64,000 nucleotides of DNA from Prunus persica (taxonomy: Eukaryota > Streptophyta > Magnoliopsida > Rosales > Rosaceae). Position 1 is the first letter of the stretch. Every line of letters starts with the position of its first letter. Position numbers and translations under genes: made by a program. Below the pieces are notes generated by a model, which saw only the letters and a program-made list of their open reading frames with translations, searched no databases and was not told the DNA's origin. Below are positions 1 through 64,000 of this stretch, piece after piece. Where the stretch lies: contig NC_034012.1 in NCBI RefSeq assembly GCF_000346465.2, forward strand, positions 17,056,985 through 17,120,984. The letters are read 5' to 3'.

Positions 1-271
1 CACCCCGGACCGGCTCCGCCGTAGCACGATATTGTCCGCTTTGGGCCCTCCTCTCACTGCCCGCACGGTTTTGTTTCTGGGAGCTCACGAAGCAACTTCC
101 CAGGGTGGTCACCCATCCTGGGATTGCTCCAGCCTCCCACTCGCTTAACTTCGGAGTTCTTACAACTCCGAAGCCAGTGAGCTCCCAAAAGGCCTCGTGC
201 TAGATGGATGCGGGTGTGCACATATAAGGCACATCACCCCCTCTCCGTTTGGTTTGATGTGGGATCTTACA
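1..271 (-). repeat. Cassandra LTR, 3' copy (truncated by window edge)
   Basis: 271 of an expected 276 bp. It matches 352-622 with an exact offset of 351 bp and no difference seen. It contains the 5S-like block described separately. Confidence 0.92.
79..162 (-). other. 5S rRNA-derived segment inside Cassandra LTR
   Basis: The reverse complement contains the conserved 5S stretches 'GAACTCCGAAGTTAAGCG' and 'GGATGGGTGACC' in the right order, covering the internal RNA polymerase III promoter region. It is embedded in an LTR rather than a tandem 5S array, lacks a full 120-nt 5S gene, and recurs at 430-513 in the other LTR. Known Cassandra elements are thought to be transcribed by Pol III from this block. 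Confidence 0.88.
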
Positions 272-330
272 ATCCACCCCCCTTAAGGGTCCGACGTCCT
301 CGTCGGCACACTCGCACCACACGGCAGAGT

Positions 331-343
331 GGCTCTGATACCA
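331..343 (-). other. Primer-binding site (initiator tRNA-Met type)
   Basis: The minus strand reads TGGTATCAGAGCC three bases after the 5' LTR end, the standard plant initiator-Met primer site. Confidence 0.85.
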
Positions 344-346
344 AAT

Positions 347-622
347 TGTCACACCCCGGACCGGCTCCGCCGTAGCACGATATTGTCCGCTTTGGGCCCT
401 CCTCTCACTGCCCGCACGGTTTTGTTTCTGGGAGCTCACGAAGCAACTTCCCAGGGTGGTCACCCATCCTGGGATTGCTCCAGCCTCCCACTCGCTTAAC
501 TTCGGAGTTCTTACAACTCCGAAGCCAGTGAGCTCCCAAAAGGCCTCGTGCTAGATGGATGCGGGTGTGCACATATAAGGCACATCACCCCCTCTCCGTT
601 TGGTTTGATGTGGGATCTTACA
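347..622 (-). repeat. Cassandra LTR, 5' copy (complete, 276 bp)
   Basis: Complete LTR bounded by TGT...ACA on the minus strand; the 5S-like block is at 430-513. It abuts the CACTA-like sequence beginning at 623, so Cassandra inserted into, or at the edge of, that older element. Confidence 0.92.
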
Positions 623-1260
623 AACCGACGTCTAATTACTATAAAAACAACAAAAAAGGAAAACTTCAATAGCCTTAAACGAAGCTTTTAGAAACCTTGA
701 GACATCTAAAGCAGATTACATGTCAAAAATTCCACACGTACCGTCGTAACACAGATTAACCACAACCATAAATGTTAACTTCCCGTCGTTTATAAAGTCT
801 TCCACAATGGTATGTTAAAATAAACCACCTTGTTAATAATGTTCCACGATGCCCATGATACCTACCGATGTGCAAAACCAGTATTAACGTCTGTAAATGT
901 GAAAAGAACGTAGTTGTTACTGTATATGACGACACTACTGTTTCACAACCGACCTCTAATTAATATAAAAAACAGCAAAAAAGGCAACTTGGATAAGCTT
1001 AGACGACGCTTTTTGAAACTTCCTGATGTCTGAAGAGGATAACATGTTACAATTTTTTCCTGGACTGTCGTAACATTGAATAACCACAACCCTAAATATT
1101 ACGTAGCGGTCGTTCAACACCATTTTCACAGAGGTTATTTTAAATAAACCGCGGTGGTTAATAAAGTTAACGACGTTTATTCAAAATAAACCGCCGTGGT
1201 TAATGTATCTACTACAACCCTAGTATTTACCTGGACGTCGTCGTTAATCTTACCACAACA
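623..1260. repeat. Subterminal direct repeats of the CACTA-like element
   Basis: A block beginning 'aaccgacgtctaatt' near 624 recurs in diverged form about 324 bp on, near 948. Each unit carries several CCGTCGT/ACGACGG motifs and a 'taaccacaaccctaaat'-like stretch. This fits transposase-binding subterminal repeats; no coding potential is seen. Confidence 0.55.
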
Positions 1261-4200
1261 TGGACAATATAAATATAGACGTGGTTCCTTTGGTACACGG
1301 CGCTTGTAACACCGATATCGTTGTGTGTATTCTCTAAGACGACGGTAGGTGTCAATTTATCGACGCTCAGAAGAGCTCTCACGATAAATACTTAAACTGA
1401 GAAGCCTTTGTGGTTTTTTTAGACAATGGTAAATATTTATGGGAGGTCGTAGTGATCTTGTAAAATTCTTCGGTTTGTGCACTTTCCCGTCGTGTTATTA
1501 CTTTCCCGTCATGTTATTAGTTTTGAAATATCACTTCAATGAATAACTCTGACATGAATTTTGGGTAGTAATGGCTTAATATGACTGTCGTTGTTGGTTA
1601 TTATTTTTTTACGGTCGCCTAATTGTTATGTAATATCAATTTTAATTAACCAACATGTTTTTTTATTTCAAATGACGGTTTTTATTTATGTCAAACACAA
1701 TAGAAAAACAACCAATATTGCCAGCACACCCAATGTAGTAGCACACATAAATTAAAAATGGGCCTCCCGCCTCATAAACAATCTTTTAATACAAAGTACT
1801 AGAACAGATCAAACAAAACTCAAACAGATCAATTTGTGGCTGCACCTAGATTAACCCTGGTTGTCTACGTACCCTTAATGAGGGATCAAGCCACATGTAA
1901 TTCTTTCAACTAAAATGATCACAATTCGAAAAATATATAAATATTGTCCAAGTAAAGCCAACAACTAAATTTAGATTCATTCTAAACTTCAATTTCCAAG
2001 AGGCATATAACTAAATATTTTATAAACTCCTTTCTTCCAATGCTTCATTACTCAAAACTATTTCCCTTTAAAAACTCACAATACAAACGACGGTTTGCTA
2101 CAATGACCGTCGTCGTTGTAGGATACGAAAATGCAGAAAATAAATCTCCAATTCCAAGTTATTTTCCAAGAACCCATAACAGAGAGTTATTATGAAAAGC
2201 ATGCAAACACTAAATGGGTTTTTTAGATTTCATTCCCGATTCATAGCTCCCAAAACATATATTAGCTACCAAAACAAATGAAATCATTAATTGATTTAAC
2301 AAGCAGGTCAGATTAGGTATGTACTTAAGAACCCATAACGCAATATCATTAAATAAAGTAGGACAAGTTTGTGAGATTAGGGTTTGTACTTACAGGTAGA
2401 CAGAGCTCAGAGAATATCACCAATGCCTTGAAAGGGAGAGCGCAATATAAAACGACGGAGGATGGAGAGCGAAAACTTTAAGATTAGAATTTGAGTTGAA
2501 GAGAGAGAGCGAAATATTTTCGAGGGAGGACGAATTCTGCAAATTTTAGTTCATTGTCAAATATTTCAAAGGCCCGCATTTTTAAACAACGAAGAAAACG
2601 ATAAAAAAAACACTGTTGAAGGTCACGACATAGACAATGGTTATAACATGTATAGGGCCGTTGTACGAGTTTACTATGGTAGTAATATATGGGTCACGCC
2701 ATTGTAAAACCTTTTCACAGTGCAAAAAACTAACACCGACGTCTTAAAAAATAAAATAATTAGGTGAGCTTTGGTTATCCTGGGATTCAAACGCGCGTAA
2801 CTAAGGGCGGAATTGACCAAAAACCGTCGAGAGGAAACTAGCATCGTTTCAATATACCCTAAACCCTAAATTCTTTATTTTTATTTTACAAAAATTATAA
2901 AAAAAATACATAAGTATGAGACAAATAAACGAAAAATTGCTATGGACTCCTTGCAACAATGCCTTCTATATTAGAAGGCTAAAATCTAAATTTCATATAT
3001 TTGTATTTATGGCAACCAATGGATCACACAAACCTTAGGGTTGTTATGAAAGTATAAGTACTATTGTGCTTTGTCTACAAATAATTTTGACTTTTGTTAT
3101 GATTTATAATTTTTATAAATAAAATTACATTTTTAAAGCTTTAGGGGGAAGACAATCTCTCAATGAGTGCATAGTAGTTGTCGGTTTATTTTTCGGATTT
3201 TGTTTTGAATTTATTATGAATACTAGGAATTTAATACAATAAAAAAAATTTATTAATGGGAAATGACACGTGCCAGTGCTCATAGGCTTATTCCCGCATT
3301 TCTGACGCATGTCGTAACAAGAGATTCAGAGAGTGAGTTTTCTGCATGCAATATTGAGAGATAACCGACGTTGTATACCTTTACAACGGCATTATTTATC
3401 TACCTACTGCTATCCTAGTCCTTTTAGATGTCTACAATTGGGTGAGAACCGATGTTATTTATAAATTACAAGATCACTTATTATGCATTTGCCGTCACCT
3501 TCCATCATTAAAACATCTATAAGTGGGTAAGTACTGACGTTGTTTGAAGTTACAATGTCATTGTTTATATATTTGACGTTGTTGTAGTCCTTTAAGATGT
3601 TTATAAGTGGGTAAATAACGACGTTGTTCGAAGTTATAACGTCCTTTTTATGCATTTATCGCTGTTGTAGTCATTTAAGACGCCTCTAAGAGGGAAAATG
3701 CCTACGTTGTTTTAACATTACAACGTCAGTTTTTATCTATATGTGGGTAGATACCGTCGTTGTTTAAAGGTACAACATTTTTTAGTATTTTTAAGGTGGA
3801 TTATTGCTTTCCTTAAAAAGTATCTGGTAGACATCAGTTTTATATATAAACCATCGTGTTTTAATTAACTACATGTCATTTTGTTGATTTACAGTCGATG
3901 TTTTGTTTCCAACTTTCACAAGACGACAGTGTATGAAATAATCGTGTTGTTGTCACTGTCATGGGACGTTGGTTTAGTGAATTACTGTCATGTTCAACGG
4001 TAAGTCATTCATATACACATACATCTCCTCAGTCATTGATTGTTCACTAATTACAAAAAAAAAATATGTACACTGTAACACAAAATATCTAGTCCATATG
4101 AAGGCTCACAAATTCTGTCCATTCCTTCCTAATTTCATCAATGTCTTCTTGAGCATATGGTATGGGTTCTCTTCTCTTCTCAAACCTCAAAAAATAAACA

Positions 4201-5190
4201 ATGATTATTCAAAGATACAACCGACGTGTTATAGTAATAAAAACAACGGTATTTAAAAAACACGCCTAAAAAACTGTCGTGTTATAAAAATAAAATCTTA
4301 AATTTAGACTTTTTCATATATACAGTCTCCTTTTTTGGTCTCACAATTATCAACACCCAATGACACATACACAAAATGAGGAGAGGTTAAATAGTTTAGA
4401 GCTACTGCCTAATTACAAAGAAAATCTTGTTAAGGGGACCAACCCTGGATTATAAGGCACCAATAAAATTTGATCCTCATCTGCCTTTTTAAGGTGATTT
4501 GCTAGATGTCGTGATCTTTGAGATAACGGTCCAGATTGAGCGCTAACTTGGGTAGGGTCAACAAGGCCAACAATATTTACCATATTTGCCAGTTTTAAGA
4601 AGTCAAATAGGTACCTAAATATATGAAATCCAGTGAGTTATTTATTTTAAAGAAAGTGAATTGTAAAATGAAAATTGGATTTTTAGGTTTAACTCATGGA
4701 CAGCAATGACAGTGGCTCCTATCTCAACCATGGATGCAAACTGAAAAATATCTTCATGCAAGATGAAAGTTTCATGCTAAAAAACAAACACTTCCTCTGC
4801 CATTGTAATTCTCATGGTTTTGTCAACATCCTTCAATGTTGTCTCAACATAATGGCAAAGGGCTTTTAGAGGAGGTGGCAAGTCTAACTTAGAGAAATCA
4901 TGTTTCTAGAAATAAAGAAAGATATATAAGATAGTTTGTACAAAATTAAAATAAATGATAGTAACTAAACCATACAAACCATCGTGGTATTTAAATCCAA
5001 ACGACGATTCCTTGAAAAAATCGACGTAGTAAATGAACAAAGACGACGGTAAATAAACACCGTCATTGTATACAATTTCAAACGTCGCAAAGCAAAAAAA
5101 TTGTCGTCTAAATCAAATGCAAAATGTAGAGAAATAAAAAGTTGACTAGAAAACCAGCATTATCTAACAGAATTAGAGATAAAAATAACT
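1260..5190. other. Non-coding CACTA-derived tract
   Basis: AT-rich sequence with scattered CCGTCGT/ACGACGG motifs, particularly 2090-2120, 3360-3990 (with repeated 'aagtgggtaaat' segments spaced by roughly 70-100 bp) and 4210-4290. Only short chance reading frames occur. I see no gene, RNA gene or complete small transposon. Confidence 0.5.
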
Positions 5191-5192
5191 GC

Positions 5193-5232
5193 AGAGAGAG
5201 AGAGAGAGAGAGAGTGTGTGTGTGTGTGTGTG
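5193..5232. repeat. Compound microsatellite (GA)n(GT)n
   Basis: Uninterrupted GA dinucleotides followed directly by GT dinucleotides. A second compound tract of the same kind at 5907-5938 suggests the two flanks are related by duplication. Confidence 0.95.
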
Positions 5233-5419
5233 AATGAGTGAAGATAACTTCTAAAACAAGTAAAATAAAACTGTCATCTAAGTCAACCATCTAAAGTGTT
5301 ATGGTATTTCATTCACAATGACGGTTTCATGACAATACTGAAGTACTATGAAATTTCAAACGACGGTTATTTGACATTTTTAATGTTGGAGATGAAAAAT
5401 AGTGACGTCTAATTAAAAT

Positions 5420-5866
5420 TCAAAAAGAAGAAAACGAAAATTGAAGAGAATTTACCATTTCATCTCGCTGTTCTTCAGCATGATCAAGCTTGGGATTTTC
5501 ATCCTCCAAAACAAGGAGTCTCACATTCGTAGCACTCGAGCAGCTTGCTTTGTCAGACATAAGATTTTTGGGAAGTTTAAACATGCTCGGATCAAAATTG
5601 GGAATTAATTGGCTGAATTCTTTCAACATATATTCCGTCTCAGCATGTAGCAATTCCTTAATTCTAGCCTCCATCTCCAAACTCTCCTCTCTGACAGCCT
5701 CTAGTACACTTTCCTTCAGTTTATCGGAAAACTTTATTATGTGGTGTTTGGGTAAATTGAAGTTTTGACTAGGGGAAACCCCAGCTCCTAAACCTCTGAC
5801 TCTCCCACCATGCTTGGGGGTTCCCAAAGCCAAAGTCAATACATTATTACTCCCATAAACTATCAA
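5420..5866 (-). pseudogene. CACTA Transposase_24-type ORF fragment (C-terminal part)
   Basis: A 148-residue minus-strand frame contains 'LGTPKHGGRVRGLGAGVSP' at about residues 15-33, the signature that follows the Transposase_24 (Ptta/En/Spm) region in plant CACTA proteins. A helical Glu/Lys/Leu-rich segment comes next and resembles the coiled tail of such proteins. It is separated by stops from the homologous upstream pieces at 6490-7382, so it is a relic exon. The family assignment rests on motif memory; no DDE catalytic domain is visible. Confidence 0.65.
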
Positions 5867-5906
5867 AGTGTCATTAGAGACTTTTTTTAAAAAAATTCAT
5901 CACAAA

Positions 5907-5938
5907 AGAGAGAGAGAGAGAGAGTGTGTGTGTGTGTT
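5907..5938. repeat. Compound microsatellite (GA)n(TG)n
   Basis: Second copy of the compound dinucleotide pattern, sitting just upstream (minus-strand sense) of the 5420-5866 coding remnant. Confidence 0.95.
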
Positions 5939-6262
5939 AGTAAATGAAGATAGCTTGTAAAACATTTAAAATAAAACGACTAACTCAAAAAAATATAAAC
6001 TATCATGGTAATTCACTCTAGATGTCCATTTCTTGAAAAAACAAACGTACTATGGATTCAAACTGCGGTAAATCAAAACCATCGTTGTGTGATATTTCTA
6101 ATAACGTTTAGAAAAAAAAACGACGTCTAATTCAAATTCAAAATACTCTGTTTTTCAAATTTAAAACATAGTGAGTGAGGCTTACAATTAATTTTGTTTT
6201 CTCTGTAGCCTTCGGATCGGGGATGTTTCCCTGTTTATCGTCTCTATCCTTCCTCCATAATA

Positions 6263-7125
6263 GAGAACGATCAATTTCTTCTCCAGTCATGGTTTCCTCC
6301 AATTGGTCCAACAAACAAGCATACCCTTATCGAGACAACCTATGATTGTGCTCGCATTTTTTCCTTCTCTGTGACTGTTCAGTTTGCACAGCCACAAATT
6401 CTGGGGATAACCTTGAAGCTACAAAGGCATCCCAAACCGATTTCTCTATGAATTTATATAGTTGAGATGGTTCTTTTAAGTTTTCCTTGTCATTTGTGAA
6501 TGGAAGAATAAACTGCCTCGTAAAGGTAAACTTGAAATCCTTCCTTTTTTTTTGCGGCGTACAATAACACTATCTTCTTGCCCCCTTGCTCAACAACATA
6601 AGCCATCTGAAGAGCTTCCCAAATCTGCTTCTTTATATCCTTGGGCAATTCAGTCCATTTCTTGTCCACAAGAGTGACTTGGTACGTGTCAAAACACCAA
6701 TATAGAGAACGATCAATTTCTTCCCCAGGCATGGTTTCCTCCAATTGGTCCAACAAACAAACATACCTTTTTCAAGACAACCTATGATTGTGCTAGCATT
6801 TTTCCCTTCTGTGTGACTGTTCAGTATGCACAACCACAAATTCTGGGGATAACCTTGAAGCAACAAAGGCATCCCAAACCGATTTATCTATGAATTTATA
6901 TAGTTGAGGGGGTTCTTTTAACTTCTCCTTGTCATTTGTGAATGGAAGAATAAACTACCTCGTAAAGGTAGACTTGAAATCCTTCCTTCTTCTTTTTTTG
7001 CGGCGTACAATAACACTATCTTCTTGCCCCCTTGCTCAACAACATAAGCCATCTGAAGAGCTTCCCAAATCTACTCCTTTATATCCTTGAGCAATTTAGT
7101 CCATTTCTTGTCCACAAGAATGACT
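6263..7125 (-). repeat. 441-bp tandem duplication inside the CACTA coding remnant
   Basis: The stretch beginning 'gagaacgatcaatttctt' at 6263 recurs at 6704, and both copies run on through 'ttgtccacaagagtgac'-like sequence. The duplicated piece encodes part of Transposase_24, so the reading frames at 6490-6756 and 6633-6872 are repeats of one exon. The copies differ at a few per cent of positions, so the duplication is not brand new. Confidence 0.85.
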
Positions 7126-7382
7126 CTAGTGCATGCTGAAACACCAATACACGATTGCATCTCAACAGCAACCTTGCCATGTGGTCTGCCCCTTTTATTG
7201 TACTCAACAATAGGTTTAATCTTTTGGATTTTTCTCTTTACAACACAGCTTATTGTGTTGATATCACGAGTTGACTTTGGCCCCTCATCAAATGTCGTTG
7301 TGCTATTAGGGTCGTTCTCGACAGATGAAGAAAATCCAATCATCTTTGAGGTTTTGCTTTGAACTACTTTGTCTTCATTCAT
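6490..7382 (-). pseudogene. CACTA Transposase_24-like coding remnant, duplicated and frameshifted
   Basis: Read from 7382 down: an N-terminal piece with 'KRGRPHGKVAVEMQSCIGV' and 'LVDKKWTKLLKDIKE', then 'QIWEALQMAYVVEQGGKK', then 'ETMPGEEIDRS'. These are successive conserved blocks of the plant Ptta/En/Spm transposase-associated protein (Transposase_24). Frames are broken by stops and shifts, and the central part is present twice. The protein is thought to assist CACTA transposition; this copy cannot make it. Confidence 0.65.
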
Positions 7383-8109
7383 TTTAGCCTTTGAATTGCA
7401 ACCTCTTTACTTTGAGCTTTTGAAACTTGAGTCTCCTTACTTTGAGATTTAGAAATCATGTTTAGAGAGAAATATAACTCGCAAGTGAAAAAAAAAAACT
7501 ACGGTTATTTGAAAAAGATGACGTAATATTACATTTCACACATAGCTAGATAATAACTATCGTCGTGCTATTTCCTTTAGTATAGCGGTAGTTAATTACC
7601 GTCGTGATATGATAAATAAAACGGCATATACAAGAAAAAAGCAATTGTCTTACTAAGAGTAAATACAGAAAAAAAAAAAAACCATGAGATCTTTTGCTCC
7701 CACGATTGTTTCTATATTTTACTCTTAATAAGACGACGGTTTTGTCTTGTTATGTCTTATTAATCATCACACCACGATGGTGATTAACTACCGTCGTGCT
7801 ATTTGTAATAGCACGAAGTTAATTACTGTCGTGGCGTTGTCATTTAAATGATGTAAACAAGAAAAAATCGTCGTCTTATTAAGAGTATAATACGGAAAAA
7901 CTCATCGTGAGAGTGAGAGATTATTGATATTATTCATAGCAATGAAAGATGTCGTTATTTTGAAAATAGAGTCACATTTGGCGTGCAAGGAAAGTTTGCT
8001 TCAGATGTTGGGAGAATTGGAGATGAAGACGAGGAGGAAAGGAAGATGACGAGATTCAGACACGCTAGTTTGGGAAGGAAATATGAGAGGAGAGTGAAAT
8101 ATTTTATCC

Positions 8110-11100
8110 GATTCAGAAAAAGTAAAATTTTAGGTCAGGTGACCCAAAAGTTGACAGGACCCGCCCTGAACTCCTCGGAATCTGGGACGAATCCTGTGGA
8201 TATTTCCGACATAATACTGATGCTGGGCCCACTTACTAAAGAAATAAGACTTTTTGCCAAACTTTCAGAAGAGTCTCCCCTGAAAATTGGACATTCCCAA
8301 AATTTTCAACCTATTTAAAACACCTCTAACAACTCAACAGGTAGCATGCACAATGTAAATACATGCAATTTACATCAATGGCCTCGGACTTTACAATCAA
8401 ACCCTAATAGGGGTGACATCATAGCATATCTAACATAATTCAGTTTACAAATAGAATATAAAGTTTAACGGAAATCAAAATGAATAAAGAGTGTCCTACG
8501 GAAGCTCGAGGTTTAAAAGGAAGATCTCAGCTCGGCCGCTCAGTTTGAATCTATCTACTGCCTGGGAGGCGCAAAATAGAAAAGTGTGAGTGAACAAAAA
8601 CAAAGTTTCGTTAGTTAAAAACAACATATAGTAACCCCCAGGTTGGAAAACAATGCAAAAAATATGAACTCAAAACCATCATAGATTATATATATAGCCA
8701 CGTCAAAACCATGATGAAATCCATATCTCATAGTATATCCAAATATCCATCACATACGACACTATTTCCCCAAACACTCTCTCGAAAAACATGCTTGTTG
8801 CCACAGAGAGTAAGGAAGTATCCTCACTGATAAACAAGAAGGAATGTATATAGGGTATATATATGTATACATACATACATACATGCATACATATACATAT
8901 ACATTTATAATATCATATACATATATAATATCATATACATAGATATATAGTTATGACCACTACCAAGTTTGCACAGGGGAAACAATCCGGGGGATTGATT
9001 GACTAGTCCACATGGAAGAATCCTCAATTGACCATGTGGCCAAGGAATGAGCTGTCTAACTGGGACTAAGCTCACCAGCATGCACAACAAAATCCTCAAT
9101 ACTTGTGCACTTGTGACAAGTCCTGCGCGCGCAGAATAACCCCGCTAAGAGTCTACGAAACAGCCCCTCAAGGTGCCCGAGTTCTGACTTATTCGAATAT
9201 CCCTACTTCCTAATTTCCAATCCATAATTTTCAAATTCGGAGAGGTACATAGAGTAGTGCTTATAGCACTTCAAACTAACATAAACCAGAATCCACTCTC
9301 TTTACATAATCTCATTACCAACAACCCACGTACCCCACACATAACTAAGCATAGATAGAAATTCTCGAAAATAATATATATCAACTCAAGATACTCTCAA
9401 CATGCCAAAACCCAAATATATTGCAATTACTTTACAAAAATATCAAATTTCAACTATTAATTATATAATAGATTCAATGAACCATTAAATCATTATGCAT
9501 AGTTTTTCCGTCATAAAATAATGCTTATTATATGAAAACAAAGTCCACTCACTAGTAGTCCCACGCTACTTGACCCTAAGAGGGTCCCACCTACTAAGTA
9601 CGAGTAGCCGGAGTACCTATTTCAGAATATGAGGACGAGATTAACAAAAGATAGGTCGAACTAGAACTATAAATCAAATCCTAGTTTCCCGGGATTCAAG
9701 TGTGTGTACATCGAACAAGAAGTTCTTAAGTTCCAATTACGTGTTTCGGATGGTGGGTTAGCCTTGGAAGATGCACGGTCAACTGCATAGTCAAACTTTA
9801 TAAATTGGGTCAACTGGGCCCAAGGGGCCAACGACCTCCGATTTTCAATCCGAAAGTTCCTATGGGTTTAACAAGGTTTATTATATATGTTTTGCAAGTT
9901 TGGTCTGAATCGAACGGTCGAATCGCTCGCGATTGCACGATGAGACGGTTACTGTTTAATCTAATAGTTAACTCATTGAATCGAAGCATCTGGCACTCCG
10001 ATTCATGATCTGCGAATTCCTACACAATCCTAGAGGTGCTTAGATCAACATATATGAAATTGGAGTCGATCCAACGGTCCGAGCATATCGAACGCGGATA
10101 ACGCTCTATATGCGTAATCCGATTGACAGTCAAACGATAACCAAATTCAAATCCGAGCATCTCTTTGTGTTATGATGACATGAGGATCATTTTAGGATCC
10201 AATGACCCACCGCGAAGTGGCCCACGCGCAGCCACAAGACTACCAAACAACACTTGATAACAAGAGAAGAGCTTGTAATTTCAGTTATACTAGGTCCGAG
10301 TAGCCTAAACTTGTTGTATGGCCACCATCTTTGGATATGTTGTAGAGAACAGAAAGCTGAACAACATTCAAGAAGCAACCTTAGTCATCTGAGCAAGGGA
10401 AGTCGACATCCAAGAGTGAATAAGTTGCTGTAGAGTTAAAACAGCAGAACAGAGGACTTACTAAACTTTAACAAGATTTTGCTGTGAATTTTGGATATGT
10501 GTAATAGTTCTCTAATGAAGGAACAGTTCTTATGAAGAAACTGTTGTCGAATGATAAACAGAAATTGACATGCAAGAAAGAATTCGAGCCTATATTAGTA
10601 CAGCAGACAGAAATGAGCAGGCGACACTTCAACACACTTTGAGATGCCTACACTTCTTGGATTAAGTCCCAATTTTGATAGATTATAGCCAAGACATAGA
10701 TGAACAACTTTGATGAAAGGACCGAAGCCATTAGATCAGAAGAAAGCCACATGAAAGAGTGAATAATGGCGCACTGGAGTGAAACCAGAAAACAGAACAA
10801 AAGTGAAGACTAGTCTCACCTTGAACATGATTTCAGGTAGATAGAAGTCTTCGATTTCCTTGAAGTTTGTATATGTTGTAGGTCTTGAATAGAGGGACAA
10901 GTTTGATGAAGACTACTTCAACAAAAAAACCGTGGAAATAGACATGCAAGGACAAATCCAAGCTTACGCAGAAAATCAGGCTGTGACTAACAGCTTGTAC
11001 TCAAACTGCGGTTTAGGTAACTAATCTTCTTCGATTGGGCTCAATTTTTGATATATTCTAGTAGACACGCAGATAAACAAGTTTGAAGAAGGAAATATTT

Positions 11101-11947
11101 CATTTCGAGCTGAGAAGATATGGGTTTCGAAGCAGTCAACAAGACTGACGTGAAGAAGGAGAGCTGGAGCTCTCAGCTTTGAAGGGAATGAGATGTGAAA
11201 ACTTGCGTTTGTGTGAGAGTTATCAAGGGTCAGACTTGTGAAGACGAGGGAATAAGTGTGGGAGTTACAAAACGATCAGATGTGGGAAACTTACCCTTTG
11301 TTTGGATGAGGGAAAATAATTCAGAATTTGACTAAAAGTTGGGAATTTAAGCAGGGAAATTGACAATTCCCTTGTTTGACAACTTAAGAGTGGAATGTAT
11401 TAAATGACGCGAGGAAAAAACCGTGGAAATTAGGGCATCAAATTCCCGAGTTTAATTTCCACCAATATAGGTGTCATTTATTCATGGTACTATTTACAAA
11501 ATTCCGTCATTTACAAAATTCGACATGTATAAATCCAAACACTGAAATCTTCAATTGCCAGAAATTGAAATGATGGAAATCTAAATTCCTTCATTTTACA
11601 ATTCTATGTAATTTTCAATTACTTCATCTAAACGGAGGGTTAAGGTCCAGGCGTGGAAAATCTGACTTGGGGTATTTTAAATTTTGACTTCTCCAAAATT
11701 ACGATTGTGCCACTTCATTTATGTAGATCACAATTTCCCCGTCAAAACTCTGATTTGAGCTCACTACGTGTCTACGGACTCAACTCAACACAATCTATGT
11801 CATGGTTCCATTCGTTTCTCCAAAATCCTTCTGGATTAAAAAGTGACCAAAATGACCCTATCTTCGAGAGCAAAATTGAAATTTCAGAATTTATTAATTT
11901 AATTTAATTAACGAATAATTACATTTTGGGTTGGGATGTTACACATG
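8110..11947 (-). mobile_element. Long LTR-like repeat inserted in the CACTA element (possible giant solo LTR)
   Basis: The right end reads GGGATGTTACA, i.e. TGTAACATCCC on the minus strand, a common plant Gypsy LTR start. The left part (near 8130-8600) has the 'gtcaggtgacccaaaag' and 'ctactgcctgggaggcgc' phrases that I associate with long Tekay/Del-type LTRs. No gag-pol is present over 3.8 kb, so a solo LTR or large non-autonomous derivative is likely. The left boundary is uncertain and no target duplication was found. It interrupts CACTA-type sequence that resumes after 11947 with an ACGTC-rich stretch. Confidence 0.45.
11294..11639. mobile_element. Tourist-like MITE (PIF/Harbinger type)
   Basis: 346-bp non-coding element. 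Ends are CCCTTTGTTTGGATGA and, inverted, CCCTCCGTTTAGATGA (2 mismatches), flanked by TTA on both sides (11291-11293 and 11640-11642), the PIF/Harbinger target duplication. A partial relative is at 25830-26072. Confidence 0.8.
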
Positions 11948-12130
11948 AGGACGTCATACATCAAGAAATTTATTTTTACTATCGTGGTATATTGCATTAA
12001 TACGACGTTGATAATTAATCTTCCAACGTGGATTCTAGTAAAATTATTTGACGCTAATGAACAAGAGTTTATCCTGTTTAACTAGCAATTAACACTGCAA
12101 CAGTTTTGGTAAAACGTTGTCTTTACTTTC

Positions 12131-12396
12131 TATATCGGTAGCTTCAACAGCCAACCAGCAGACGACCACCACCCAACCCCAATGGCGGCAACCCCTATCC
12201 TCCACAGCCCAACCTCAGCGGCGGTAACTCTATTAATTGTTATTTATATTAAACAGTATTAGAAAATTAAAATATTAAAATAATTTTATTCACAAGCCCC
12301 TTCGTCTTCTCCACCACCCACCTCGCAGTGCCAACAGATAACGATCCATATATGCCTTCAATTATTGTCGTCCCTTTATTTCAACAAGCACACCCT

Positions 12397-12448
<52 letters not shown>

Positions 12449-13940
12449 TCACAGTGCCGCACCAGATCTGGAATCTACATGTCCTCTGCATCAAAGAGGC
12501 CGTCAAGCTTCATCGCGAGCTCGACACTCTTGCGCACCGCTTCATCCCAACCTTGCCTTTTCCCATGACTGCTTCCTCCAAGGAAGAACAATCCATAAGG
12601 TTGGTGGACGATCTGAGTCAAAAAAAACGTAAATATGGTCTGTTAGGCTAGAAATTTGATGAGAAAGAGGAGGGAAAGGGACGCTTGGCTGGGTTGTTGA
12701 GGACAGAGGGTTGCCGCTGCTGGGGTTGGATGGTAGTCGTGTGCTGGGAATTTTTTTTTACTTCAATTTCTTTTGTCAAACATATATTTTAATATTTTTT
12801 AATATATTTTTTTAAATAAAGGGATGAAGAGAGTTAACAAAGTAAAATTAGTGTTAAGTTGTGTGCCACATATCACAAAATTAAGGAGGAAACATGGGGC
12901 CACATGAGATTTGGTAACAGAAAAATTGGATTTGAAAGAGAGAGGGAGAGGGTGGAGGAGTTGACATATTTAATTATTTTATTTTTATTAAGAGAAAATA
13001 GAGTTAGAGTAGGAATAACTCTATTAAAGTAGCGTTAAATGAGATGTCAGGTATCAAAAAATTTAGGAAAGGATGGGGAATGATAGACAAAAACATGACA
13101 AGGATTAATTACCTTATCCAAGTTGCTGACTTGGCACCATCTGGTTGGGAAATCTCACTAGGGTGGTGATTTTATGATCATTTTAGACTATTAAAACTTA
13201 AAAATATCTGAACTTAAAAATATCTGATTTTGTTGGAGGATTCCACATCAACCAGTCTTAACTACCTCATCAACTAGTCTTAACTACCACCCAAGTCCAA
13301 TTTCATCAATAATTACGAGATCACTTTCTGTTTTGTTGATTTCATCAACTTACTTTCCTGTAATGGTATTATAGAGACATTCTCTAATAAATATTTAAGT
13401 GAATGATTAGTTACATCTAATCTCGATTGTTGGATTGCATCTAATAAATTGTCAACACATTTAATGAATGTAATCCAACGACTAAGCTTAGAAGTATGTA
13501 ACAAATCCTTAATATAAAATACTTATTGAAAAATCTCCGGGATATTATATAGGCTAGCTTATTGTTTTTCCTTGAGCTGAATTTATCCTAACCCATTCAT
13601 AGCAATAAAGTAATATATTTTAGTTTTAGGATTCACAGCAACTAGCTCTTGGCTGTGATTCTTTATCTGTATTAAATTTATTGTGACAAGCATTTAAACT
13701 GAAGTATAAAGTAACATTTTTTAGTTTTTTTTTTTTTTGGTCGAAAACATTTTTTAGTTAGTATGGTGGTTTTTCTTAAATTTATCGTGACAAGCATTTA
13801 AGGTAATTTAAAAGCTAATAGTATCCATTAAATCTGGTTCCTCCTAATAATACAAATCCAAATGTTAGGTTGAAATAATTGAGTATTTAAAGCTAATAGT
13901 GGCCCCACTTGACAATATCAAATCTCAGATCTGTCATCTA
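12131..13940. other. Intergenic spacer with (CT)n tract
   Basis: Holds a CT microsatellite (12399-12445) and a Pro/Ala/Thr-rich frame around 12328-12651 that I do not recognise; its opening is mostly the microsatellite read as Ser-Leu. A short direct repeat 'aacttaaaaatatctga' occurs near 13196-13230. No exon with family similarity is seen. Confidence 0.5.
12399..12445. repeat. (CT)n microsatellite
   Basis: About 23 uninterrupted CT units. Confidence 0.97.
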
Positions 13941-13944
13941 TTGT

Positions 13945-13953
13945 CTATATAAC
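13945..13953 (+). promoter_or_regulatory. Candidate TATA box of the BIS-like gene
   Basis: TCTATATAAC lies about 120 bp before the ATG at 14069, a normal distance for a plant core promoter with a short leader. No other TATA-like site lies closer in suitable context. Confidence 0.5.
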
Positions 13954-14068
13954 TTATGAGGAATGAGCTATTGCTTTCATCTTATTTTGCAACCTTCAAA
14001 CGCCCCTTAGCCTTTTTGTTTATAGTTTTGAACCCATCCAATCCAACCAACCCTGTATACGGCCAGCG

Positions 14069-14231
14069 ATGTCTGCGAGTAAGATTGAAGCCAAGAGTCC
14101 GGCGGCAATACTAGCCATTGGTCCGACAAACCCAGCCAACTGTCATTACCAACAAGATTATCCTGATTTCCTATTCCGAGTCACCAATAACGACCACATG
14201 ACAGAATTGAAAGACAAGTTCAAGCGCATAT
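14069..14231 (+). CDS. BIS-like exon 1
   Basis: Encodes 54 residues plus the first base of a Cys codon, including the N-terminal '[10 protein letters not shown]' typical of the family. The donor is T|GTAAGT at 14232. The ATG at 14069 is the first one after the candidate TATA box and fits the family's usual N-terminal length. Confidence 0.85.
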
Positions 14232-15691
14232 GTAAGTGGTACTCTTTGTACAACACGTATATGCATGCATAAAATTAATGTATTAATTCATACTAATTAA
14301 TAAAATTATATAATGCACTAAGTGATTTATGATTTATTAATATGCGGGGCATTCAGATTTGGGACCTCTTCCAAATATCATGCAATAAGTTAACCCATCT
14401 GAAAATGACAAAGTTGGGAGATATATTTAGTTTTCCTATACAATCACATGGTGCCGCTAATCCATGTGTTATAATATGAGTTGATAAGAAAGTTAATATT
14501 TCATGAACACATGATACATTATTATTATGAGTTTTTCTATTTAAACTCTACATTTTTCTTTGTTTGCCCCAATTCTTAAATTATTAAGCTCTTAAGTTTT
14601 ATTATTATATAAAAAGACAAAAAAAGTCATCCAACTTAATATTTAACCCTAGTATATCTATACACACACACCACCACTCTTCATATTAAGTTTTAGAATA
14701 ACACAAACTCCTCTACACCCTATTGCCAAATTACTTTTCCCTTCCAATCCAAGAAACCTACTACACTTTCATCTTCTCTTCACAAACTGTAGATACGGTA
14801 TGCAAATAGTGGCTTATGAGTCGTCAATTGAGGTATGTAATGTGAGATTATTTCTTGGGTAGTCAATTAAGCTCTTAAGTTTTATTTCTGTTTGTTATCA
14901 ATACATCGTTTCTCTTCGAAAAAAAAAAATTTGAAGAACATAATGCATATAACATCATTGAGTAATATTATATTGTTTGATCATAATATGTTTTTATGAA
15001 GTCCAAAAAAAATATATATATATATATAGTCCCCTTTTATTGAGGGACACCTTTTAGGGTCCCCTACGAATTTTTTTCAACGATCCAAACAATCAATTTT
15101 TTAAGTCTATATTTATAGATCATCCTTGCAAAAAATTAGATAAATCTGAAACCGTTTCGACATCCAGTTGTGTCCTACATTCAATTGAAGCTCACTCTGT
15201 GTGTCTGTCTGTGTGTGTATATATATATCTATATCTATATATTGAATAGTTGACAACAGTGTTTTTATCTCTTTAAGTAGTGTGGAGTGTGGGGTTGATG
15301 AGTTTTTATTTTTATTTTGTGTGCTGGATGTGTATTTAGGGCTAGTTTGGGAAAATAGTGAGGTTTTCTTAGAAATTATGAAAATTTGAATTACAAGTTG
15401 GAGTGAACTTTTAATATAGTGAACAAAGAGAAATACGGAATTTAAATAGAAAAACTTTATTATTATTGATAAATATATTAGATATATATGTTATAACATG
15501 AGTGAAATAACACCGTGAAAAGGCAATAACAAAATACCTCAAGTGGCATTAGGGAACAGATTTTTCTTCTTTCATTTTTGAAAAATGAAGGCCACTAGAG
15601 TAGGGTAATAAATTTGACGAATGAAGCCAAGTTAGTAAAATTAAGTGGGAGGATAACTGTGGATACTTTTATGAAATTTGGTAATTAACAG
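14232..15691 (+). other. BIS-like intron 1 (1460 bp)
   Basis: GT...AG intron in phase 1. It is much longer than is usual for this gene family and AT-rich, with a TA microsatellite near 15011-15030 followed by a low-copy-looking repeat (15030-15200) and a second TA-rich tract near 15217-15241. No coding sequence is seen. Confidence 0.7.
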
Positions 15692-16019
15692 GTGAAAAAT
15701 CAAACGTAAAGAAGCGTTATCTACACATCACGGAAGAGATCCTAAAGGCAAACCCAAACATATGTCGCTACAAGGCACCCTCACTGGATCCATGTCAGGA
15801 CATGATGATTCCAGAGGTACCCAAGCTTGGCAAGGAAGCGGCATTGAAGGCCATCGAAGAGTGGGGCCAACCCATTTCAAACATCACACATCTCATCTTC
15901 TGCACGTCTTCCTGCGTCGACATGCCTGGCGCCGACTTGCAACTCGTCAAGCTCCTCGGCCTTGACCCCTTTGTCAACAGATTCATGATCTACCTACAAG
16001 GCTGCTTCGCTGGTGGGAC

Positions 16020-16024
16020 TGCCC
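16020..16024 (+). other. Copia target-site duplication, left copy
   Basis: TGCCC here and TGCCC at 20978-20982. With one copy removed, the frame reads through Gly-Thr-Ala-Leu-Arg-Leu-Ala-Lys, as expected for the synthase. Confidence 0.9.
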
Positions 16025-16377
16025 TATTGAAATATAAGTGATGAGCTGATGTGAGTTTGATTAAAGTCCCTAAGCTGAAATGGTGTATTCACTTAGTCTC
16101 TAAAATAGGCAAGTGTGAGGCGTCGGTTAGTGTTAAGTGGCTATAGCCACGTGTAAAGATCTTAGAAGGCAGTTTTGGATGTAAGGCTGTGATTCTCAAG
16201 TGATGTAAGAGAATCCAGCTATTTCTCTAACGGGCATATAGCACACACTGTGCTTGCCCGAAAGTTTCAGAATATACAATACAAAAAAATACAGAAGTCT
16301 GGTTTTTAGCTAAGCTCTCAGTTTTCTCTTACATACTGTTTTCTCTTCTTCTCCAAAACCTATACAAAACTCTAACA
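16025..16377 (+). repeat. Copia 5' LTR
   Basis: 353 bp, ending CTCTAACA. Its first two bases are TA instead of the canonical TG seen in the 3' LTR, a point change after insertion. Confidence 0.93.
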
Positions 16378-16393
16378 TGGCCTCAGAGCCAGG
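16378..16393 (+). other. Copia primer-binding site (diverged)
   Basis: TGGCCTCAGAGCCAGG directly after the LTR. It resembles the initiator-Met site TGGTATCAGAGCC with two changes at positions 4-5. Confidence 0.7.
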
Positions 16394-16500
16394 TTGGGTC
16401 TCTTAATCTGGGCGTAAAACTGTGAAGGTCACTGAGCTAAAATCGAAGCTCAACTGAGCATCGGAGAAGAGAAGCAAGCTGCTGAGATTCAGACCAAACG

Positions 16501-18240
16501 ATGGCTGGATCTGGAAGTTCTGAGGTACGAACTCTGATCTTTTCCGGTGAGAACTACGAGTTCTGGAGGATCAAGATGGTGACAATCTTCAAATCGCTTG
16601 GGCTGTGGAGTCTGGTAGAAAAGGGGATTCCAGTCTCTGATTCGAAGATGAAGACCAAGAAAGTTGAAGAATCATCGGAGGAAGAAGCTGAAGCAGAGAT
16701 GTGTGCTGTGCTCATGAAGGATGCAAAGGCACTGGGCATCATACAAAACGCTGTCTCTGACCAGATCTTCTCTCGGATTGCAAATGCCGATTCAGCAAAA
16801 ATGGCTTGGACTCTGCTCTACAGTGAATATCATGGAGGTGATCAGGTTAGATCTGTAAAGCTTCAGAATCTTAGACGAGAATTTGAGTATATGAGGATGC
16901 GTGAAGGTGAACAACTTTCTGCATATCTTACTCGATTAAATGAATTGATAAATCAAATGAAAACATTTGGAGAGGTGTTATCAAACGAGAGGCTGGTTCA
17001 AAAGGTGTTAATCAGTCTTAGTAGAGTTTATGATCCCATCTGTTTGGTGATTGAAAATACAAAGAGTTTGGAGACCATTGAATTGCAGGAGGTTGTTGCA
17101 ATATTGAAAAGTCAAGAGCAACGTTTTGACATGCATAATGTGGACATAGCTGAGAAAGCATTTGGTTCTTTCTCAATCGATCAAAAGGGGCAGAACAAGA
17201 ATAATGCTCAGTCTGGTACTGCCAAGTCTCAGAAGAGTTGGAAGTCTAACAACAAACCATGGGAGTCTAGACAGAAGCCACAGCAAGCTGGCGCTGGACA
17301 GACTTCAGATGGAGCACATTCTGTGCAGCAAGATGGGGTGAAGCCTCAATGCAAGGTCTGCTCTAAATTTCACTATGGAGAATGTAGATATAAGGGTCAA
17401 TCTAAGTGCTATAAGTGTGATAGATTTGGACATTGGGCCAGAGACTGCACTGCAAACAAAGGAGGACAGAAAGCAAATAATGCAAGCCAAGTAGAAGTAA
17501 GAGGGAATCTGTTTTTTGCAAACTGTGCAATTTCAGACAAGGGTGAAAATGGAGAATGGTATGTAGACAGTGGCTGCAGTAACCACATGACTGGGAAGAA
17601 GGAGCTGTTAATTGACATAAACTCAAAAGTCACAGGCAAGGTGCAAATGCCAACAGGGGAGCTTGTAAGTATAGCCGGCATGGGCACTGTGGTGCTTGAC
17701 ACAAACTCTGGTGCAAAGTATATCAGAGAGGTCATGTATCTGCATGGTTTGAGAGAAAATCTCTTGAGTGTGGGCCAAATGGATGAACATGGTTATCATT
17801 TGGTATTTGGGAGCAGCATGTGCAGCATCTATGATAGTTCTTCTCTTGAGAACCTTGTTATGAAGGTGGAAATGAGAAAGAATAGATGTTATCCACTATC
17901 ATTACCCTCAAATGATTTTGTTGCACTAAGAGCTGGTGTAGTCAACTCTACTTGGGTTTGGCATAAAAGAATGGGGCATTTACACTTGAAAGGCCTAAAC
18001 CAACTCAAGGAAAAGGAGATGGTACATGGGCTGCCACATTTGGAAACTGTAAATGAAGTGTGTGAAGGCTGCCAATTAGGAAAACAACACAGAGAGTGGT
18101 TTCCTAAAGATCAAGCATGGAGAGCTAGTACACCTCTTGAACTTATTCACATGGACTTGTGTGGACCAATGCAAAATGAATCTCTAGGAGGTAACAAATA
18201 TTTCTTGTTACTCATAGATGATTTTACAAGGATGATTTAG
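16501..18240 (+). pseudogene. Copia gag-protease-integrase, first part of interrupted polyprotein
   Basis: 579 codons ended by an in-frame TAG at 18238-18240. Order: a gag region of the UBN2 type beginning around 'YEFWRIKMV' (about residues 19-27), a CCHC zinc knuckle 'CYKCDRFGHWARDC' (about 303-316), an aspartic protease with 'DSG' (about 356-358), the GAG-pre-integrase HHCC zinc region (about 487-530) and the start of the integrase core with its first Asp (about 552). The same frame continues without shift at 18241, so a single nonsense change separates the two parts. The stop falls in the integrase core where the family has an aromatic residue. Confidence 0.93.
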
Positions 18241-20637
18241 GTCTACTTCTTGAGATACAAGTCGGATGCACTAAATTGTTTTCGAAAATTCAAGTCTATG
18301 GTGGAGTTGCAAAGTGGTTACAAAGTGAAATGTGTTCGAAGTGATAGAGGTGGTGAGTTCACTTCTAGTGAATTCAATAAACTATGTGAAGATGCAGGGA
18401 TTCAAAGACAATTCTCCATGGCTTACACACCCCAGCAAAATGGAGTGGTAGAGAGGAAAAATAGGACTGTGGTAGAGATGGCTAAGGCTATGTTGCATGA
18501 GAAGGAGCTGCCCTATTATCTATGGGCAGAAGCTGTCCACACAGCAGTGTACATCTTGAATAGATGTCCTACCAAGGCTCTTAGGGACAAGACTCCTTTT
18601 GAGGCCTATAGCACCAGAAAACCAGGTGTTGCTCATTTAAAAGTGTTTGGCAGTGTGTGTTTTGTGCATAAACCAGAGGAGAATAGACAGAAATTGGATG
18701 CCAAAAGCACAAGGGGAGTTTTTGTTGGATATGCAACATGTGAGAAGGGCTATAGAGTGTTTGATCCTATCACTAGAAAACTACTCTTATCAAGGGATGT
18801 TGTATTTGATGAAGAAACAAGCTGGAATTGGAAGGAAGTGTCTGACAATTCTGTGGTTATGATGAACTTTGAGGAGCAGCCTAGAAATTCTCAAGTGGAT
18901 TCGTTTGAGACACCTATAGGGCCTCAAAATTCTGGTTTCACTGCTGGAAACTCAGCAGCTTCCTATGGAGAATCAAGCAAGGAAAGCAGTAGGTTGGATG
19001 ATACTCAGACCTTCGATCATACACCATTGAAATGGAGGAAGTTGGATGACATTTTGGCACAATGCAACCTGTGCACAATGAAGCCTGAGAAGTTTGAAGA
19101 AGCTGTGAAGGAGGAATCATGGCTGAAGGCAATGAAAGAAGAGTTGAACATGATAGAAAAAAACAAGACATGGGAACTTGTTGACAGACCTATGGAAAAA
19201 CCGATTATTGGAGTTAAATGGGTGTTTAAAACTAAGCTGAATTTGGATGGCTCAGTGCAGAAGAATAAAGCAAGACTGGTGGCCAAGGGATACTCACAAA
19301 AACCAGGGGTGGACTACAATGAAACGTTTGCACCAGTGGCTAGATTAGACACTATTCGAACCTTGATTGCCCTTGCAGCTGAGAAGGGTTGGCAGCTGTA
19401 CCAATTGGATGTCAAGTCAGCTTTTCTAAATGGTATTTTAGAGGAAGAAGTGTATGTAGACCAGCCGGAAGGATTTGTGGTAAAAGGAAGTGAAAGCAAG
19501 GTTTACAAACTACACAAAGCTCTATATGGCTTGAAACAGGCGCCAAGAGCTTGGTATAGTGAAATTGATGGTTATTTTGCTGAGTGTGGATTTACAAAGA
19601 GTCAAAGTGAAGCTACACTTTATGTCAAAGCAAGAGGTGCAGAAAAAATCTTGATAGTTTCCATTTATGTAGATGATATAGTCTACACTGGAAATGATCA
19701 TGAAATGCTAGAAGATTTCAAGAAGGACATGAAAGAGAAGTATGAAATGACTGATCTGGGACTCTTGCATCACTTCTTGGGAATGGGAGTGATTCAAACA
19801 CCAACAAGCATATTCATTCATCAGAAGAAGTATGCAACAACTCTGTTGAGCAGATTTGGCTTGAATGAGTGTAAGCCGGTTTCTATTCCACTAGTCACCT
19901 CAGAGAAGCTAAGTAAAGATGATGGGAGTGGCTTGGCAAGTGAAGAACACTACAGAAGGATTGTTGGAAGTCTGCTGTACCTCACAGCTACCAGACCCGA
20001 CATTATGTTTGCAGCTAGTTTGCTAGCAAGGTTCATGCATTGTCCCACTAGCAAACATTTTGGAACAGCAAAACGTGTTCTTAGATATGTGAAAGGGACT
20101 CTAGATTATGGTCTGGAGTATGTGAAAGGAAAAGGGGCGGTTCTAATTGGCTATTGTGACAGTGATTGGAGTGGTTCAGTGGATGATAGCAAGAGCACTT
20201 CTGGATATGCTTTCTCTTTTGGTAGTGGAGTGTTTGCTTGGGCCTCTGTCAAGCAAAATTGTGTTGCACTCTCCACTGCAGAAGCGGAGTACATCAGTGC
20301 ATCTGAAGCAACAACACAAGCTATTTGGTTGAGGTTTGTCCTAGAAGATTTTGGAGAGCTTCAAGCAGAAGCAACCCCTCTACACTGTGACAACATTTCA
20401 GCCATTGCCATTACAAGGAATCCTGTGTTTCACCAGAAAACAAAACATATCGATCGGAGGTATCATTTTATTAAAGATGCTTTGCAAGAAGGAACTGTGG
20501 ATCTGATTTATTGTCCCACAAATGAGCAACTAGCAGACATTTTTACTAAGGCATTGGCTAAGGATCGTTTCTGCTATCTCAGAGAGAAACTTGGTGTGAA
20601 ATCAGCTCACAACTTAAAGGGGAGTGTTGAAATATAA
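18241..20637 (+). pseudogene. Copia integrase-reverse transcriptase-RNase H, second part of polyprotein
   Basis: In frame with the preceding part. It contains the second integrase Asp ('SDRGGEF'), the catalytic Glu in '[10 protein letters not shown]', reverse transcriptase with '[10 protein letters not shown]' and the YVDD box at about codon 1057 of the whole frame, and RNase H with 'DSDWSG', 'STAEAEYI' and '[11 protein letters not shown]'. It ends 'HNLKGSVEI' four codons into the 3' LTR. No shift was seen. The ATG-less beginning shows it is the downstream part of a read-through product and not an independent gene. Confidence 0.93.
20615..20624 (+). other. Copia polypurine tract
   Basis: TAAAGGGGAG immediately before the 3' LTR TGTTGAAATA. 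Confidence 0.8.
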
Positions 20638-20977
20638 GTGATGAGCTGATGTGAGTTTGATTAAAGTCCCTAAGCTGAAATGGTGTATTCACTTAGTCTC
20701 TAAAATAGGCAAGTGTGAGGCGTCGGTTAGTGTTAAGTGGCTATAGCCACGTGTAAAGATCTTAGAAGGCAGTTTTGGATGTAAGGCTGTGATTCTCAAG
20801 TGATGTAAGAGAATCCAGCTATTTCTCTAACGGGCATATAGCACACACTGTGCTTGCCCGAAAGTTTCAGAATATACAATACAAAAAAATAGAGAAGTCT
20901 GGTTTTTAGCTAAGCTCTCAGTTTTCTCTTACATACTGTTTTCTCTTCTTCTCCAAAACCTATACAAAACTCTAACA
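20625..20977 (+). repeat. Copia 3' LTR
   Basis: 353 bp, canonical TG...CA, followed by the TGCCC duplication and the resumed synthase exon. Confidence 0.95.
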
Positions 20978-21472
20978 TGCCCTACGTCTTGCGAAGGACG
21001 TCGCAGAAAACAACCCTGGTGCACGCGTTCTGGTGGTGTGCTGTGAGATCACAGCTATGTATTTTCAAGCACCCACTGAGAGCCATGTGGATGCTTTGGT
21101 AGGACAGGCTTTGTTTGCAGATGGTGCGTCAGCTTTAATTGTTGGTGATAATCCTGACCCCAAAATTAACGAACGCCAGGTGTATGAGATTATGTCAACG
21201 AGAGAGACTATTGTCCTATACTCGGAGCATGGCGTGGTGGTACACTTCCGTGAAATGTGTTGCGAGTATTATCTTTCACCAGATGTGCCAAAGTTGGTTG
21301 GTGCAAACATTGAGGAGATTTTGGTAAAAGGGTTTAGAGAAATTGATGGGATAAATAATGATTGGAACTCGTTGTTCTATAGCATCCACCCTGGTGGACC
21401 GGCCATTTTAGACAAGGTTGAAGAAAAACTGGGTCTGAATGAGGGGAAGCTGAGAGCAACCAGGCATGTATT

Positions 21473-21918
21473 CACTGGCGGACCTAGAAATTTTTTAGCG
21501 AAGATGCAAAATTGACTCTAAGTATGAAAAATGATTTTTCAGAATAATCATTTTCTCAATTTAATTTTTGACAGCTTTTATTCCTTACATATCAAATAAG
21601 AAAACTTGATTTTATGGGATTTAGTATGAAGTATATATTGACTTAATGAGCCATCATTTTTAGCCTAAATCGTATTTTGCACTAAAATCGATTTTTCATA
21701 TTTTGATTTGGTGGGAATTTGATTTTCTAGTATTTTTATTTGAATTCAAATGGGAGGTATACTTTCATATTTATATTGCAAACTTAAGTAAATGGAGTAA
21801 TATAAAAATAAGATAATTTGTATACTAGTTGAGCAAAGGGGCAATTTGAAGCACCTACAATGTTTTTCCGGTGACAGAAGGTGCAGCACCTCCTTGCTCC
21901 TAAATGGGTCCGCCTCTG
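21473..21918. mobile_element. Small non-autonomous hAT element in the BIS-like exon 2
   Basis: 446 bp, non-coding, ends CACTGGCGGACC and (inverted) CAGAGGCGGACC, with a perfect 8-bp target duplication CATGTATT at 21465-21472 and 21919-21926. Eight-base duplications and CAGxGGCGG ends are hAT traits. It splits the codon for the Leu after Arg-His-Val. The left part of the same insertion is also present in the duplicated gene fragment at 27246-27597, so this insertion preceded that duplication. Confidence 0.9.
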
Positions 21919-22141
21919 CATGTATTGAGGGAGTATGGGAACATGGGAGCTCCATCTATTTTGTTTATTCTCGATGAGATGAGGAAGAAGTCGTTGGAGG
22001 AAGGAAAAGCCACGACTAGTGAAGGGCTGGAATGGGGTGTTTTGATTGGGATCGGGCCAGGGCTAATCGTGAAGACTGTTGTACTACATAGTGTCCGCAT
22101 TGCTGCCTGCTAATTAAGTCCTTAATTACTGATCATTGATT

Positions 22142-23487
22142 AAGGGCAAGTTTGGTATTACAATCATGTTAAAATAATCTCTCTCAGATTTGCTGTGAGA
22201 GAGAGCAGTTTGGTGCTTGGTAAACTTTTTGTTATAAGTGTTGTTTGTATAATAATCAGTTTCTGAGTGTTTGGTAAATATTTGTGTGAAAGTGTTGTGA
22301 GCTGTGTATAATGACTAAAAAGGGCATTATGTTGAAATGACTTTTCTGTTCAAGTGTTTGGTAAAAGAAAAAACACTTTCACTTTATATATATATTGTAT
22401 TAAATATGTTTCCATCACACCCTAAAAATTATTTTAATTATAAAATAAATAAAGTATTCCATTAAAAATAAATATATTGTCTATAATATGGTCATAACAA
22501 AAATTAAGCTAGTCATAAACAAGCAATCATATGTTTAGTCTTCTGCAGTTTCAGCATACTCTCCCGATGACAAAGTCGAGAGTTAAATGACCGGGCTGGA
22601 CAAAATGGATGAATTATTGTTATGTTTGTTGTATCATATGGTTTTGTACAAGGAGTTTGTTGCATACAAGAATTGTATACTACATGAAGGTGAGAGTTAA
22701 GTTAAATGTTTACAAAACTGTATTGAAATGCAGGTGTTCGTTTATTTTCTTTCTAACTTCTAATTAATTTTACTTTTATTATTCATAATAAGCAATTACA
22801 CATTAACTGAGTGAGAGCATTGGTTGCTGTAGGGATTTGGGTCCTCCTCATCTGTAACTCCTTGTTAGTTGGGTTCCAAGTTGTATATTTGTTTTCTAAC
22901 TATCTTGTAATGCTTAATTGGTGATGTTGTTACCATCCTTGTATTGCAAGAACCTCCTTTTGGGGCTGTGTTCTTACTGTTGTATTTTGATTTTGTGCCA
23001 TGTACTTCAATTAAATCTCTACTGTTTCGCAAATTAAATATTAAAAAAAGGGGGGGAGGGGGAGGGGGGGTTCTGGCGTGTTTTAATATTCCACCACCAT
23101 TAATTCATGAATCGATTATTGACACCATGTTGATGTAATTTGTAGTATTTATTTTCCAACGAATCGATAAGATGTTTAACCTATAAATAACATGATCAAT
23201 AAAGCAGTGATGAAATGATGGAAATATAAGTTGGCCCTGGCTGGTATTTTGGGAATTAAAAAAATGAATGATGGTATTTTGGGAATTAAAAAAATTCATT
23301 AAAAGTTCATCTCTGCTTCTTTTGAAAGCTGCTTTGAAAAGAAACTCAGAGTCTGCTTTTAAAAGCTGCTGTCAAAAGGCCATTACTTTTAAAATAATTA
23401 GGATATTTTATTTTTACCAAACACCTTAAACTGCTTAACTTTAAAGTGAAGCAGATTTTTGGCAAAAAAAAGCGATCCCAAACGGGG
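22142..23487. mobile_element. Possible PIF/Harbinger- or hAT-type element with duplicated interior
   Basis: The left end 'AGGGCAAGTTTGG' and right end 'CCAAACGGGGCC' (inverted) share GGxC...GTTTGG and are each next to TTA. They enclose 1.35 kb, including copy A of the 22505/23487 duplication. Interior flanks at 22150-22380 and 23290-23480 carry 'tttggtaaa'-type sequence typical of such MITEs. Ends are diverged, so class and borders are tentative. Confidence 0.4.
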
Positions 23488-25013
23488 CCTTAAGCTAGTC
23501 ATAAACAAGCAATCATATCTTGTTGAGTCTCCTGCAGTTTCAGCCAGTTCTCTCGATGACAAAGCCGGGAGTTAAATGATCGGGCTGGACAAAATGGATG
23601 AATTATTGTTATGTTTGTTGTATCATATGGTTTTGTACAAGCAATCTGTTGCATACAAGAATTGTGTACTACATAGCCTGTTGTAAAGTCATGCTTACGG
23701 TTTAAGTTAAATGTTTACAAAACTGTATTGAAATGCAGGTATTCATTGTTGGAAGTTTGAAAGCAAATGTCCCACATTGGAGAAAACAAAAAGTTCCATA
23801 TGCTTTATAAGCATGAAACCTTAACATCAATTAAATAAGGATTGGTGGGCTGATGGGCTTGGTAGTGAAGATTATCATGGTTGGCTTGCTTGATTAATAT
23901 TAATATTTAAATAATCAAGACTTGGCCTTGGGCCTGGGGTCTCTGGAAAATAAAAGAAATATACCTAGCCCGAAAATAAAATAATTATTTTTTATTTTTC
24001 GGATTTCTTTGGCAGAAGTTAAATTCAAACCAGAAAGACTTATCTTTTTGTTTGAATTTGAACAAGTATAACGGATACTAACTGCTATTTTGAAGGGGTG
24101 TAATTCTATTATAAAACCACAAGTCCTAGGCCATAAGACGGATCTCTTTTTCTTAAAAAAAAAATATCTCATATTATTTTAAAGTTATCAACTGTATTGG
24201 AGAGAAGCACACCAACGTTCGCCAGAATTCAAGGATCCGGTGCTGGACCCTTGAATTATAGATAGTTGAATCCTGGGAGATAGACGCCTGTTGAACTTCA
24301 AGCATTGAGAAGAGGCGAAATTCTGTCTTTAGGACATTGCAAATACGCAAGCCTCTATCTTCAATAAAAGTCAGTATTCTGTACTTAATTTATATATTTG
24401 CACATTTATACAGATTTCATAATTTTGCTACTGTTTATATTTTAAGAATTGTGCAATAATATAGTGATCCTATAGCATACAACATTTACTGATTATTTTT
24501 CTAACAATCATTTATTTTCTTTCTAACTTCTAATTAATTTTACTTTTATTATTAATAATAGAGCAATTACACATTAACTGAGTAAGAGCACTGGTTGCTG
24601 CAAGGATTTGGGTCCTCCTCATTTGTAACTCCTTGTTAGTTGGGTTCCAAGTTGTATATTTGTTTTCTAACTATCTTGTAATACTTGTGCTTAGTTGGTG
24701 ATGTTGTTATCGTCTCTGAATAGTAAGAACCTCTTTTTGGGGCTGTGTTCTTACTGTTGTATTTTGGGTTTGTGCCATGTACTTCAATTGAATCTCTACT
24801 GTTTCTCAAATTAAAAACAAAAAACAAAAAAATGGGGTTCTGGCGTGCTTTAATATTCCACCACCATTAATTCATGAATCGATTATTAATACCATGTTGA
24901 TGTAATTTGTAGTATTATTTTTTCAACGAAGACATAAGATGTTAAACCTATAAATAACATGATCAATAAAAGCAGTGATGAAATGATGGAAATATAAGTT
25001 GGCTCTGGCTGGC
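22505..25013. repeat. Direct duplication (copies 22505-23241 and 23487-25013)
   Basis: Both copies start 'ttaagctagtcataaacaag' and run in parallel to 'gatggaaatataagttgg'. They differ by point changes and small indels; the second copy is longer because it holds a 760-bp solo LTR. A G-homopolymer near 23049-23070 in copy A is an A-rich stretch in copy B. Non-coding. Confidence 0.85.
23747..24506 (+). mobile_element. Solo LTR inside the second duplication copy
   Basis: 760 bp beginning TGTTGGAAGTTTG and ending TTTTTCTAACA, i.e. TG...CA, placed exactly where copy A lacks sequence. Flanks are TTCAT and ATCAT, a 5-bp target duplication with one change. A TATA-like 'tctattataaaac' near 24107 fits the LTR promoter. 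No internal domain remains, so LTR-LTR recombination is inferred. Confidence 0.75.
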
Positions 25014-26504
25014 ATGCTGCTTGGGCTTCATATAGAAGAAGTATACGTACTGCATGCGCATGAGAATAGTAAGCAATGATGAAATAAATTTCTTTGCAAA
25101 ACACACGTGCAATTAGAAGGGTGTTGAGGGCGCAACTCTGTAGAATGTGTCATGGTACAAAAGGGAAAGTTTCATATTTGGATGAATAGTCAAACACGGA
25201 ATAGTGTGAGTAGCTGCAAATTCTGATCGCATGTCCTGACCAAATGGGTCAAATTTTGAAAACAATATAAGTTTGTAGATTGTTAACATTTTTGTGCATA
25301 ATATATGTGATTTCTTTTTTCTTTTTTTAAAAATACTCTTTCGACGTTTTCAGGAGATAATAGATGTACATTCTTTTTTCTTTTCAAAAATACTATACGG
25401 TCGAGAAGAATTTGGTTTCGCTGGCTCCATTAAAGATTTTATGTTAAGTTGGTTAAGGACTTCCACTTGTAGCCATTAGATTGCATGAACGGTATATTTT
25501 AAAAAGTTATTTTCCAATAAAAAAATAAAAATTATTAAAAAATGTGATAGAGATCTCCTCCATTATATTTCTAGTTTAATAACTTAAGCACATAACTCAT
25601 TAGGCTCATGGGTTGGTTTAGGGTTTCAGTTATGTTGGGTATGTTATTTGAGCTTATGGTTAATTGTGACGTGACCTAGTTGTTTTAGTGTGGCTTTTGT
25701 CCGTTTTAGTTTTGTTTTTAACATGTTAGTTTGTCGCCCTCTAGGGATTGGAACTTTCGATGTCGTTGATTGTACTGCTGAAGTTTATCTTTGATCCCAA
25801 AAAAAAAAAGCACAAAACTTATTAAATGACGTGAGAAAAAAATCGTGGAAATTGGGGATCGAGATTTTCGAGTTTAATTTCCGTCAATAGAGGAGTCATT
25901 TCACAATTGATATTGAGAATGAATTTGTTCTTTCCAGTAATTTTTGTCATTTAGCAAATTCGAAGTACATAAATCCAAATGCTAAAATTATTAATTGCCA
26001 GATTTAAAGTATGGAGATTTAAATTCCGTCATTTTAGAATTCTATGATATTTTCAATTCTTTCATCCAAACGGAATTGATTTTATACTTATTACCAACTT
26101 GGATTGGATTATATCAGAATAAACTTGAATCGGAGCATACTGAGCATGAGTCAATCTGAACATTCCATAATTGAAGTGTAATTATTAATACTATGAAATC
26201 AAAAATGAAAATGGAGCAAATTAAACGGCTTCAAGGAAAGCTTATTATTGTGGGAAGAAACATAGCTGTTAAATAAAACATTCAGAAAGGAAGGCATATT
26301 TTTTAATTTAATTTATTTTATTCAGTGGTATTTTGTGGTACGTACTGAGTAATGACTTGGCTATGAATATAAAGTATTATTTCTTCAAACGTAGTGATAT
26401 TTTGATGAGAAAATAAGAACGTGAGGAATTAATGATGATTTTCAGATGCATGCTAGTGATTGAACAAGTATATGGCTAGCGTATGGGTACACCAATTATT
26501 TAAA
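25014..26504. other. Non-coding spacer with partial Tourist-like copy
   Basis: 25830-26072 is a left-truncated relative of the MITE at 11294-11639, with 'gtggaaatt', 'gagtttaatttcc' and 'tcatccaaacgga' in the same order. The rest is AT-rich, with no gene or RNA gene that I can support. Confidence 0.6.
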
Positions 26505-26791
26505 CTAGCCTCTCTGCACGCGCTTCCGCGCATGCGAGAGATTTTTTTTATAAAAAATTTAAATTTATTTTAGAATTAAAAAAGATAATGGATATTTGTG
26601 TTCCATAAAAATAGGACCCATTATCTGAATTTTCTTTTAATTTTAATTTTTTTAATACGAAAAATTGTGAATTTACCATATTATCTTCATTTAATTAATA
26701 ATTTCAATTCTTAATGTTTGCATTAACCAAGGACATTTTCTGGTATTTTGAATGTTTCACCGTTCTCTATCTTTTGCTTTATATATATAGA
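26505..26791 (-). mobile_element. Short non-autonomous Helitron
   Basis: On the minus strand it begins TCTATATATATAAAG (26791 down), a classic plant Helitron 5' end, and finishes with a GC-rich hairpin GCATGCGCGGAAGCGCGTGC followed seven bases later by CTAG (26508-26505). It lies between A and T, with no terminal inverted repeat and no target duplication, as Helitrons do. 287 bp, non-coding. Confidence 0.82.
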
Positions 26792-27245
26792 TAAATGCTA
26801 ATTTTGCTATATATAAAAAATAAAATAAAAACCGGCTTAATAAGTTTCAACAATCCAGCCATGATGTGTAATTTGGAATTACTAAATCGATGCACTGTAA
26901 TTTATGTCTGGTAGGTATTTTGGGTGCTTAGGGTTGATTCATAAATTCATAAATTCATTAATTTATTGACAAGAAAGGCGCAACTGGCCACTGTCAGGAA
27001 GAAGAAAGGCGCGCTTTTTCGAAACAGGCTCGACGTGACACTTGGGCTAAGGGGAACTACAGCCTACCCATTTTTACCGTGAGCTTGCTTTTTCTCTTTA
27101 GCCGTTCAGATAATTTGGATGGATGGATTTGGTTCTCATATAACGTTCGCACATAAGCGTTCTCACTAAATAACCGCCCAACTATTATTTACTTTACCTA
27201 GATTTCGATAATACCACTATGCCTACAACCAAAAAAAAAAAAAAA
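26792..27245. other. Non-coding spacer
   Basis: AT-rich, ending in a poly-A run (27230-27245) that directly abuts the duplicated BIS-like fragment. Nothing recognisable. Confidence 0.5.
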
Positions 27246-27597
27246 ACATTGAGGAGATTTTGGTTAAAGGGTTTAGAGGAATTGATGGGATAAATAATGA
27301 TTGGAACTCGTTGTTCTATAGCATCCACCCTGGTGGACCGGCCATTTTAGACAAGGTTGAAGAAAAACTGGGTCTGAATGAGGGGAAGCTGAGAGCAACC
27401 AGGCATGTATTCACTGGCGGCCCAGAAATTTTTTAGCGGAGGTGCAAAATTGACTAAGTATGAAAAATGATTTTTCAGAATAATCATTTTCTCAATATAA
27501 TTTTTGGCGGCTTTTATTCCTTACATATCAAATAAGAAAACTTGATTTTATGGGATTTTAGTATGAAGTATATATTGACTTAATGAGCCATTATTAT
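27246..27597 (+). pseudogene. Truncated duplicate of BIS-like exon 2 plus left part of its hAT insertion
   Basis: Near-identical to 21305-21655. It starts in the codons for Ile-Glu-Glu-Ile, runs through 'HPGGPAIL' and Arg-His-Val, and continues into about 180 bp of the hAT element, ending 'gacttaatgagcca'. Since it includes part of the transposon, it was copied from the already disrupted gene. It lacks the N-terminal half, intron, catalytic Cys and C-terminus. The upstream poly-A abutment could be chance. Confidence 0.9.
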
Positions 27598-27830
27598 GCA
27601 ATTTCATTTTTATAGCCTTCACCTCACCAAGACCTAGGTACAAGTACACTTAATAAATCTTGACACTAGTACCTAAAGTAAGCGTCTAGCATGAATAAAT
27701 CTTTTCCCCATTCTACATGAAAGAGTAGGACTAAAAATGCAGTTTTCTTGATATTAATTATGCTTTCTTTTATAGGTGCACATATCCTTTAAAATTTCAG
27801 CACAAACATGAACTTATTTAATTGCATCCA

Positions 27831-29048
27831 TAGTCTAAAATATCGATAATATCGACGAAATATCAAGGATATTATCGTTTTTTCGAATCACGGATATTTC
27901 GAAACTTATCCATGCACATATCGTATAAATATCGATAATATCGGAAAATATCAACGTCGATAATTTTGCTCACACTTTAGCAATATTTTGTTACAATATT
28001 GCTATAATATCGCTAAAATATCGAAAATATCGAAAATATCGATGTGATGAAAAAAAAAAGGGAAAAAAACACAAAGGGGATTCAAGGTGTTTCTCTTGTA
28101 AAATTAGTCATCCTTGGTTTGCTTTGTATTGTGGCGTCCAAGTGGTAAGTTCTTTTTTCTTCTAAATATTGAGACATGGACAGAGAAGGAATGATGGACC
28201 TTACATTTCTTACGTTGACAAAGTTCAGAAGATGAGGACCATGAGAGTAGGCGGGAAGGACCAGGAATTGGTGCCATAGGGAAGGACTATACTTGTAGAG
28301 AAAGAGGCAAGGCGATTTTGTCAAGTCAAGAAGATGATTCGTTATCTATAACTTCGGACTCTGTTGGAATGGGAAGTAGTAATTATGGTTATACTCATAA
28401 CCAACCATTTCTCTACCCTTCATATCCCATTCCTTTTGGGAAGGAATCGAGCAGCTCATGGAAAGAATCCGAGACTCAATCTTCAAATGATTTTGCTCAT
28501 GGACAACGTCAAGCAATCTCGGATCTATATGGGTGGCATGTTAACAATTACACACAAAACTATTTTGGGGATTTATCATTTGATGACTACTCTTCACAAT
28601 ACACTTATTCTAGATGATGAAGATAGTGAAAAATTTGAACCTCATAGGAACTCTATGTGGTACTATGTCACTTATGTATCTTACCATGCAATGTATAAAA
28701 TGTAAAATAATGTAGTAAATCATTATATATAAATGATTGTGGTGTGTTTAATCTTCTTTCATTAATTACTACATATTTTCTATACTCACAGTGTTTGTCA
28801 GCTCGCTATATAATCAACTTAAATTAGTTAAATCCATTATGCAATGCATTTCATTCCAATTTTTTGTGATAAATTAATAGATAATTGACTAAATAAGCAT
28901 CCTCCAAAGTTTCAATAAAAATTTTCAAGTTTTTCTTACAATTTCTGTGGTTTTTATTCAATTTTTATCAATATCGATAATATCCCGATATTTCCATCGA
29001 AATTTCTGTGTTTTTGGACTACCGATATTTCCGATATTTTAAACCTTG
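27831..29048. mobile_element. Mutator-like non-autonomous element with ATATCGAT-rich ends
   Basis: 1.2 kb flanked by ATTGCATCCA (27821-27830) and ATTGCATCTA (29049-29058), a 10-bp duplication with one change. Ends share TAAAATATCG in inverted orientation, and the first 230 and last 80 bases are thick with repeated ATATCGATAATATCG-type words. A 9-10 bp duplication points to MULEs. It contains the frame at 28318-28617. Confidence 0.55.
28318..28617 (+). CDS. Unrecognised Ser/Tyr/Asn-rich polypeptide fragment in the MULE-like element
   Basis: A 99-codon frame beginning 'SSQEDDSLS' and rich in Ser, Tyr, Asn and Gln, ending 'SSQYTYSR'. There is no good start: the reported first codon is a TTG, and the frame is open upstream only briefly. 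It looks like the C-terminal tail of a larger transposon protein. Ser-rich acidic tails of this sort occur in hAT-like transposases, but I cannot place it. A frame on the other strand at 28082-28324 has no recognisable content. Confidence 0.35.
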   Translation: MSSQEDDSLSITSDSVGMGSSNYGYTHNQPFLYPSYPIPFGKESSSSWKESETQSSNDFAHGQRQAISDLYGWHVNNYTQNYFGDLSFDDYSSQYTYSR

Positions 29049-29058
29049 ATTGCATCTA

Positions 29059-29978
29059 ACAATAGAATATTAATTTTTACATGTTTAAAAAGATCCAAAA
29101 TTCTGGAGTTTTGACCAATTTCTTTTGAGGAAGCAAATAGTGTTGGGGAAAAGTATTTTCGACTCTTAATTTCTTTTGTATATTTAATAGCCAAAATGTT
29201 AGTTAACTTAGAAATTTGACTCTTAATTAGAAATTTGACTCTCTTAATTTCTTTATTTTCTTCAAAGAATTGACTAAACAAAGAATCATACATTTGAGTT
29301 TGCTTTTGGGGCTTCTGCATTAAAAGCTTAAAGAGTACGATCCTACTAATGGTTTAGAATTAAACGAATTAGCTTACATAAGTCGACTCCCAAATACTTG
29401 TCAAATCACACCCCAACCTTGAGTTTTGTGAACCAAAAAATAAAATTTTAGTTGGAATTTGTAAAATAAATATAAAAAAATCAAGTTTGAAATAAAAAAA
29501 AGCCGAAAACTGCACCTGAATTAGTGTAAACTGAACCAGCCAGTTTCATAATTTTTTTCACCAAAACTAGACCAAATCACACCGATTAAATAGTACCAAT
29601 TTCAATTCCAATGTAAGATGGAAACTGAATTGGACAGGACCGCACCACCCCTACTGAAAAGAACTGGCAGGGCCACAGCTGCGAGATGGAGTTTCTAGCT
29701 CCAACAAATATCCAGTTTGCATACATTTTAGTAGTATAAATATTTTTGTTTTTGGGACATGTGCTACTCTTTCTAATTGGCTGGGCCTTTACTCGACTGC
29801 CCCCATGCCCTTCAATCTGACCCAGCCCTCCAATATCGACTTCTCTCACTCTAATTTAATTTATTTAGTTATTTTTATTTTGTCAATTTTATTTAGTTAA
29901 TTTATTAGTTAATGTTTTGTTTATTTAGTTTAGTTTGTTTATTTAACATAAAATGATTATAAAAAAAGTACTTCACAC
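29059..29978. other. Non-coding spacer
   Basis: AT-rich, with a (T/A)TTTAGTTA-type low-complexity stretch at 29850-29950. No supported gene. Confidence 0.5.
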
Positions 29979-30200
29979 AAGACAAAATGTTAAAATAGTC
30001 CAGTCCTTAAAAAATTAGACAAACATGTCCAGTCATTGTCCGACAGTGATATGAAATAACTCTTATGTTATTGTCGGATAGTGACACGAGAGTTGTTCAA
30101 TGTCACTCTCAATGAGTGATATAAAAGTTATTTCATGTCAATGTCGGATAGTGACTGGACTGGGTTGTCTAATTTTTTAGGGGTTGGACAATTTTGTCTT
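29979..30200. mobile_element. Foldback (hairpin) MITE
   Basis: About 222 bp that is almost entirely self-complementary. 'aagacaaaat', 'taaaaaattagacaa', 'gtccagtca', 'tccgaca' and 'tgaaataact' in the left arm recur inverted in the right arm, with a small loop near 30095. Transcripts would form a long hairpin. Non-coding. Confidence 0.8.
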
Positions 30201-30581
30201 AATGCCCTCCTATTTATCCTTATATGGTAAAGCCCCTTTATTTAATTCGTTTAGTTAGTGTTTTAGTTTCACTAAGTAGTTTTAATTCTTCCGAAAATAG
30301 CTACTTTTTAAATGATTAACTTCATTAATTCATAATAGTTGATGACTAGCGTTTATTAGGAATTCCTCGTTGAAGACCAACAATTGTAATGATCTATATC
30401 AATCACGATGAAATTTCAAAGATTATCCGGGCCTGTCAGCCAAGGTTATAGACTCGTTGAATACATCAATGTAATGCATATGCGTCCTAGAACATCTAAG
30501 GGAAACTAACTCCACCATTAAATGCACATTTTCATGACCATTTTGTCCAAATTAACAATTTGGAACTACAATATATAGTAG

Positions 30582-31719
30582 CAGAGGCGGCCTTAGGCCA
30601 GGACTACAGCTCGGGGCCCACAGCTAGGGGGGCCCAAATATTTTTTTTAAACCTATGTATATATGTGTATAAAAAATAAATAAATATTAAAACAAAAGAA
30701 GTTGCCGCCTGTACCTGTCAATGAAAAGGGAAGCCAATCAGTCCAATCAGTCTTTATATACTCAATATCAAGAAGAACGTATTGAGTAAGGAAGTCCCTT
30801 ATTAATTATATAATATAATATAAAACAAATCAACAAATATGGAGAATCAAAACAGATTCTTAGCCACAAAAAGAAGGAAAAACCCTTCAACCTTCTCAGT
30901 TCATGACGCAAAGCAAGCAAATTTTTTTTTTTTTTTTTTTGGTGGTGATTCTCCTCTTCTCCAACAGAGTTGGAAAATAAATCATCCACAAGCTAGACCA
31001 ATGCCTTTCTTTGAAGGTAATTTTTTTTTCTTCAGATACATATAGAATCTAGATGTATAAATTTTGTAAATTGTAATACATATCTTTGTTAACTTTTTCT
31101 TATTTATTATTTGATTCAACAGAAAACTTGGCTGGGATTCGTGTTCTTTATAATTTGAAGTTTCAAGTGGAAGAAAATATGCTCAAATCCAGGTTTTATT
31201 GTTCTTTGTTAATTATTTTTATTATTTTTTATTGTGTTGTGTTTATTATAAAAATTAACAAAATATTTCCTAAGAAACAACTTTCCGGAAATCTCAAGAG
31301 ACAAATAAAGAAAAAAGAAGAAGAAATTGTTCAAAGTTTAAGAGGATCTTTGAATAAATATTTTGTTAAATAAACCAATGCTTCACTTGAAAATTTAGAT
31401 GAAGATTTACCAAATGAATATGAACAACCAATTCAATTGGAAGAATTAGTAGAAAATGAGAATATGTAGTTTTCATTTTTTAATGCAATGTTTACAATCT
31501 GGGGTACTCTTTTTCCTTCGTTTGGGGTTTTGTCCCATTGGGTTTTCCCTAAACAAGGTTTTAATGAGGCCCCAAATTGTTCTTCCTTATCTTTTGTAAA
31601 TTCTTATAATTTTAATAAAATTAATTAGTTGATAATTTATTTATTTTTGTTTAATTTGTATAAAGGGGCACACTTGAGAAAATTTGCCCTGGGCCTTAGA
31701 AAACCCAGGACCGGCTTTG
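30582..31719 (+). mobile_element. hAT element with ZMYM-type transposase remains
   Basis: Ends are CAGAGGCGGCCTTAGG and (inverted) CAAAGCCGGTCCTGGG, with a perfect 8-bp duplication TATAGTAG at 30574-30581 and 31720-31727. The interior (1.1 kb) has only a short remnant of coding sequence, so it is a deletion derivative. Confidence 0.88.
31263..31469 (+). pseudogene. hAT (ZMYM/TTF-type) transposase N-terminal remnant
   Basis: 'PKKQLSGNLKRQIKKKEEE' followed by 'GSLNKYFVK', then a stop at 31371-31373, then 'NLDEDLPNEYEQP' in the same frame. This basic 'SG..KR..K' start with 'G.L.KF' is typical of plant hAT transposases annotated as zinc-finger MYM-type 1-like. The stop and the missing remainder make it a pseudogene. 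Confidence 0.6.
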
Positions 31720-31727
31720 TATAGTAG

Positions 31728-33246
31728 TAAATGCATCCTTTTTTAATTTAATTTGATTCATATTTCTAACATGGGTATAATTAAACAAAGTTTATTTTGC
31801 TTTCTTACACAAACCAACACATGAAAAATGAATCTTGAACCTTCCACTTCCAACAAATCCTTTCCGCGAACTAAAAAGGGCCTCACTTTAGACAAAGAAA
31901 GATGTTCTAATGTGCTTTTATTAGTATAAGTATTTTTCTTTTTTTGTTGAATATTATTCAACAACATTTCATCTTCTATTTAGGAAAATAAGTAGACACT
32001 CGTCACTGGAATAGTCGATAAAAAATACTATCTCCAAAACCCACATACAAATTTACACTGCAATGACCAATGTATTGATCTAAAAAATCTTCAAATAAAG
32101 AAATTTGAAAGATAGAATTGAGAGGAAAGATTGAAAAAGCATGGTAAATGTTATCTTACATGGCATTGAATATTGTAATTTAGTGTATAATACAAAAATA
32201 AAAATTATCTTAAATATGAGTTAAAGAATGATTGGGTTTATGTTAAAATATAATAATTACATGGACATTTCTATTAGCAACTCCTATAACTTTTTCTGTG
32301 TTGGAGTGATAGTACATGGTATCTATTTTAGGCACTTCAACAGTGAAGAAGACAAAAAATAGCAGAGAAGTGAAAGCAGTCAGAGAAAGCTGGCAAGCAC
32401 TCGCATCTCTCGAGCAACACAGACCACTAACCAGTCCATTGAAAATTGAACCATCTTTGCAGAGATTCGCGTGACTCAATATAATGACCTTGAAGAAATC
32501 AAAGGCCACAACCCCTTCACAAACAGCACAATAACTTTGTTTGTTCACCACACCCATCTGCTTAAAAACTTGAAGAATTCCAAAAGATATTGTTGGGAAA
32601 TTATCTTCGTCTCATACACCAAGTTGGGAAACTCCAACCAGAAAAGAAATTCAGGTAGTTTTATGTTGCAATACATGAATTCTTTTTCTTTAGTTTTTAA
32701 CGCTTTCATGCTAGAAGGAAGTGAAAAATATTGATGTCGTGTTTCTTGCAGTTGAAGTGCACGGTATCAGTTTCAGTGGGTTAGCAGAAATTTAAGGGAA
32801 GGGTCAGATTTTGATTGATGATGTTAACCATTTGTAAGGGCTTTGCTCTTATATATGCAACCAACAACCTCCAACTTCCATTTCAAAAAGATATGTTGTT
32901 ATTTATGGCATCAGGAGAGCGTTTTGGAATGGGCGGTTTCGGAAAACAAGAGGTATTATAAGTTTCAACCTTATGATTCTTTTTGTTTTGGTATTCAAAT
33001 AATAAATAATTGTTATATGAATTTTTTAGTGAATATTGTTATCTATTTGCTAAGTATGAATTTATTATAGAAAATGGAATTTTGTTCCATTTTGTTTTAT
33101 CTGTGCTTTCAGTTTTTTATTTTTTATTTTTTATCTGTTGAAAATTTGCACTTTCAAATTTTGGTTTCATGCATTCTGGAATCTGGATGACAATGAATAT
33201 TGAGTTTGATTTAAAAAATATACATATATATATTTAAATGACCAGT
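31728..33246. other. Non-coding spacer left of the giant MULE
   Basis: AT-rich, with short frames in 32243-32734 and 32843-33070 that match nothing I recognise. No transposon ends identified. Confidence 0.5.
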
Positions 33247-33255
33247 TTTTGTTTT
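33247..33255 (+). other. 9-bp target-site duplication of the giant MULE, left copy
   Basis: TTTTGTTTT; the identical right copy is at 56905-56913. Confidence 0.93.
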
Positions 33256-33394
33256 GGGAAATAAGCTGATATAATCACTTTTCACAAGTGGTATTCTGAA
33301 ATAATCAGGTTACAAATTGTGTTCTGATATAATCACTTGTGAACGTGAAATGACCAAACTGCCCTCCATATAAAAGCACATGTATCAACCCGTT
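33256..33394 (+). repeat. Giant MULE left terminal inverted repeat
   Basis: 139 bp identical (inverted) to 56766-56904. Internally it repeats 'GATATAATCACTT' twice, possible transposase-binding words, and ends shortly after a TATA box. Confidence 0.95.
33369..33375 (+). promoter_or_regulatory. TATA box in left TIR
   Basis: TATAAAA facing inward, suited to start the Ulp1-gene transcript in the following 'ctctctccc'-rich leader. The mirror copy in the right TIR serves the transposase. Confidence 0.6.
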
Positions 33395-34938
33395 ATTGGC
33401 CTTTGATTGGCGACCTAACGCATCTGGCTTCTCTCCCTTTCTCAGCGCTCAGTCACGGTTCTCTTCCTCTCTCGGCGGTTTCTGTGTCCATCGACCACCA
33501 CCACTCTATTTCTCCCTCTGTCACGAAAACCTAAGTAACACTCTGTCGTTCTCTCTCTGCAGTGAATGTTAGGGTTTGCTGAGGGGGCTCTTGACGGTGA
33601 AAGAGAGGGTTTAATCGTGAAATGCTCTCTCCCTTAAACGATGTCTCAGTTCCCTCTAAGTTCGAGTCTTGAATCGACGTCGTTCTCTTCTTCTCTGCTC
33701 CTTCAGGGCCTAAAAAAACCCTAAATTTTGGTTTCGGTTAGGAATTTGTTCACAAACGTCCTCCTCCTTCTCAATCCTGTGAGACTCGGTTAGGACAAAA
33801 GTCGCGATTTGCTGTAGGTGTTGCTGGGAATTCGAATTCTGTTCTGTGCAGAGAAGGAGTGATTCTAAGGTGGGTTTTGTATTTGTTATTGACTAGTTTG
33901 TGTTTTTGTATGGTTATCATTTGAGAAGGATAATTTCACTAACCTGTGACTGAATTTGTGAAGTTTAGTAATTAGAGATATTGCAATAATAATGTAATTT
34001 AACTGTGAAGTAGATCATGCTGGGATGAAACTTGTATTGGTGTATTGATTTTGCTCTATGGATGATGCAGTGCCTCAAATTGCTATTTGTCATATAGGAT
34101 TGGTTCTATGGCAATGCTTGTTTTCACTTCCATTTTATGAGTCATATTTAGTGTGGGAAATTATTCTGGTGCCAAGGGCTATTCCATTATAACACACCAT
34201 TACCTCAGTAGGCCCTGAATTAGGTGTTGAGTAATAATGCACAAGTAAATTTGTTGGTATCATTGGTGTTTCAGCACGTAGTAGCATATTTTGCACCCTT
34301 CCAGTGTTAATGGTTAATTATGTGATTTTGAAATACTAAAGTTAGTTGCCGTGGAAATTTTCTGTTCCCTGTGGTATAAAACGTGCTAAATTGTGTTGTT
34401 ATTCCTTGCTTGCAGCTTGTGATATATGTCTGAAAATGGTATTTTATGGGGCTTTAGTATCTGTTTAGAAATTGCATGTTCATCCATCTAGGTTTAGCAG
34501 TTGCAGTTGCAGTAACATTTTGACGTGTCTAGTTTGCACACAGAGTCCATAACTGTGAATACTGATGTTCCATGTGTGGTACTGTATTGCATATGAGCAT
34601 ATTGTAGTAGGCATTGATGCATTTGGAGTAATTTGTGTAGCCATTTCAGCCAAACCCTGTATGAAGTGGATCCGTGGTTGATGAAATTGTTTTCAGACTT
34701 GGGTGGTATTTGGTTTTTTGATGGAATGGGATGTACATTTGGCAGAAGGGAATGTAGATAAGAGGAGAGTGTGGAGAGAGTTGGAGAGTAGAAAAGAGGC
34801 TTAAAAACATTTATGGTTTTATCAAATGTATATACATATATCAAAATGGGTTGAAAGTATTAGTTTGAGTAATGTACGTATGAAATATGGGTAACCAATG
34901 ATCCATATGTATGATGTTGTTGTGCAGGGAACTTGAGA
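33395..34938 (+). other. Leader and 5'-UTR intron of the MULE Ulp1 gene
   Basis: A pyrimidine-rich leader (33420-33560), a donor AAG|GTGGGT at 33870 and an acceptor GCAG at 34924-34927 just before the ATG at 34939. The intron resembles the long 5'-UTR introns common in plants. No coding sequence. Confidence 0.6.
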
Positions 34939-37900
34939 ATGGCTTGTAAAGCAAAGCTTATGATTCCTGAGGATGAGAAGTACGAAGGAAAGCCATATGC
35001 CCTTTCACACACAAGGACTGCCATTACAACAATAAAGGCGAAGTTGAATACGCAGCAGTTACAGAGGTTCGAGGGAAGTTGTTTTGGTCATCTATTACTG
35101 ATAGAGGACCTGAAGTGGAATTCACAAATTGTCCACGGCCTGTTGATGAGGAAGGCTGATCCTAAGACAGTTACACAGGTGAACGGAATAAAATTCATTG
35201 TGGGTAACAAGTTGATACAATTCACAGCCCAACAATTTTGCCTCATCACGGGGCTAAGGTTCGGAAAGCTCCCTTTCATTTTGAAGGCGACAAATGAAAA
35301 TTGCTCGTTGAAGCGAAAATACTTCAGCAGCAATAAACCTGCCACCCTTTCGGACCTACACACCGCCTTCATCGAGTGCACAGATGATGAGGATGCGTTA
35401 AAGCTTGGAATGGTCTATTTTGCCAATTTTGTTCTATTGGGTACTGAAAAGCATGTGCTTATTGACATGCGCTATTTGAAGTTGGCTGAAGACCTAGAGG
35501 AGTTTGACAAGTATCCATGGGGCGCAGTGTCATATGCAATGACAAATGCTTCACTGTTGAGGGCAGTTTCTGCTGAATACCAACGAGTCAAAGTGCCTCA
35601 AAAAAGAAAAATGCCCAAACAACGTGGAAAGAGAGCGCAGACAAGAATGCGAAGTGGTAGACCAAGAGAGTACATCATAAGGGGGTTTGGCTTCGCTCTT
35701 CAGGTGAACACATATCCAGCAATTAACTATTTGATGTAAATACATTTACAGATATTGATGTTTCATTGTTGTGAACAGATTTGGGCTTTTGAAGTGTTCC
35801 CAGCATTGGAAGCATTGCATTTCACGGTCCATGAAGACAATAGGCACATCCCTCGAATATTACATTGGAGGAGCAACACGGTGGCCCGTTTTCGGGAGGT
35901 TATGAGTCAGGTTTTTGAAAACTTTGAGGTTAGATCTGTTTGTATCAGTGATGTTATGATTAGGAAAAAGTACAAAGTTAACTGATTTTTTTTATGTGTT
36001 TCAATTGGAGGTTGATGTGCAACTTCTCCGGCCAACAGATATTGAGAAGCAACAACCTTACTGGAGTTGGGGTGATGATGACAACGAAGAAGCAATGGTT
36101 GAATTATTTGGGGATGAGGCCGAAGAAAAAACCGGCACTTCTAGTGAAGAAAAAGACGCGGATGTTGAGGAAACAGGCACCCTTCCCTCCTCTTCTAAGG
36201 TGAGCATGACCTTTTTCCAATGTTGTGAAAATATAGCGAATACGATAGGAATGAAGTGGAAATAGTTTCCTAGTTTTTTGTAAGCTTTCTAAATGTTGCA
36301 TTATAACTGTATGCAGGCCAAAGGGTCTGTTAATGACGTTCGCAGTTTGAAGCATCAATTACGCAGCACTAAGGATCAGTTGGCTAAGCTACGTAGTTCA
36401 AATCGGGGGCTTAGGAACAGAGTTCGTGACTTGGAAGCTATTGTACAGAAGAACTGTTTGAAGCATGAGAACGAGTGTGACAGAAATAACAAGGCTATTC
36501 GGGATTTGACCCTAAAAATTGCTGAAGTCGAACATTATTTGAAGTTGGAGATGGAGGAGTTAAAAAAAAATTATGGTGGAGAAGGCCATGAGGAAGTCTG
36601 TACTGCTCAGATGAATGAAGGAGGGCAGAATGATTTGTCACCCGTAAATGAACCTACTAGTCCGACTACAGCAGCACCTAAAATGGACACTCAAGTTCCA
36701 GCTGATGGAGTAGAACCCTTCCCAGGCATGCATACAGAACGGGGTGAAATGGAAGCAGCAGTCTGTGGTGATGGAGTGGAACGCTTTCCAGCCTCAGATC
36801 AAGAAGGGGCTGCAAGGGAAGCAGAAGTCCCTGCTGATGGAGTGGAACCCTTCCCAGTCATGGAAGTCATAGACACTGAAATTGAAACTTCAGTTCGTGA
36901 GAGGCAAGTGGACCAACAACCTCACAAGGTTCCTACCTCTGAAGATGTGAAGCTTCCTAGTGTTGAAGATGCCCTCCTTCCTACTCCGGAAGATGGGAAT
37001 GGGTATAGAGTTATTTGTAAAACAATGTTACATTTGTTACAGGATTGGAAGAAGACAGAAAGTGAGGGGGTGGGATGCAAGGTCAGGCCTCCCATGAAAT
37101 GTAACATAACTCTGGTTGGTGATGAAGGGGACAACGAGGCTACTGGCACGGTTCGGAAACCAGATGGTGAAGGCAAAGGGTGCAGACTTAAGCGGGCTGC
37201 GACACCATTGTTGAGTCCATTCACCGATCCCTCCAGGAAAAAGAGGAAGGTTACTGATTTGCATGCAGAGACACCTCAGCCCCGTTTTGATCCAACAAAA
37301 CCCGTGGCCATGGACGATGTTAAGGCTATCATACAACTTTGCAGGGCTTGGAAAACTGACATCAGGTTAGGATTTGTATCTTGGCAAAACCAATATACTT
37401 GTTTTTTGATGTATGCAAACAATTTATACACAGCTATACTATACATGTGTGTGTCATTGTCATATTATACAAGGTGTTCCACTTGTCTATTATATTTGAA
37501 TTTACCTTTGTAAGTGTTGTTTTTGTAGTGCGGAGCTGGAGCTCGAACCATTTGAAGTTGGGGCAGATTTTTTGTACAAACTGTTAGATGAAACTGCATG
37601 GATGAGCTCGAGGGTAACAATTTGAACCCGGCTTTATTTCGATCAATCTCTTATTTGATGACATTGACTATGTGTCATTTGTTGTGATCTTGACGCGGTT
37701 GTTGTGTTCTGAAATAGCAGCACCTTGACATGGCCATGTTTCTAATACGCAAAAGACAACTCTCTCATCCGCAACTATTTGGAAGGGAGTGGACAACCGC
37801 CGAGTTTTGTCTGCAGGTAATTTTGTATCCATATTATGTGTCACTGCAGTTCTTGCATTGGTAGGAGTCATGTAGGTCTCTCCTTTTGGTGCTTTGGTTT

Positions 37901-38609
37901 GGGTTTATGTAACGTGTCTTTCACACTTGGTTGCAGCAATTTTTACAGCCGTTTGCAATGCCAAGTGGGAAACGAGTCACGAGGAAACAATCTGCTGCAA
38001 CGACCGTTGACCCTCCCCCTAACTACCTAAAAAATGTACACCACTTTGTCAATGGGTCATGGCAACATGGGTATGCGCAAGCATGGACGAAAGTGCGCAA
38101 GGTCTATCTCCCGTATAATGTTCGACAGTCCCATTGGGTGGCAGTAGAAGTCGACTTTGTGCGACATACTGTCACTGTCTATGACTCGTATTCTGATTTT
38201 ACCTCCCATAGTATGCTTGTCCGATTCATGGAGCCTATTACCCATACGCTTGCAAAGGTGCTGCATGAAATGAGGTTTTATGAGAAATCGGAGGTTGAAG
38301 CGGTGAAGAGAAAGGGGACTGACATGTCAAACTTTAACCCATTCACAATTTGCAGAATTTCCGATGTTCCTCAACAAACTGATGGGTAAGTTGTGTTCTT
38401 TTAAATCACTATACTCGGATGTTATGAATAGGTGCACTTCTAACTTGTGTACTGCTCGGGTGGACAGTACTTCATGTGGCATTATGACAGTCAAATATAT
38501 TGAGTACCTTAGTGCCGGCATTCCTTTACATACCATTGACCCATCCAAGTTTGGCTACTACCGATTTAAGCTTGCAATCGAGGCTTTCAGGGGGGAGGCC
38601 TATGTATGA
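34939..38609 (+). pseudogene. Ulp1-like SUMO protease with DUF1985, MULE-encoded (one frameshift)
   Basis: Modelled exons: 34939-35703, 35779-35928, 36011-36199, 36317-37365, 37529-37613, 37720-37816, 37937-38385, 38432-38609, all with GT...AG junctions; a 5'-UTR intron (33870-34927) links it to the TIR promoter. Exons 1-2 encode DUF1985. Exon 4 has a coiled coil (about 36320-36590), three 'DGVE.FP' repeats and a basic 'RKKRKV' nuclear signal. Exons 6-8 encode the C48 cysteine protease: His in 'SHWVAVEVD', Asp in 'VYDS' and Cys in 'SCGIMTVKYIEYL'. Such enzymes cleave SUMO in the nucleus. Exon 6 has one extra T in the run at 37738-37741, shifting the frame between 'HLDMAMF' and 'LIRKRQ', so as read it is inactive unless that is a sequence error. 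Confidence 0.85.
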
Positions 38610-40264
38610 GGTAAAAGTCCTAATCTGACCTCATTGCTGCTTTATTGTTAATTACTGCCTTTGGAATTGCGTTGTTATTTACTTCATTCTAGTTACGTCG
38701 TATGTACTCACCTGTGATGTCAGTGTTCATTTAAGAGAACTTACATTATGTTGGGAACTTGTCCAACTGTGATCACTAAAAATGGCTACTTTTGTTCTTC
38801 AAAGTGTAGGGTACTGGGGATTTGAACACTATAGATGGTAATGTCAATGTTTCGCAACTGGCATCTGATTTACGTATGTCATATGTTCTAAACTCCGACT
38901 GTGTGTAATCCAAAACTTGTTTCATGTTCTTTAAGAAAGGTTCAAACAATTACTTCTTCAAATTGAACATGTCTTACGACATCTCATTTTCCCTTTATAT
39001 GAATGCTGAAGTGGCACATATGTCCTCCTTCTGCAGGTGGTCCTTCCAGCTTCATACCCATATTGACATCTCAGATTCTGTACATGTATGTGAAAGAAGT
39101 TGCAGGATGTTTTGTCGTATTGTGAATATTGAAACTGCCTAAGCAGTTTTTGCGTAACATGGCACAATTTTTGACATTTTGCTCACCACGCGATAAAGTG
39201 GGGTGATTTTGTAGTAGGTTGCAGGGTGTTATTTATGTAACGGAATTCAACTGTACTTGTCTTTCATGGTAGAAGGGCTGTATTCACTTTCCTTTGTTAG
39301 AACTAATTGTTGACATTCTGTGCTTAAGAAATTCCTGTAAATCCATAATTTGGCACAAGTTGCAGCGAAATGCAATTTTTTGGGGCCACCCACATTGTAG
39401 CTTTTCCCATTATTTTATTGCCACTATAGCGAAATATTCGACTCTCATTTGGCAATATATTAGGGTGTTCATTTTCGTGACAGTTGAACGTATATATTCG
39501 GTGGCTATGTCATTTTGAACTTGTAAACTCCCAACCATATCATACTTTTTGTTTGAGAATAATGCTTGTTAATTCGACATATTTTTGTATAACTTTGTTT
39601 ACTAAGTTTAGGGCTTGCATATTGGATATGGATGAGTTTTGTTTAGAACCATATGTGCTGTAATATGAGTTGTTTAAAAGTTTGCTGTTTTGTGCTTCAT
39701 CATTGTGTGCTTAAAAGAAAGCGGGAAATGAGTGAAGATGGGAACCTACCACCAGCAGCTGTGGTTTAGAGAAATGGGGACATTGATTTTGCTATAAGCT
39801 AACTGTTTAAGCTTTTGCTTTTGTTGTTTGTGTATGGATACTTAGAGAACTCTGTTTCTGAGGAGAACTTATAATTTTGTAATTGTACATGTCTTACAAA
39901 CATTTTATACCGTTTTGATGGTTTATTTATGAATTTATCTTTGATTTTTTGTTAAGAAACAACTGAAGGGATGGTGCCAATTTCTTTCATTTTCTTACAT
40001 TTGAAAGGAGGGCCATAGTAGCGTCAGTACTGTCGTTGCCACTAATTCATAGGATGTTCCATTACAGTAACTGCCGAGTCGTTTTTCATTTCATGTATTT
40101 GTCCGTGGTATTTTGTTCCCCAATATTCTGATTATGGTCAATATGTAAACATTACTGTGGAGCTTATTGTATGTTTTCTTTATTTTGTGGCCATGACTTA
40201 TTTTGTGGCCACCATACCAAATTGACTGCCCCTTGAATTGCACTTGACGCTACCACAATTGTAG
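38610..40264. other. Spacer between Ulp1 gene and captured CCT3
   Basis: About 1.65 kb of 3'-UTR-like T-rich sequence. No exon recognised. The last stretch before 40265 ends in a pyrimidine-poor 'ttgtag' acceptor and belongs to the captured CCT3 intron. Confidence 0.5.
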
Positions 40265-42240
40265 GGGTGGACCTTGGCCAGGGTCTGCGGGAATGGATAT
40301 TCAAAAGTACATAAAGGTTGAGAAGGTTCCTGGTGGCCAGTTGGAAGATTCAGTGGTTTGCAAAGGAGTAATGATTAACAAAGATGTTATTGCACCTGGA
40401 AAAATGAGAAGAAAGATTTTCAACCAACGCATCATTCTTCTTGATTGGCCTCTCGAATATAAGAAAGGCGAGAACCAAACAAATGCTGAGTTGCTTAAAG
40501 AAGAAGATTGGGGAGTCCTGCTACAATTGGAAGAAGAATACATCGAGAGTCTATGTGTGCAAATATTGAAGTTTAAACCAGATGTGGTTATGACAGAAAA
40601 GGGGCTTAGTGACTTGGCATGCCATTATTTTAGCAAGGCCGGCGTCAGTGGAATGAGGAGGTTGCGGAAAACAGATAATAACAGAATTGCCAAGGCTTGT
40701 GGGGCTGTAATTGTTAACAGACCAGATCAATTGCAACAGTCTGATGTTGGTACAGGCGCTGGGATATTTGAGGTTAAGAAAATTGGTGATGAGTTTTTTG
40801 CATTCATTGTTGATTGCAAAGAGCCTAAAGCATGTACTGTACTCTTGAGAGGTCCTAGTAAGGATCAGTTAAATGAAGTGGAAAGGAATTTGCAGGTATA
40901 ATGGTTTTACTTCTTTGTCCCCATTACGTAGAATAAATATATTATGCTGAAATGTCTTATTTACTCCCTTATATCTGGTCATAGGATGCCATGTCTGTAG
41001 CAAGAAACATCCTCAAGAATCCGAAACTTGGTCCTGGTGGTGGTGCTACACAGTTAACTGTATCTGCTACATTGAAGCAAAAGAGTTCATCTGTGGAAGG
41101 TATAGAAAAGGTAAAAGCTCCTTTCCTCAGCCAAAAGTTTGGTATTTCTTGTGTAAAACTCGTCCAAGAATAACTCCTTGTGGAAGTAGAAATCTAAATT
41201 CTGTGAATAAACTGGCTGTCACTTCAATTCACATGCTCCTTGACATACTTTAGATTAAGAATTAGTTGTGGTTTCACTTTACATGCATTTTATTGGAGTT
41301 TTATGGCTACACCTGTTTTTATGGTAAAACAGTGGCCGTATGAAGCTGCTACTATAGCTTTTGAGGCTATACCACGTACTTTCGCTCAGAATTGCGGGGT
41401 GAATGTGATTAGAACAATGACGGCGCTGCAGGGAAAGGTTTGAATCTGTTTTGTATGGCTTTGTTCAGTTTTGTTATGATTTGTCATTTCTATTTACGTT
41501 CTGCTGCATCATTATTATTTTGGTCAGAATATGATGCATCATTTAGATCCTAACCACAATTTTTTTTCCATAGCATGCAAATGGTGAAAAATCATGGATT
41601 GGCATTGATGGTAACACTGGTGTGATAACTGATGTGAAAGAGAAAAAGATAGGTGGATATCTTTTTGGCTTACTATTGTTGCTCTCTTTTATTTCCTTCG
41701 CTATCTCAATATTCAAATTTGTTGGGTGATTTATATTTGCTGAAAGCTCTGAAATAGGACTTTTAATGTAGTATTGTTCTCAAATGTATCCATTATATGT
41801 CCCTTTATTTATATGGCATAAGTGTCAATCTTCTGGTTTATATTGTCGATTTGCTTCAGTAGTAGTTCTAGTTTAGAGCTTCTCCCAATATATTTCGACA
41901 GCACTCATGTGAGGGGAAGTGCTGTTGTCGTGGTTATTACTAAATTTCCCAATAAATTTATTTTGTTGGTAAGGCTGTTCATTTTTAGGAATTATGATGT
42001 CAGATCTGGGATGCCTACAATGTGAAGGCCCAGAGTTTTAAAACGGCCATAGAAGCTGCTTGCCTACTTCTCAGAATCGATGACATTGTGAGTGGGATGA
42101 AGAAGAAGCAGCCTCCTGGTGCCAAAGCTCCTTCCAAGCCTCAAGTTGAGACAGAAGGCGATGCAGATAATGAGCATATAATTCCGGAGTGCTTATCGAG
42201 ACCACGTGGTTATCTCAGTTTGAATGAAGTTTTGCTTTAA
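40265..42240 (+). pseudogene. CCT3: Captured genomic fragment of CCT3 (T-complex protein 1 gamma)
   Basis: Exons with introns retained: 40265-40895, 40985-41110, 41333-41437, 41574-41648, 42004-42240. They cover the C-terminal two thirds of the gamma subunit of the cytosolic chaperonin: 'VDLGQGLRE', 'IKVEKVPGGQ', 'VDCKEPKACTVLLRG', 'DAMSVARNILKNP', 'GVNVIRTMTALQGK', 'AYNVKAQSFKTAIEAACLLLRIDDIV'. The N-terminal ATP-binding third is missing and no MULE promoter leads into it. Damage: one base is missing near 40292 (Glu then a shifted frame), the donor after 41648 reads AT instead of GT, and the normal end is replaced by 'CLSRPRGYLSLNEVLL'. Intron retention shows capture from DNA, not from mRNA (Pack-MULE behaviour). 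Confidence 0.9.
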
Positions 42241-42976
42241 AGAAGAAAATAAGGAGCATTATAAGTTTGATGAGGATATTTTTTAGGTTTGTAATGTCAC
42301 CTTAACTTGGTAGTGTGTGTTTTGTCCCTCTTCTTTCTTTCTCAATCGACAAGGGGTTGGAAAGAAGAGAAGTCTTCTTATTGGAGAATGCTAATGTTAG
42401 TTTCACATGTCATCTGTGTATCGAACACAATTTCTTTGTTCAACTTCGTGGATTGGCACAGTGGAGCTTATTTCTACCATTCTTCTGAATGATTGTTAAC
42501 AGTCCAAACTTAGTTATTGACACAAATATGTACTTTTCTAAAAGTAAGAAAACAAAAAGTTTTTCATGGCCAAGCATCAATTTTAATAAGCCAGTGTGGC
42601 ACCTAAAACACACAACGTACGGCACTGTACACAAACTTGTGGAGGAAAGGATTCATATTGAGCATCTATTTTATCCACTTAGGGAGACTAAGAATTGATC
42701 TTGTCACTCCCATATTCAGCCAATACGCCACGTATTGATTCAAAGCAGAGCTTAAAAATGAAACAAAAGCAGATAAAAAACCCTAGACACGGCCAGCTGA
42801 TGCAACTGAAATTGGCAAATAGCAAAGATGACATGAAGTCTGGGACTTCACAAGCGAGGCTGAACGAGGATGAAGCTGTGAGGGTTGCATACAAGCATGG
42901 GACGCCTCTTGAAGGAGGCAAAATTGGTGATTCTGAGCCTGTGGATTTATTTTCCAGTCCTCATCATATTCCAAAG
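42241..42976. other. CCT3 3' flank and unrecognised frame
   Basis: 42241-42500 looks like the captured 3'-UTR. A 94-codon plus frame at 42695-42979 (containing 'RLNEDEAVRVAYKHGTPLEGG') looks protein-like in composition, but I cannot place it; it may be another captured exon. Confidence 0.4.
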
Positions 42977-43165
42977 TAGGGCAATATGCCTACAATACGA
43001 AGGCAATACGAAGGCAATACGAAGGCAATATGACCACAATAAATATACAATACGAAGGCAATAGTAGGGCAATATGGCCACAATAAATATACAATACGAA
43101 GGCAATAGTAGAGCAATATAAGTACAATATAAAGGCAATATTAGGGCAATATACATACAATACAT
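42977..43165. repeat. CAATA iteron cluster 1
   Basis: Roughly twenty CAATAC/CAATAT words, many as 'acgaaggcaata' and 'agggcaatatgg'. It abuts the truncated accessory-gene start at 43166-43222. Similar clusters occur at 45960-46060, 47265-47340, 48180-48210, 49430-49640, 52205-52330 and 52770-52880. Confidence 0.85.
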
Positions 43166-43222
43166 GCCAGGGCGGTCCCCTGGGTAACTCACATGCTCGT
43201 TAGGAGGGCGTACATCTGACAT
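43166..43222 (-). pseudogene. Truncated accessory-gene start (19 codons)
   Basis: The minus strand encodes 'MSDVRPPNEHVSYPGDRPG', matching the start of the intact accessory protein at 51402-52001 ('MSDVIPPNEVVSYPGDQPW') with a few changes, then breaks off directly into the iteron cluster. A deletion relic of the same family. Confidence 0.8.
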
Positions 43223-43574
43223 GTTGAAGTATTACTGGGGACAATTCACAGCTGTTGCCTGCAACCAAACAAATAGAGGTACATTAAGTCTCCAGTTGTA
43301 AACGACTATATGGTTAGGTTGAGTGGAGAATATTTGCCTTTCAGTTAGACTAATTACCTTTCCCGTTAAGAAGGTGCCTCTGTTGCAGTTCTATATAGGA
43401 ATGTTCAGTTATATGTACGAACTGATATGAGGTAAATTGGGTTTTGTGTTGGTGCATTAAATTGATGGGATTCAAAACTACACCATTAACTCCTTGGCTG
43501 TAAGTTACAGCAGTACAACATGACATTAACAACAATAAAATTGGCGTCCAAACGACAAAAAACCAAACCTTTAT

Positions 43575-44850
43575 GGGAAATAGGAAATTGTGGATTGGAA
43601 CCAAAAATAGGACTATGTAAGTAAGCATTTATTGCGAATTTCAGAACACAAAATAGGAAAATAGGAAAATGGCAAAACACGAAAATTGGAAATTTGGAAA
43701 ACTGACAACTTAAAACTTGGATATGGGAAATAAGGAAACTTGGAAAATTGGAAATTGAAGAAAAGAAAAATTGGAAAAACGGAAATACGAAAAAATGGAA
43801 AGTTGGAAAGTTGGAAAATTGGAAAAAGGAAATAAGGAAAAATTGGAAACAGGAAAGTAGGCAATAGGATCAAATGATAGTTGGAAAATTGGAAAATTGG
43901 AAAAAGGAAAAAAGGACACTTGGAAAATAGGAAATTTGGAAATTGTAGATTGGAAAAGAAAGCAACTTGGAAAATTGGAAATTTCGAAATTGGCCAAAAG
44001 GAAACTTGGAAAATAGGAAAATAGGAAATAGGAAATAGGAAAGAAAGGAAACTCTGAAAACATTAAAATTTGAAAATTCGAAAAATCGATAAATCAGAAA
44101 AAAGGACACTTGGAAAGTAGGCAAATAAGCAAATTGGGAAATTCAAAATTGAAAATTGAAAATTGGAAAATTGGAAAATTGGAAAATTGGAAAATTGGAA
44201 TATTGGAATATTGGAGAACTGGATAAATGAAAAATAGGAAATAAGGCAACTTGGAAAATAGCAAAAGTGGAAATTGAACAAAAGGACAGTTACCAAAATG
44301 ATAAATTTGAAATAGGAAAAAAAGGAAACTTAGAAAATAGTCGAATTGGAAATAAAAACATTGGATAATTGGACAAAAACTTAAATTTTTAAAATTGGAA
44401 ATAGGAAACAGGGACACATGGAAAATCAGAAAACTGGAAACGAATTGAAATTGTGGAAATGGGAAATAAGACAATTACCATATTGGACAATTTTAATTAC
44501 TGTCTGAATTAGGCAAAGTAGGCAACTTTTTATAAGTACATAATGAGGGGAAAATGGGAACATTGAAAAATTGGAAAACTGGAAATAGAACAAAAGGAAA
44601 CTTGGGAAATTGCACAATACGAAAATAGGGAATAGGAAAAAATAATGAAAAATTGAAAAATTGGAAAATTGGATGACACATGGAAAATAGGAAAATATGA
44701 AAAATGGCAAAATGGCATACATCAATTGAGATTGGTGAAATGAGAAATAAGACAATAACCATTATTGGTCAATTCGAATGAGTTGGTGAATTTGGCAAAT
44801 AGGCAACTCCCTTATTTCAATGACATAATGGGAAAATGACCAAGTTGGGA
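43575..44850. repeat. Purine-rich TTGGAAAA minisatellite-like block
   Basis: About 1.2 kb built of degenerate 8-10 base units around ATTGGAAA, AATAGGAAA and ACTTGGAAA. The plus strand is nearly free of C. On the minus strand all three frames stay open over long stretches, giving meaningless Phe/Ser/Asn/Pro/Ile-rich translations. It is best read as expanded simple sequence, not coding. It separates the CCT3 fragment from the accessory gene region. Confidence 0.9.
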
Positions 44851-44901
44851 ACGTCCAACATACATATTACAAAAAGGCATAAAGTCAACCTGGGTAATAA
44901 C

Positions 44902-44989
44902 TCCCGCCCATACTATCCCGCCCAATACTATCCCGCCTAACACTCCCGCCAATCCCTCCCGCCAATTACTCCCCCTAATCCCTCCCGCC
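44902..44989 (+). promoter_or_regulatory. TCCCGCC array (E2F-like), upstream of accessory copy A
   Basis: TCCCGCC at 44902, 44916, 44931, 44944, 44957 and 44983: spacing 14, 15, 13, 13 and 26 bp. The unit approximates CCCTCCCGCCAAT. TTCCCGCC/TCCCGCC is the core of plant E2F sites. It sits about 200 bp before the ATG of copy A. The reverse-complement array precedes the related gene at 50112-50639. Confidence 0.65.
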
Positions 44990-45187
44990 AATAACTCTCT
45001 CACTTACTGGTTTGGTCATTAAAATTTGCAGGTATATTAATCAACCGAGCTGTTTGAAATGAAAACTTCCATCACATTAACTGCTGCTTACAGCCACTAC
45101 CTTCCCCACAGATTTAAGTCACATCGCATTTAGTCCCCTGTTGTTCCAATTAAGTTGTACACCAGCCAACAATAAATATCAAAGACC

Positions 45188-45658
45188 ATGGACCATAACC
45201 TCACACCAAACCCAACGATTTCAATTACTGAAGGAGGGGAGACTGAAACAGAAGCCAAGTGACCGAATTCACTCCCTGCAGACTTGGTCCATGGCATACA
45301 GCAATGTCAACGCAATACCATGTTTTGGAAAAATCTTCATGCAGACATAGTTTCAAAAATTGTGGAGGGCCAAGCTAGATGGGGTGTCATCAAAAACCGC
45401 ACAATTCGCTGTCGTTATCATGCGCGCATGCATCTCCTACATATAAAGAGAATGAAAGAAAAAATTGAACTTGCCCCTGCCACTGCAATTATGGTATTCA
45501 AGGAATCAGAAGCAATGGCCAAGTTGAAGCAAGAACAAGTGGAAAGGGGATTGGAACTATTTCGTAAATTTGCAATAATTGTGGATCCGGCAGGAAACTG
45601 GGCCAATATCACTGTGGCTGGGGTCATGAATTTCATGGGTCGCGGTCACCGCACTTGA
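45188..45658 (+). pseudogene. Accessory protein copy A (nonsense-broken), unknown family
   Basis: A 156-codon frame from the ATG at 45188, closely related to the gene at 50112-50639: 'QQC..NTMFWKNLHADIVSKI', 'GQARWGVIK', 'KFA.IVD' and 'GVMN.MGRG' are shared. A TGA at 45260-45262 interrupts it 24 codons in, in the same frame; an inner start would give only the last two thirds. The protein is small, basic and predicted helical. No known domain recognised. It is preceded by the TCCCGCC array and followed by a CAATA cluster at 45960-46060, the same arrangement as its relative. A partial internal duplication of the 3' flank lies at 45690-45910. Confidence 0.75.
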
Positions 45659-45689
45659 AGAGTATGCAACTTCGAATTTGTCAACAGCA

Positions 45690-45920
45690 GGGAAATGGAA
45701 CTATGAGGTGGCGTATTTTTGTATTATGTAACCATAGGGTGGCCTGTTGTTGTATTATGTAAGTTTGGAAATAGGAATGTATGGAATGATGAAGCCTCAT
45801 TTTGTAGGGAAATGGAACTATGAGGTGGCGTACTTTTGTATTATGTAACGATGGGGTGGCCTGTTGTTGTATTATGTAAGTTTGGAAATAGGATTTTATG
45901 GAATGATGAAGCCTCATTTC
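45690..45920. repeat. Tandem duplication in the 3' flank of copy A
   Basis: 'gggaaatggaactatgaggtggcgta' through 'ggaatgatgaagcctcattt' occurs twice, about 119 bp apart (45690s and 45809s), with small changes. Confidence 0.85.
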
Positions 45921-45959
45921 CCTTTTCTATTTCTGCGTATGCAGTTTATCGGTCTCCAG

Positions 45960-46060
45960 TTCTGTGGCGATATAGCAGCAATAAATATGCAATAAACATG
46001 CGGATAGTGGCAATATTATGTCAATATCAGTACAATAGAGTGGTGATAGAGTTACAATAT
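45960..46060. repeat. CAATA iteron cluster 2
   Basis: Repeated 'gcaataaatatgcaataaac', 'ggcaatattatgtcaatat' and 'gtacaatag' words downstream of accessory copy A. Confidence 0.7.
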
Positions 46061-46218
46061 GATCCTCTTAGAGGACATACTGCATCAGAATATGTTTTAA
46101 ATTATATGGTCCAAAAATATACTAATAAATAAACAAAAAAGTAATTACAACCTGGAAAAAGGATGAATTAAACATCCCTTAAAAGACAGATGGCCTACAG
46201 TACAGACCTTCAAAATGA

Positions 46219-46237
46219 ACTCTATATATATATAAAA
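46219..46237 (+). promoter_or_regulatory. TATA box candidate of XRCC3
   Basis: CTATATATATATAAAATGC about 50 bp before the ATG at 46284. The leader would be short. Confidence 0.5.
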
Positions 46238-46283
46238 TGCATGCCTTGTAGCACCATCACATCCCCCCCTAAATGACACAAAC

Positions 46284-47165
46284 ATGACACCCCAAAACCT
46301 CATGCTCCTTCCTCTTTCAACCCCTAAATTATCCATTGGATGCCCAATACTAGATCACTGCTTGGGGGGTGGGATACCCTGCAAGTCCATAACAGAATTA
46401 GTAGGGGAGAGTGGTTCTGGGAAGACGCAGCTTTGTCTCCAACTTACGGTACGAGCTCAGCTCCCACCCTCACATGGCGGACTAGGGGGCTCCTCCGTCT
46501 ACATATTCACAGAATTCAGCTTCCCATTTCGTCGATTGCAACAACTAGGCAACCTTTATCATGCATCATACCCCAACTTAATAAGGTTGGAGCCATTGGA
46601 AGACATATATGTTCATGGTGTTCATGATGCTCACGAACTCATCCATGTCCTTCGAGACATAGAAGCATTTATTGCCATTGATCACACCCGCCTACCTGTG
46701 AAACTCATTGTCATTGATTCCATTGCTGCATTGTTCCGATCACAGTATCAGACAACTCCGGCAGATTTGAAACGGCGGTCTGAAATGTTCTTCAACATAT
46801 CTGGGACATTGAAGGGTTTAGCAAATAAGTATGGGTTGGCGGTGGTTGTCACCAACCAAGTGGTGGATTTTATTGGGCCATATCATGGAGTGAATGGGGT
46901 GAGGTTGGGAAACTTGGAGTCCCTGCACACATCAGGCAGACGGGTGAATCCAGCTTTGGGACTGGCTTGGGCACATTGCATAAATTCAAGAGTGTTCTTG
47001 GCAAGACATGAGCAATCTATTGAGGTTGACATTCGTAATGCTCCTTCAACAAGTATATGTAGTCAAACACATAGGACATTTCACCTTGTCTTTGCCCCAC
47101 ATCTGGCCTATGCATCGGCCGAATTTGTAATAAAAAAAGAAGGTATAGTCGGAGTATCACAGTAA
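46284..47165 (+). CDS. XRCC3: XRCC3-type RAD51 paralogue, intronless, carried by the MULE
   Basis: 293 residues, close to the usual plant XRCC3 length (about 300). 'CPILDHCLGGGIP' is followed by Walker A GESGSGKT (residues 41-48), 'QLCLQLTV', 'FPFRRLQQL', Walker B LIVID (141-145), 'SIAALFRSQY', 'TPADLKRRSEMFF', 'VVVTNQVVD' (188-196) and 'SSGRRV.P.LGLAWA'-like sequence near residue 220. XRCC3 with RAD51C supports RAD51 filaments in recombinational repair and meiosis in the nucleus. The frame is open throughout and the ATP-binding residues are intact, so it may be functional. It lies far inside the MULE ends. Intronless here; whether the host gene has introns should decide RNA-mediated versus DNA capture. 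A CAATA cluster follows at 47265. Confidence 0.9.
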   Translation: MTPQNLMLLPLSTPKLSIGCPILDHCLGGGIPCKSITELVGESGSGKTQLCLQLTVRAQLPPSHGGLGGSSVYIFTEFSFPFRRLQQLGNLYHASYPNLIRLEPLEDIYVHGVHDAHELIHVLRDIEAFIAIDHTRLPVKLIVIDSIAALFRSQYQTTPADLKRRSEMFFNISGTLKGLANKYGLAVVVTNQVVDFIGPYHGVNGVRLGNLESLHTSGRRVNPALGLAWAHCINSRVFLARHEQSIEVDIRNAPSTSICSQTHRTFHLVFAPHLAYASAEFVIKKEGIVGVSQ

Positions 47166-47264
47166 CTGTGTAATATAGGAATTCTAAGAACTTTAATGTT
47201 TTGGATCCATTTGGAATTACATTCAAGTCCCTTTAATTTCGCACTGAAATTATAATTGCAATCA

Positions 47265-47340
47265 GGAAGCAATACCAGTACAATAAAAGGTCAATATAAT
47301 GGCAATATGTCAGCAATACAGCATGCTGTAGCAATGCAAC
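47265..47340. repeat. CAATA iteron cluster 3
   Basis: 'gcaataccagtacaataaaag', 'gtcaatataatggcaatatg' and 'gcaatacag' in the short gap between convergent XRCC3 (+) and the transposase relic (-). Confidence 0.7.
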
Positions 47341-47446
47341 CCAAATAATGCAAATTTAAAAGAATTCCCATTCAACATAACACGAAACCCACCACAAATA
47401 AAAGTTGAGTTCACATGACCTACCAAAGCAACACAAATCTTATTGT

Positions 47447-47743
47447 CTAAGATACATTGCGCAATGGAATATTGTTTTTACAGGTGCTTTTATTGTGGCC
47501 TGCGGAACCGCACCTTGAGCACTTTCTTCTAATGCTGCCCTCTCCTTGCGAGGGAATTCTTAACTTCTTTCGTCTGCCTGGCATGACCCTTGCCATGGGA
47601 GGCAGCACAACTCGACTTCGAACATCTTCAGGAGTATCCCACATTCCGTGAGGTTGTACCGGGTAGATGCTATCCGAATAAGCATCCATCCAGGTTTTCC
47701 GAGTGTAATACCGAGAAGCCTTTGCGTATACACTTACTTTCAA
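47447..47743 (-). pseudogene. C-terminal relic of a second MULE transposase
   Basis: The minus strand encodes 'YYTRKTWMDAYSDSIYPVQP', 'VMPGRRKK.RIPS.GE' and a CCHC knuckle 'CSRCGSAGHNKSTCK', colinear with the last 85 residues of the intact transposase at 53273-55726 ('YYTRATWAAAYAESIYPVPP', 'VMPGRRKMQRVPSKGE', 'CSRCGVKGHYRNTCK'). The DDE domain is absent and the frame has no upstream homologous part, so this is a fragment of a diverged relative incorporated into the element. Confidence 0.85.
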
Positions 47744-47859
47744 GAAGCGGAAAACTATAACTCATTTCACATAATCCCACTGATATTAACAAAATAACCA
47801 TGAACACTACCTTTTCGGGGTCGGCAATCCACTAGAGCTTCAAGGTTGCAAGCAGCTAT

Positions 47860-48290
47860 TCAGAAGACATAGCTAAAGGGAAGGGTTCGCGATTCCAAAC
47901 AGAGACCAACAGATCGAATAGGGGAGAAAGAGATAACGAAGCTACAGAGAGCAACAGATCGAGTAGGGGAGAAAGAGATAACCAAGCTACAGAGATAAAC
48001 GGCTGCGCTATGACAAAGAGAGCAAAGAGAGAGACAGAGAGTTGTGCTAGAGAGAGAGAGAGAGAGCCAAGAGAGACCCACAGAGCTGTGATAGACAGCT
48101 ACCAAAGAGAAAGCCAGTTGTGCCAGAGAGAGAGAGAGCTGTGTGACCTAAGAGAACAGAACAAATTTATGAACTTGTGAAAAATCAGCAATAAGGGTAC
48201 AATAATTTTATATTTATAGGTGATAGTTCCAAATTTTATAAAAAAGGGTGGTATTTTCAGTTACAATTAAAAAATTGGTGGCATTTTGGG
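47860..48290. other. GA-rich spacer with short duplication and CAATA words
   Basis: 'cagatcgaataggggagaaagagataac' and a near copy lie about 50 bp apart (47908, 47956), then (GA)n runs near 48050-48066 and 48126-48140, then 'gcaataagggtacaataat' at 48187. It could be the promoter and leader for the minus-strand transposase relic. No coding sequence. Confidence 0.5.
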
Positions 48291-48575
48291 CTATTTCCCA
48301 ATATTCTATTGTTTGACGTCATTGAGTAGTAGTTTTGGGAGGTCCCTCACCGTCTAATATTTTGTTATTTCTCATGTTTACGTGGAAAAAATGGTCTGAC
48401 GATTGAGGCTGCATCAGACTTTATACCAAAATACCTGAGCCTGGGGTTATTGCCTATGCCGTTTGTGTTTGCCTTTTCAAACCAAGATGAAACCACAATA
48501 GAAAATGACCATCTCTGCCTTCACTGATTCAGAATAAATAAAACCTGTTCCATTACATCCATAACCTAACCAACT
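48291..48575. other. Spacer 3' of the GRF gene
   Basis: No recognisable feature. Confidence 0.4.
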
Positions 48576-49118
48576 TTAACCTGCCAACTGTAGATGACCA
48601 GGAGTCCTATTACATTTGGAAAACAACAAATAAATGACCATTCCAACCAAGAAAACAGATACCCAAAACCATGGGTTTTTCATCTTTCCTTTTCCAGCGT
48701 TTTTTTCTTCTTCCAGCCGGTTTATTTTCCTAAGCAAGCCTGGAATGATGTGCTTCGATCTGGCACACATCTCTGGGTCAGCCCATTCCCAAAATGTACA
48801 TCCATTCCTCTGCACAAACGGAAGCAATGTTTTCAAACAAAGACATCTAGCATCAGATTTGGAATACAGACAATTCCCACATGTCAGCTAAAACTTACAC
48901 ATAAATAAACTTACCCTTGCACATACTTGAAACCTCCTTCCAGGATGAGAAACCGTCCACGATGTATGCGTTTTGACAACGTTCCCACAGTAGCACAGCC
49001 GTGAACACACAGAACTCGCAGCTTCCATTTCCCAGCGAGATCTTGAAGTCGCGTCTTGACCGGCCAACCGAGACGTCACTGACTCACCCTCACCGGTACG
49101 GGGGCTCCTCCTACTCAT
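48576..49118 (-). CDS. GRF-type zinc-finger protein with C-terminal membrane anchor
   Basis: Two exons on the minus strand: 49118-48915 (68 codons) and 48809-48576 (77 codons plus stop), joined in phase 0 with donor GTAAGT and acceptor GTGCAG. The protein, 145 residues, has a Ser/Arg-rich start, a GRF zinc finger (Cys in 'CYCG', 'HPGRRFQVCAR' then 'NGCTFWEWADPEMC'), a basic helix 'LLRKINRLEEEKNAGKGK' and a final hydrophobic segment 'WFWVSVFLVGMVIYLLF' like a tail anchor. GRF fingers bind single-stranded nucleic acid in some proteins, and small GRF-plus-helix proteins occur often in plant genomes near transposons. Function here is unknown. It lies between the transposase relic and accessory gene B, same strand as both. 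Confidence 0.75.
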
Positions 49119-49429
49119 CTTCTTGTTTTGGAGGGTATGAATTGTTGTTCACGTTGTGCAATATTTAGGGTGCTGAAGAGGGTCATCCCAAATTCAAAGG
49201 GTTACACTTGCATGTGCACAATGTTTCAGTAACATGGTGTGAGTGCACAAACATGAAACCTGGAGTTAATGGGGTGTTTTTAAAAAGGAAAAATTTTTTT
49301 TTTCCAATATTTACCATTGCCAACAGTAACTATAGATTGGGCCCAATGTTATTCATAGCCTTAGTTTATGACAGATACGGCATGGTATACACTTGCATAT
49401 ACAGTACATTCCATTCTTAGTTGTTTTTA
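49119..49429. other. Spacer upstream of the GRF gene
   Basis: Likely promoter and leader of the minus-strand GRF gene. A T-run at 49293-49301. No motif stands out. Confidence 0.4.
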
Positions 49430-49640
49430 TATTGGGCTATTTATGACGTATTGGTAGGACAGTGGTAATATATTGGTATCATATTGTAACTTTATTGCAT
49501 CGCTATTGATTTGTATTGGTTTTATAATGCCCGATATTGGTGTTATATTGGCATTCCAATGTAACCTCAGCATTATTTGACATTGGTACAGCTATTATAA
49601 CATTTTTTATACTGTCTTACGTATTGGTTTTGCAATGTCA
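49430..49640. repeat. TATTG iteron cluster 4 (complement of CAATA)
   Basis: Repeated TATTGG/TATTGT words, for example 'gacgtattggtagg', 'atattggtatcatattg' and 'gatattggtgttatattgg'. It lies downstream (minus sense) of accessory gene B, so on B's coding strand these read CAATA. Confidence 0.8.
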
Positions 49641-50111
49641 AGGAACAAGTCTACAAATATGGACGATGTGGAAGGTAATTACGTTATATCGAATATGAAA
49701 TGAATGCAGCCAAACTACATCAACTGCAGTTATCAAAGTTCCTGCATTCAACACAAAAGAAAGGCACCTGAAACGTACATATAATACGAAGGCCACCTCA
49801 ACCTGGCAGCATACAAAAGCCAGGTGAAACTTACACAAGACAAAATGTACAAAGAGGTGACCTCAAACTTACAGAATACAATCTTAACAAAGACGGCACC
49901 TGCAGCTTACATTAAACATATGTACCAACGAGGCCCCCTTTCCCCAACAGAAAACAAATGAAACAAAAAAAAAAGGGCACCTCATACGTATATATTACAA
50001 AAATAGGGGACGTCAAAAAGTCCACTGTACTGGGTTTGTCCCCAATAGTAGCCATGGTAATATTACAAGGCAAACCCTCTCGCTGTGGCCCAATTTCGAG
50101 TTGCATACCCG
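49641..50111. other. 3' region of accessory gene B
   Basis: Contains a short phrase repeated three times ('aaggccacctcaacc', 'gaggtgacctcaaac', 'gacggcacctgcagc' each followed by 'ttaca' words, roughly every 40 bp, 49790-49910). No gene. Confidence 0.4.
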
Positions 50112-50639
50112 TCAAATGCGGCGACCGCGACCCATTAAGTTCATGACCCCTCCCACAGTGATGTCCCACTTTCCTTCTGCATCCACAATTTGTGCAAACT
50201 TCCTAAATAGTTCGAAGCCGGATTCCAGTTGTTGTTGCTTCAGCTGAGCCATTTCGTCTGATTCTTTGAATGCAATAACTGCACTGGCAGGGGCATTTTC
50301 AATTCTACCTCTGACAGCCTTCATATGTAGGAGATGCATCCGGGCTTGATAACGCGCCCGAATTGTGCGCTTTTTTATGACACCCCACCTAGCTTGGCCC
50401 TCTTTAATTTTGCTAACTATGTCTGCATGGAGATTTTTCCAGAACATGGTATTGGCTCGACATTGCTGCAGTCCATGGACCCAGTCTTCAGTGTCTGCTA
50501 TTGCTGCTTTGGCAGGTGTTTCAGTGTCCCCTCCTTCAGTAATGGCACGGGTTGGGTTTGGTGTGGGGTTGGGGTCCATGGGTGTTGGGTATTTACTGTG
50601 GGTTGGTGTGGCCATTAGTTTGACCAAACTGCCATTCAT
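50112..50639 (-). CDS. Accessory protein B, unknown family (intact)
   Basis: 175 residues. An N-terminal Pro/Thr/Asn-rich stretch ('PTPMDPNPTPNPT', about residues 19-31) leads into a helical, basic body: 'WVHGLQQCRANTMFWKNLHADIV', 'GQARWGVIKKRTIRARYQAR', 'AFKESDEMAQLKQQQLESGFELFRKFAQIVD', then 'WDITVGGVMNLMGRGRR'. It is the intact relative of copy A (45188-45658) and a remote relative of gene C: 'GFE.FR..A..V' and 'VGGV' are shared at the end. Glu/Gln-rich helices suggest oligomerisation; the Arg-rich parts suggest nucleic-acid or chromatin contact, but this is inference. A TCCCGCC array lies just upstream and a TATTG cluster downstream. No known domain. Confidence 0.75.
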   Translation of the reverse strand: MNGSLVKLMATPTHSKYPTPMDPNPTPNPTRAITEGGDTETPAKAAIADTEDWVHGLQQCRANTMFWKNLHADIVSKIKEGQARWGVIKKRTIRARYQARMHLLHMKAVRGRIENAPASAVIAFKESDEMAQLKQQQLESGFELFRKFAQIVDAEGKWDITVGGVMNLMGRGRRI

Positions 50640-50778
50640 TGTGATGTAGGTGAAATAGCTGCGCAGGCAGGGGGGGTTTGATGGAGTAACTGTGATGGAA
50701 ATGTTGGGTGGATGCAGCTGGGTTACAATTAAATAGTGGGAGGTATTAATGACCAGGAGTAAATGACTGTCATGAAGA

Positions 50779-50837
50779 GGCGGGAGTTATTGGCGGCAGT
50801 TGTTGGGTCCAATTTTAGGCGGGAGTTATTGGCGGGA
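50779..50837 (-). promoter_or_regulatory. GGCGGGA array (E2F-like) between accessory genes B and C
   Basis: Plus-strand GGCGGGA at 50779, 50818 and 50831, with GGCGGCA at 50792: offsets 13, 26 and 13 bp. The unit is GGCGGGAGTTATT. It is the reverse complement of the array before copy A and has the same 13-bp period. It lies 140-200 bp before gene B's ATG and about 570 bp before gene C's ATG, so it may serve both. Confidence 0.65.
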
Positions 50838-50845
50838 GTTGTTGG

Positions 50846-51401
50846 GCAACACATTTGACTTCGCCTGTGCATAATAACAGCTGTATATAACTATTCTTTA
50901 CCATTGGTTGGTGGTTGTTGTATGGGACCCATGTTGAATTTGAAATTTATTCCTTTTGTCCTCTTTCCCCAATTTCCCTCCTGTACCAAAACTACAAATT
51001 GTCCCAAATATATGAGTACGGTAATTTGACAATTAATTGGCCAATTACAAAAATGGACCATGAAAGTATTTGTAGGTGGATTCATCCCACCTGACGTTGA
51101 TAGGTGTGTATTTTCGTATTTGGTCCGACTGTAATGGGCATTTTACAATGCTGGCAGTGACAGAGAGGAGTAATGACTGAAGACTGATTTTGTAATGTAG
51201 TCATTGAAAGCAATATAAAACAGACAACTTCTTCTATATAAGAGGGTCTAACCTACTCATTCAATTCCATATATATCATACACGAAAGCTGTACTAAAGC
51301 TCACCCTATTGTTGGTAACGAAAAGGAAGCTCTAGATTGATTTTGTAACGTTAACTGTTTTTCAGGGTGCATGTGTGCATTATCCCCATTTCAAGTTGAA
51401 G
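50846..51401. other. Divergent promoter region of accessory genes B and C
   Basis: Contains 'tctatataagagg' at about 51234-51246, a TATA candidate roughly 160 bp before gene C's ATG, and 'ttccatatatatcatac' after it. No ORF of interest. Confidence 0.5.
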
Positions 51402-52001
51402 ATGTCAGACGTAATCCCTCCAAACGAGGTTGTTAGTTACCCAGGAGACCAGCCATGGCATGTCCCTTTCCCATCTCCACCTGGGACTCCAAATAACGAT
51501 CCCACGTCATCCGGAAGTGAGGCAGACAACATTGATCCGCTAAAGAAAATAGCTGAAGTGAAGCATCACCTCCAATATTTGTGTACGGCAACGGATTGGT
51601 GGGAAACCAAATGCGATATTCATGGCCAGGTGATGGGCAACTTGACGAACAAGCTGAACAAAGCATTTGCTAGAGAAGTTAAGCAAACAATGAAAGCCGA
51701 AAGTCGAAGCGCGAAGTTAGCCTCGTTGACGTTACAATTGGAAGAAACAAAGAAAGATGCTGTCCAAAAATTCACTGAATCTGAAGAATTTAACCATGAA
51801 CTGGTTGAATGTTTTAACAATGGGTTCGAGATGTTCCGGGATTATGCTTCCGTCGTGTCACCAGACTACAATTGGAGCGAAATAGATGTTGGTGGTGTCT
51901 GGCAGGTGCTGAATAAGGGTGGCCAGGGAATGGCTGATCATAGCCTTGTGCATGCAGCGAGGAAGAAGACCAAAGAATTGGATCTATTCATGGACCTGTA
52001 A
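51402..52001 (+). CDS. Accessory protein C, unknown family (intact)
   Basis: 199 residues from the ATG at 51402, chosen because the truncated relic at 43166-43222 starts at the same Met. N-terminus 'MSDVIPPNEVVSYPGDQPW', a Pro/Ser/Gly linker, then a helical region ('IAEVKHHLQYLCTATDWWE', 'LTNKLNKAFAREVKQTMK', 'LASLTLQLEETKKDAV') and a tail 'FNNGFEMFRDYASVVSPDY' followed by 'IDVGGVWQVLNKGG'. The tail matches that of protein B in pattern, so B and C look like diverged paralogues. No known domain. It lies head to head with B and is followed by TATTG words at 52205-52330. Confidence 0.75.
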   Translation: MSDVIPPNEVVSYPGDQPWHVPFPSPPGTPNNDPTSSGSEADNIDPLKKIAEVKHHLQYLCTATDWWETKCDIHGQVMGNLTNKLNKAFAREVKQTMKAESRSAKLASLTLQLEETKKDAVQKFTESEEFNHELVECFNNGFEMFRDYASVVSPDYNWSEIDVGGVWQVLNKGGQGMADHSLVHAARKKTKELDLFMDL

Positions 52002-52204
52002 ACATGGTGATTTTGTGGAAAGGTTTCTGTAGCTGGGTCAGGGTAAGTACGGGTGGAATCATTTTGTATGTATCTGGTGGCTTTTGTATGAATGTGGTGC
52101 CTTGTTTACGCCTTCCTCTTATTCTCACCGTTGAGTGGGAAATTACTTAGTTTGTATACATATGAAGTACTGTAACGTGGAGGTGTGCTTATTAAATGTT
52201 TATT

Positions 52205-52330
52205 GGCCTCATATTAGAAGCATTACGGGTGTATATTGTGTTTGTATTGTATAATTATTGACACATATTGTAATCGTATTGTGCTTATAGTACTGTTATA
52301 TTGCTGCTTTATGGAAATACACCTCATATT
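52205..52330. repeat. TATTG iteron cluster 5
   Basis: 'gtatattgtgtttgtattgtat', 'acatattgtaatcgtattgtg' and 'tatattgctgc' words downstream of accessory gene C. Confidence 0.7.
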
Positions 52331-52777
52331 ATAGCCTCTACATCTGAGTAGTTATAAACAGTGACTCTAGCAATGGTCGTGTATATGGAGGGTTTCGGAC
52401 AGATCGATGGTTATGACGCGCGGAATATCCATGGAAATATGGGACATGTATTGATACCTTCAGGCAATTGGATACAAACCACGGACACTGTGCCCAACAA
52501 TATAGAACACTAATAACTGACTTTGTTATTTTGCAAAACAGGTTGGATTGGAAGAGTTTGTTCCTCTGTGTGTGTGACTTGAAGTGAATAATTAACTATT
52601 TGAAAAGTCCATATGACGATAGTAGTGCAGGATGTTCACCATGTGTACCTGCATGGATAGTTTCCCAAAAACTATATATAGTTTGGTCTATGGCAATCAG
52701 AACAATGAGAAATCATGAAGTACAATGACGCTCTCAGTAATTGCGTAACATTTGCATTTGAATTACGTTTCAACAAA
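52331..52777. other. Spacer between accessory gene C and the transposase
   Basis: No gene seen. Confidence 0.4.
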
Positions 52778-52876
52778 GGTACAATACAATACCAATACGA
52801 TGGCAACAAGGGTACATTACAATACCAATATGATGGCAACAAAGGTGCGATACAATACCAATACGGTGCATATAAA
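52778..52876. repeat. CAATA iteron cluster 6: three 33-bp tandem units
   Basis: Units begin GGTACAATACAATACC (52778), GGTACATTACAATACC (52811) and GGTGCGATACAATACC (52844), exactly 33 bp apart. It lies downstream of the minus-strand transposase gene. Confidence 0.9.
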
Positions 52877-53272
52877 GACAGGACATAACGTTGTGTAGGA
52901 AAGGAAACCAAGTGATGCCAACGTGACTACAATCACATTTCACAACACCAAATCGAATTCAATTTAAATGAAAATAAAAGGTACATCACAAACGAATAGA
53001 AATGCTAATCTGTAAGACACATTGGCCAGTGGAACAGTGTAAAAGTAAGCAGCTGGTTTCAATAAAACAGGTAGAACTGTATGTTAACAAATTGCTACTA
53101 ATAATAGGCTCTCATTGCAAGGAACTTGTTACCTTGTTCCATATGCTTCACATGACCGTTTAATTGACGGACTTCCATCCCTGCAGCATCACCGAACCTA
53201 TTCATGAACTTCACAGTTGATGACAAGTGAGGTACAAACTGAACAACTGTGCAATATGCGCAATTAGACACT

Positions 53273-55726
53273 TCAGTTCTTGAGAGGGACAGATTGTTTG
53301 CATGTATTTCGGTAGTGGCCCTTCACACCACACCTTGAGCATTTTTTTTGCCGGGAGTCCTCTCCTTTGGAAGGTACTCTTTGCATTTTGCGACGGCCCG
53401 GCATAACCTTACAAACAGGAGGAAGGATTTTGACATTGTTCAAATGTTCGGGAATAACCCATGTGCCTTTAGGTGGTACAGGATAAATAGATTCAGCATA
53501 TGCAGCTGCCCATGTAGCTCGTGTATAATAAGAAGAGGCAAAGGAGTAGGGGTTCAAATTCAAGTGCCGACATACCGCAATAGCATGCTTGCACGGGAGT
53601 TGCTCCAAGTCAAACTTCCTGCACGTACAACTACGGTTTGCCAAGTGCACCAGACCGTTCAAATCACCATCCAGAACATTATACTCAACATCATTGATTT
53701 TGACCACATTCATCCTTGACGCAGCGTCTAACCTCTTCCTTAACTTCTGTTCACCCAAATCAGGGCACAATGTAGAATGACATTTCATTGCTAAATCTCG
53801 ACGTTGACTAAACCAAGTGAGAAGTAAATTTGTGATTTCATCGATCAAGTGTAGGACCGGAAGCATCCTTGCAAAACGAAGAACTGAATTAATGGACTCC
53901 ACAATATTCGTTGTCATCACATTATAGCGTCGTCCATCACAGTGGGCCCGTGACCACTTCTGAACGCCTGCACGTAGTAGATAAGTTCGCACTCGCTCAT
54001 TGTTTATCATCGAGAAGTGACGATTGAACTCCGCTAGACGATAAGACTTCGCTGCCCTTATAAAATACCCCAATATCGGATCCCGTTGCTTCAAGTGAAA
54101 TGAGGCTTTCATATTGCCCTTCAAGTGATAAAAGCAAATACCATGGCTTGCCCCAGGAAAAACTCTACGCAACCCATGTTGTATGCTAACATTGCGATCA
54201 GATATGACAACAAGATTCGAGCAATCACCAATTGCACAATGTAATTTTCTCAAAAACCACTCCCATGCTGCATCCGTCTCCAAATCTCCAATCCCAAAGG
54301 CAACAGGATATATGTTGCGATTTCTGTCAAATGCGGTCGCAACAAACAAAACACCTTTATACTTGCACTTCAAATGGGTAGCATCAACAGCAATCACGGG
54401 CCGCATTGACGACTTAAATCCTCGTATGCATGCACCAATTGACATAAAAAAATATAAGAAGTGGTCGGCTGCATCAGTCTGAATGTATGTCAAAGTTCCC
54501 GGATTTGTACGCTCCAACTCATAACAATAGGAAGGGAGAAGGGAATACGACTCTTCTGCAGACCCTCTCATTGTTTTGAAAGCTAACTCTCGGCTTCTCC
54601 AAGCTGTAGAGTAGCTTATGCTGACACCAAATTTTTTTTTCACATCTGTCTTTATATCAGCTGCAGTATAAATGCTGCGTGAATCCTGAAATCTCCATTT
54701 AACACAGTCAGACACCAATTCGGCCGTAGCTTGAGGATGGTGACTGCTTACAAACCTCAGATCACATTCATGAAGTGGATCGTATTTAACAACCTTAAAC
54801 TCATGTAATCCAACTTTATATGCCCGAAGTTTCCAAGGGCAAGGCACCTGCCAACAGCGAACACAAAACCGACGCTTCCCAGATTGGACTGTTCTGAACC
54901 GAAAGTGGCCTCTAATTGCTGCTAAACTGATGGTTTTTAAAAGGGCAATCTTATTTGGATACACTCGGCCAACCTTCAAATTTGCTTCCCAATTTATGCA
55001 CGAAAGTCCTCCACCATAACCAATATATTCCACACTCTCACCATGCTTCGAATCAACCCGAATTGTATGCATTTCACTCGAACTTGATTGCCGGGGAGGT
55101 TCAGATTGCACCTGTCTACACTGCACAGTGGAGGGTTCCGCACTGCTGTCCTCATGAGGATGCAGAATTGGTGCAGAGTACGGTTCCTCTTCATTGCTAG
55201 GTTGATTGAAATCAGCAACTATGTTTTCACCGCTTTCAAAATGAACTTCTTCAACCCAATCACTCCAATTAAAACCATTCCCACCATTTTCAGTTTCATT
55301 GTGCGAAATTGCCACATTTCTTCGTTCCACAACAAAGGTAGCAGGAGCATTGCTACTCTCCACGCTTACAATGCCATTACACCCTTCAATACCATGCCCT
55401 TCGATGTTTTTGAAGCTTGCTACTAAAGGGGTTACTTTAGAGGCCATAACATCTGTGTTGTACTTGAGAAAATATTGAACATCATCATTGTCTTCAACCC
55501 TTATCTGCTTACTGACAGATGCGGATACAGGAACTGAATACTTCAATGTGACACTATATTTCGTGGGCTCTGCATCCATGATCTTATAAATGCGTTCAAC
55601 AAGTTCAGAAAACGTTACGTTCCGTGACACTATTATGCCTTTAGCCTCCCCACCTTCATAACTCTCAATGTTATCCTTCTTAACCCAATTTCCATTGTAG
55701 CATACCAAAATTCCAACTGTATCCAT
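53273..55726 (-). CDS. MuDR/mudrA-like MULE transposase (intact)
   Basis: 817 residues from the ATG at 55726, which lies just inside a TTTGCAG acceptor of a 5'-UTR intron; upstream in-frame codons (55741-55727) are intron. The N-terminal part (about 1-95) resembles the PB1-like domain of plant MULE proteins, followed by an acidic linker, the MuDR zinc-binding region ('FCVRCWQVPCPWKLRA', about 287-302) and the MULE DDE domain with Asp448 ('AVDATHLK'), Asp510 ('ISDRN') and Glu610 ('NIVESIN'). Then come a SWIM finger (Cys700, Cys702, Cys712, His714) and a CCHC knuckle (796-809). It binds the TIRs and cuts and joins the element. No stop or frameshift, so the element may be autonomous. It is transcribed inward from the right TIR. 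Confidence 0.95.
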   Translation of the reverse strand: MDTVGILVCYNGNWVKKDNIESYEGGEAKGIIVSRNVTFSELVERIYKIMDAEPTKYSVTLKYSVPVSASVSKQIRVEDNDDVQYFLKYNTDVMASKVTPLVASFKNIEGHGIEGCNGIVSVESSNAPATFVVERRNVAISHNETENGGNGFNWSDWVEEVHFESGENIVADFNQPSNEEEPYSAPILHPHEDSSAEPSTVQCRQVQSEPPRQSSSSEMHTIRVDSKHGESVEYIGYGGGLSCINWEANLKVGRVYPNKIALLKTISLAAIRGHFRFRTVQSGKRRFCVRCWQVPCPWKLRAYKVGLHEFKVVKYDPLHECDLRFVSSHHPQATAELVSDCVKWRFQDSRSIYTAADIKTDVKKKFGVSISYSTAWRSRELAFKTMRGSAEESYSLLPSYCYELERTNPGTLTYIQTDAADHFLYFFMSIGACIRGFKSSMRPVIAVDATHLKCKYKGVLFVATAFDRNRNIYPVAFGIGDLETDAAWEWFLRKLHCAIGDCSNLVVISDRNVSIQHGLRRVFPGASHGICFYHLKGNMKASFHLKQRDPILGYFIRAAKSYRLAEFNRHFSMINNERVRTYLLRAGVQKWSRAHCDGRRYNVMTTNIVESINSVLRFARMLPVLHLIDEITNLLLTWFSQRRDLAMKCHSTLCPDLGEQKLRKRLDAASRMNVVKINDVEYNVLDGDLNGLVHLANRSCTCRKFDLEQLPCKHAIAVCRHLNLNPYSFASSYYTRATWAAAYAESIYPVPPKGTWVIPEHLNNVKILPPVCKVMPGRRKMQRVPSKGEDSRQKKCSRCGVKGHYRNTCKQSVPLKN

Positions 55727-56765
55727 TTCTGCAAAAAACATAAATAATTACTACACCGATTCATAACACTAAAAAAATACAAAATAGATGAATAAAAACA
55801 TGCACAACAATCATTCCACTACACATATCATCTTCTAAATCCTCAAATCTTCAAAAGTTAATTGTAGCTGCTTCAACAATTAACTTTTATTCCTTTTTGT
55901 TTTTTCTCTGATTTAGAAGATGATATCTGTGGGTTCCAAGTTATTAACAAACTAACATACACATACAATGGCAGAAATATGAACCCTCTAACCCTCCAAG
56001 TCTTTTGCACAAATGTAAACACCTTCAACAAAAGGATCAGGGAAGCAGAAAGCGTATAATGTAGTACAAGCTGAATTACCAAATTCGAAACCAACACACA
56101 CAAACTATACTTCTTACCAAAACAAACCCAGAATGCCAATAAATTCCCCACATTAGCATCTAAATTGAGCCTAACACTAGCCGTATTTACAAATTTGTAG
56201 GCCAGACAAAGTTAACCTATGATTTGTCTGTGTGCTGTTATTTTCACCATTATCAAACACATTGCACTACATTATACACGCATTCAGTCAATTTTAAACA
56301 AAATTCAAGTTCACCAGACAGCTCCCACTGCAGATAATATCACAAACTATGAATTTCAACATATCACAACAAGTGCAAACTGAAAATTTAAGCTTTTATG
56401 CCCTCTGTGGTGAAAAGGGGCTGAACGATTTCATAATACACATACACTACCAAACCAATATCACAACTCACATCCGTTCACAACGACACCGGAAGTCGCC
56501 ACTTTCCCTTCTCTCTGGAATCGCAGCAGTCAGCTCGATCTGGAGGTCAACAATGGAGGCCGTGCCTTCCGGCTTCGCTGCGCCCAAACTAGGGTGCCAA
56601 GTTTGAGGACATCTGGGTTAGGACGATGGATGGGTTGCGAACTGGATTGCTCAGTGGGAACATGTCTCGCAACCTGGAGTTCCCCCAATTTTTGCCAACC
56701 TTCCAACACAGAGGAGAGAGAGTTGAGCTGAGTTCAGACAAGTTCCCTTTCAGAAAAGGGGTGGC
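55727..56765 (-). other. 5'-UTR and leader intron of the transposase gene
   Basis: Between the right TIR promoter and the transposase ATG. The acceptor CTGCAG/TTTGCAG lies at about 55727-55733 on the minus strand. The leader near 56600-56760 is GA/CT-rich. The layout mirrors the left end, where a UTR intron precedes the Ulp1 gene. A donor was not fixed. Confidence 0.5.
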
Positions 56766-56904
56766 AACGGGTTGATACATGTGCTTTTATATGGAGGGCA
56801 GTTTGGTCATTTCACGTTCACAAGTGATTATATCAGAACACAATTTGTAACCTGATTATTTCAGAATACCACTTGTGAAAAGTGATTATATCAGCTTATT
56901 TCCC
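56766..56904 (-). repeat. Giant MULE right terminal inverted repeat
   Basis: 139 bp, no difference from the left TIR. A TATAAAA (minus strand, 56791-56785) faces inward. Confidence 0.95.
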
Positions 56905-56913
56905 TTTTGTTTT
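56905..56913 (+). other. 9-bp target-site duplication of the giant MULE, right copy
   Basis: TTTTGTTTT, matching 33247-33255. Confidence 0.93.
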
Positions 56914-57480
56914 AGTTAATTTAGGGAATTCTTGTCCTTGGTCATGTGTGATGTGTGTGCATTAATTTTCTAAAAGTGTAGGATTAGGAGAACAGAAAGT
57001 GATTTAAAATTTTTTGTATTTAATTTTAGGGCTCTTTAGTTTTAACCCATAAAAAACTTAACTAATTTGGAAGAAAGATAATTAATTTTGCTTAATTAAT
57101 ATATAACCAAAGCCACCTAATTTTACCAAAAGGACATCCAACAACCCTAAAATTACTACATGTGCCATTATGCTTAACTGTCAAATACAATTTATTTAAT
57201 TATAAATCAGAACTTAAAACTATCAAAACGACATAACATTCCCACAAAACACAACACAAAACGACACTACTCAAATTTAATCACTTCAAAAACTGGTTTC
57301 GTGCGACCTTTCATATCCCACTGCAAACCTACAAACTATTCTCCAAAAACGAAGCCGATGAGCAGCAACGGGGACGACCAGAAACGAAGACGACGACCAA
57401 CGACGACGAGCAACGACCACCGACGACGACCCAAGCTAAACTGTAAGAAAATGAATCAGTACTCTCTTCGATTTTAAGTT
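56914..57480. other. Spacer between the two MULEs; left end of element 2 probably here
   Basis: AT-rich until about 57340, then a CGACGA-rich stretch (57355-57440) that looks like a leader. Element 2's own left TIR could not be identified since its right end lies outside the window. Confidence 0.4.
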
Positions 57481-57544
57481 TTACACCGACGACGGTTTCA
57501 GTACTGTTTCTTTCTTTTGGTTAATTCAATTTCAGAGTGCTTTT

Positions 57545-58110
57545 TGCTAAGGTTTATGGGAATGTTATAACTGCTCATGAAGTTAAATTTGTTTTGATAT
57601 TAGTTTCAATACTGTTTTTGCCTTTTGGTTTCTGGTCGTTTGTAGCAGATTTTGACTAGAAACTGCAATGCAGTTTCTGGTTCCATAATTCAATTTCAGA
57701 GTACTTTTTGCTAGGGTTTATGGGAATGTTATAACTGCTCATGAAGTTAAATGTGTTTTGATATTAGTTTCAGTACTGTTTTTGCCTTTTGGTTTCTGGT
57801 TGTTTGTAGCAGATTTTGACCAGAAACTAGGGTTTATGGGAATGTTATAACTGCTCATGAAGTTAAATGTGTTTTGATATTAGTTTCAGTACTGTTTTTG
57901 CCTTTTGCTTTCTGGTTGTTTGTAGCAGATTTTGACCAGAAACTGCATTGCAGTTTCTGGTTCTATAATTCAATTTCAGAGTGCTTTTTGCTAGGGTTTA
58001 TGGGAATGTTATAATTGCTCATGAAGTTAAATGTGTTTTGATATTAGTTTCAGTACTGTTTTTGCCTTTTGGTTTCTTTTCACATCAAATTTTGAGCAGC
58101 AGTTTCTGGT
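57545..58110 (+). repeat. Tandem repeats in the leader of Ulp1 gene 2
   Basis: Four copies of a unit starting 'ggtttatgggaatgttata' at about 57550, 57714, 57832 and 57994 (spacing about 163, 118, 162), each with 'gctcatgaagttaaatgtg' and 'tttcagtactgtttttgcc'. Two spacers hold the GAAACTGCA palindrome. Probably part of a 5'-UTR or leader intron. Confidence 0.88.
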
Positions 58111-58155
58111 TGTTTATTGTAGATTTTGACCACAAACTGCAGTGCATATCACAAA

Positions 58156-61100
58156 ATGGAACAGGAAATGTCACCACAAAAGAATGAAGCTGAAAACCAA
58201 CCAAAGCGCAGAATCAAAATGATGGCTCAAAAGAGTAAACCAAAGCCAAAGCCAAACTATGATCGGAAAGCAAAGCACCCGGACTATGTCCAATTTCGGT
58301 GCAATGCCTATGCTTTCAACAGCATCATTAGAGACATAAAGGACAAGCTCAATGAAAGGCAGAAGAAGCTTCTCAAGAAAACCCCTTTTCTGGAACTTGA
58401 TCGAGCTGTTTTACCGCCAGAGAATTGACATGAATAACATGAATAAGTCGGACCTTGACTTAGTACAGCTGCTTAAGAAATTTGATCCGGATACAAAGTC
58501 CTTCAAATTTGGAACCAAATCATTCCAAATCACAGGCAATGCAGTGACTCAGATTCTAGGACTGCCAAATGAAGGCAAATCTGTCAAACTTGTCAATGAT
58601 AGGTACACTGCTACCTTCAGAACAAGGCACTTTGGAGAAAAGGGAAAACCATCAAAAAACCAGGTAGAAGCAGAATTACAAAAGACAATTGCCTTGGCAA
58701 ACCAACCGAAGAAAGAAAAGGCAAAGACAGAGCAAAAGAAAAAAACGAACAAAGGAAAAGAAAAGAAAGAAGCTGAAGAAGAAGAAGAAGAAGAAGTTGA
58801 TTACGACAAGGAGGTGGTCAGCCTAATATTGATTCTGCTGTGCATGACATTTCTTTTTGCCAACTCTTCATCTACTTTGCATTGGTGTGAATCCTTGACC
58901 GCAAAAGCAAAAGCAAAAGCAAAGAAGGGAGGAGAAGCCTCTATAGGAGCTGTTTCGGGTTGCACTATCCTAATATTGGTAAGTAAACAGTGGCTTATGC
59001 AATGCATTTTGAGTTTTTGGCAATGCAGTTTCCATTTAGTGCAATGCAGTTTCCATTTACTGCAATGCAAAAATGGAAACTGCAACGCAGTTTCTGTTTT
59101 ATCCTATGCAGTTTCCAACCTAATTTCTGATATATCTTGTTTTTGAACTGTGCAGTTTCTACTGTGTGAGAGGACAAACATCATACAACCAATCCTTGGC
59201 AAGGAGAAAGAAACTCCTGCCATTCTTAAATAGAGTCTTGTGGAACTCCACACAAGATTCAACCAAATAAAGGACTTGAATGACATCGAGGTATGCAATT
59301 TATCGCATGTTCTGTTTTAATGTATCTTGAATGCGAATCCATGCTAAATCATTCTCATTGTACAGGGTATTTTCAAAACTCCTAAAAAGCGAAAAACTAC
59401 CAGGGAAGAGGAAGACACTGTTGAGAAGGTAATTGAAATCTGTATACAGTGCATTGCAGTTTGTGTTTTCTACATTGCAGTTTGCATTTTATCCAATGCA
59501 GTTTCTGAATCATTCAATCTCATTGTACATGGTATTTTGAAAACATATAAAAAGAGAAAAACTACCGGAGAAAAGGGAGACCCTCTTGACAAGGTATAAG
59601 AATCTCTAAACAGTGAATTATGCATTTCAGTTTTCGTTTCCTCCAATGCAATGCAGTTTCTAATTAGTTTCTGTTCAATATGCAGGAAAAAGAAAAAGAA
59701 GATGATGAGGGACAACAAGGAGAAGCAGAGGAAGCAGAAAACCAAGGAAAACCTGATGATGCTGATCAAACTCCAGAATTAAAAGAGGTTGGAAAGAAGA
59801 AAATGTTTGAGAATGAAGCTGGAAAAGAACCTCTTGTAATTCAAGACCTCTTGGTGAAGTCCATGACAGACCAAATCAACTACCGCCAACAACAAGATCC
59901 TAGCTTCGTTTGCCCGGAAAGATTACAACTGTGGAAGGATGAAAAAAATGAAGACAGTGAGAAGAAAATGAAGGAATTGTGGGATATATTTATCCAAGCA
60001 GAAAAGAGATCAAAGGAGTTGGAAGTGGAGTTGGCAACATACATAGAGAAATTAGATAATGAAGAATGTGTGACTGCCACCATGACAGTGGAATCTACAG
60101 TTCAGCTTAATGAAATACAAAATCTGAAAAGGAGGATTGCAGAATTGGAAGGCAAGGAAACTCGTATTGACATGGAGAAGATTGCCAAGAAAAAGGAGAT
60201 TCAAGGAAAGTACAAGGCAGAAATTCAAAGCTTGTTGTCAGACCCAACAATCTTTGAAATGGAGATGGATCTGCTTACAAAACAACCAACACAACCAGTT
60301 GAAGAGAAAGAAGAAGAAAAGAAAGAAGAAAAGAAGCAACAAGAAGAGAGAGAAGAAGAAAATGAGAGAGAAGAAGAAAATAAAGAACAAGAGAAGCAAC
60401 AAGAAGAGAGAGAAGAAGAGAAGAAGCAAGATGCTCCAACACCTGATGTTCCTTCAAGAGTACAAAGGGTGAAGAACAGAGAAAGAAAAAGGCTTCAAGC
60501 ATCTTGCTATGTGTACGAAAAAAATAAGAAAACAAAAAAGGAGGCAAAAAAGGATGATGAAGAACTACCACAATTCAAGCTTATCTCTTCCGAGGAGGTA
60601 TGCAATTACTGCAGTTCAAGCTGCTGTTTTTTCTATTTTCTGCGTTGCAGAAACAGAAACTGTAATGCAGTTTCCGTTTCCTGCAATGCAGTGTGTTATC
60701 TGCTTTACAGAAACAGAAACTGCAATGCAGTTTCCATTTCCTGCAATGTAGTGTGTTATCTGCTTTACAGAAATGGAAACTGCATTGTAGTTTCTGTTTT
60801 ATCGAATGAAGTTTCTAATTAGTTTCCTTTCAATCTGCAATTAACACAAGAGGCATCTCAGCCCGATGCCACAAATCCAATTCCTGATCCCCCAAAAGGA
60901 ACGAGCCTTCATGATTCAATACCTGTAGATATGCAATAATCAAGTGATGAAGATGAAGGACAAAAAAAGCCAACAAAGAAAAAACTAGGATGGGGTCAGA
61001 GAAAGGTGTGGCAGAAAATTCCAAAGGCGGACAGGGAAAGAATTGAAAAACACTACTTAAGTACTCAACCTCGGTAATATCTCTATTTCCAAAAATAACA

Positions 61101-62404
61101 ATTCTTTCATCTTTTAATTACAATTAAACTAAAACTAATCTTGTGAATTTCATGTATTCGAATCCGCAGTGATAACTTTTGGGCAGGACTCAATGATGAG
61201 AAAGTGACAAACCATGATCTCAAAGATATTGTATGGGACCTGGAACTGTCACAAAAACGTAAGTATTTACCAATTCTATAACACACACTGCACTGTATTT
61301 TTTATTTGTGCTACCTATATTACCCATTTATAATTCCATTTTTCTCCAATCAATGTGAAACAGGTTATTGAGGCCTATATCCAAATAGAGGAGGATAAAA
61401 TAGAGCCCATACAGACAGAGAGTCCACAGTACATGTCCACATGGACTTGGGTAAGTATTATTTTGAAAATTCAAAATTGTTTAAACAGACAATGCACTGC
61501 AGTTTTCGAAAAATATATACTAACAAATTGCCATTCTATGATATCAGGCTTACATGCAAAGCTTCCAAGAGCCATCTTGGCACAGGTTCCTGTATGAACA
61601 CTTACTTGAAAAACTCGGGAAATGCAGTGTTCTTTTCTTCCCGATTATTTCAAAAGAAGAGTTCCACTTCACACTTCTCACATTTCACAAAAATGAACGA
61701 AAGTGGAGACACTACAATCCACTTAGATCGTTGGGACGTAGAAAAGAAAAAGGTGCATTAACATTGCTCAAAACTTTGTAAGTGGAATGAAACTGTCTTA
61801 ATTTCTCAGCACAAACACAAACAGAAACTGCATTGCAGTTTCTGTATTATACATACTGCCTAATTTCAGACCAAAACTATAATATGCATTGCACTGATTA
61901 CCATTTCTTTTTCTCTTTTTTTCTTGTTCTTTAAACAAGTTAATATTGTTGAAGGGTGGCTAGAATATATAAGACCTCAAGCACGAGTGTTCATAGAAAC
62001 TAAAAAAAAAACCAACACTTGTGAAGCAAAAGGAAGGGCCCCTGACACTTGTACAAAAAGATTTGACTCCAACTGAAGAACTCACTCTCAATTGGATTAT
62101 GCAAAATCCATTGCAGTTTCCATTTGAGGATGACATGGAATGTGCTCAACAAAGTGTATCTTCGTAAGAATAGTGTCTACTCAACTATTCATTACAGTTT
62201 GAAATCATTCAAAAGCAAAAAAAACTAATCTCGTATTTCATTTGCAGATTGGATTGCGGCATGTTCGTCATGTTCTATATGGATAAAATAGCACAAGGAT
62301 AGCCCATTCCAAAAAGTGTGGACAAGAAATTCATGAATGAATATCGAGCACAATATGTCACAAAACTCCTACACCACAAAAACTGTGTAATTAATCGTCT
62401 CTAG
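58156..62404 (+). pseudogene. Ulp1-like protease gene of MULE 2, degraded
   Basis: Pieces in order: 58156-58900 ('QFRCNAYAFNSIIRDIKDKL', 'FQITGNAVTQILGLP', DUF1985-like start), 59155-59290, two repeat-like small exons near 59368-59430 and 59526-59596 ('GIFKTPKKRKTT', 'GILKTYKKRKTT'), 59683-60597 (coiled coil, then a Glu/Lys-rich tract), 60839-61074, 61170-61257, 61364-61450, 61549-61779 ('VLFFPIISKEEFHFTLLTF', the Ulp1 His region) and 62250-62404 ('LDCGMFVMFYMDKIAQG', the Cys region). Breaks: an extra T near 58387 shifts the frame, and in-frame stops occur near 59230, 60938 and 62302. Exon borders are estimates from GT/AG sites. It would have been a SUMO protease. Confidence 0.75.
59680..60600 (+). 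pseudogene. Large exon of Ulp1 gene 2: coiled coil and Glu/Lys tract
   Basis: About 305 open codons: an acidic start, 'LVIQDLLVKSMTDQINYRQQ', a long heptad-like helix (about 59940-60250), then a Glu/Lys/Gln tract (60295-60430) and 'PSRVQRVKNRERKRLQAS'. It ends at a GTATGC donor at 60598. Low-complexity shadow frames on other strands are artefacts. Confidence 0.65.
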
Positions 62405-63087
62405 TGATTTGCCTTTCGTTAACTCAAGACAATATGTATCTTAATTCTTGTGGATGTTTGTAAATATTTCTAATTATGGTATATGAGAACATATTTCCTA
62501 TACATATAAACTGTAATATAATCTTGGAACAGGATGCAACAAAACGAAAAGGAAACAAACAAACTGCACTGAATTTTCTGGTCAAAAATACTGAAACAAA
62601 TTAAAACTGCAGTGCAGTTTATATAAATAAATAAAAATAAAAAATCAGCTCAAAAAATGTGAAAAGAACCCAAAAGCCAAAGCCATAATCAAAGTACTAA
62701 AACTTTGTTCAAAACACATTTAAGTAGGTCAACATTGAAATGTAGTTTCTGCTCATAATCTGCAACAAATAAACAGAAACTGCACTGCAGTTTCTGCAAC
62801 AAAATCTGAAATAAACAGAAACTGCAATGCAGTTTCTGCAACAAAATCTGCTCAAAATATGAAAACAAGCATTGAATGGCAGTCGAAAACAAATATCCAC
62901 TCATTAAACAATTGTATAATTTTCATTAACTTCAAAAAAGAATCACAATATCCAATTAGAAGCTGTGTAGCCAATTACAAGCAACTAAAACTGCAATACA
63001 GTTTTTACAAAAAGTTCAACGCAGAAACTGACTATACATTCGCTAAACCATATCTAAAATAAAAAATTGTCAAAAGAGAAGGAGTGT
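62405..63087. other. Convergent 3' spacer of MULE 2 with palindrome repeats
   Basis: 62760-62850 holds two tandem units of 42 bp each containing 'GAAACTGCAxTGCAGTTTC' followed by 'tgcaacaaaatctg'. No gene otherwise. Confidence 0.7.
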
Positions 63088-64000
63088 TCATATAATAGCC
63101 TTGCAAGTCTTCCTATTGTGCCCAGCAACACTGCACCGACTGCATTTCAATGGCCTTTTAAATTCACCAAAAACTTTGATCCTCTTTGTTGGTGGTCTTT
63201 CGGCTGGCCTCTTTGTAATTGGCGGAAGCACAACTCCAGCTGCAGAACCATTGCTGCCCAATCCTTTCCCAATATCTGGAATAGGAAAAATAGGACTCTC
63301 ATAGGCTTTTCGAAAAAAGTCGGTTTTGTAGTAACACTCCACGTAATCATAAACTGAATCTCTCTTTGCTAGGATTGTAGCCACCGCATGTGTGCAAGGA
63401 AAACCGTCAATTTGCCAAAGACGGCAAGAACAAGTCCTTTGCTCGAGATCAACCATCACAGAATAATCAGCAAATACTTCAAAAACAGTGCAATTAGAAC
63501 GACGAACTGCCCAAGTCCTACCGGCCTCCGCATTTTCACAGAGTCTAGTTTCCATCTCCGGACACAAAACTGTTGTCCACTTCTCCGCTTCAATTCGTCG
63601 TTGAGAATTCAATACCATCAATTTCTGTCGAATCCCTTCTATCAAAGGTAGCACCGGCAAATCTCGAAACACACCAACCCAATTATTAAAGGACTCCGCT
63701 AAACTGTTTGCCATCTCCCCATAACGCATTCCTTTGAAAAATGCGTTGGCATAGTGATCTCTAGACAAATCAGATATAAATGCCTTCACTTTCGAACTCC
63801 CAACAATCACCAACTCCTCCATTGCTACCTTAAACTCTTCCTCCGTAACAGCATATGCGCATCTACTACATAAATTGATACCACGGTCTTGGAGCAGTTT
63901 CCCATAACCTGACTTCGGGTACTTTGATATCAAATTCTGTCTGAGGTGATAATAACAGTAAGAATGAGGCCATCCGGGAAACACAAACCCCATTGCATTT
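63088..64000 (-). CDS. MULE transposase of element 2, C-terminal part (runs off window)
   Basis: At least 304 codons on the minus strand, open to the window end. It begins past the second catalytic Asp region with 'GWPHSYCYYHLRQNL' and continues through the rest of the MULE domain with 'NSLAESFNNWVGVFRDLPVL' (third acidic residue in 'AES'). A SWIM finger ('CSCRLWQIDGFPCTHA') and a final CCHC knuckle ('CSRCSVAGHNRKTCK') follow. No stop in the visible part. It shares the domain order of the transposase at 53273-55726 but little sequence, hence a different MULE lineage. Whether the whole gene is intact cannot be judged. Confidence 0.88.
   Translation of the reverse strand, partial: NAMGFVFPGWPHSYCYYHLRQNLISKYPKSGYGKLLQDRGINLCSRCAYAVTEEEFKVAMEELVIVGSSKVKAFISDLSRDHYANAFFKGMRYGEMANSLAESFNNWVGVFRDLPVLPLIEGIRQKLMVLNSQRRIEAEKWTTVLCPEMETRLCENAEAGRTWAVRRSNCTVFEVFADYSVMVDLEQRTCSCRLWQIDGFPCTHAVATILAKRDSVYDYVECYYKTDFFRKAYESPIFPIPDIGKGLGSNGSAAGVVLPPITKRPAERPPTKRIKVFGEFKRPLKCSRCSVAGHNRKTCKAII

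Follow-up and report, generated by a model that had tools for sequence, protein, structure and literature searches.

A 23.6-kb interval of peach DNA best explained as two nested Mutator-like elements, one of them from a family that carries XRCC3

The window, that is, the whole stretch of 64,000 nucleotides of Prunus persica DNA that was analysed, contains no N. Within it, a 23.6-kb interval is bounded by two 139-bp inverted repeats that are identical at 139 of 139 positions, and the 9-mer TTTTGTTTT lies at both flanks as a perfect 9-bp duplication. An earlier note had reported both, together with an open mudrA-like frame, an Ulp1 gene, a GRF zinc finger and an XRCC3 gene, and all of these were confirmed here. 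The note also took everything between the ends as one unit, and this was not confirmed for the middle of the interval, which belongs to a second family. The outer element, T, has the following features, in which T1 is the only other T copy read whole.

33247..33255, no strand, left target duplication of T, TTTTGTTTT, from the 9-mer identity of the flanks
33256..33394, plus strand, left terminal inverted repeat of T, 139 bp, from self-comparison and family matches
33256..39513, plus strand, left segment of T, 97.5% to T1 over 33255-39528, with uninterrupted relatives
34915..35739, plus strand, N-terminal part of the T Ulp1 gene, DUF1985 (Pfam DUF1985, 4.1e-19)
37913..38609, plus strand, C48 peptidase part of the T Ulp1 gene, two overlapping frames, likely exons
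48300..56904, plus strand, right segment of T, 95.5-95.6% to T1
48579..49148, minus strand, GRF zinc finger gene of T, two exon frames, from Pfam on the joined exons
50112..50786, minus strand, T accessory gene 1, from relatives named in the search
51336..52001, plus strand, T accessory gene 2, a distant homologue (about 24%) of accessory gene 1
53273..55747, minus strand, T mudrA transposase, open frame of 824 aa, from the frame and Pfam
56766..56904, minus strand, right terminal inverted repeat of T, 139 bp, from self-comparison
56905..56913, no strand, right target duplication of T, TTTTGTTTT, from the 9-mer identity of the flanks

The mudrA frame matched MULE, DBD_Tnp_Mut and SWIM above the Pfam cut-off (PF10551, 3.6e-19; PF03108, 2.5e-9; SWIM, 1.5e-9). 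With these domains, and with terminal repeats and 9-bp duplications in the window and at two other copies, T is a Mutator-like element (MULE). Peptidase_C48 was found at 1.7e-11 on the frame 37913-38386, and the second frame of this part had no Pfam match above the cut-off. Neither exon frame of the GRF gene matched Pfam alone; when the exons were joined, Zn_ribbon_GRF was recovered at 6.1e-6, with 26.7 bits against a cut-off of 25.9. Accessory gene 1 had no Pfam match, and its named relatives (18 of 22) were all from Prunus.

The terminal repeat of T recurs in 15 other pairs, and perfect 9-bp duplications of their own flank T1 and the copy at C1:23194164 (two of the two other copies whose flanks were compared), so the ends of the interval are not a matter of chance. 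We built the pairs from 40 scored repeat matches, 8 of which stayed unpaired. The search of the host with the terminal repeat, which the earlier note had proposed, thus found other copies, but all of them span 3.1-15.6 kb, and 12 of the 15 measure 15.4-15.6 kb. T1 was colinear with 33255-39528 and 48300-56904, and the XRCC3/CCT interval was absent from this copy; no XRCC3 match started inside any of the 15 other paired copies. The T site is split only in the window and is uninterrupted at 23 other places. Accordingly, the expectation that copies with the same ends share the whole cargo failed. The closest copy, C1:23194164-23205152, is 99-100% alike in most parts (96% in one) and has a deletion across the entire X interval, so that it is silent on whether its parent carried X.

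The sequence that separates the two segments of T has the following features.

39514..48299, plus strand, internally deleted X-family MULE, nested, left terminal repeat missing, from colinear pieces in six X copies and junctions unique among the scored matches
40240..42321, plus strand, fragment of a CCT-gamma (TCP-1) gene, captured with its introns (Pfam Cpn60_TCP1, 1.9e-48)
43649..44717, no strand, AT-rich array of GGAAAATT-type repeats within X, extent approximate
45263..45658, plus strand, accessory gene of X, homologous to T accessory gene 1 (50112-50786)
46284..47165, plus strand, XRCC3-like RecA-family gene, 293 aa and a stop (Pfam Rad51, 9.2e-31)
47447..47761, minus strand, remnant C terminus of X mudrA, from its frame and from X mudrA at the same point in X copies
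48188..48299, minus strand, terminal repeat at the right end of the nested X, ending GCTATTTCCC, from the comparison of X copies
48300..48308, no strand, AATATTCTA, the presumed target duplication on the right of X, whose counterpart went with the left junction

X is a second MULE family in the genome. It has ends and 9-bp duplications of its own, and the DNA of its mudrA and Ulp1 genes resembles that of T's at no more than about 66-70%; relatives occur in other Prunus species. In five of the six X copies read, perfect 9-bp duplications stand beside the GGGAAATAGC ends, X2b being ambiguous. The mudrA frame is open, with 829-830 aa, in four of the six; it is split by one stop in X2b and masked in X4b by a 10-kb run of N in the assembly. 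The nested copy is without the Ulp1 block and most of mudrA. Most of its unique pieces within 39514-48311 are matched at 96-99% by the six copies (one piece at 90%, one at 94%), and whole stretches in and around the repeat array at 86-92%. Its right end directly abuts T sequence; over the last 0.56 kb it is only 79-81% like the six copies, and closer relatives of this end, at 96-97%, were found among the scored matches at C7:8459085, C3:17622241 and C1:25132564. Each junction between T and X was matched end-to-end only by the window, among 40 of 91 and 40 of 302 candidates scored. The captured TCP-1 fragment, which we take to be of the CCT-gamma subunit type, is 92.5% alike over 2160 aligned columns to the locus at C4:7938099 (L026), the end of which, as fetched, sets the right limit of the fragment. 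The accessory genes of X and T give rise to a 79% inverted pair (I1, 45186-45605/50162-50581).

The best explanation, in which we have high confidence, is that the 23.6-kb interval consists of two MULEs, X inside T, whether the nesting occurred here or the composite moved later. A T element of 15.4 kb would have inserted and made the 9-bp duplication; a related X element with XRCC3 and the CCT-gamma fragment would then have entered T at AATATTCTA, as the right junction, which survives, suggests. A deletion across the left junction would have cost X its left end (about 1.2 kb) and T ~160 bp. Because the left end and one target duplication are missing, the insertion of X can be read from one junction only. 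We infer the order of these events, the mechanism of the deletions and the action of mudrA on these ends, and the evidence comes from a single assembly. Since the ends match and the transposase frame is open, T could in principle mobilise the composite.

XRCC3 and the CCT-gamma fragment thus came with X, and the Ulp1 gene, the GRF finger and the two accessory genes belong to T. The earlier reading of the whole 23.6 kb as something like a cargo-bearing mega-transposon is not supported. However, the GRF finger and the accessory genes are T's own cargo, and T is still a real multi-gene MULE of 15.4 kb, with mudrA, the DUF1985/Ulp1 gene, the finger and two accessory genes.

As a special case of nesting, T may have received X at another site, and the two may then have moved here as one 23.6-kb unit, with XRCC3 as true cargo. 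The identical T ends and the perfect duplication fit a composite that moved once as well. The open transposase frame also speaks for such a move, and the nearest T copy might have arisen from a composite of this kind by deletion. However, a recent insertion of plain T predicts identical ends equally, neither junction was seen in a second copy among the scored matches, and the T site is empty at the 23 other places; we therefore regard this history as rather unlikely. The resolution of the supposed giant transposon into nested elements illustrates that a large interval with identical ends is easily misread.

The perfect ends and duplication would also suit one large MULE with XRCC3, CCT, GRF and the accessory genes captured piecemeal from the host, but this is very improbable, in that the middle belongs to a family that has separate ends and duplications and the T site exists elsewhere without it. 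The earlier note had named related copies ending inside the interval with other terminal repeats as evidence against its reading, and this is largely what was found: six copies with XRCC3/CCT end in GGGAAATAGC, and one such end lies at 48299. An assembly artefact that fused copies of T and X might be suspected from the repetitiveness of both families and from the run of N in X4b in the same assembly. We give it hardly any credence, because the window is free of N, the right junction coincides exactly with the X terminus, and T resumes past X and closes with the matching duplication.

Nesting is ordinary, and the novelty is that an XRCC3 gene resides in a MULE family. The X family is the surprise because most copies examined carry an XRCC3-like gene or pieces of it: XRCC3 or a piece lies downstream on the same strand at 35 of the 40 scored X places. 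No report of such a family was found among the matches listed from the openly licensed literature. The element gene has the Rad51-family core and the full plant length, contains GESGSGKT, presumably the Walker A motif, and falls among plant XRCC3 in the tree, where a long stem (0.45) leads to the Prunus clade; its nearest solved chain is 8gja_B (XRCC3). Of the 31 copies of near-full length, 23 have no internal stop.

Outside the repeat family, only one intact XRCC3 was found in the peach genome, at C5:9812095; it shares the coding stretch with the X gene and few bases outside it, and X may have acquired XRCC3 either as a retrocopy or as DNA. Because this copy adjoins a MULE Ulp1 fragment, host and element may have exchanged XRCC3. 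C8:1374823, considered as the normal host gene, was dropped as an intact gene because its middle is absent and only three short pieces match (residues ~1-50, 47-96 and 221-237, 40-59% identical).

A claim of purifying selection on the element gene was dropped, because an omega of 1 was not rejected by the codon model when only element copies were compared. The likelihood ratio statistic (LRT) was 1.67 (omega 0.75; 16 of 17 copies, the out-of-register row L052 being dropped) and 1.44 in a second set, in which L052 was in register and L010 and L053 (stops) and L049 and L050 (old broken copies) were out. Sets that included the C5 copy rejected omega 1 (LRT 15.7, 17.2 and 17.5), and a set without it to which the two old broken copies were added gave 5.7. 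In the omega-1 fits kappa was taken from a grid, by which all these LRTs are slightly overstated. A count of substitutions in 13 copies gave 20 nonsynonymous to 16 synonymous (P 0.007), a count that ignores transition bias. The amplification of MULEs is thought to depend on gap repair by the host. It is conceivable, though we consider it improbable, that XRCC3 serves X as a functional accessory gene, a RAD51 paralogue that would bias the repair of excision gaps towards the use of the sister or homologue as template and so bring a net gain of copies. With XRCC3 borne by the element, the question whether a cut-and-paste transposon supplies its own help for repair would become open to experiment.

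Compared with host XRCC3, a RAD51 paralogue, the element gene has in common the Rad51 family, the full plant length and the grouping with plant XRCC3, but it is amplified inside MULEs and its Prunus clade stands on the long stem. Pack-MULEs typically lack a transposase. X resembles them in that its CCT fragment retains introns, as would follow from capture at the DNA level, and differs in that mudrA is open in most copies read and XRCC3 is a whole gene, commonly open. The Kaonashi (KI/KIU) MULEs of Arabidopsis have, like T, an Ulp1-type peptidase gene next to mudrA; KI elements are described as non-TIR in PMC13317346, whereas T has identical 139-bp repeats. The same paper places Ulp1-bearing MULEs in melon, grapevine and rice, which, as it describes them, combine mudrA and a C48 Ulp1 gene in one element as T does. 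In contrast to that description, T adds DUF1985, the GRF finger and accessory genes with named relatives only in Prunus, within 15.4 kb, and X additionally carries XRCC3.

The interval at 33256-56904, which the earlier note had read as a single cargo-bearing MULE of 23.6 kb, is almost certainly made of nested elements. Its termini had been described correctly: the inverted repeats are identical at 139 of 139 bases, the match ends at base 140, and the 9-bp TTTTGTTTT is found on both flanks, in a window that contains 0 N. The mudrA-like frame is open, as had been stated. The ends belong to a MULE family called T here, and the inserted part to a second MULE family, X, which carries XRCC3 and a CCT-gamma fragment.

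33256-33394 and 56766-56904: terminal repeats of the T copy
39514-48299: deleted X copy, nested in T with near certainty
53273-55747, minus strand: open mudrA frame of 824 aa, between the T ends

The T ends also enclose frames for DUF1985, C48 Ulp1, TCP-1 and Rad51/XRCC3. The GRF finger was detected on two joined exon frames, neither of which matches alone.

The reading as one mega-unit is wrong. The genome searched comprised 227.5 Mb in 192 contigs, with the window on contig C4. When the 139-bp repeat was used as query for other full-length copies, the best 40 of 61 candidates were scored as matches, and pairing them by position gave 16 elements and left eight matches unpaired. Besides the window copy there were 15 other pairs, none of 23.6 kb: 12 measured 15.4-15.6 kb, and the remaining three were shorter, at 13.9, 11.0 and 3.1 kb (a short T copy of 3.1 kb lies at C5:3283047-3286137). 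T1, a 15.4-kb copy read whole, has its own perfect target duplication, ATATTTATT, and a mudrA interrupted by two or more in-frame stops. It matches the window at 97.5% over 33255-39528 and at 95.5-95.6% over 48300-56904; against 39529-48299 it gave no match except two weaker ones, of 73% (accessory gene) and 78% (88 bp). Near 51080, T1 extends about 0.42 kb beyond the window sequence; this stretch, which other T copies also have, is missing from the window at 51073-51094. For empty sites we used a 601-bp T1 stretch spanning the insertion point, with all 27 candidates scored. The point was uninterrupted, without the X interval, at 23 places (92-100%), two more matches at 80% each covered the query in part, and the window copy alone was split there, with 158 bp missing.

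The nearest T relative of the window copy is an 11.0-kb deletion form at C1:23194164-23205152, with its own target duplication AAAACCAAA. It is 99% identical up to 38584, resumes at 51407 with 96% and reaches 100% from 52771. Its deletion spans the entire X interval, and it is therefore silent on whether X was present in the parent.

Queries across the T/X junctions each found one end-to-end match, the window itself, among the best 40 of 91 candidates (left) and of 302 (right); such a match is expected to rank high. On the right, the X end GCTATTTCCC at 48299 adjoins T sequence AATATTCTA. On the left, T at 39513 is joined to internal X, which indicates that a deletion across this junction removed the X left end and about 160 bp of T. 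The nested copy lacks three parts found in other X copies: about 1.2 kb at the left with the terminal repeat on that side, the Ulp1 block, and the greater part of mudrA. Over the final 0.56 kb it is 79-81% identical to the right ends of six X copies; the final 120 bp has closer matches elsewhere in the genome (96-97%), including one that lies behind C1:25128964, the XRCC3 copy most similar to that of the nested element. A dense GGAAAATT-type repeat array at 43649-44717 is part of X and holds low-complexity frames only.

The six X copies read were selected for carrying both XRCC3 and CCT; in each of them DUF1985, Ulp1, CCT, XRCC3 and the two accessory genes are represented by matching frames. 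Their ends start GGGAAATAGC, and five have perfect 9-bp duplications (TTATTTATA, TATAATATA, TAAAAATTT, TAGAATTTT and ATTTAAAAA), that of X2b being unclear. They measure 15.5-17.5 kb, or 23.5 kb in X4b including an N run. Their mudrA is open in four (829-830 aa), has one stop in X2b, and in X4b its position lies under the 10-kb N run. CCT is interrupted by a stop in X4a, and an accessory frame is split in X2b. The four open X frames are 52% identical to T mudrA, and the families are therefore related but distinct; the accessory gene pair has opposite orientations in the two families.

XRCC3 is a standing gene of X, including some copies at 86-92% identity, with ends checked in the six copies read. 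Among the best 40 of 84 candidate X-type DUF1985 places, 35 are followed downstream within 30 kb, on the same strand, by a whole or partial XRCC3, against a chance expectation of about 0.005 per place, and the distance is 7.4-11.6 kb at 27 of these; the other five scored places have none within 30 kb. This pairing used 73 of the 99 scored XRCC3 pieces from the genome search. Near-full-length copies at 92% or more number 31 including the window, 23 without an internal stop and eight with one. Variants among 13 element copies were 20 non-synonymous, 16 synonymous and one stop (20:16, binomial P 0.007 when tested against site proportions that take no account of transition bias). A codon model of 16 element copies gave omega 0.75 with an LRT of 1.67, so that omega 1 was not rejected; the LRT was 1.44 for 15 stop-free copies, 5.7 when two old broken copies were added without the C5 copy, and 15.7-17.5 for sets with the C5 copy. 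Window and C5 XRCC3 differ by dN 0.125 and dS 0.334.

Among the best 120 of 944 XRCC3 relatives, the closest named ones are from Prunus dulcis, avium, armeniaca, mume, campanulata, brigantina and persica (69-97%), followed by Malus and Rosa (60%). A tree was built from 36 of these proteins together with seven peach copies. It places the Prunus clade inside Rosaceae, with a stem of 0.45, and groups the C5:9812095 copy and its almond relative as sister to the remaining 20 Prunus rows. A Rosa XRCC3 query found nothing in the peach genome better than the C5 match (64%). This C5 XRCC3, the sole intact one detected beyond the repeat family, could be either a host gene that a MULE has struck or one that came back from a MULE. 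Within 1387-2506 of C5:9810500-9814500, a 201-bp piece that is 78% identical to the beginning of the MULE Ulp1 gene ends at 1587, and the XRCC3 match begins at 1589. A relic at C8:1373000-1376999 is split and partial, with its middle missing. In P. campanulata one protein joins an accessory part to an XRCC3 part, and in almond the locus tags 025673 and 025674 stand for an accessory-like protein and an XRCC3 protein, so an X-like order is present beyond peach as well. The CCT fragment matches C4:7938099, which we infer to be the host CCT gene, at 92.5% over 2160 aligned columns, as a single piece across several exon frames, so that it was probably captured as DNA.

Elsewhere in the window, a Ty1-copia gag-pol coding region (16486-20637) is split by one in-frame stop and immediately followed by a chalcone/stilbene synthase fragment (20976-21515). 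Just outside the T element, 58340-60822 holds two long frames of 268 and 384 aa, with no Pfam match above the cut-off, which possibly represent a gene of another transposon.

In the open-licence literature, nothing relevant by title was found on XRCC3 or a RAD51 paralogue together with MULEs, transposons or Prunus, and the passages of a Prunus review (PMC13359793) mention neither XRCC3 nor Ulp1 nor gene capture. What deserves further work is the X family with its XRCC3. Ulp1-bearing MULEs are already known, Kaonashi and those of melon, grapevine and rice among them, according to passages of PMC13317346 and PMC6117577.
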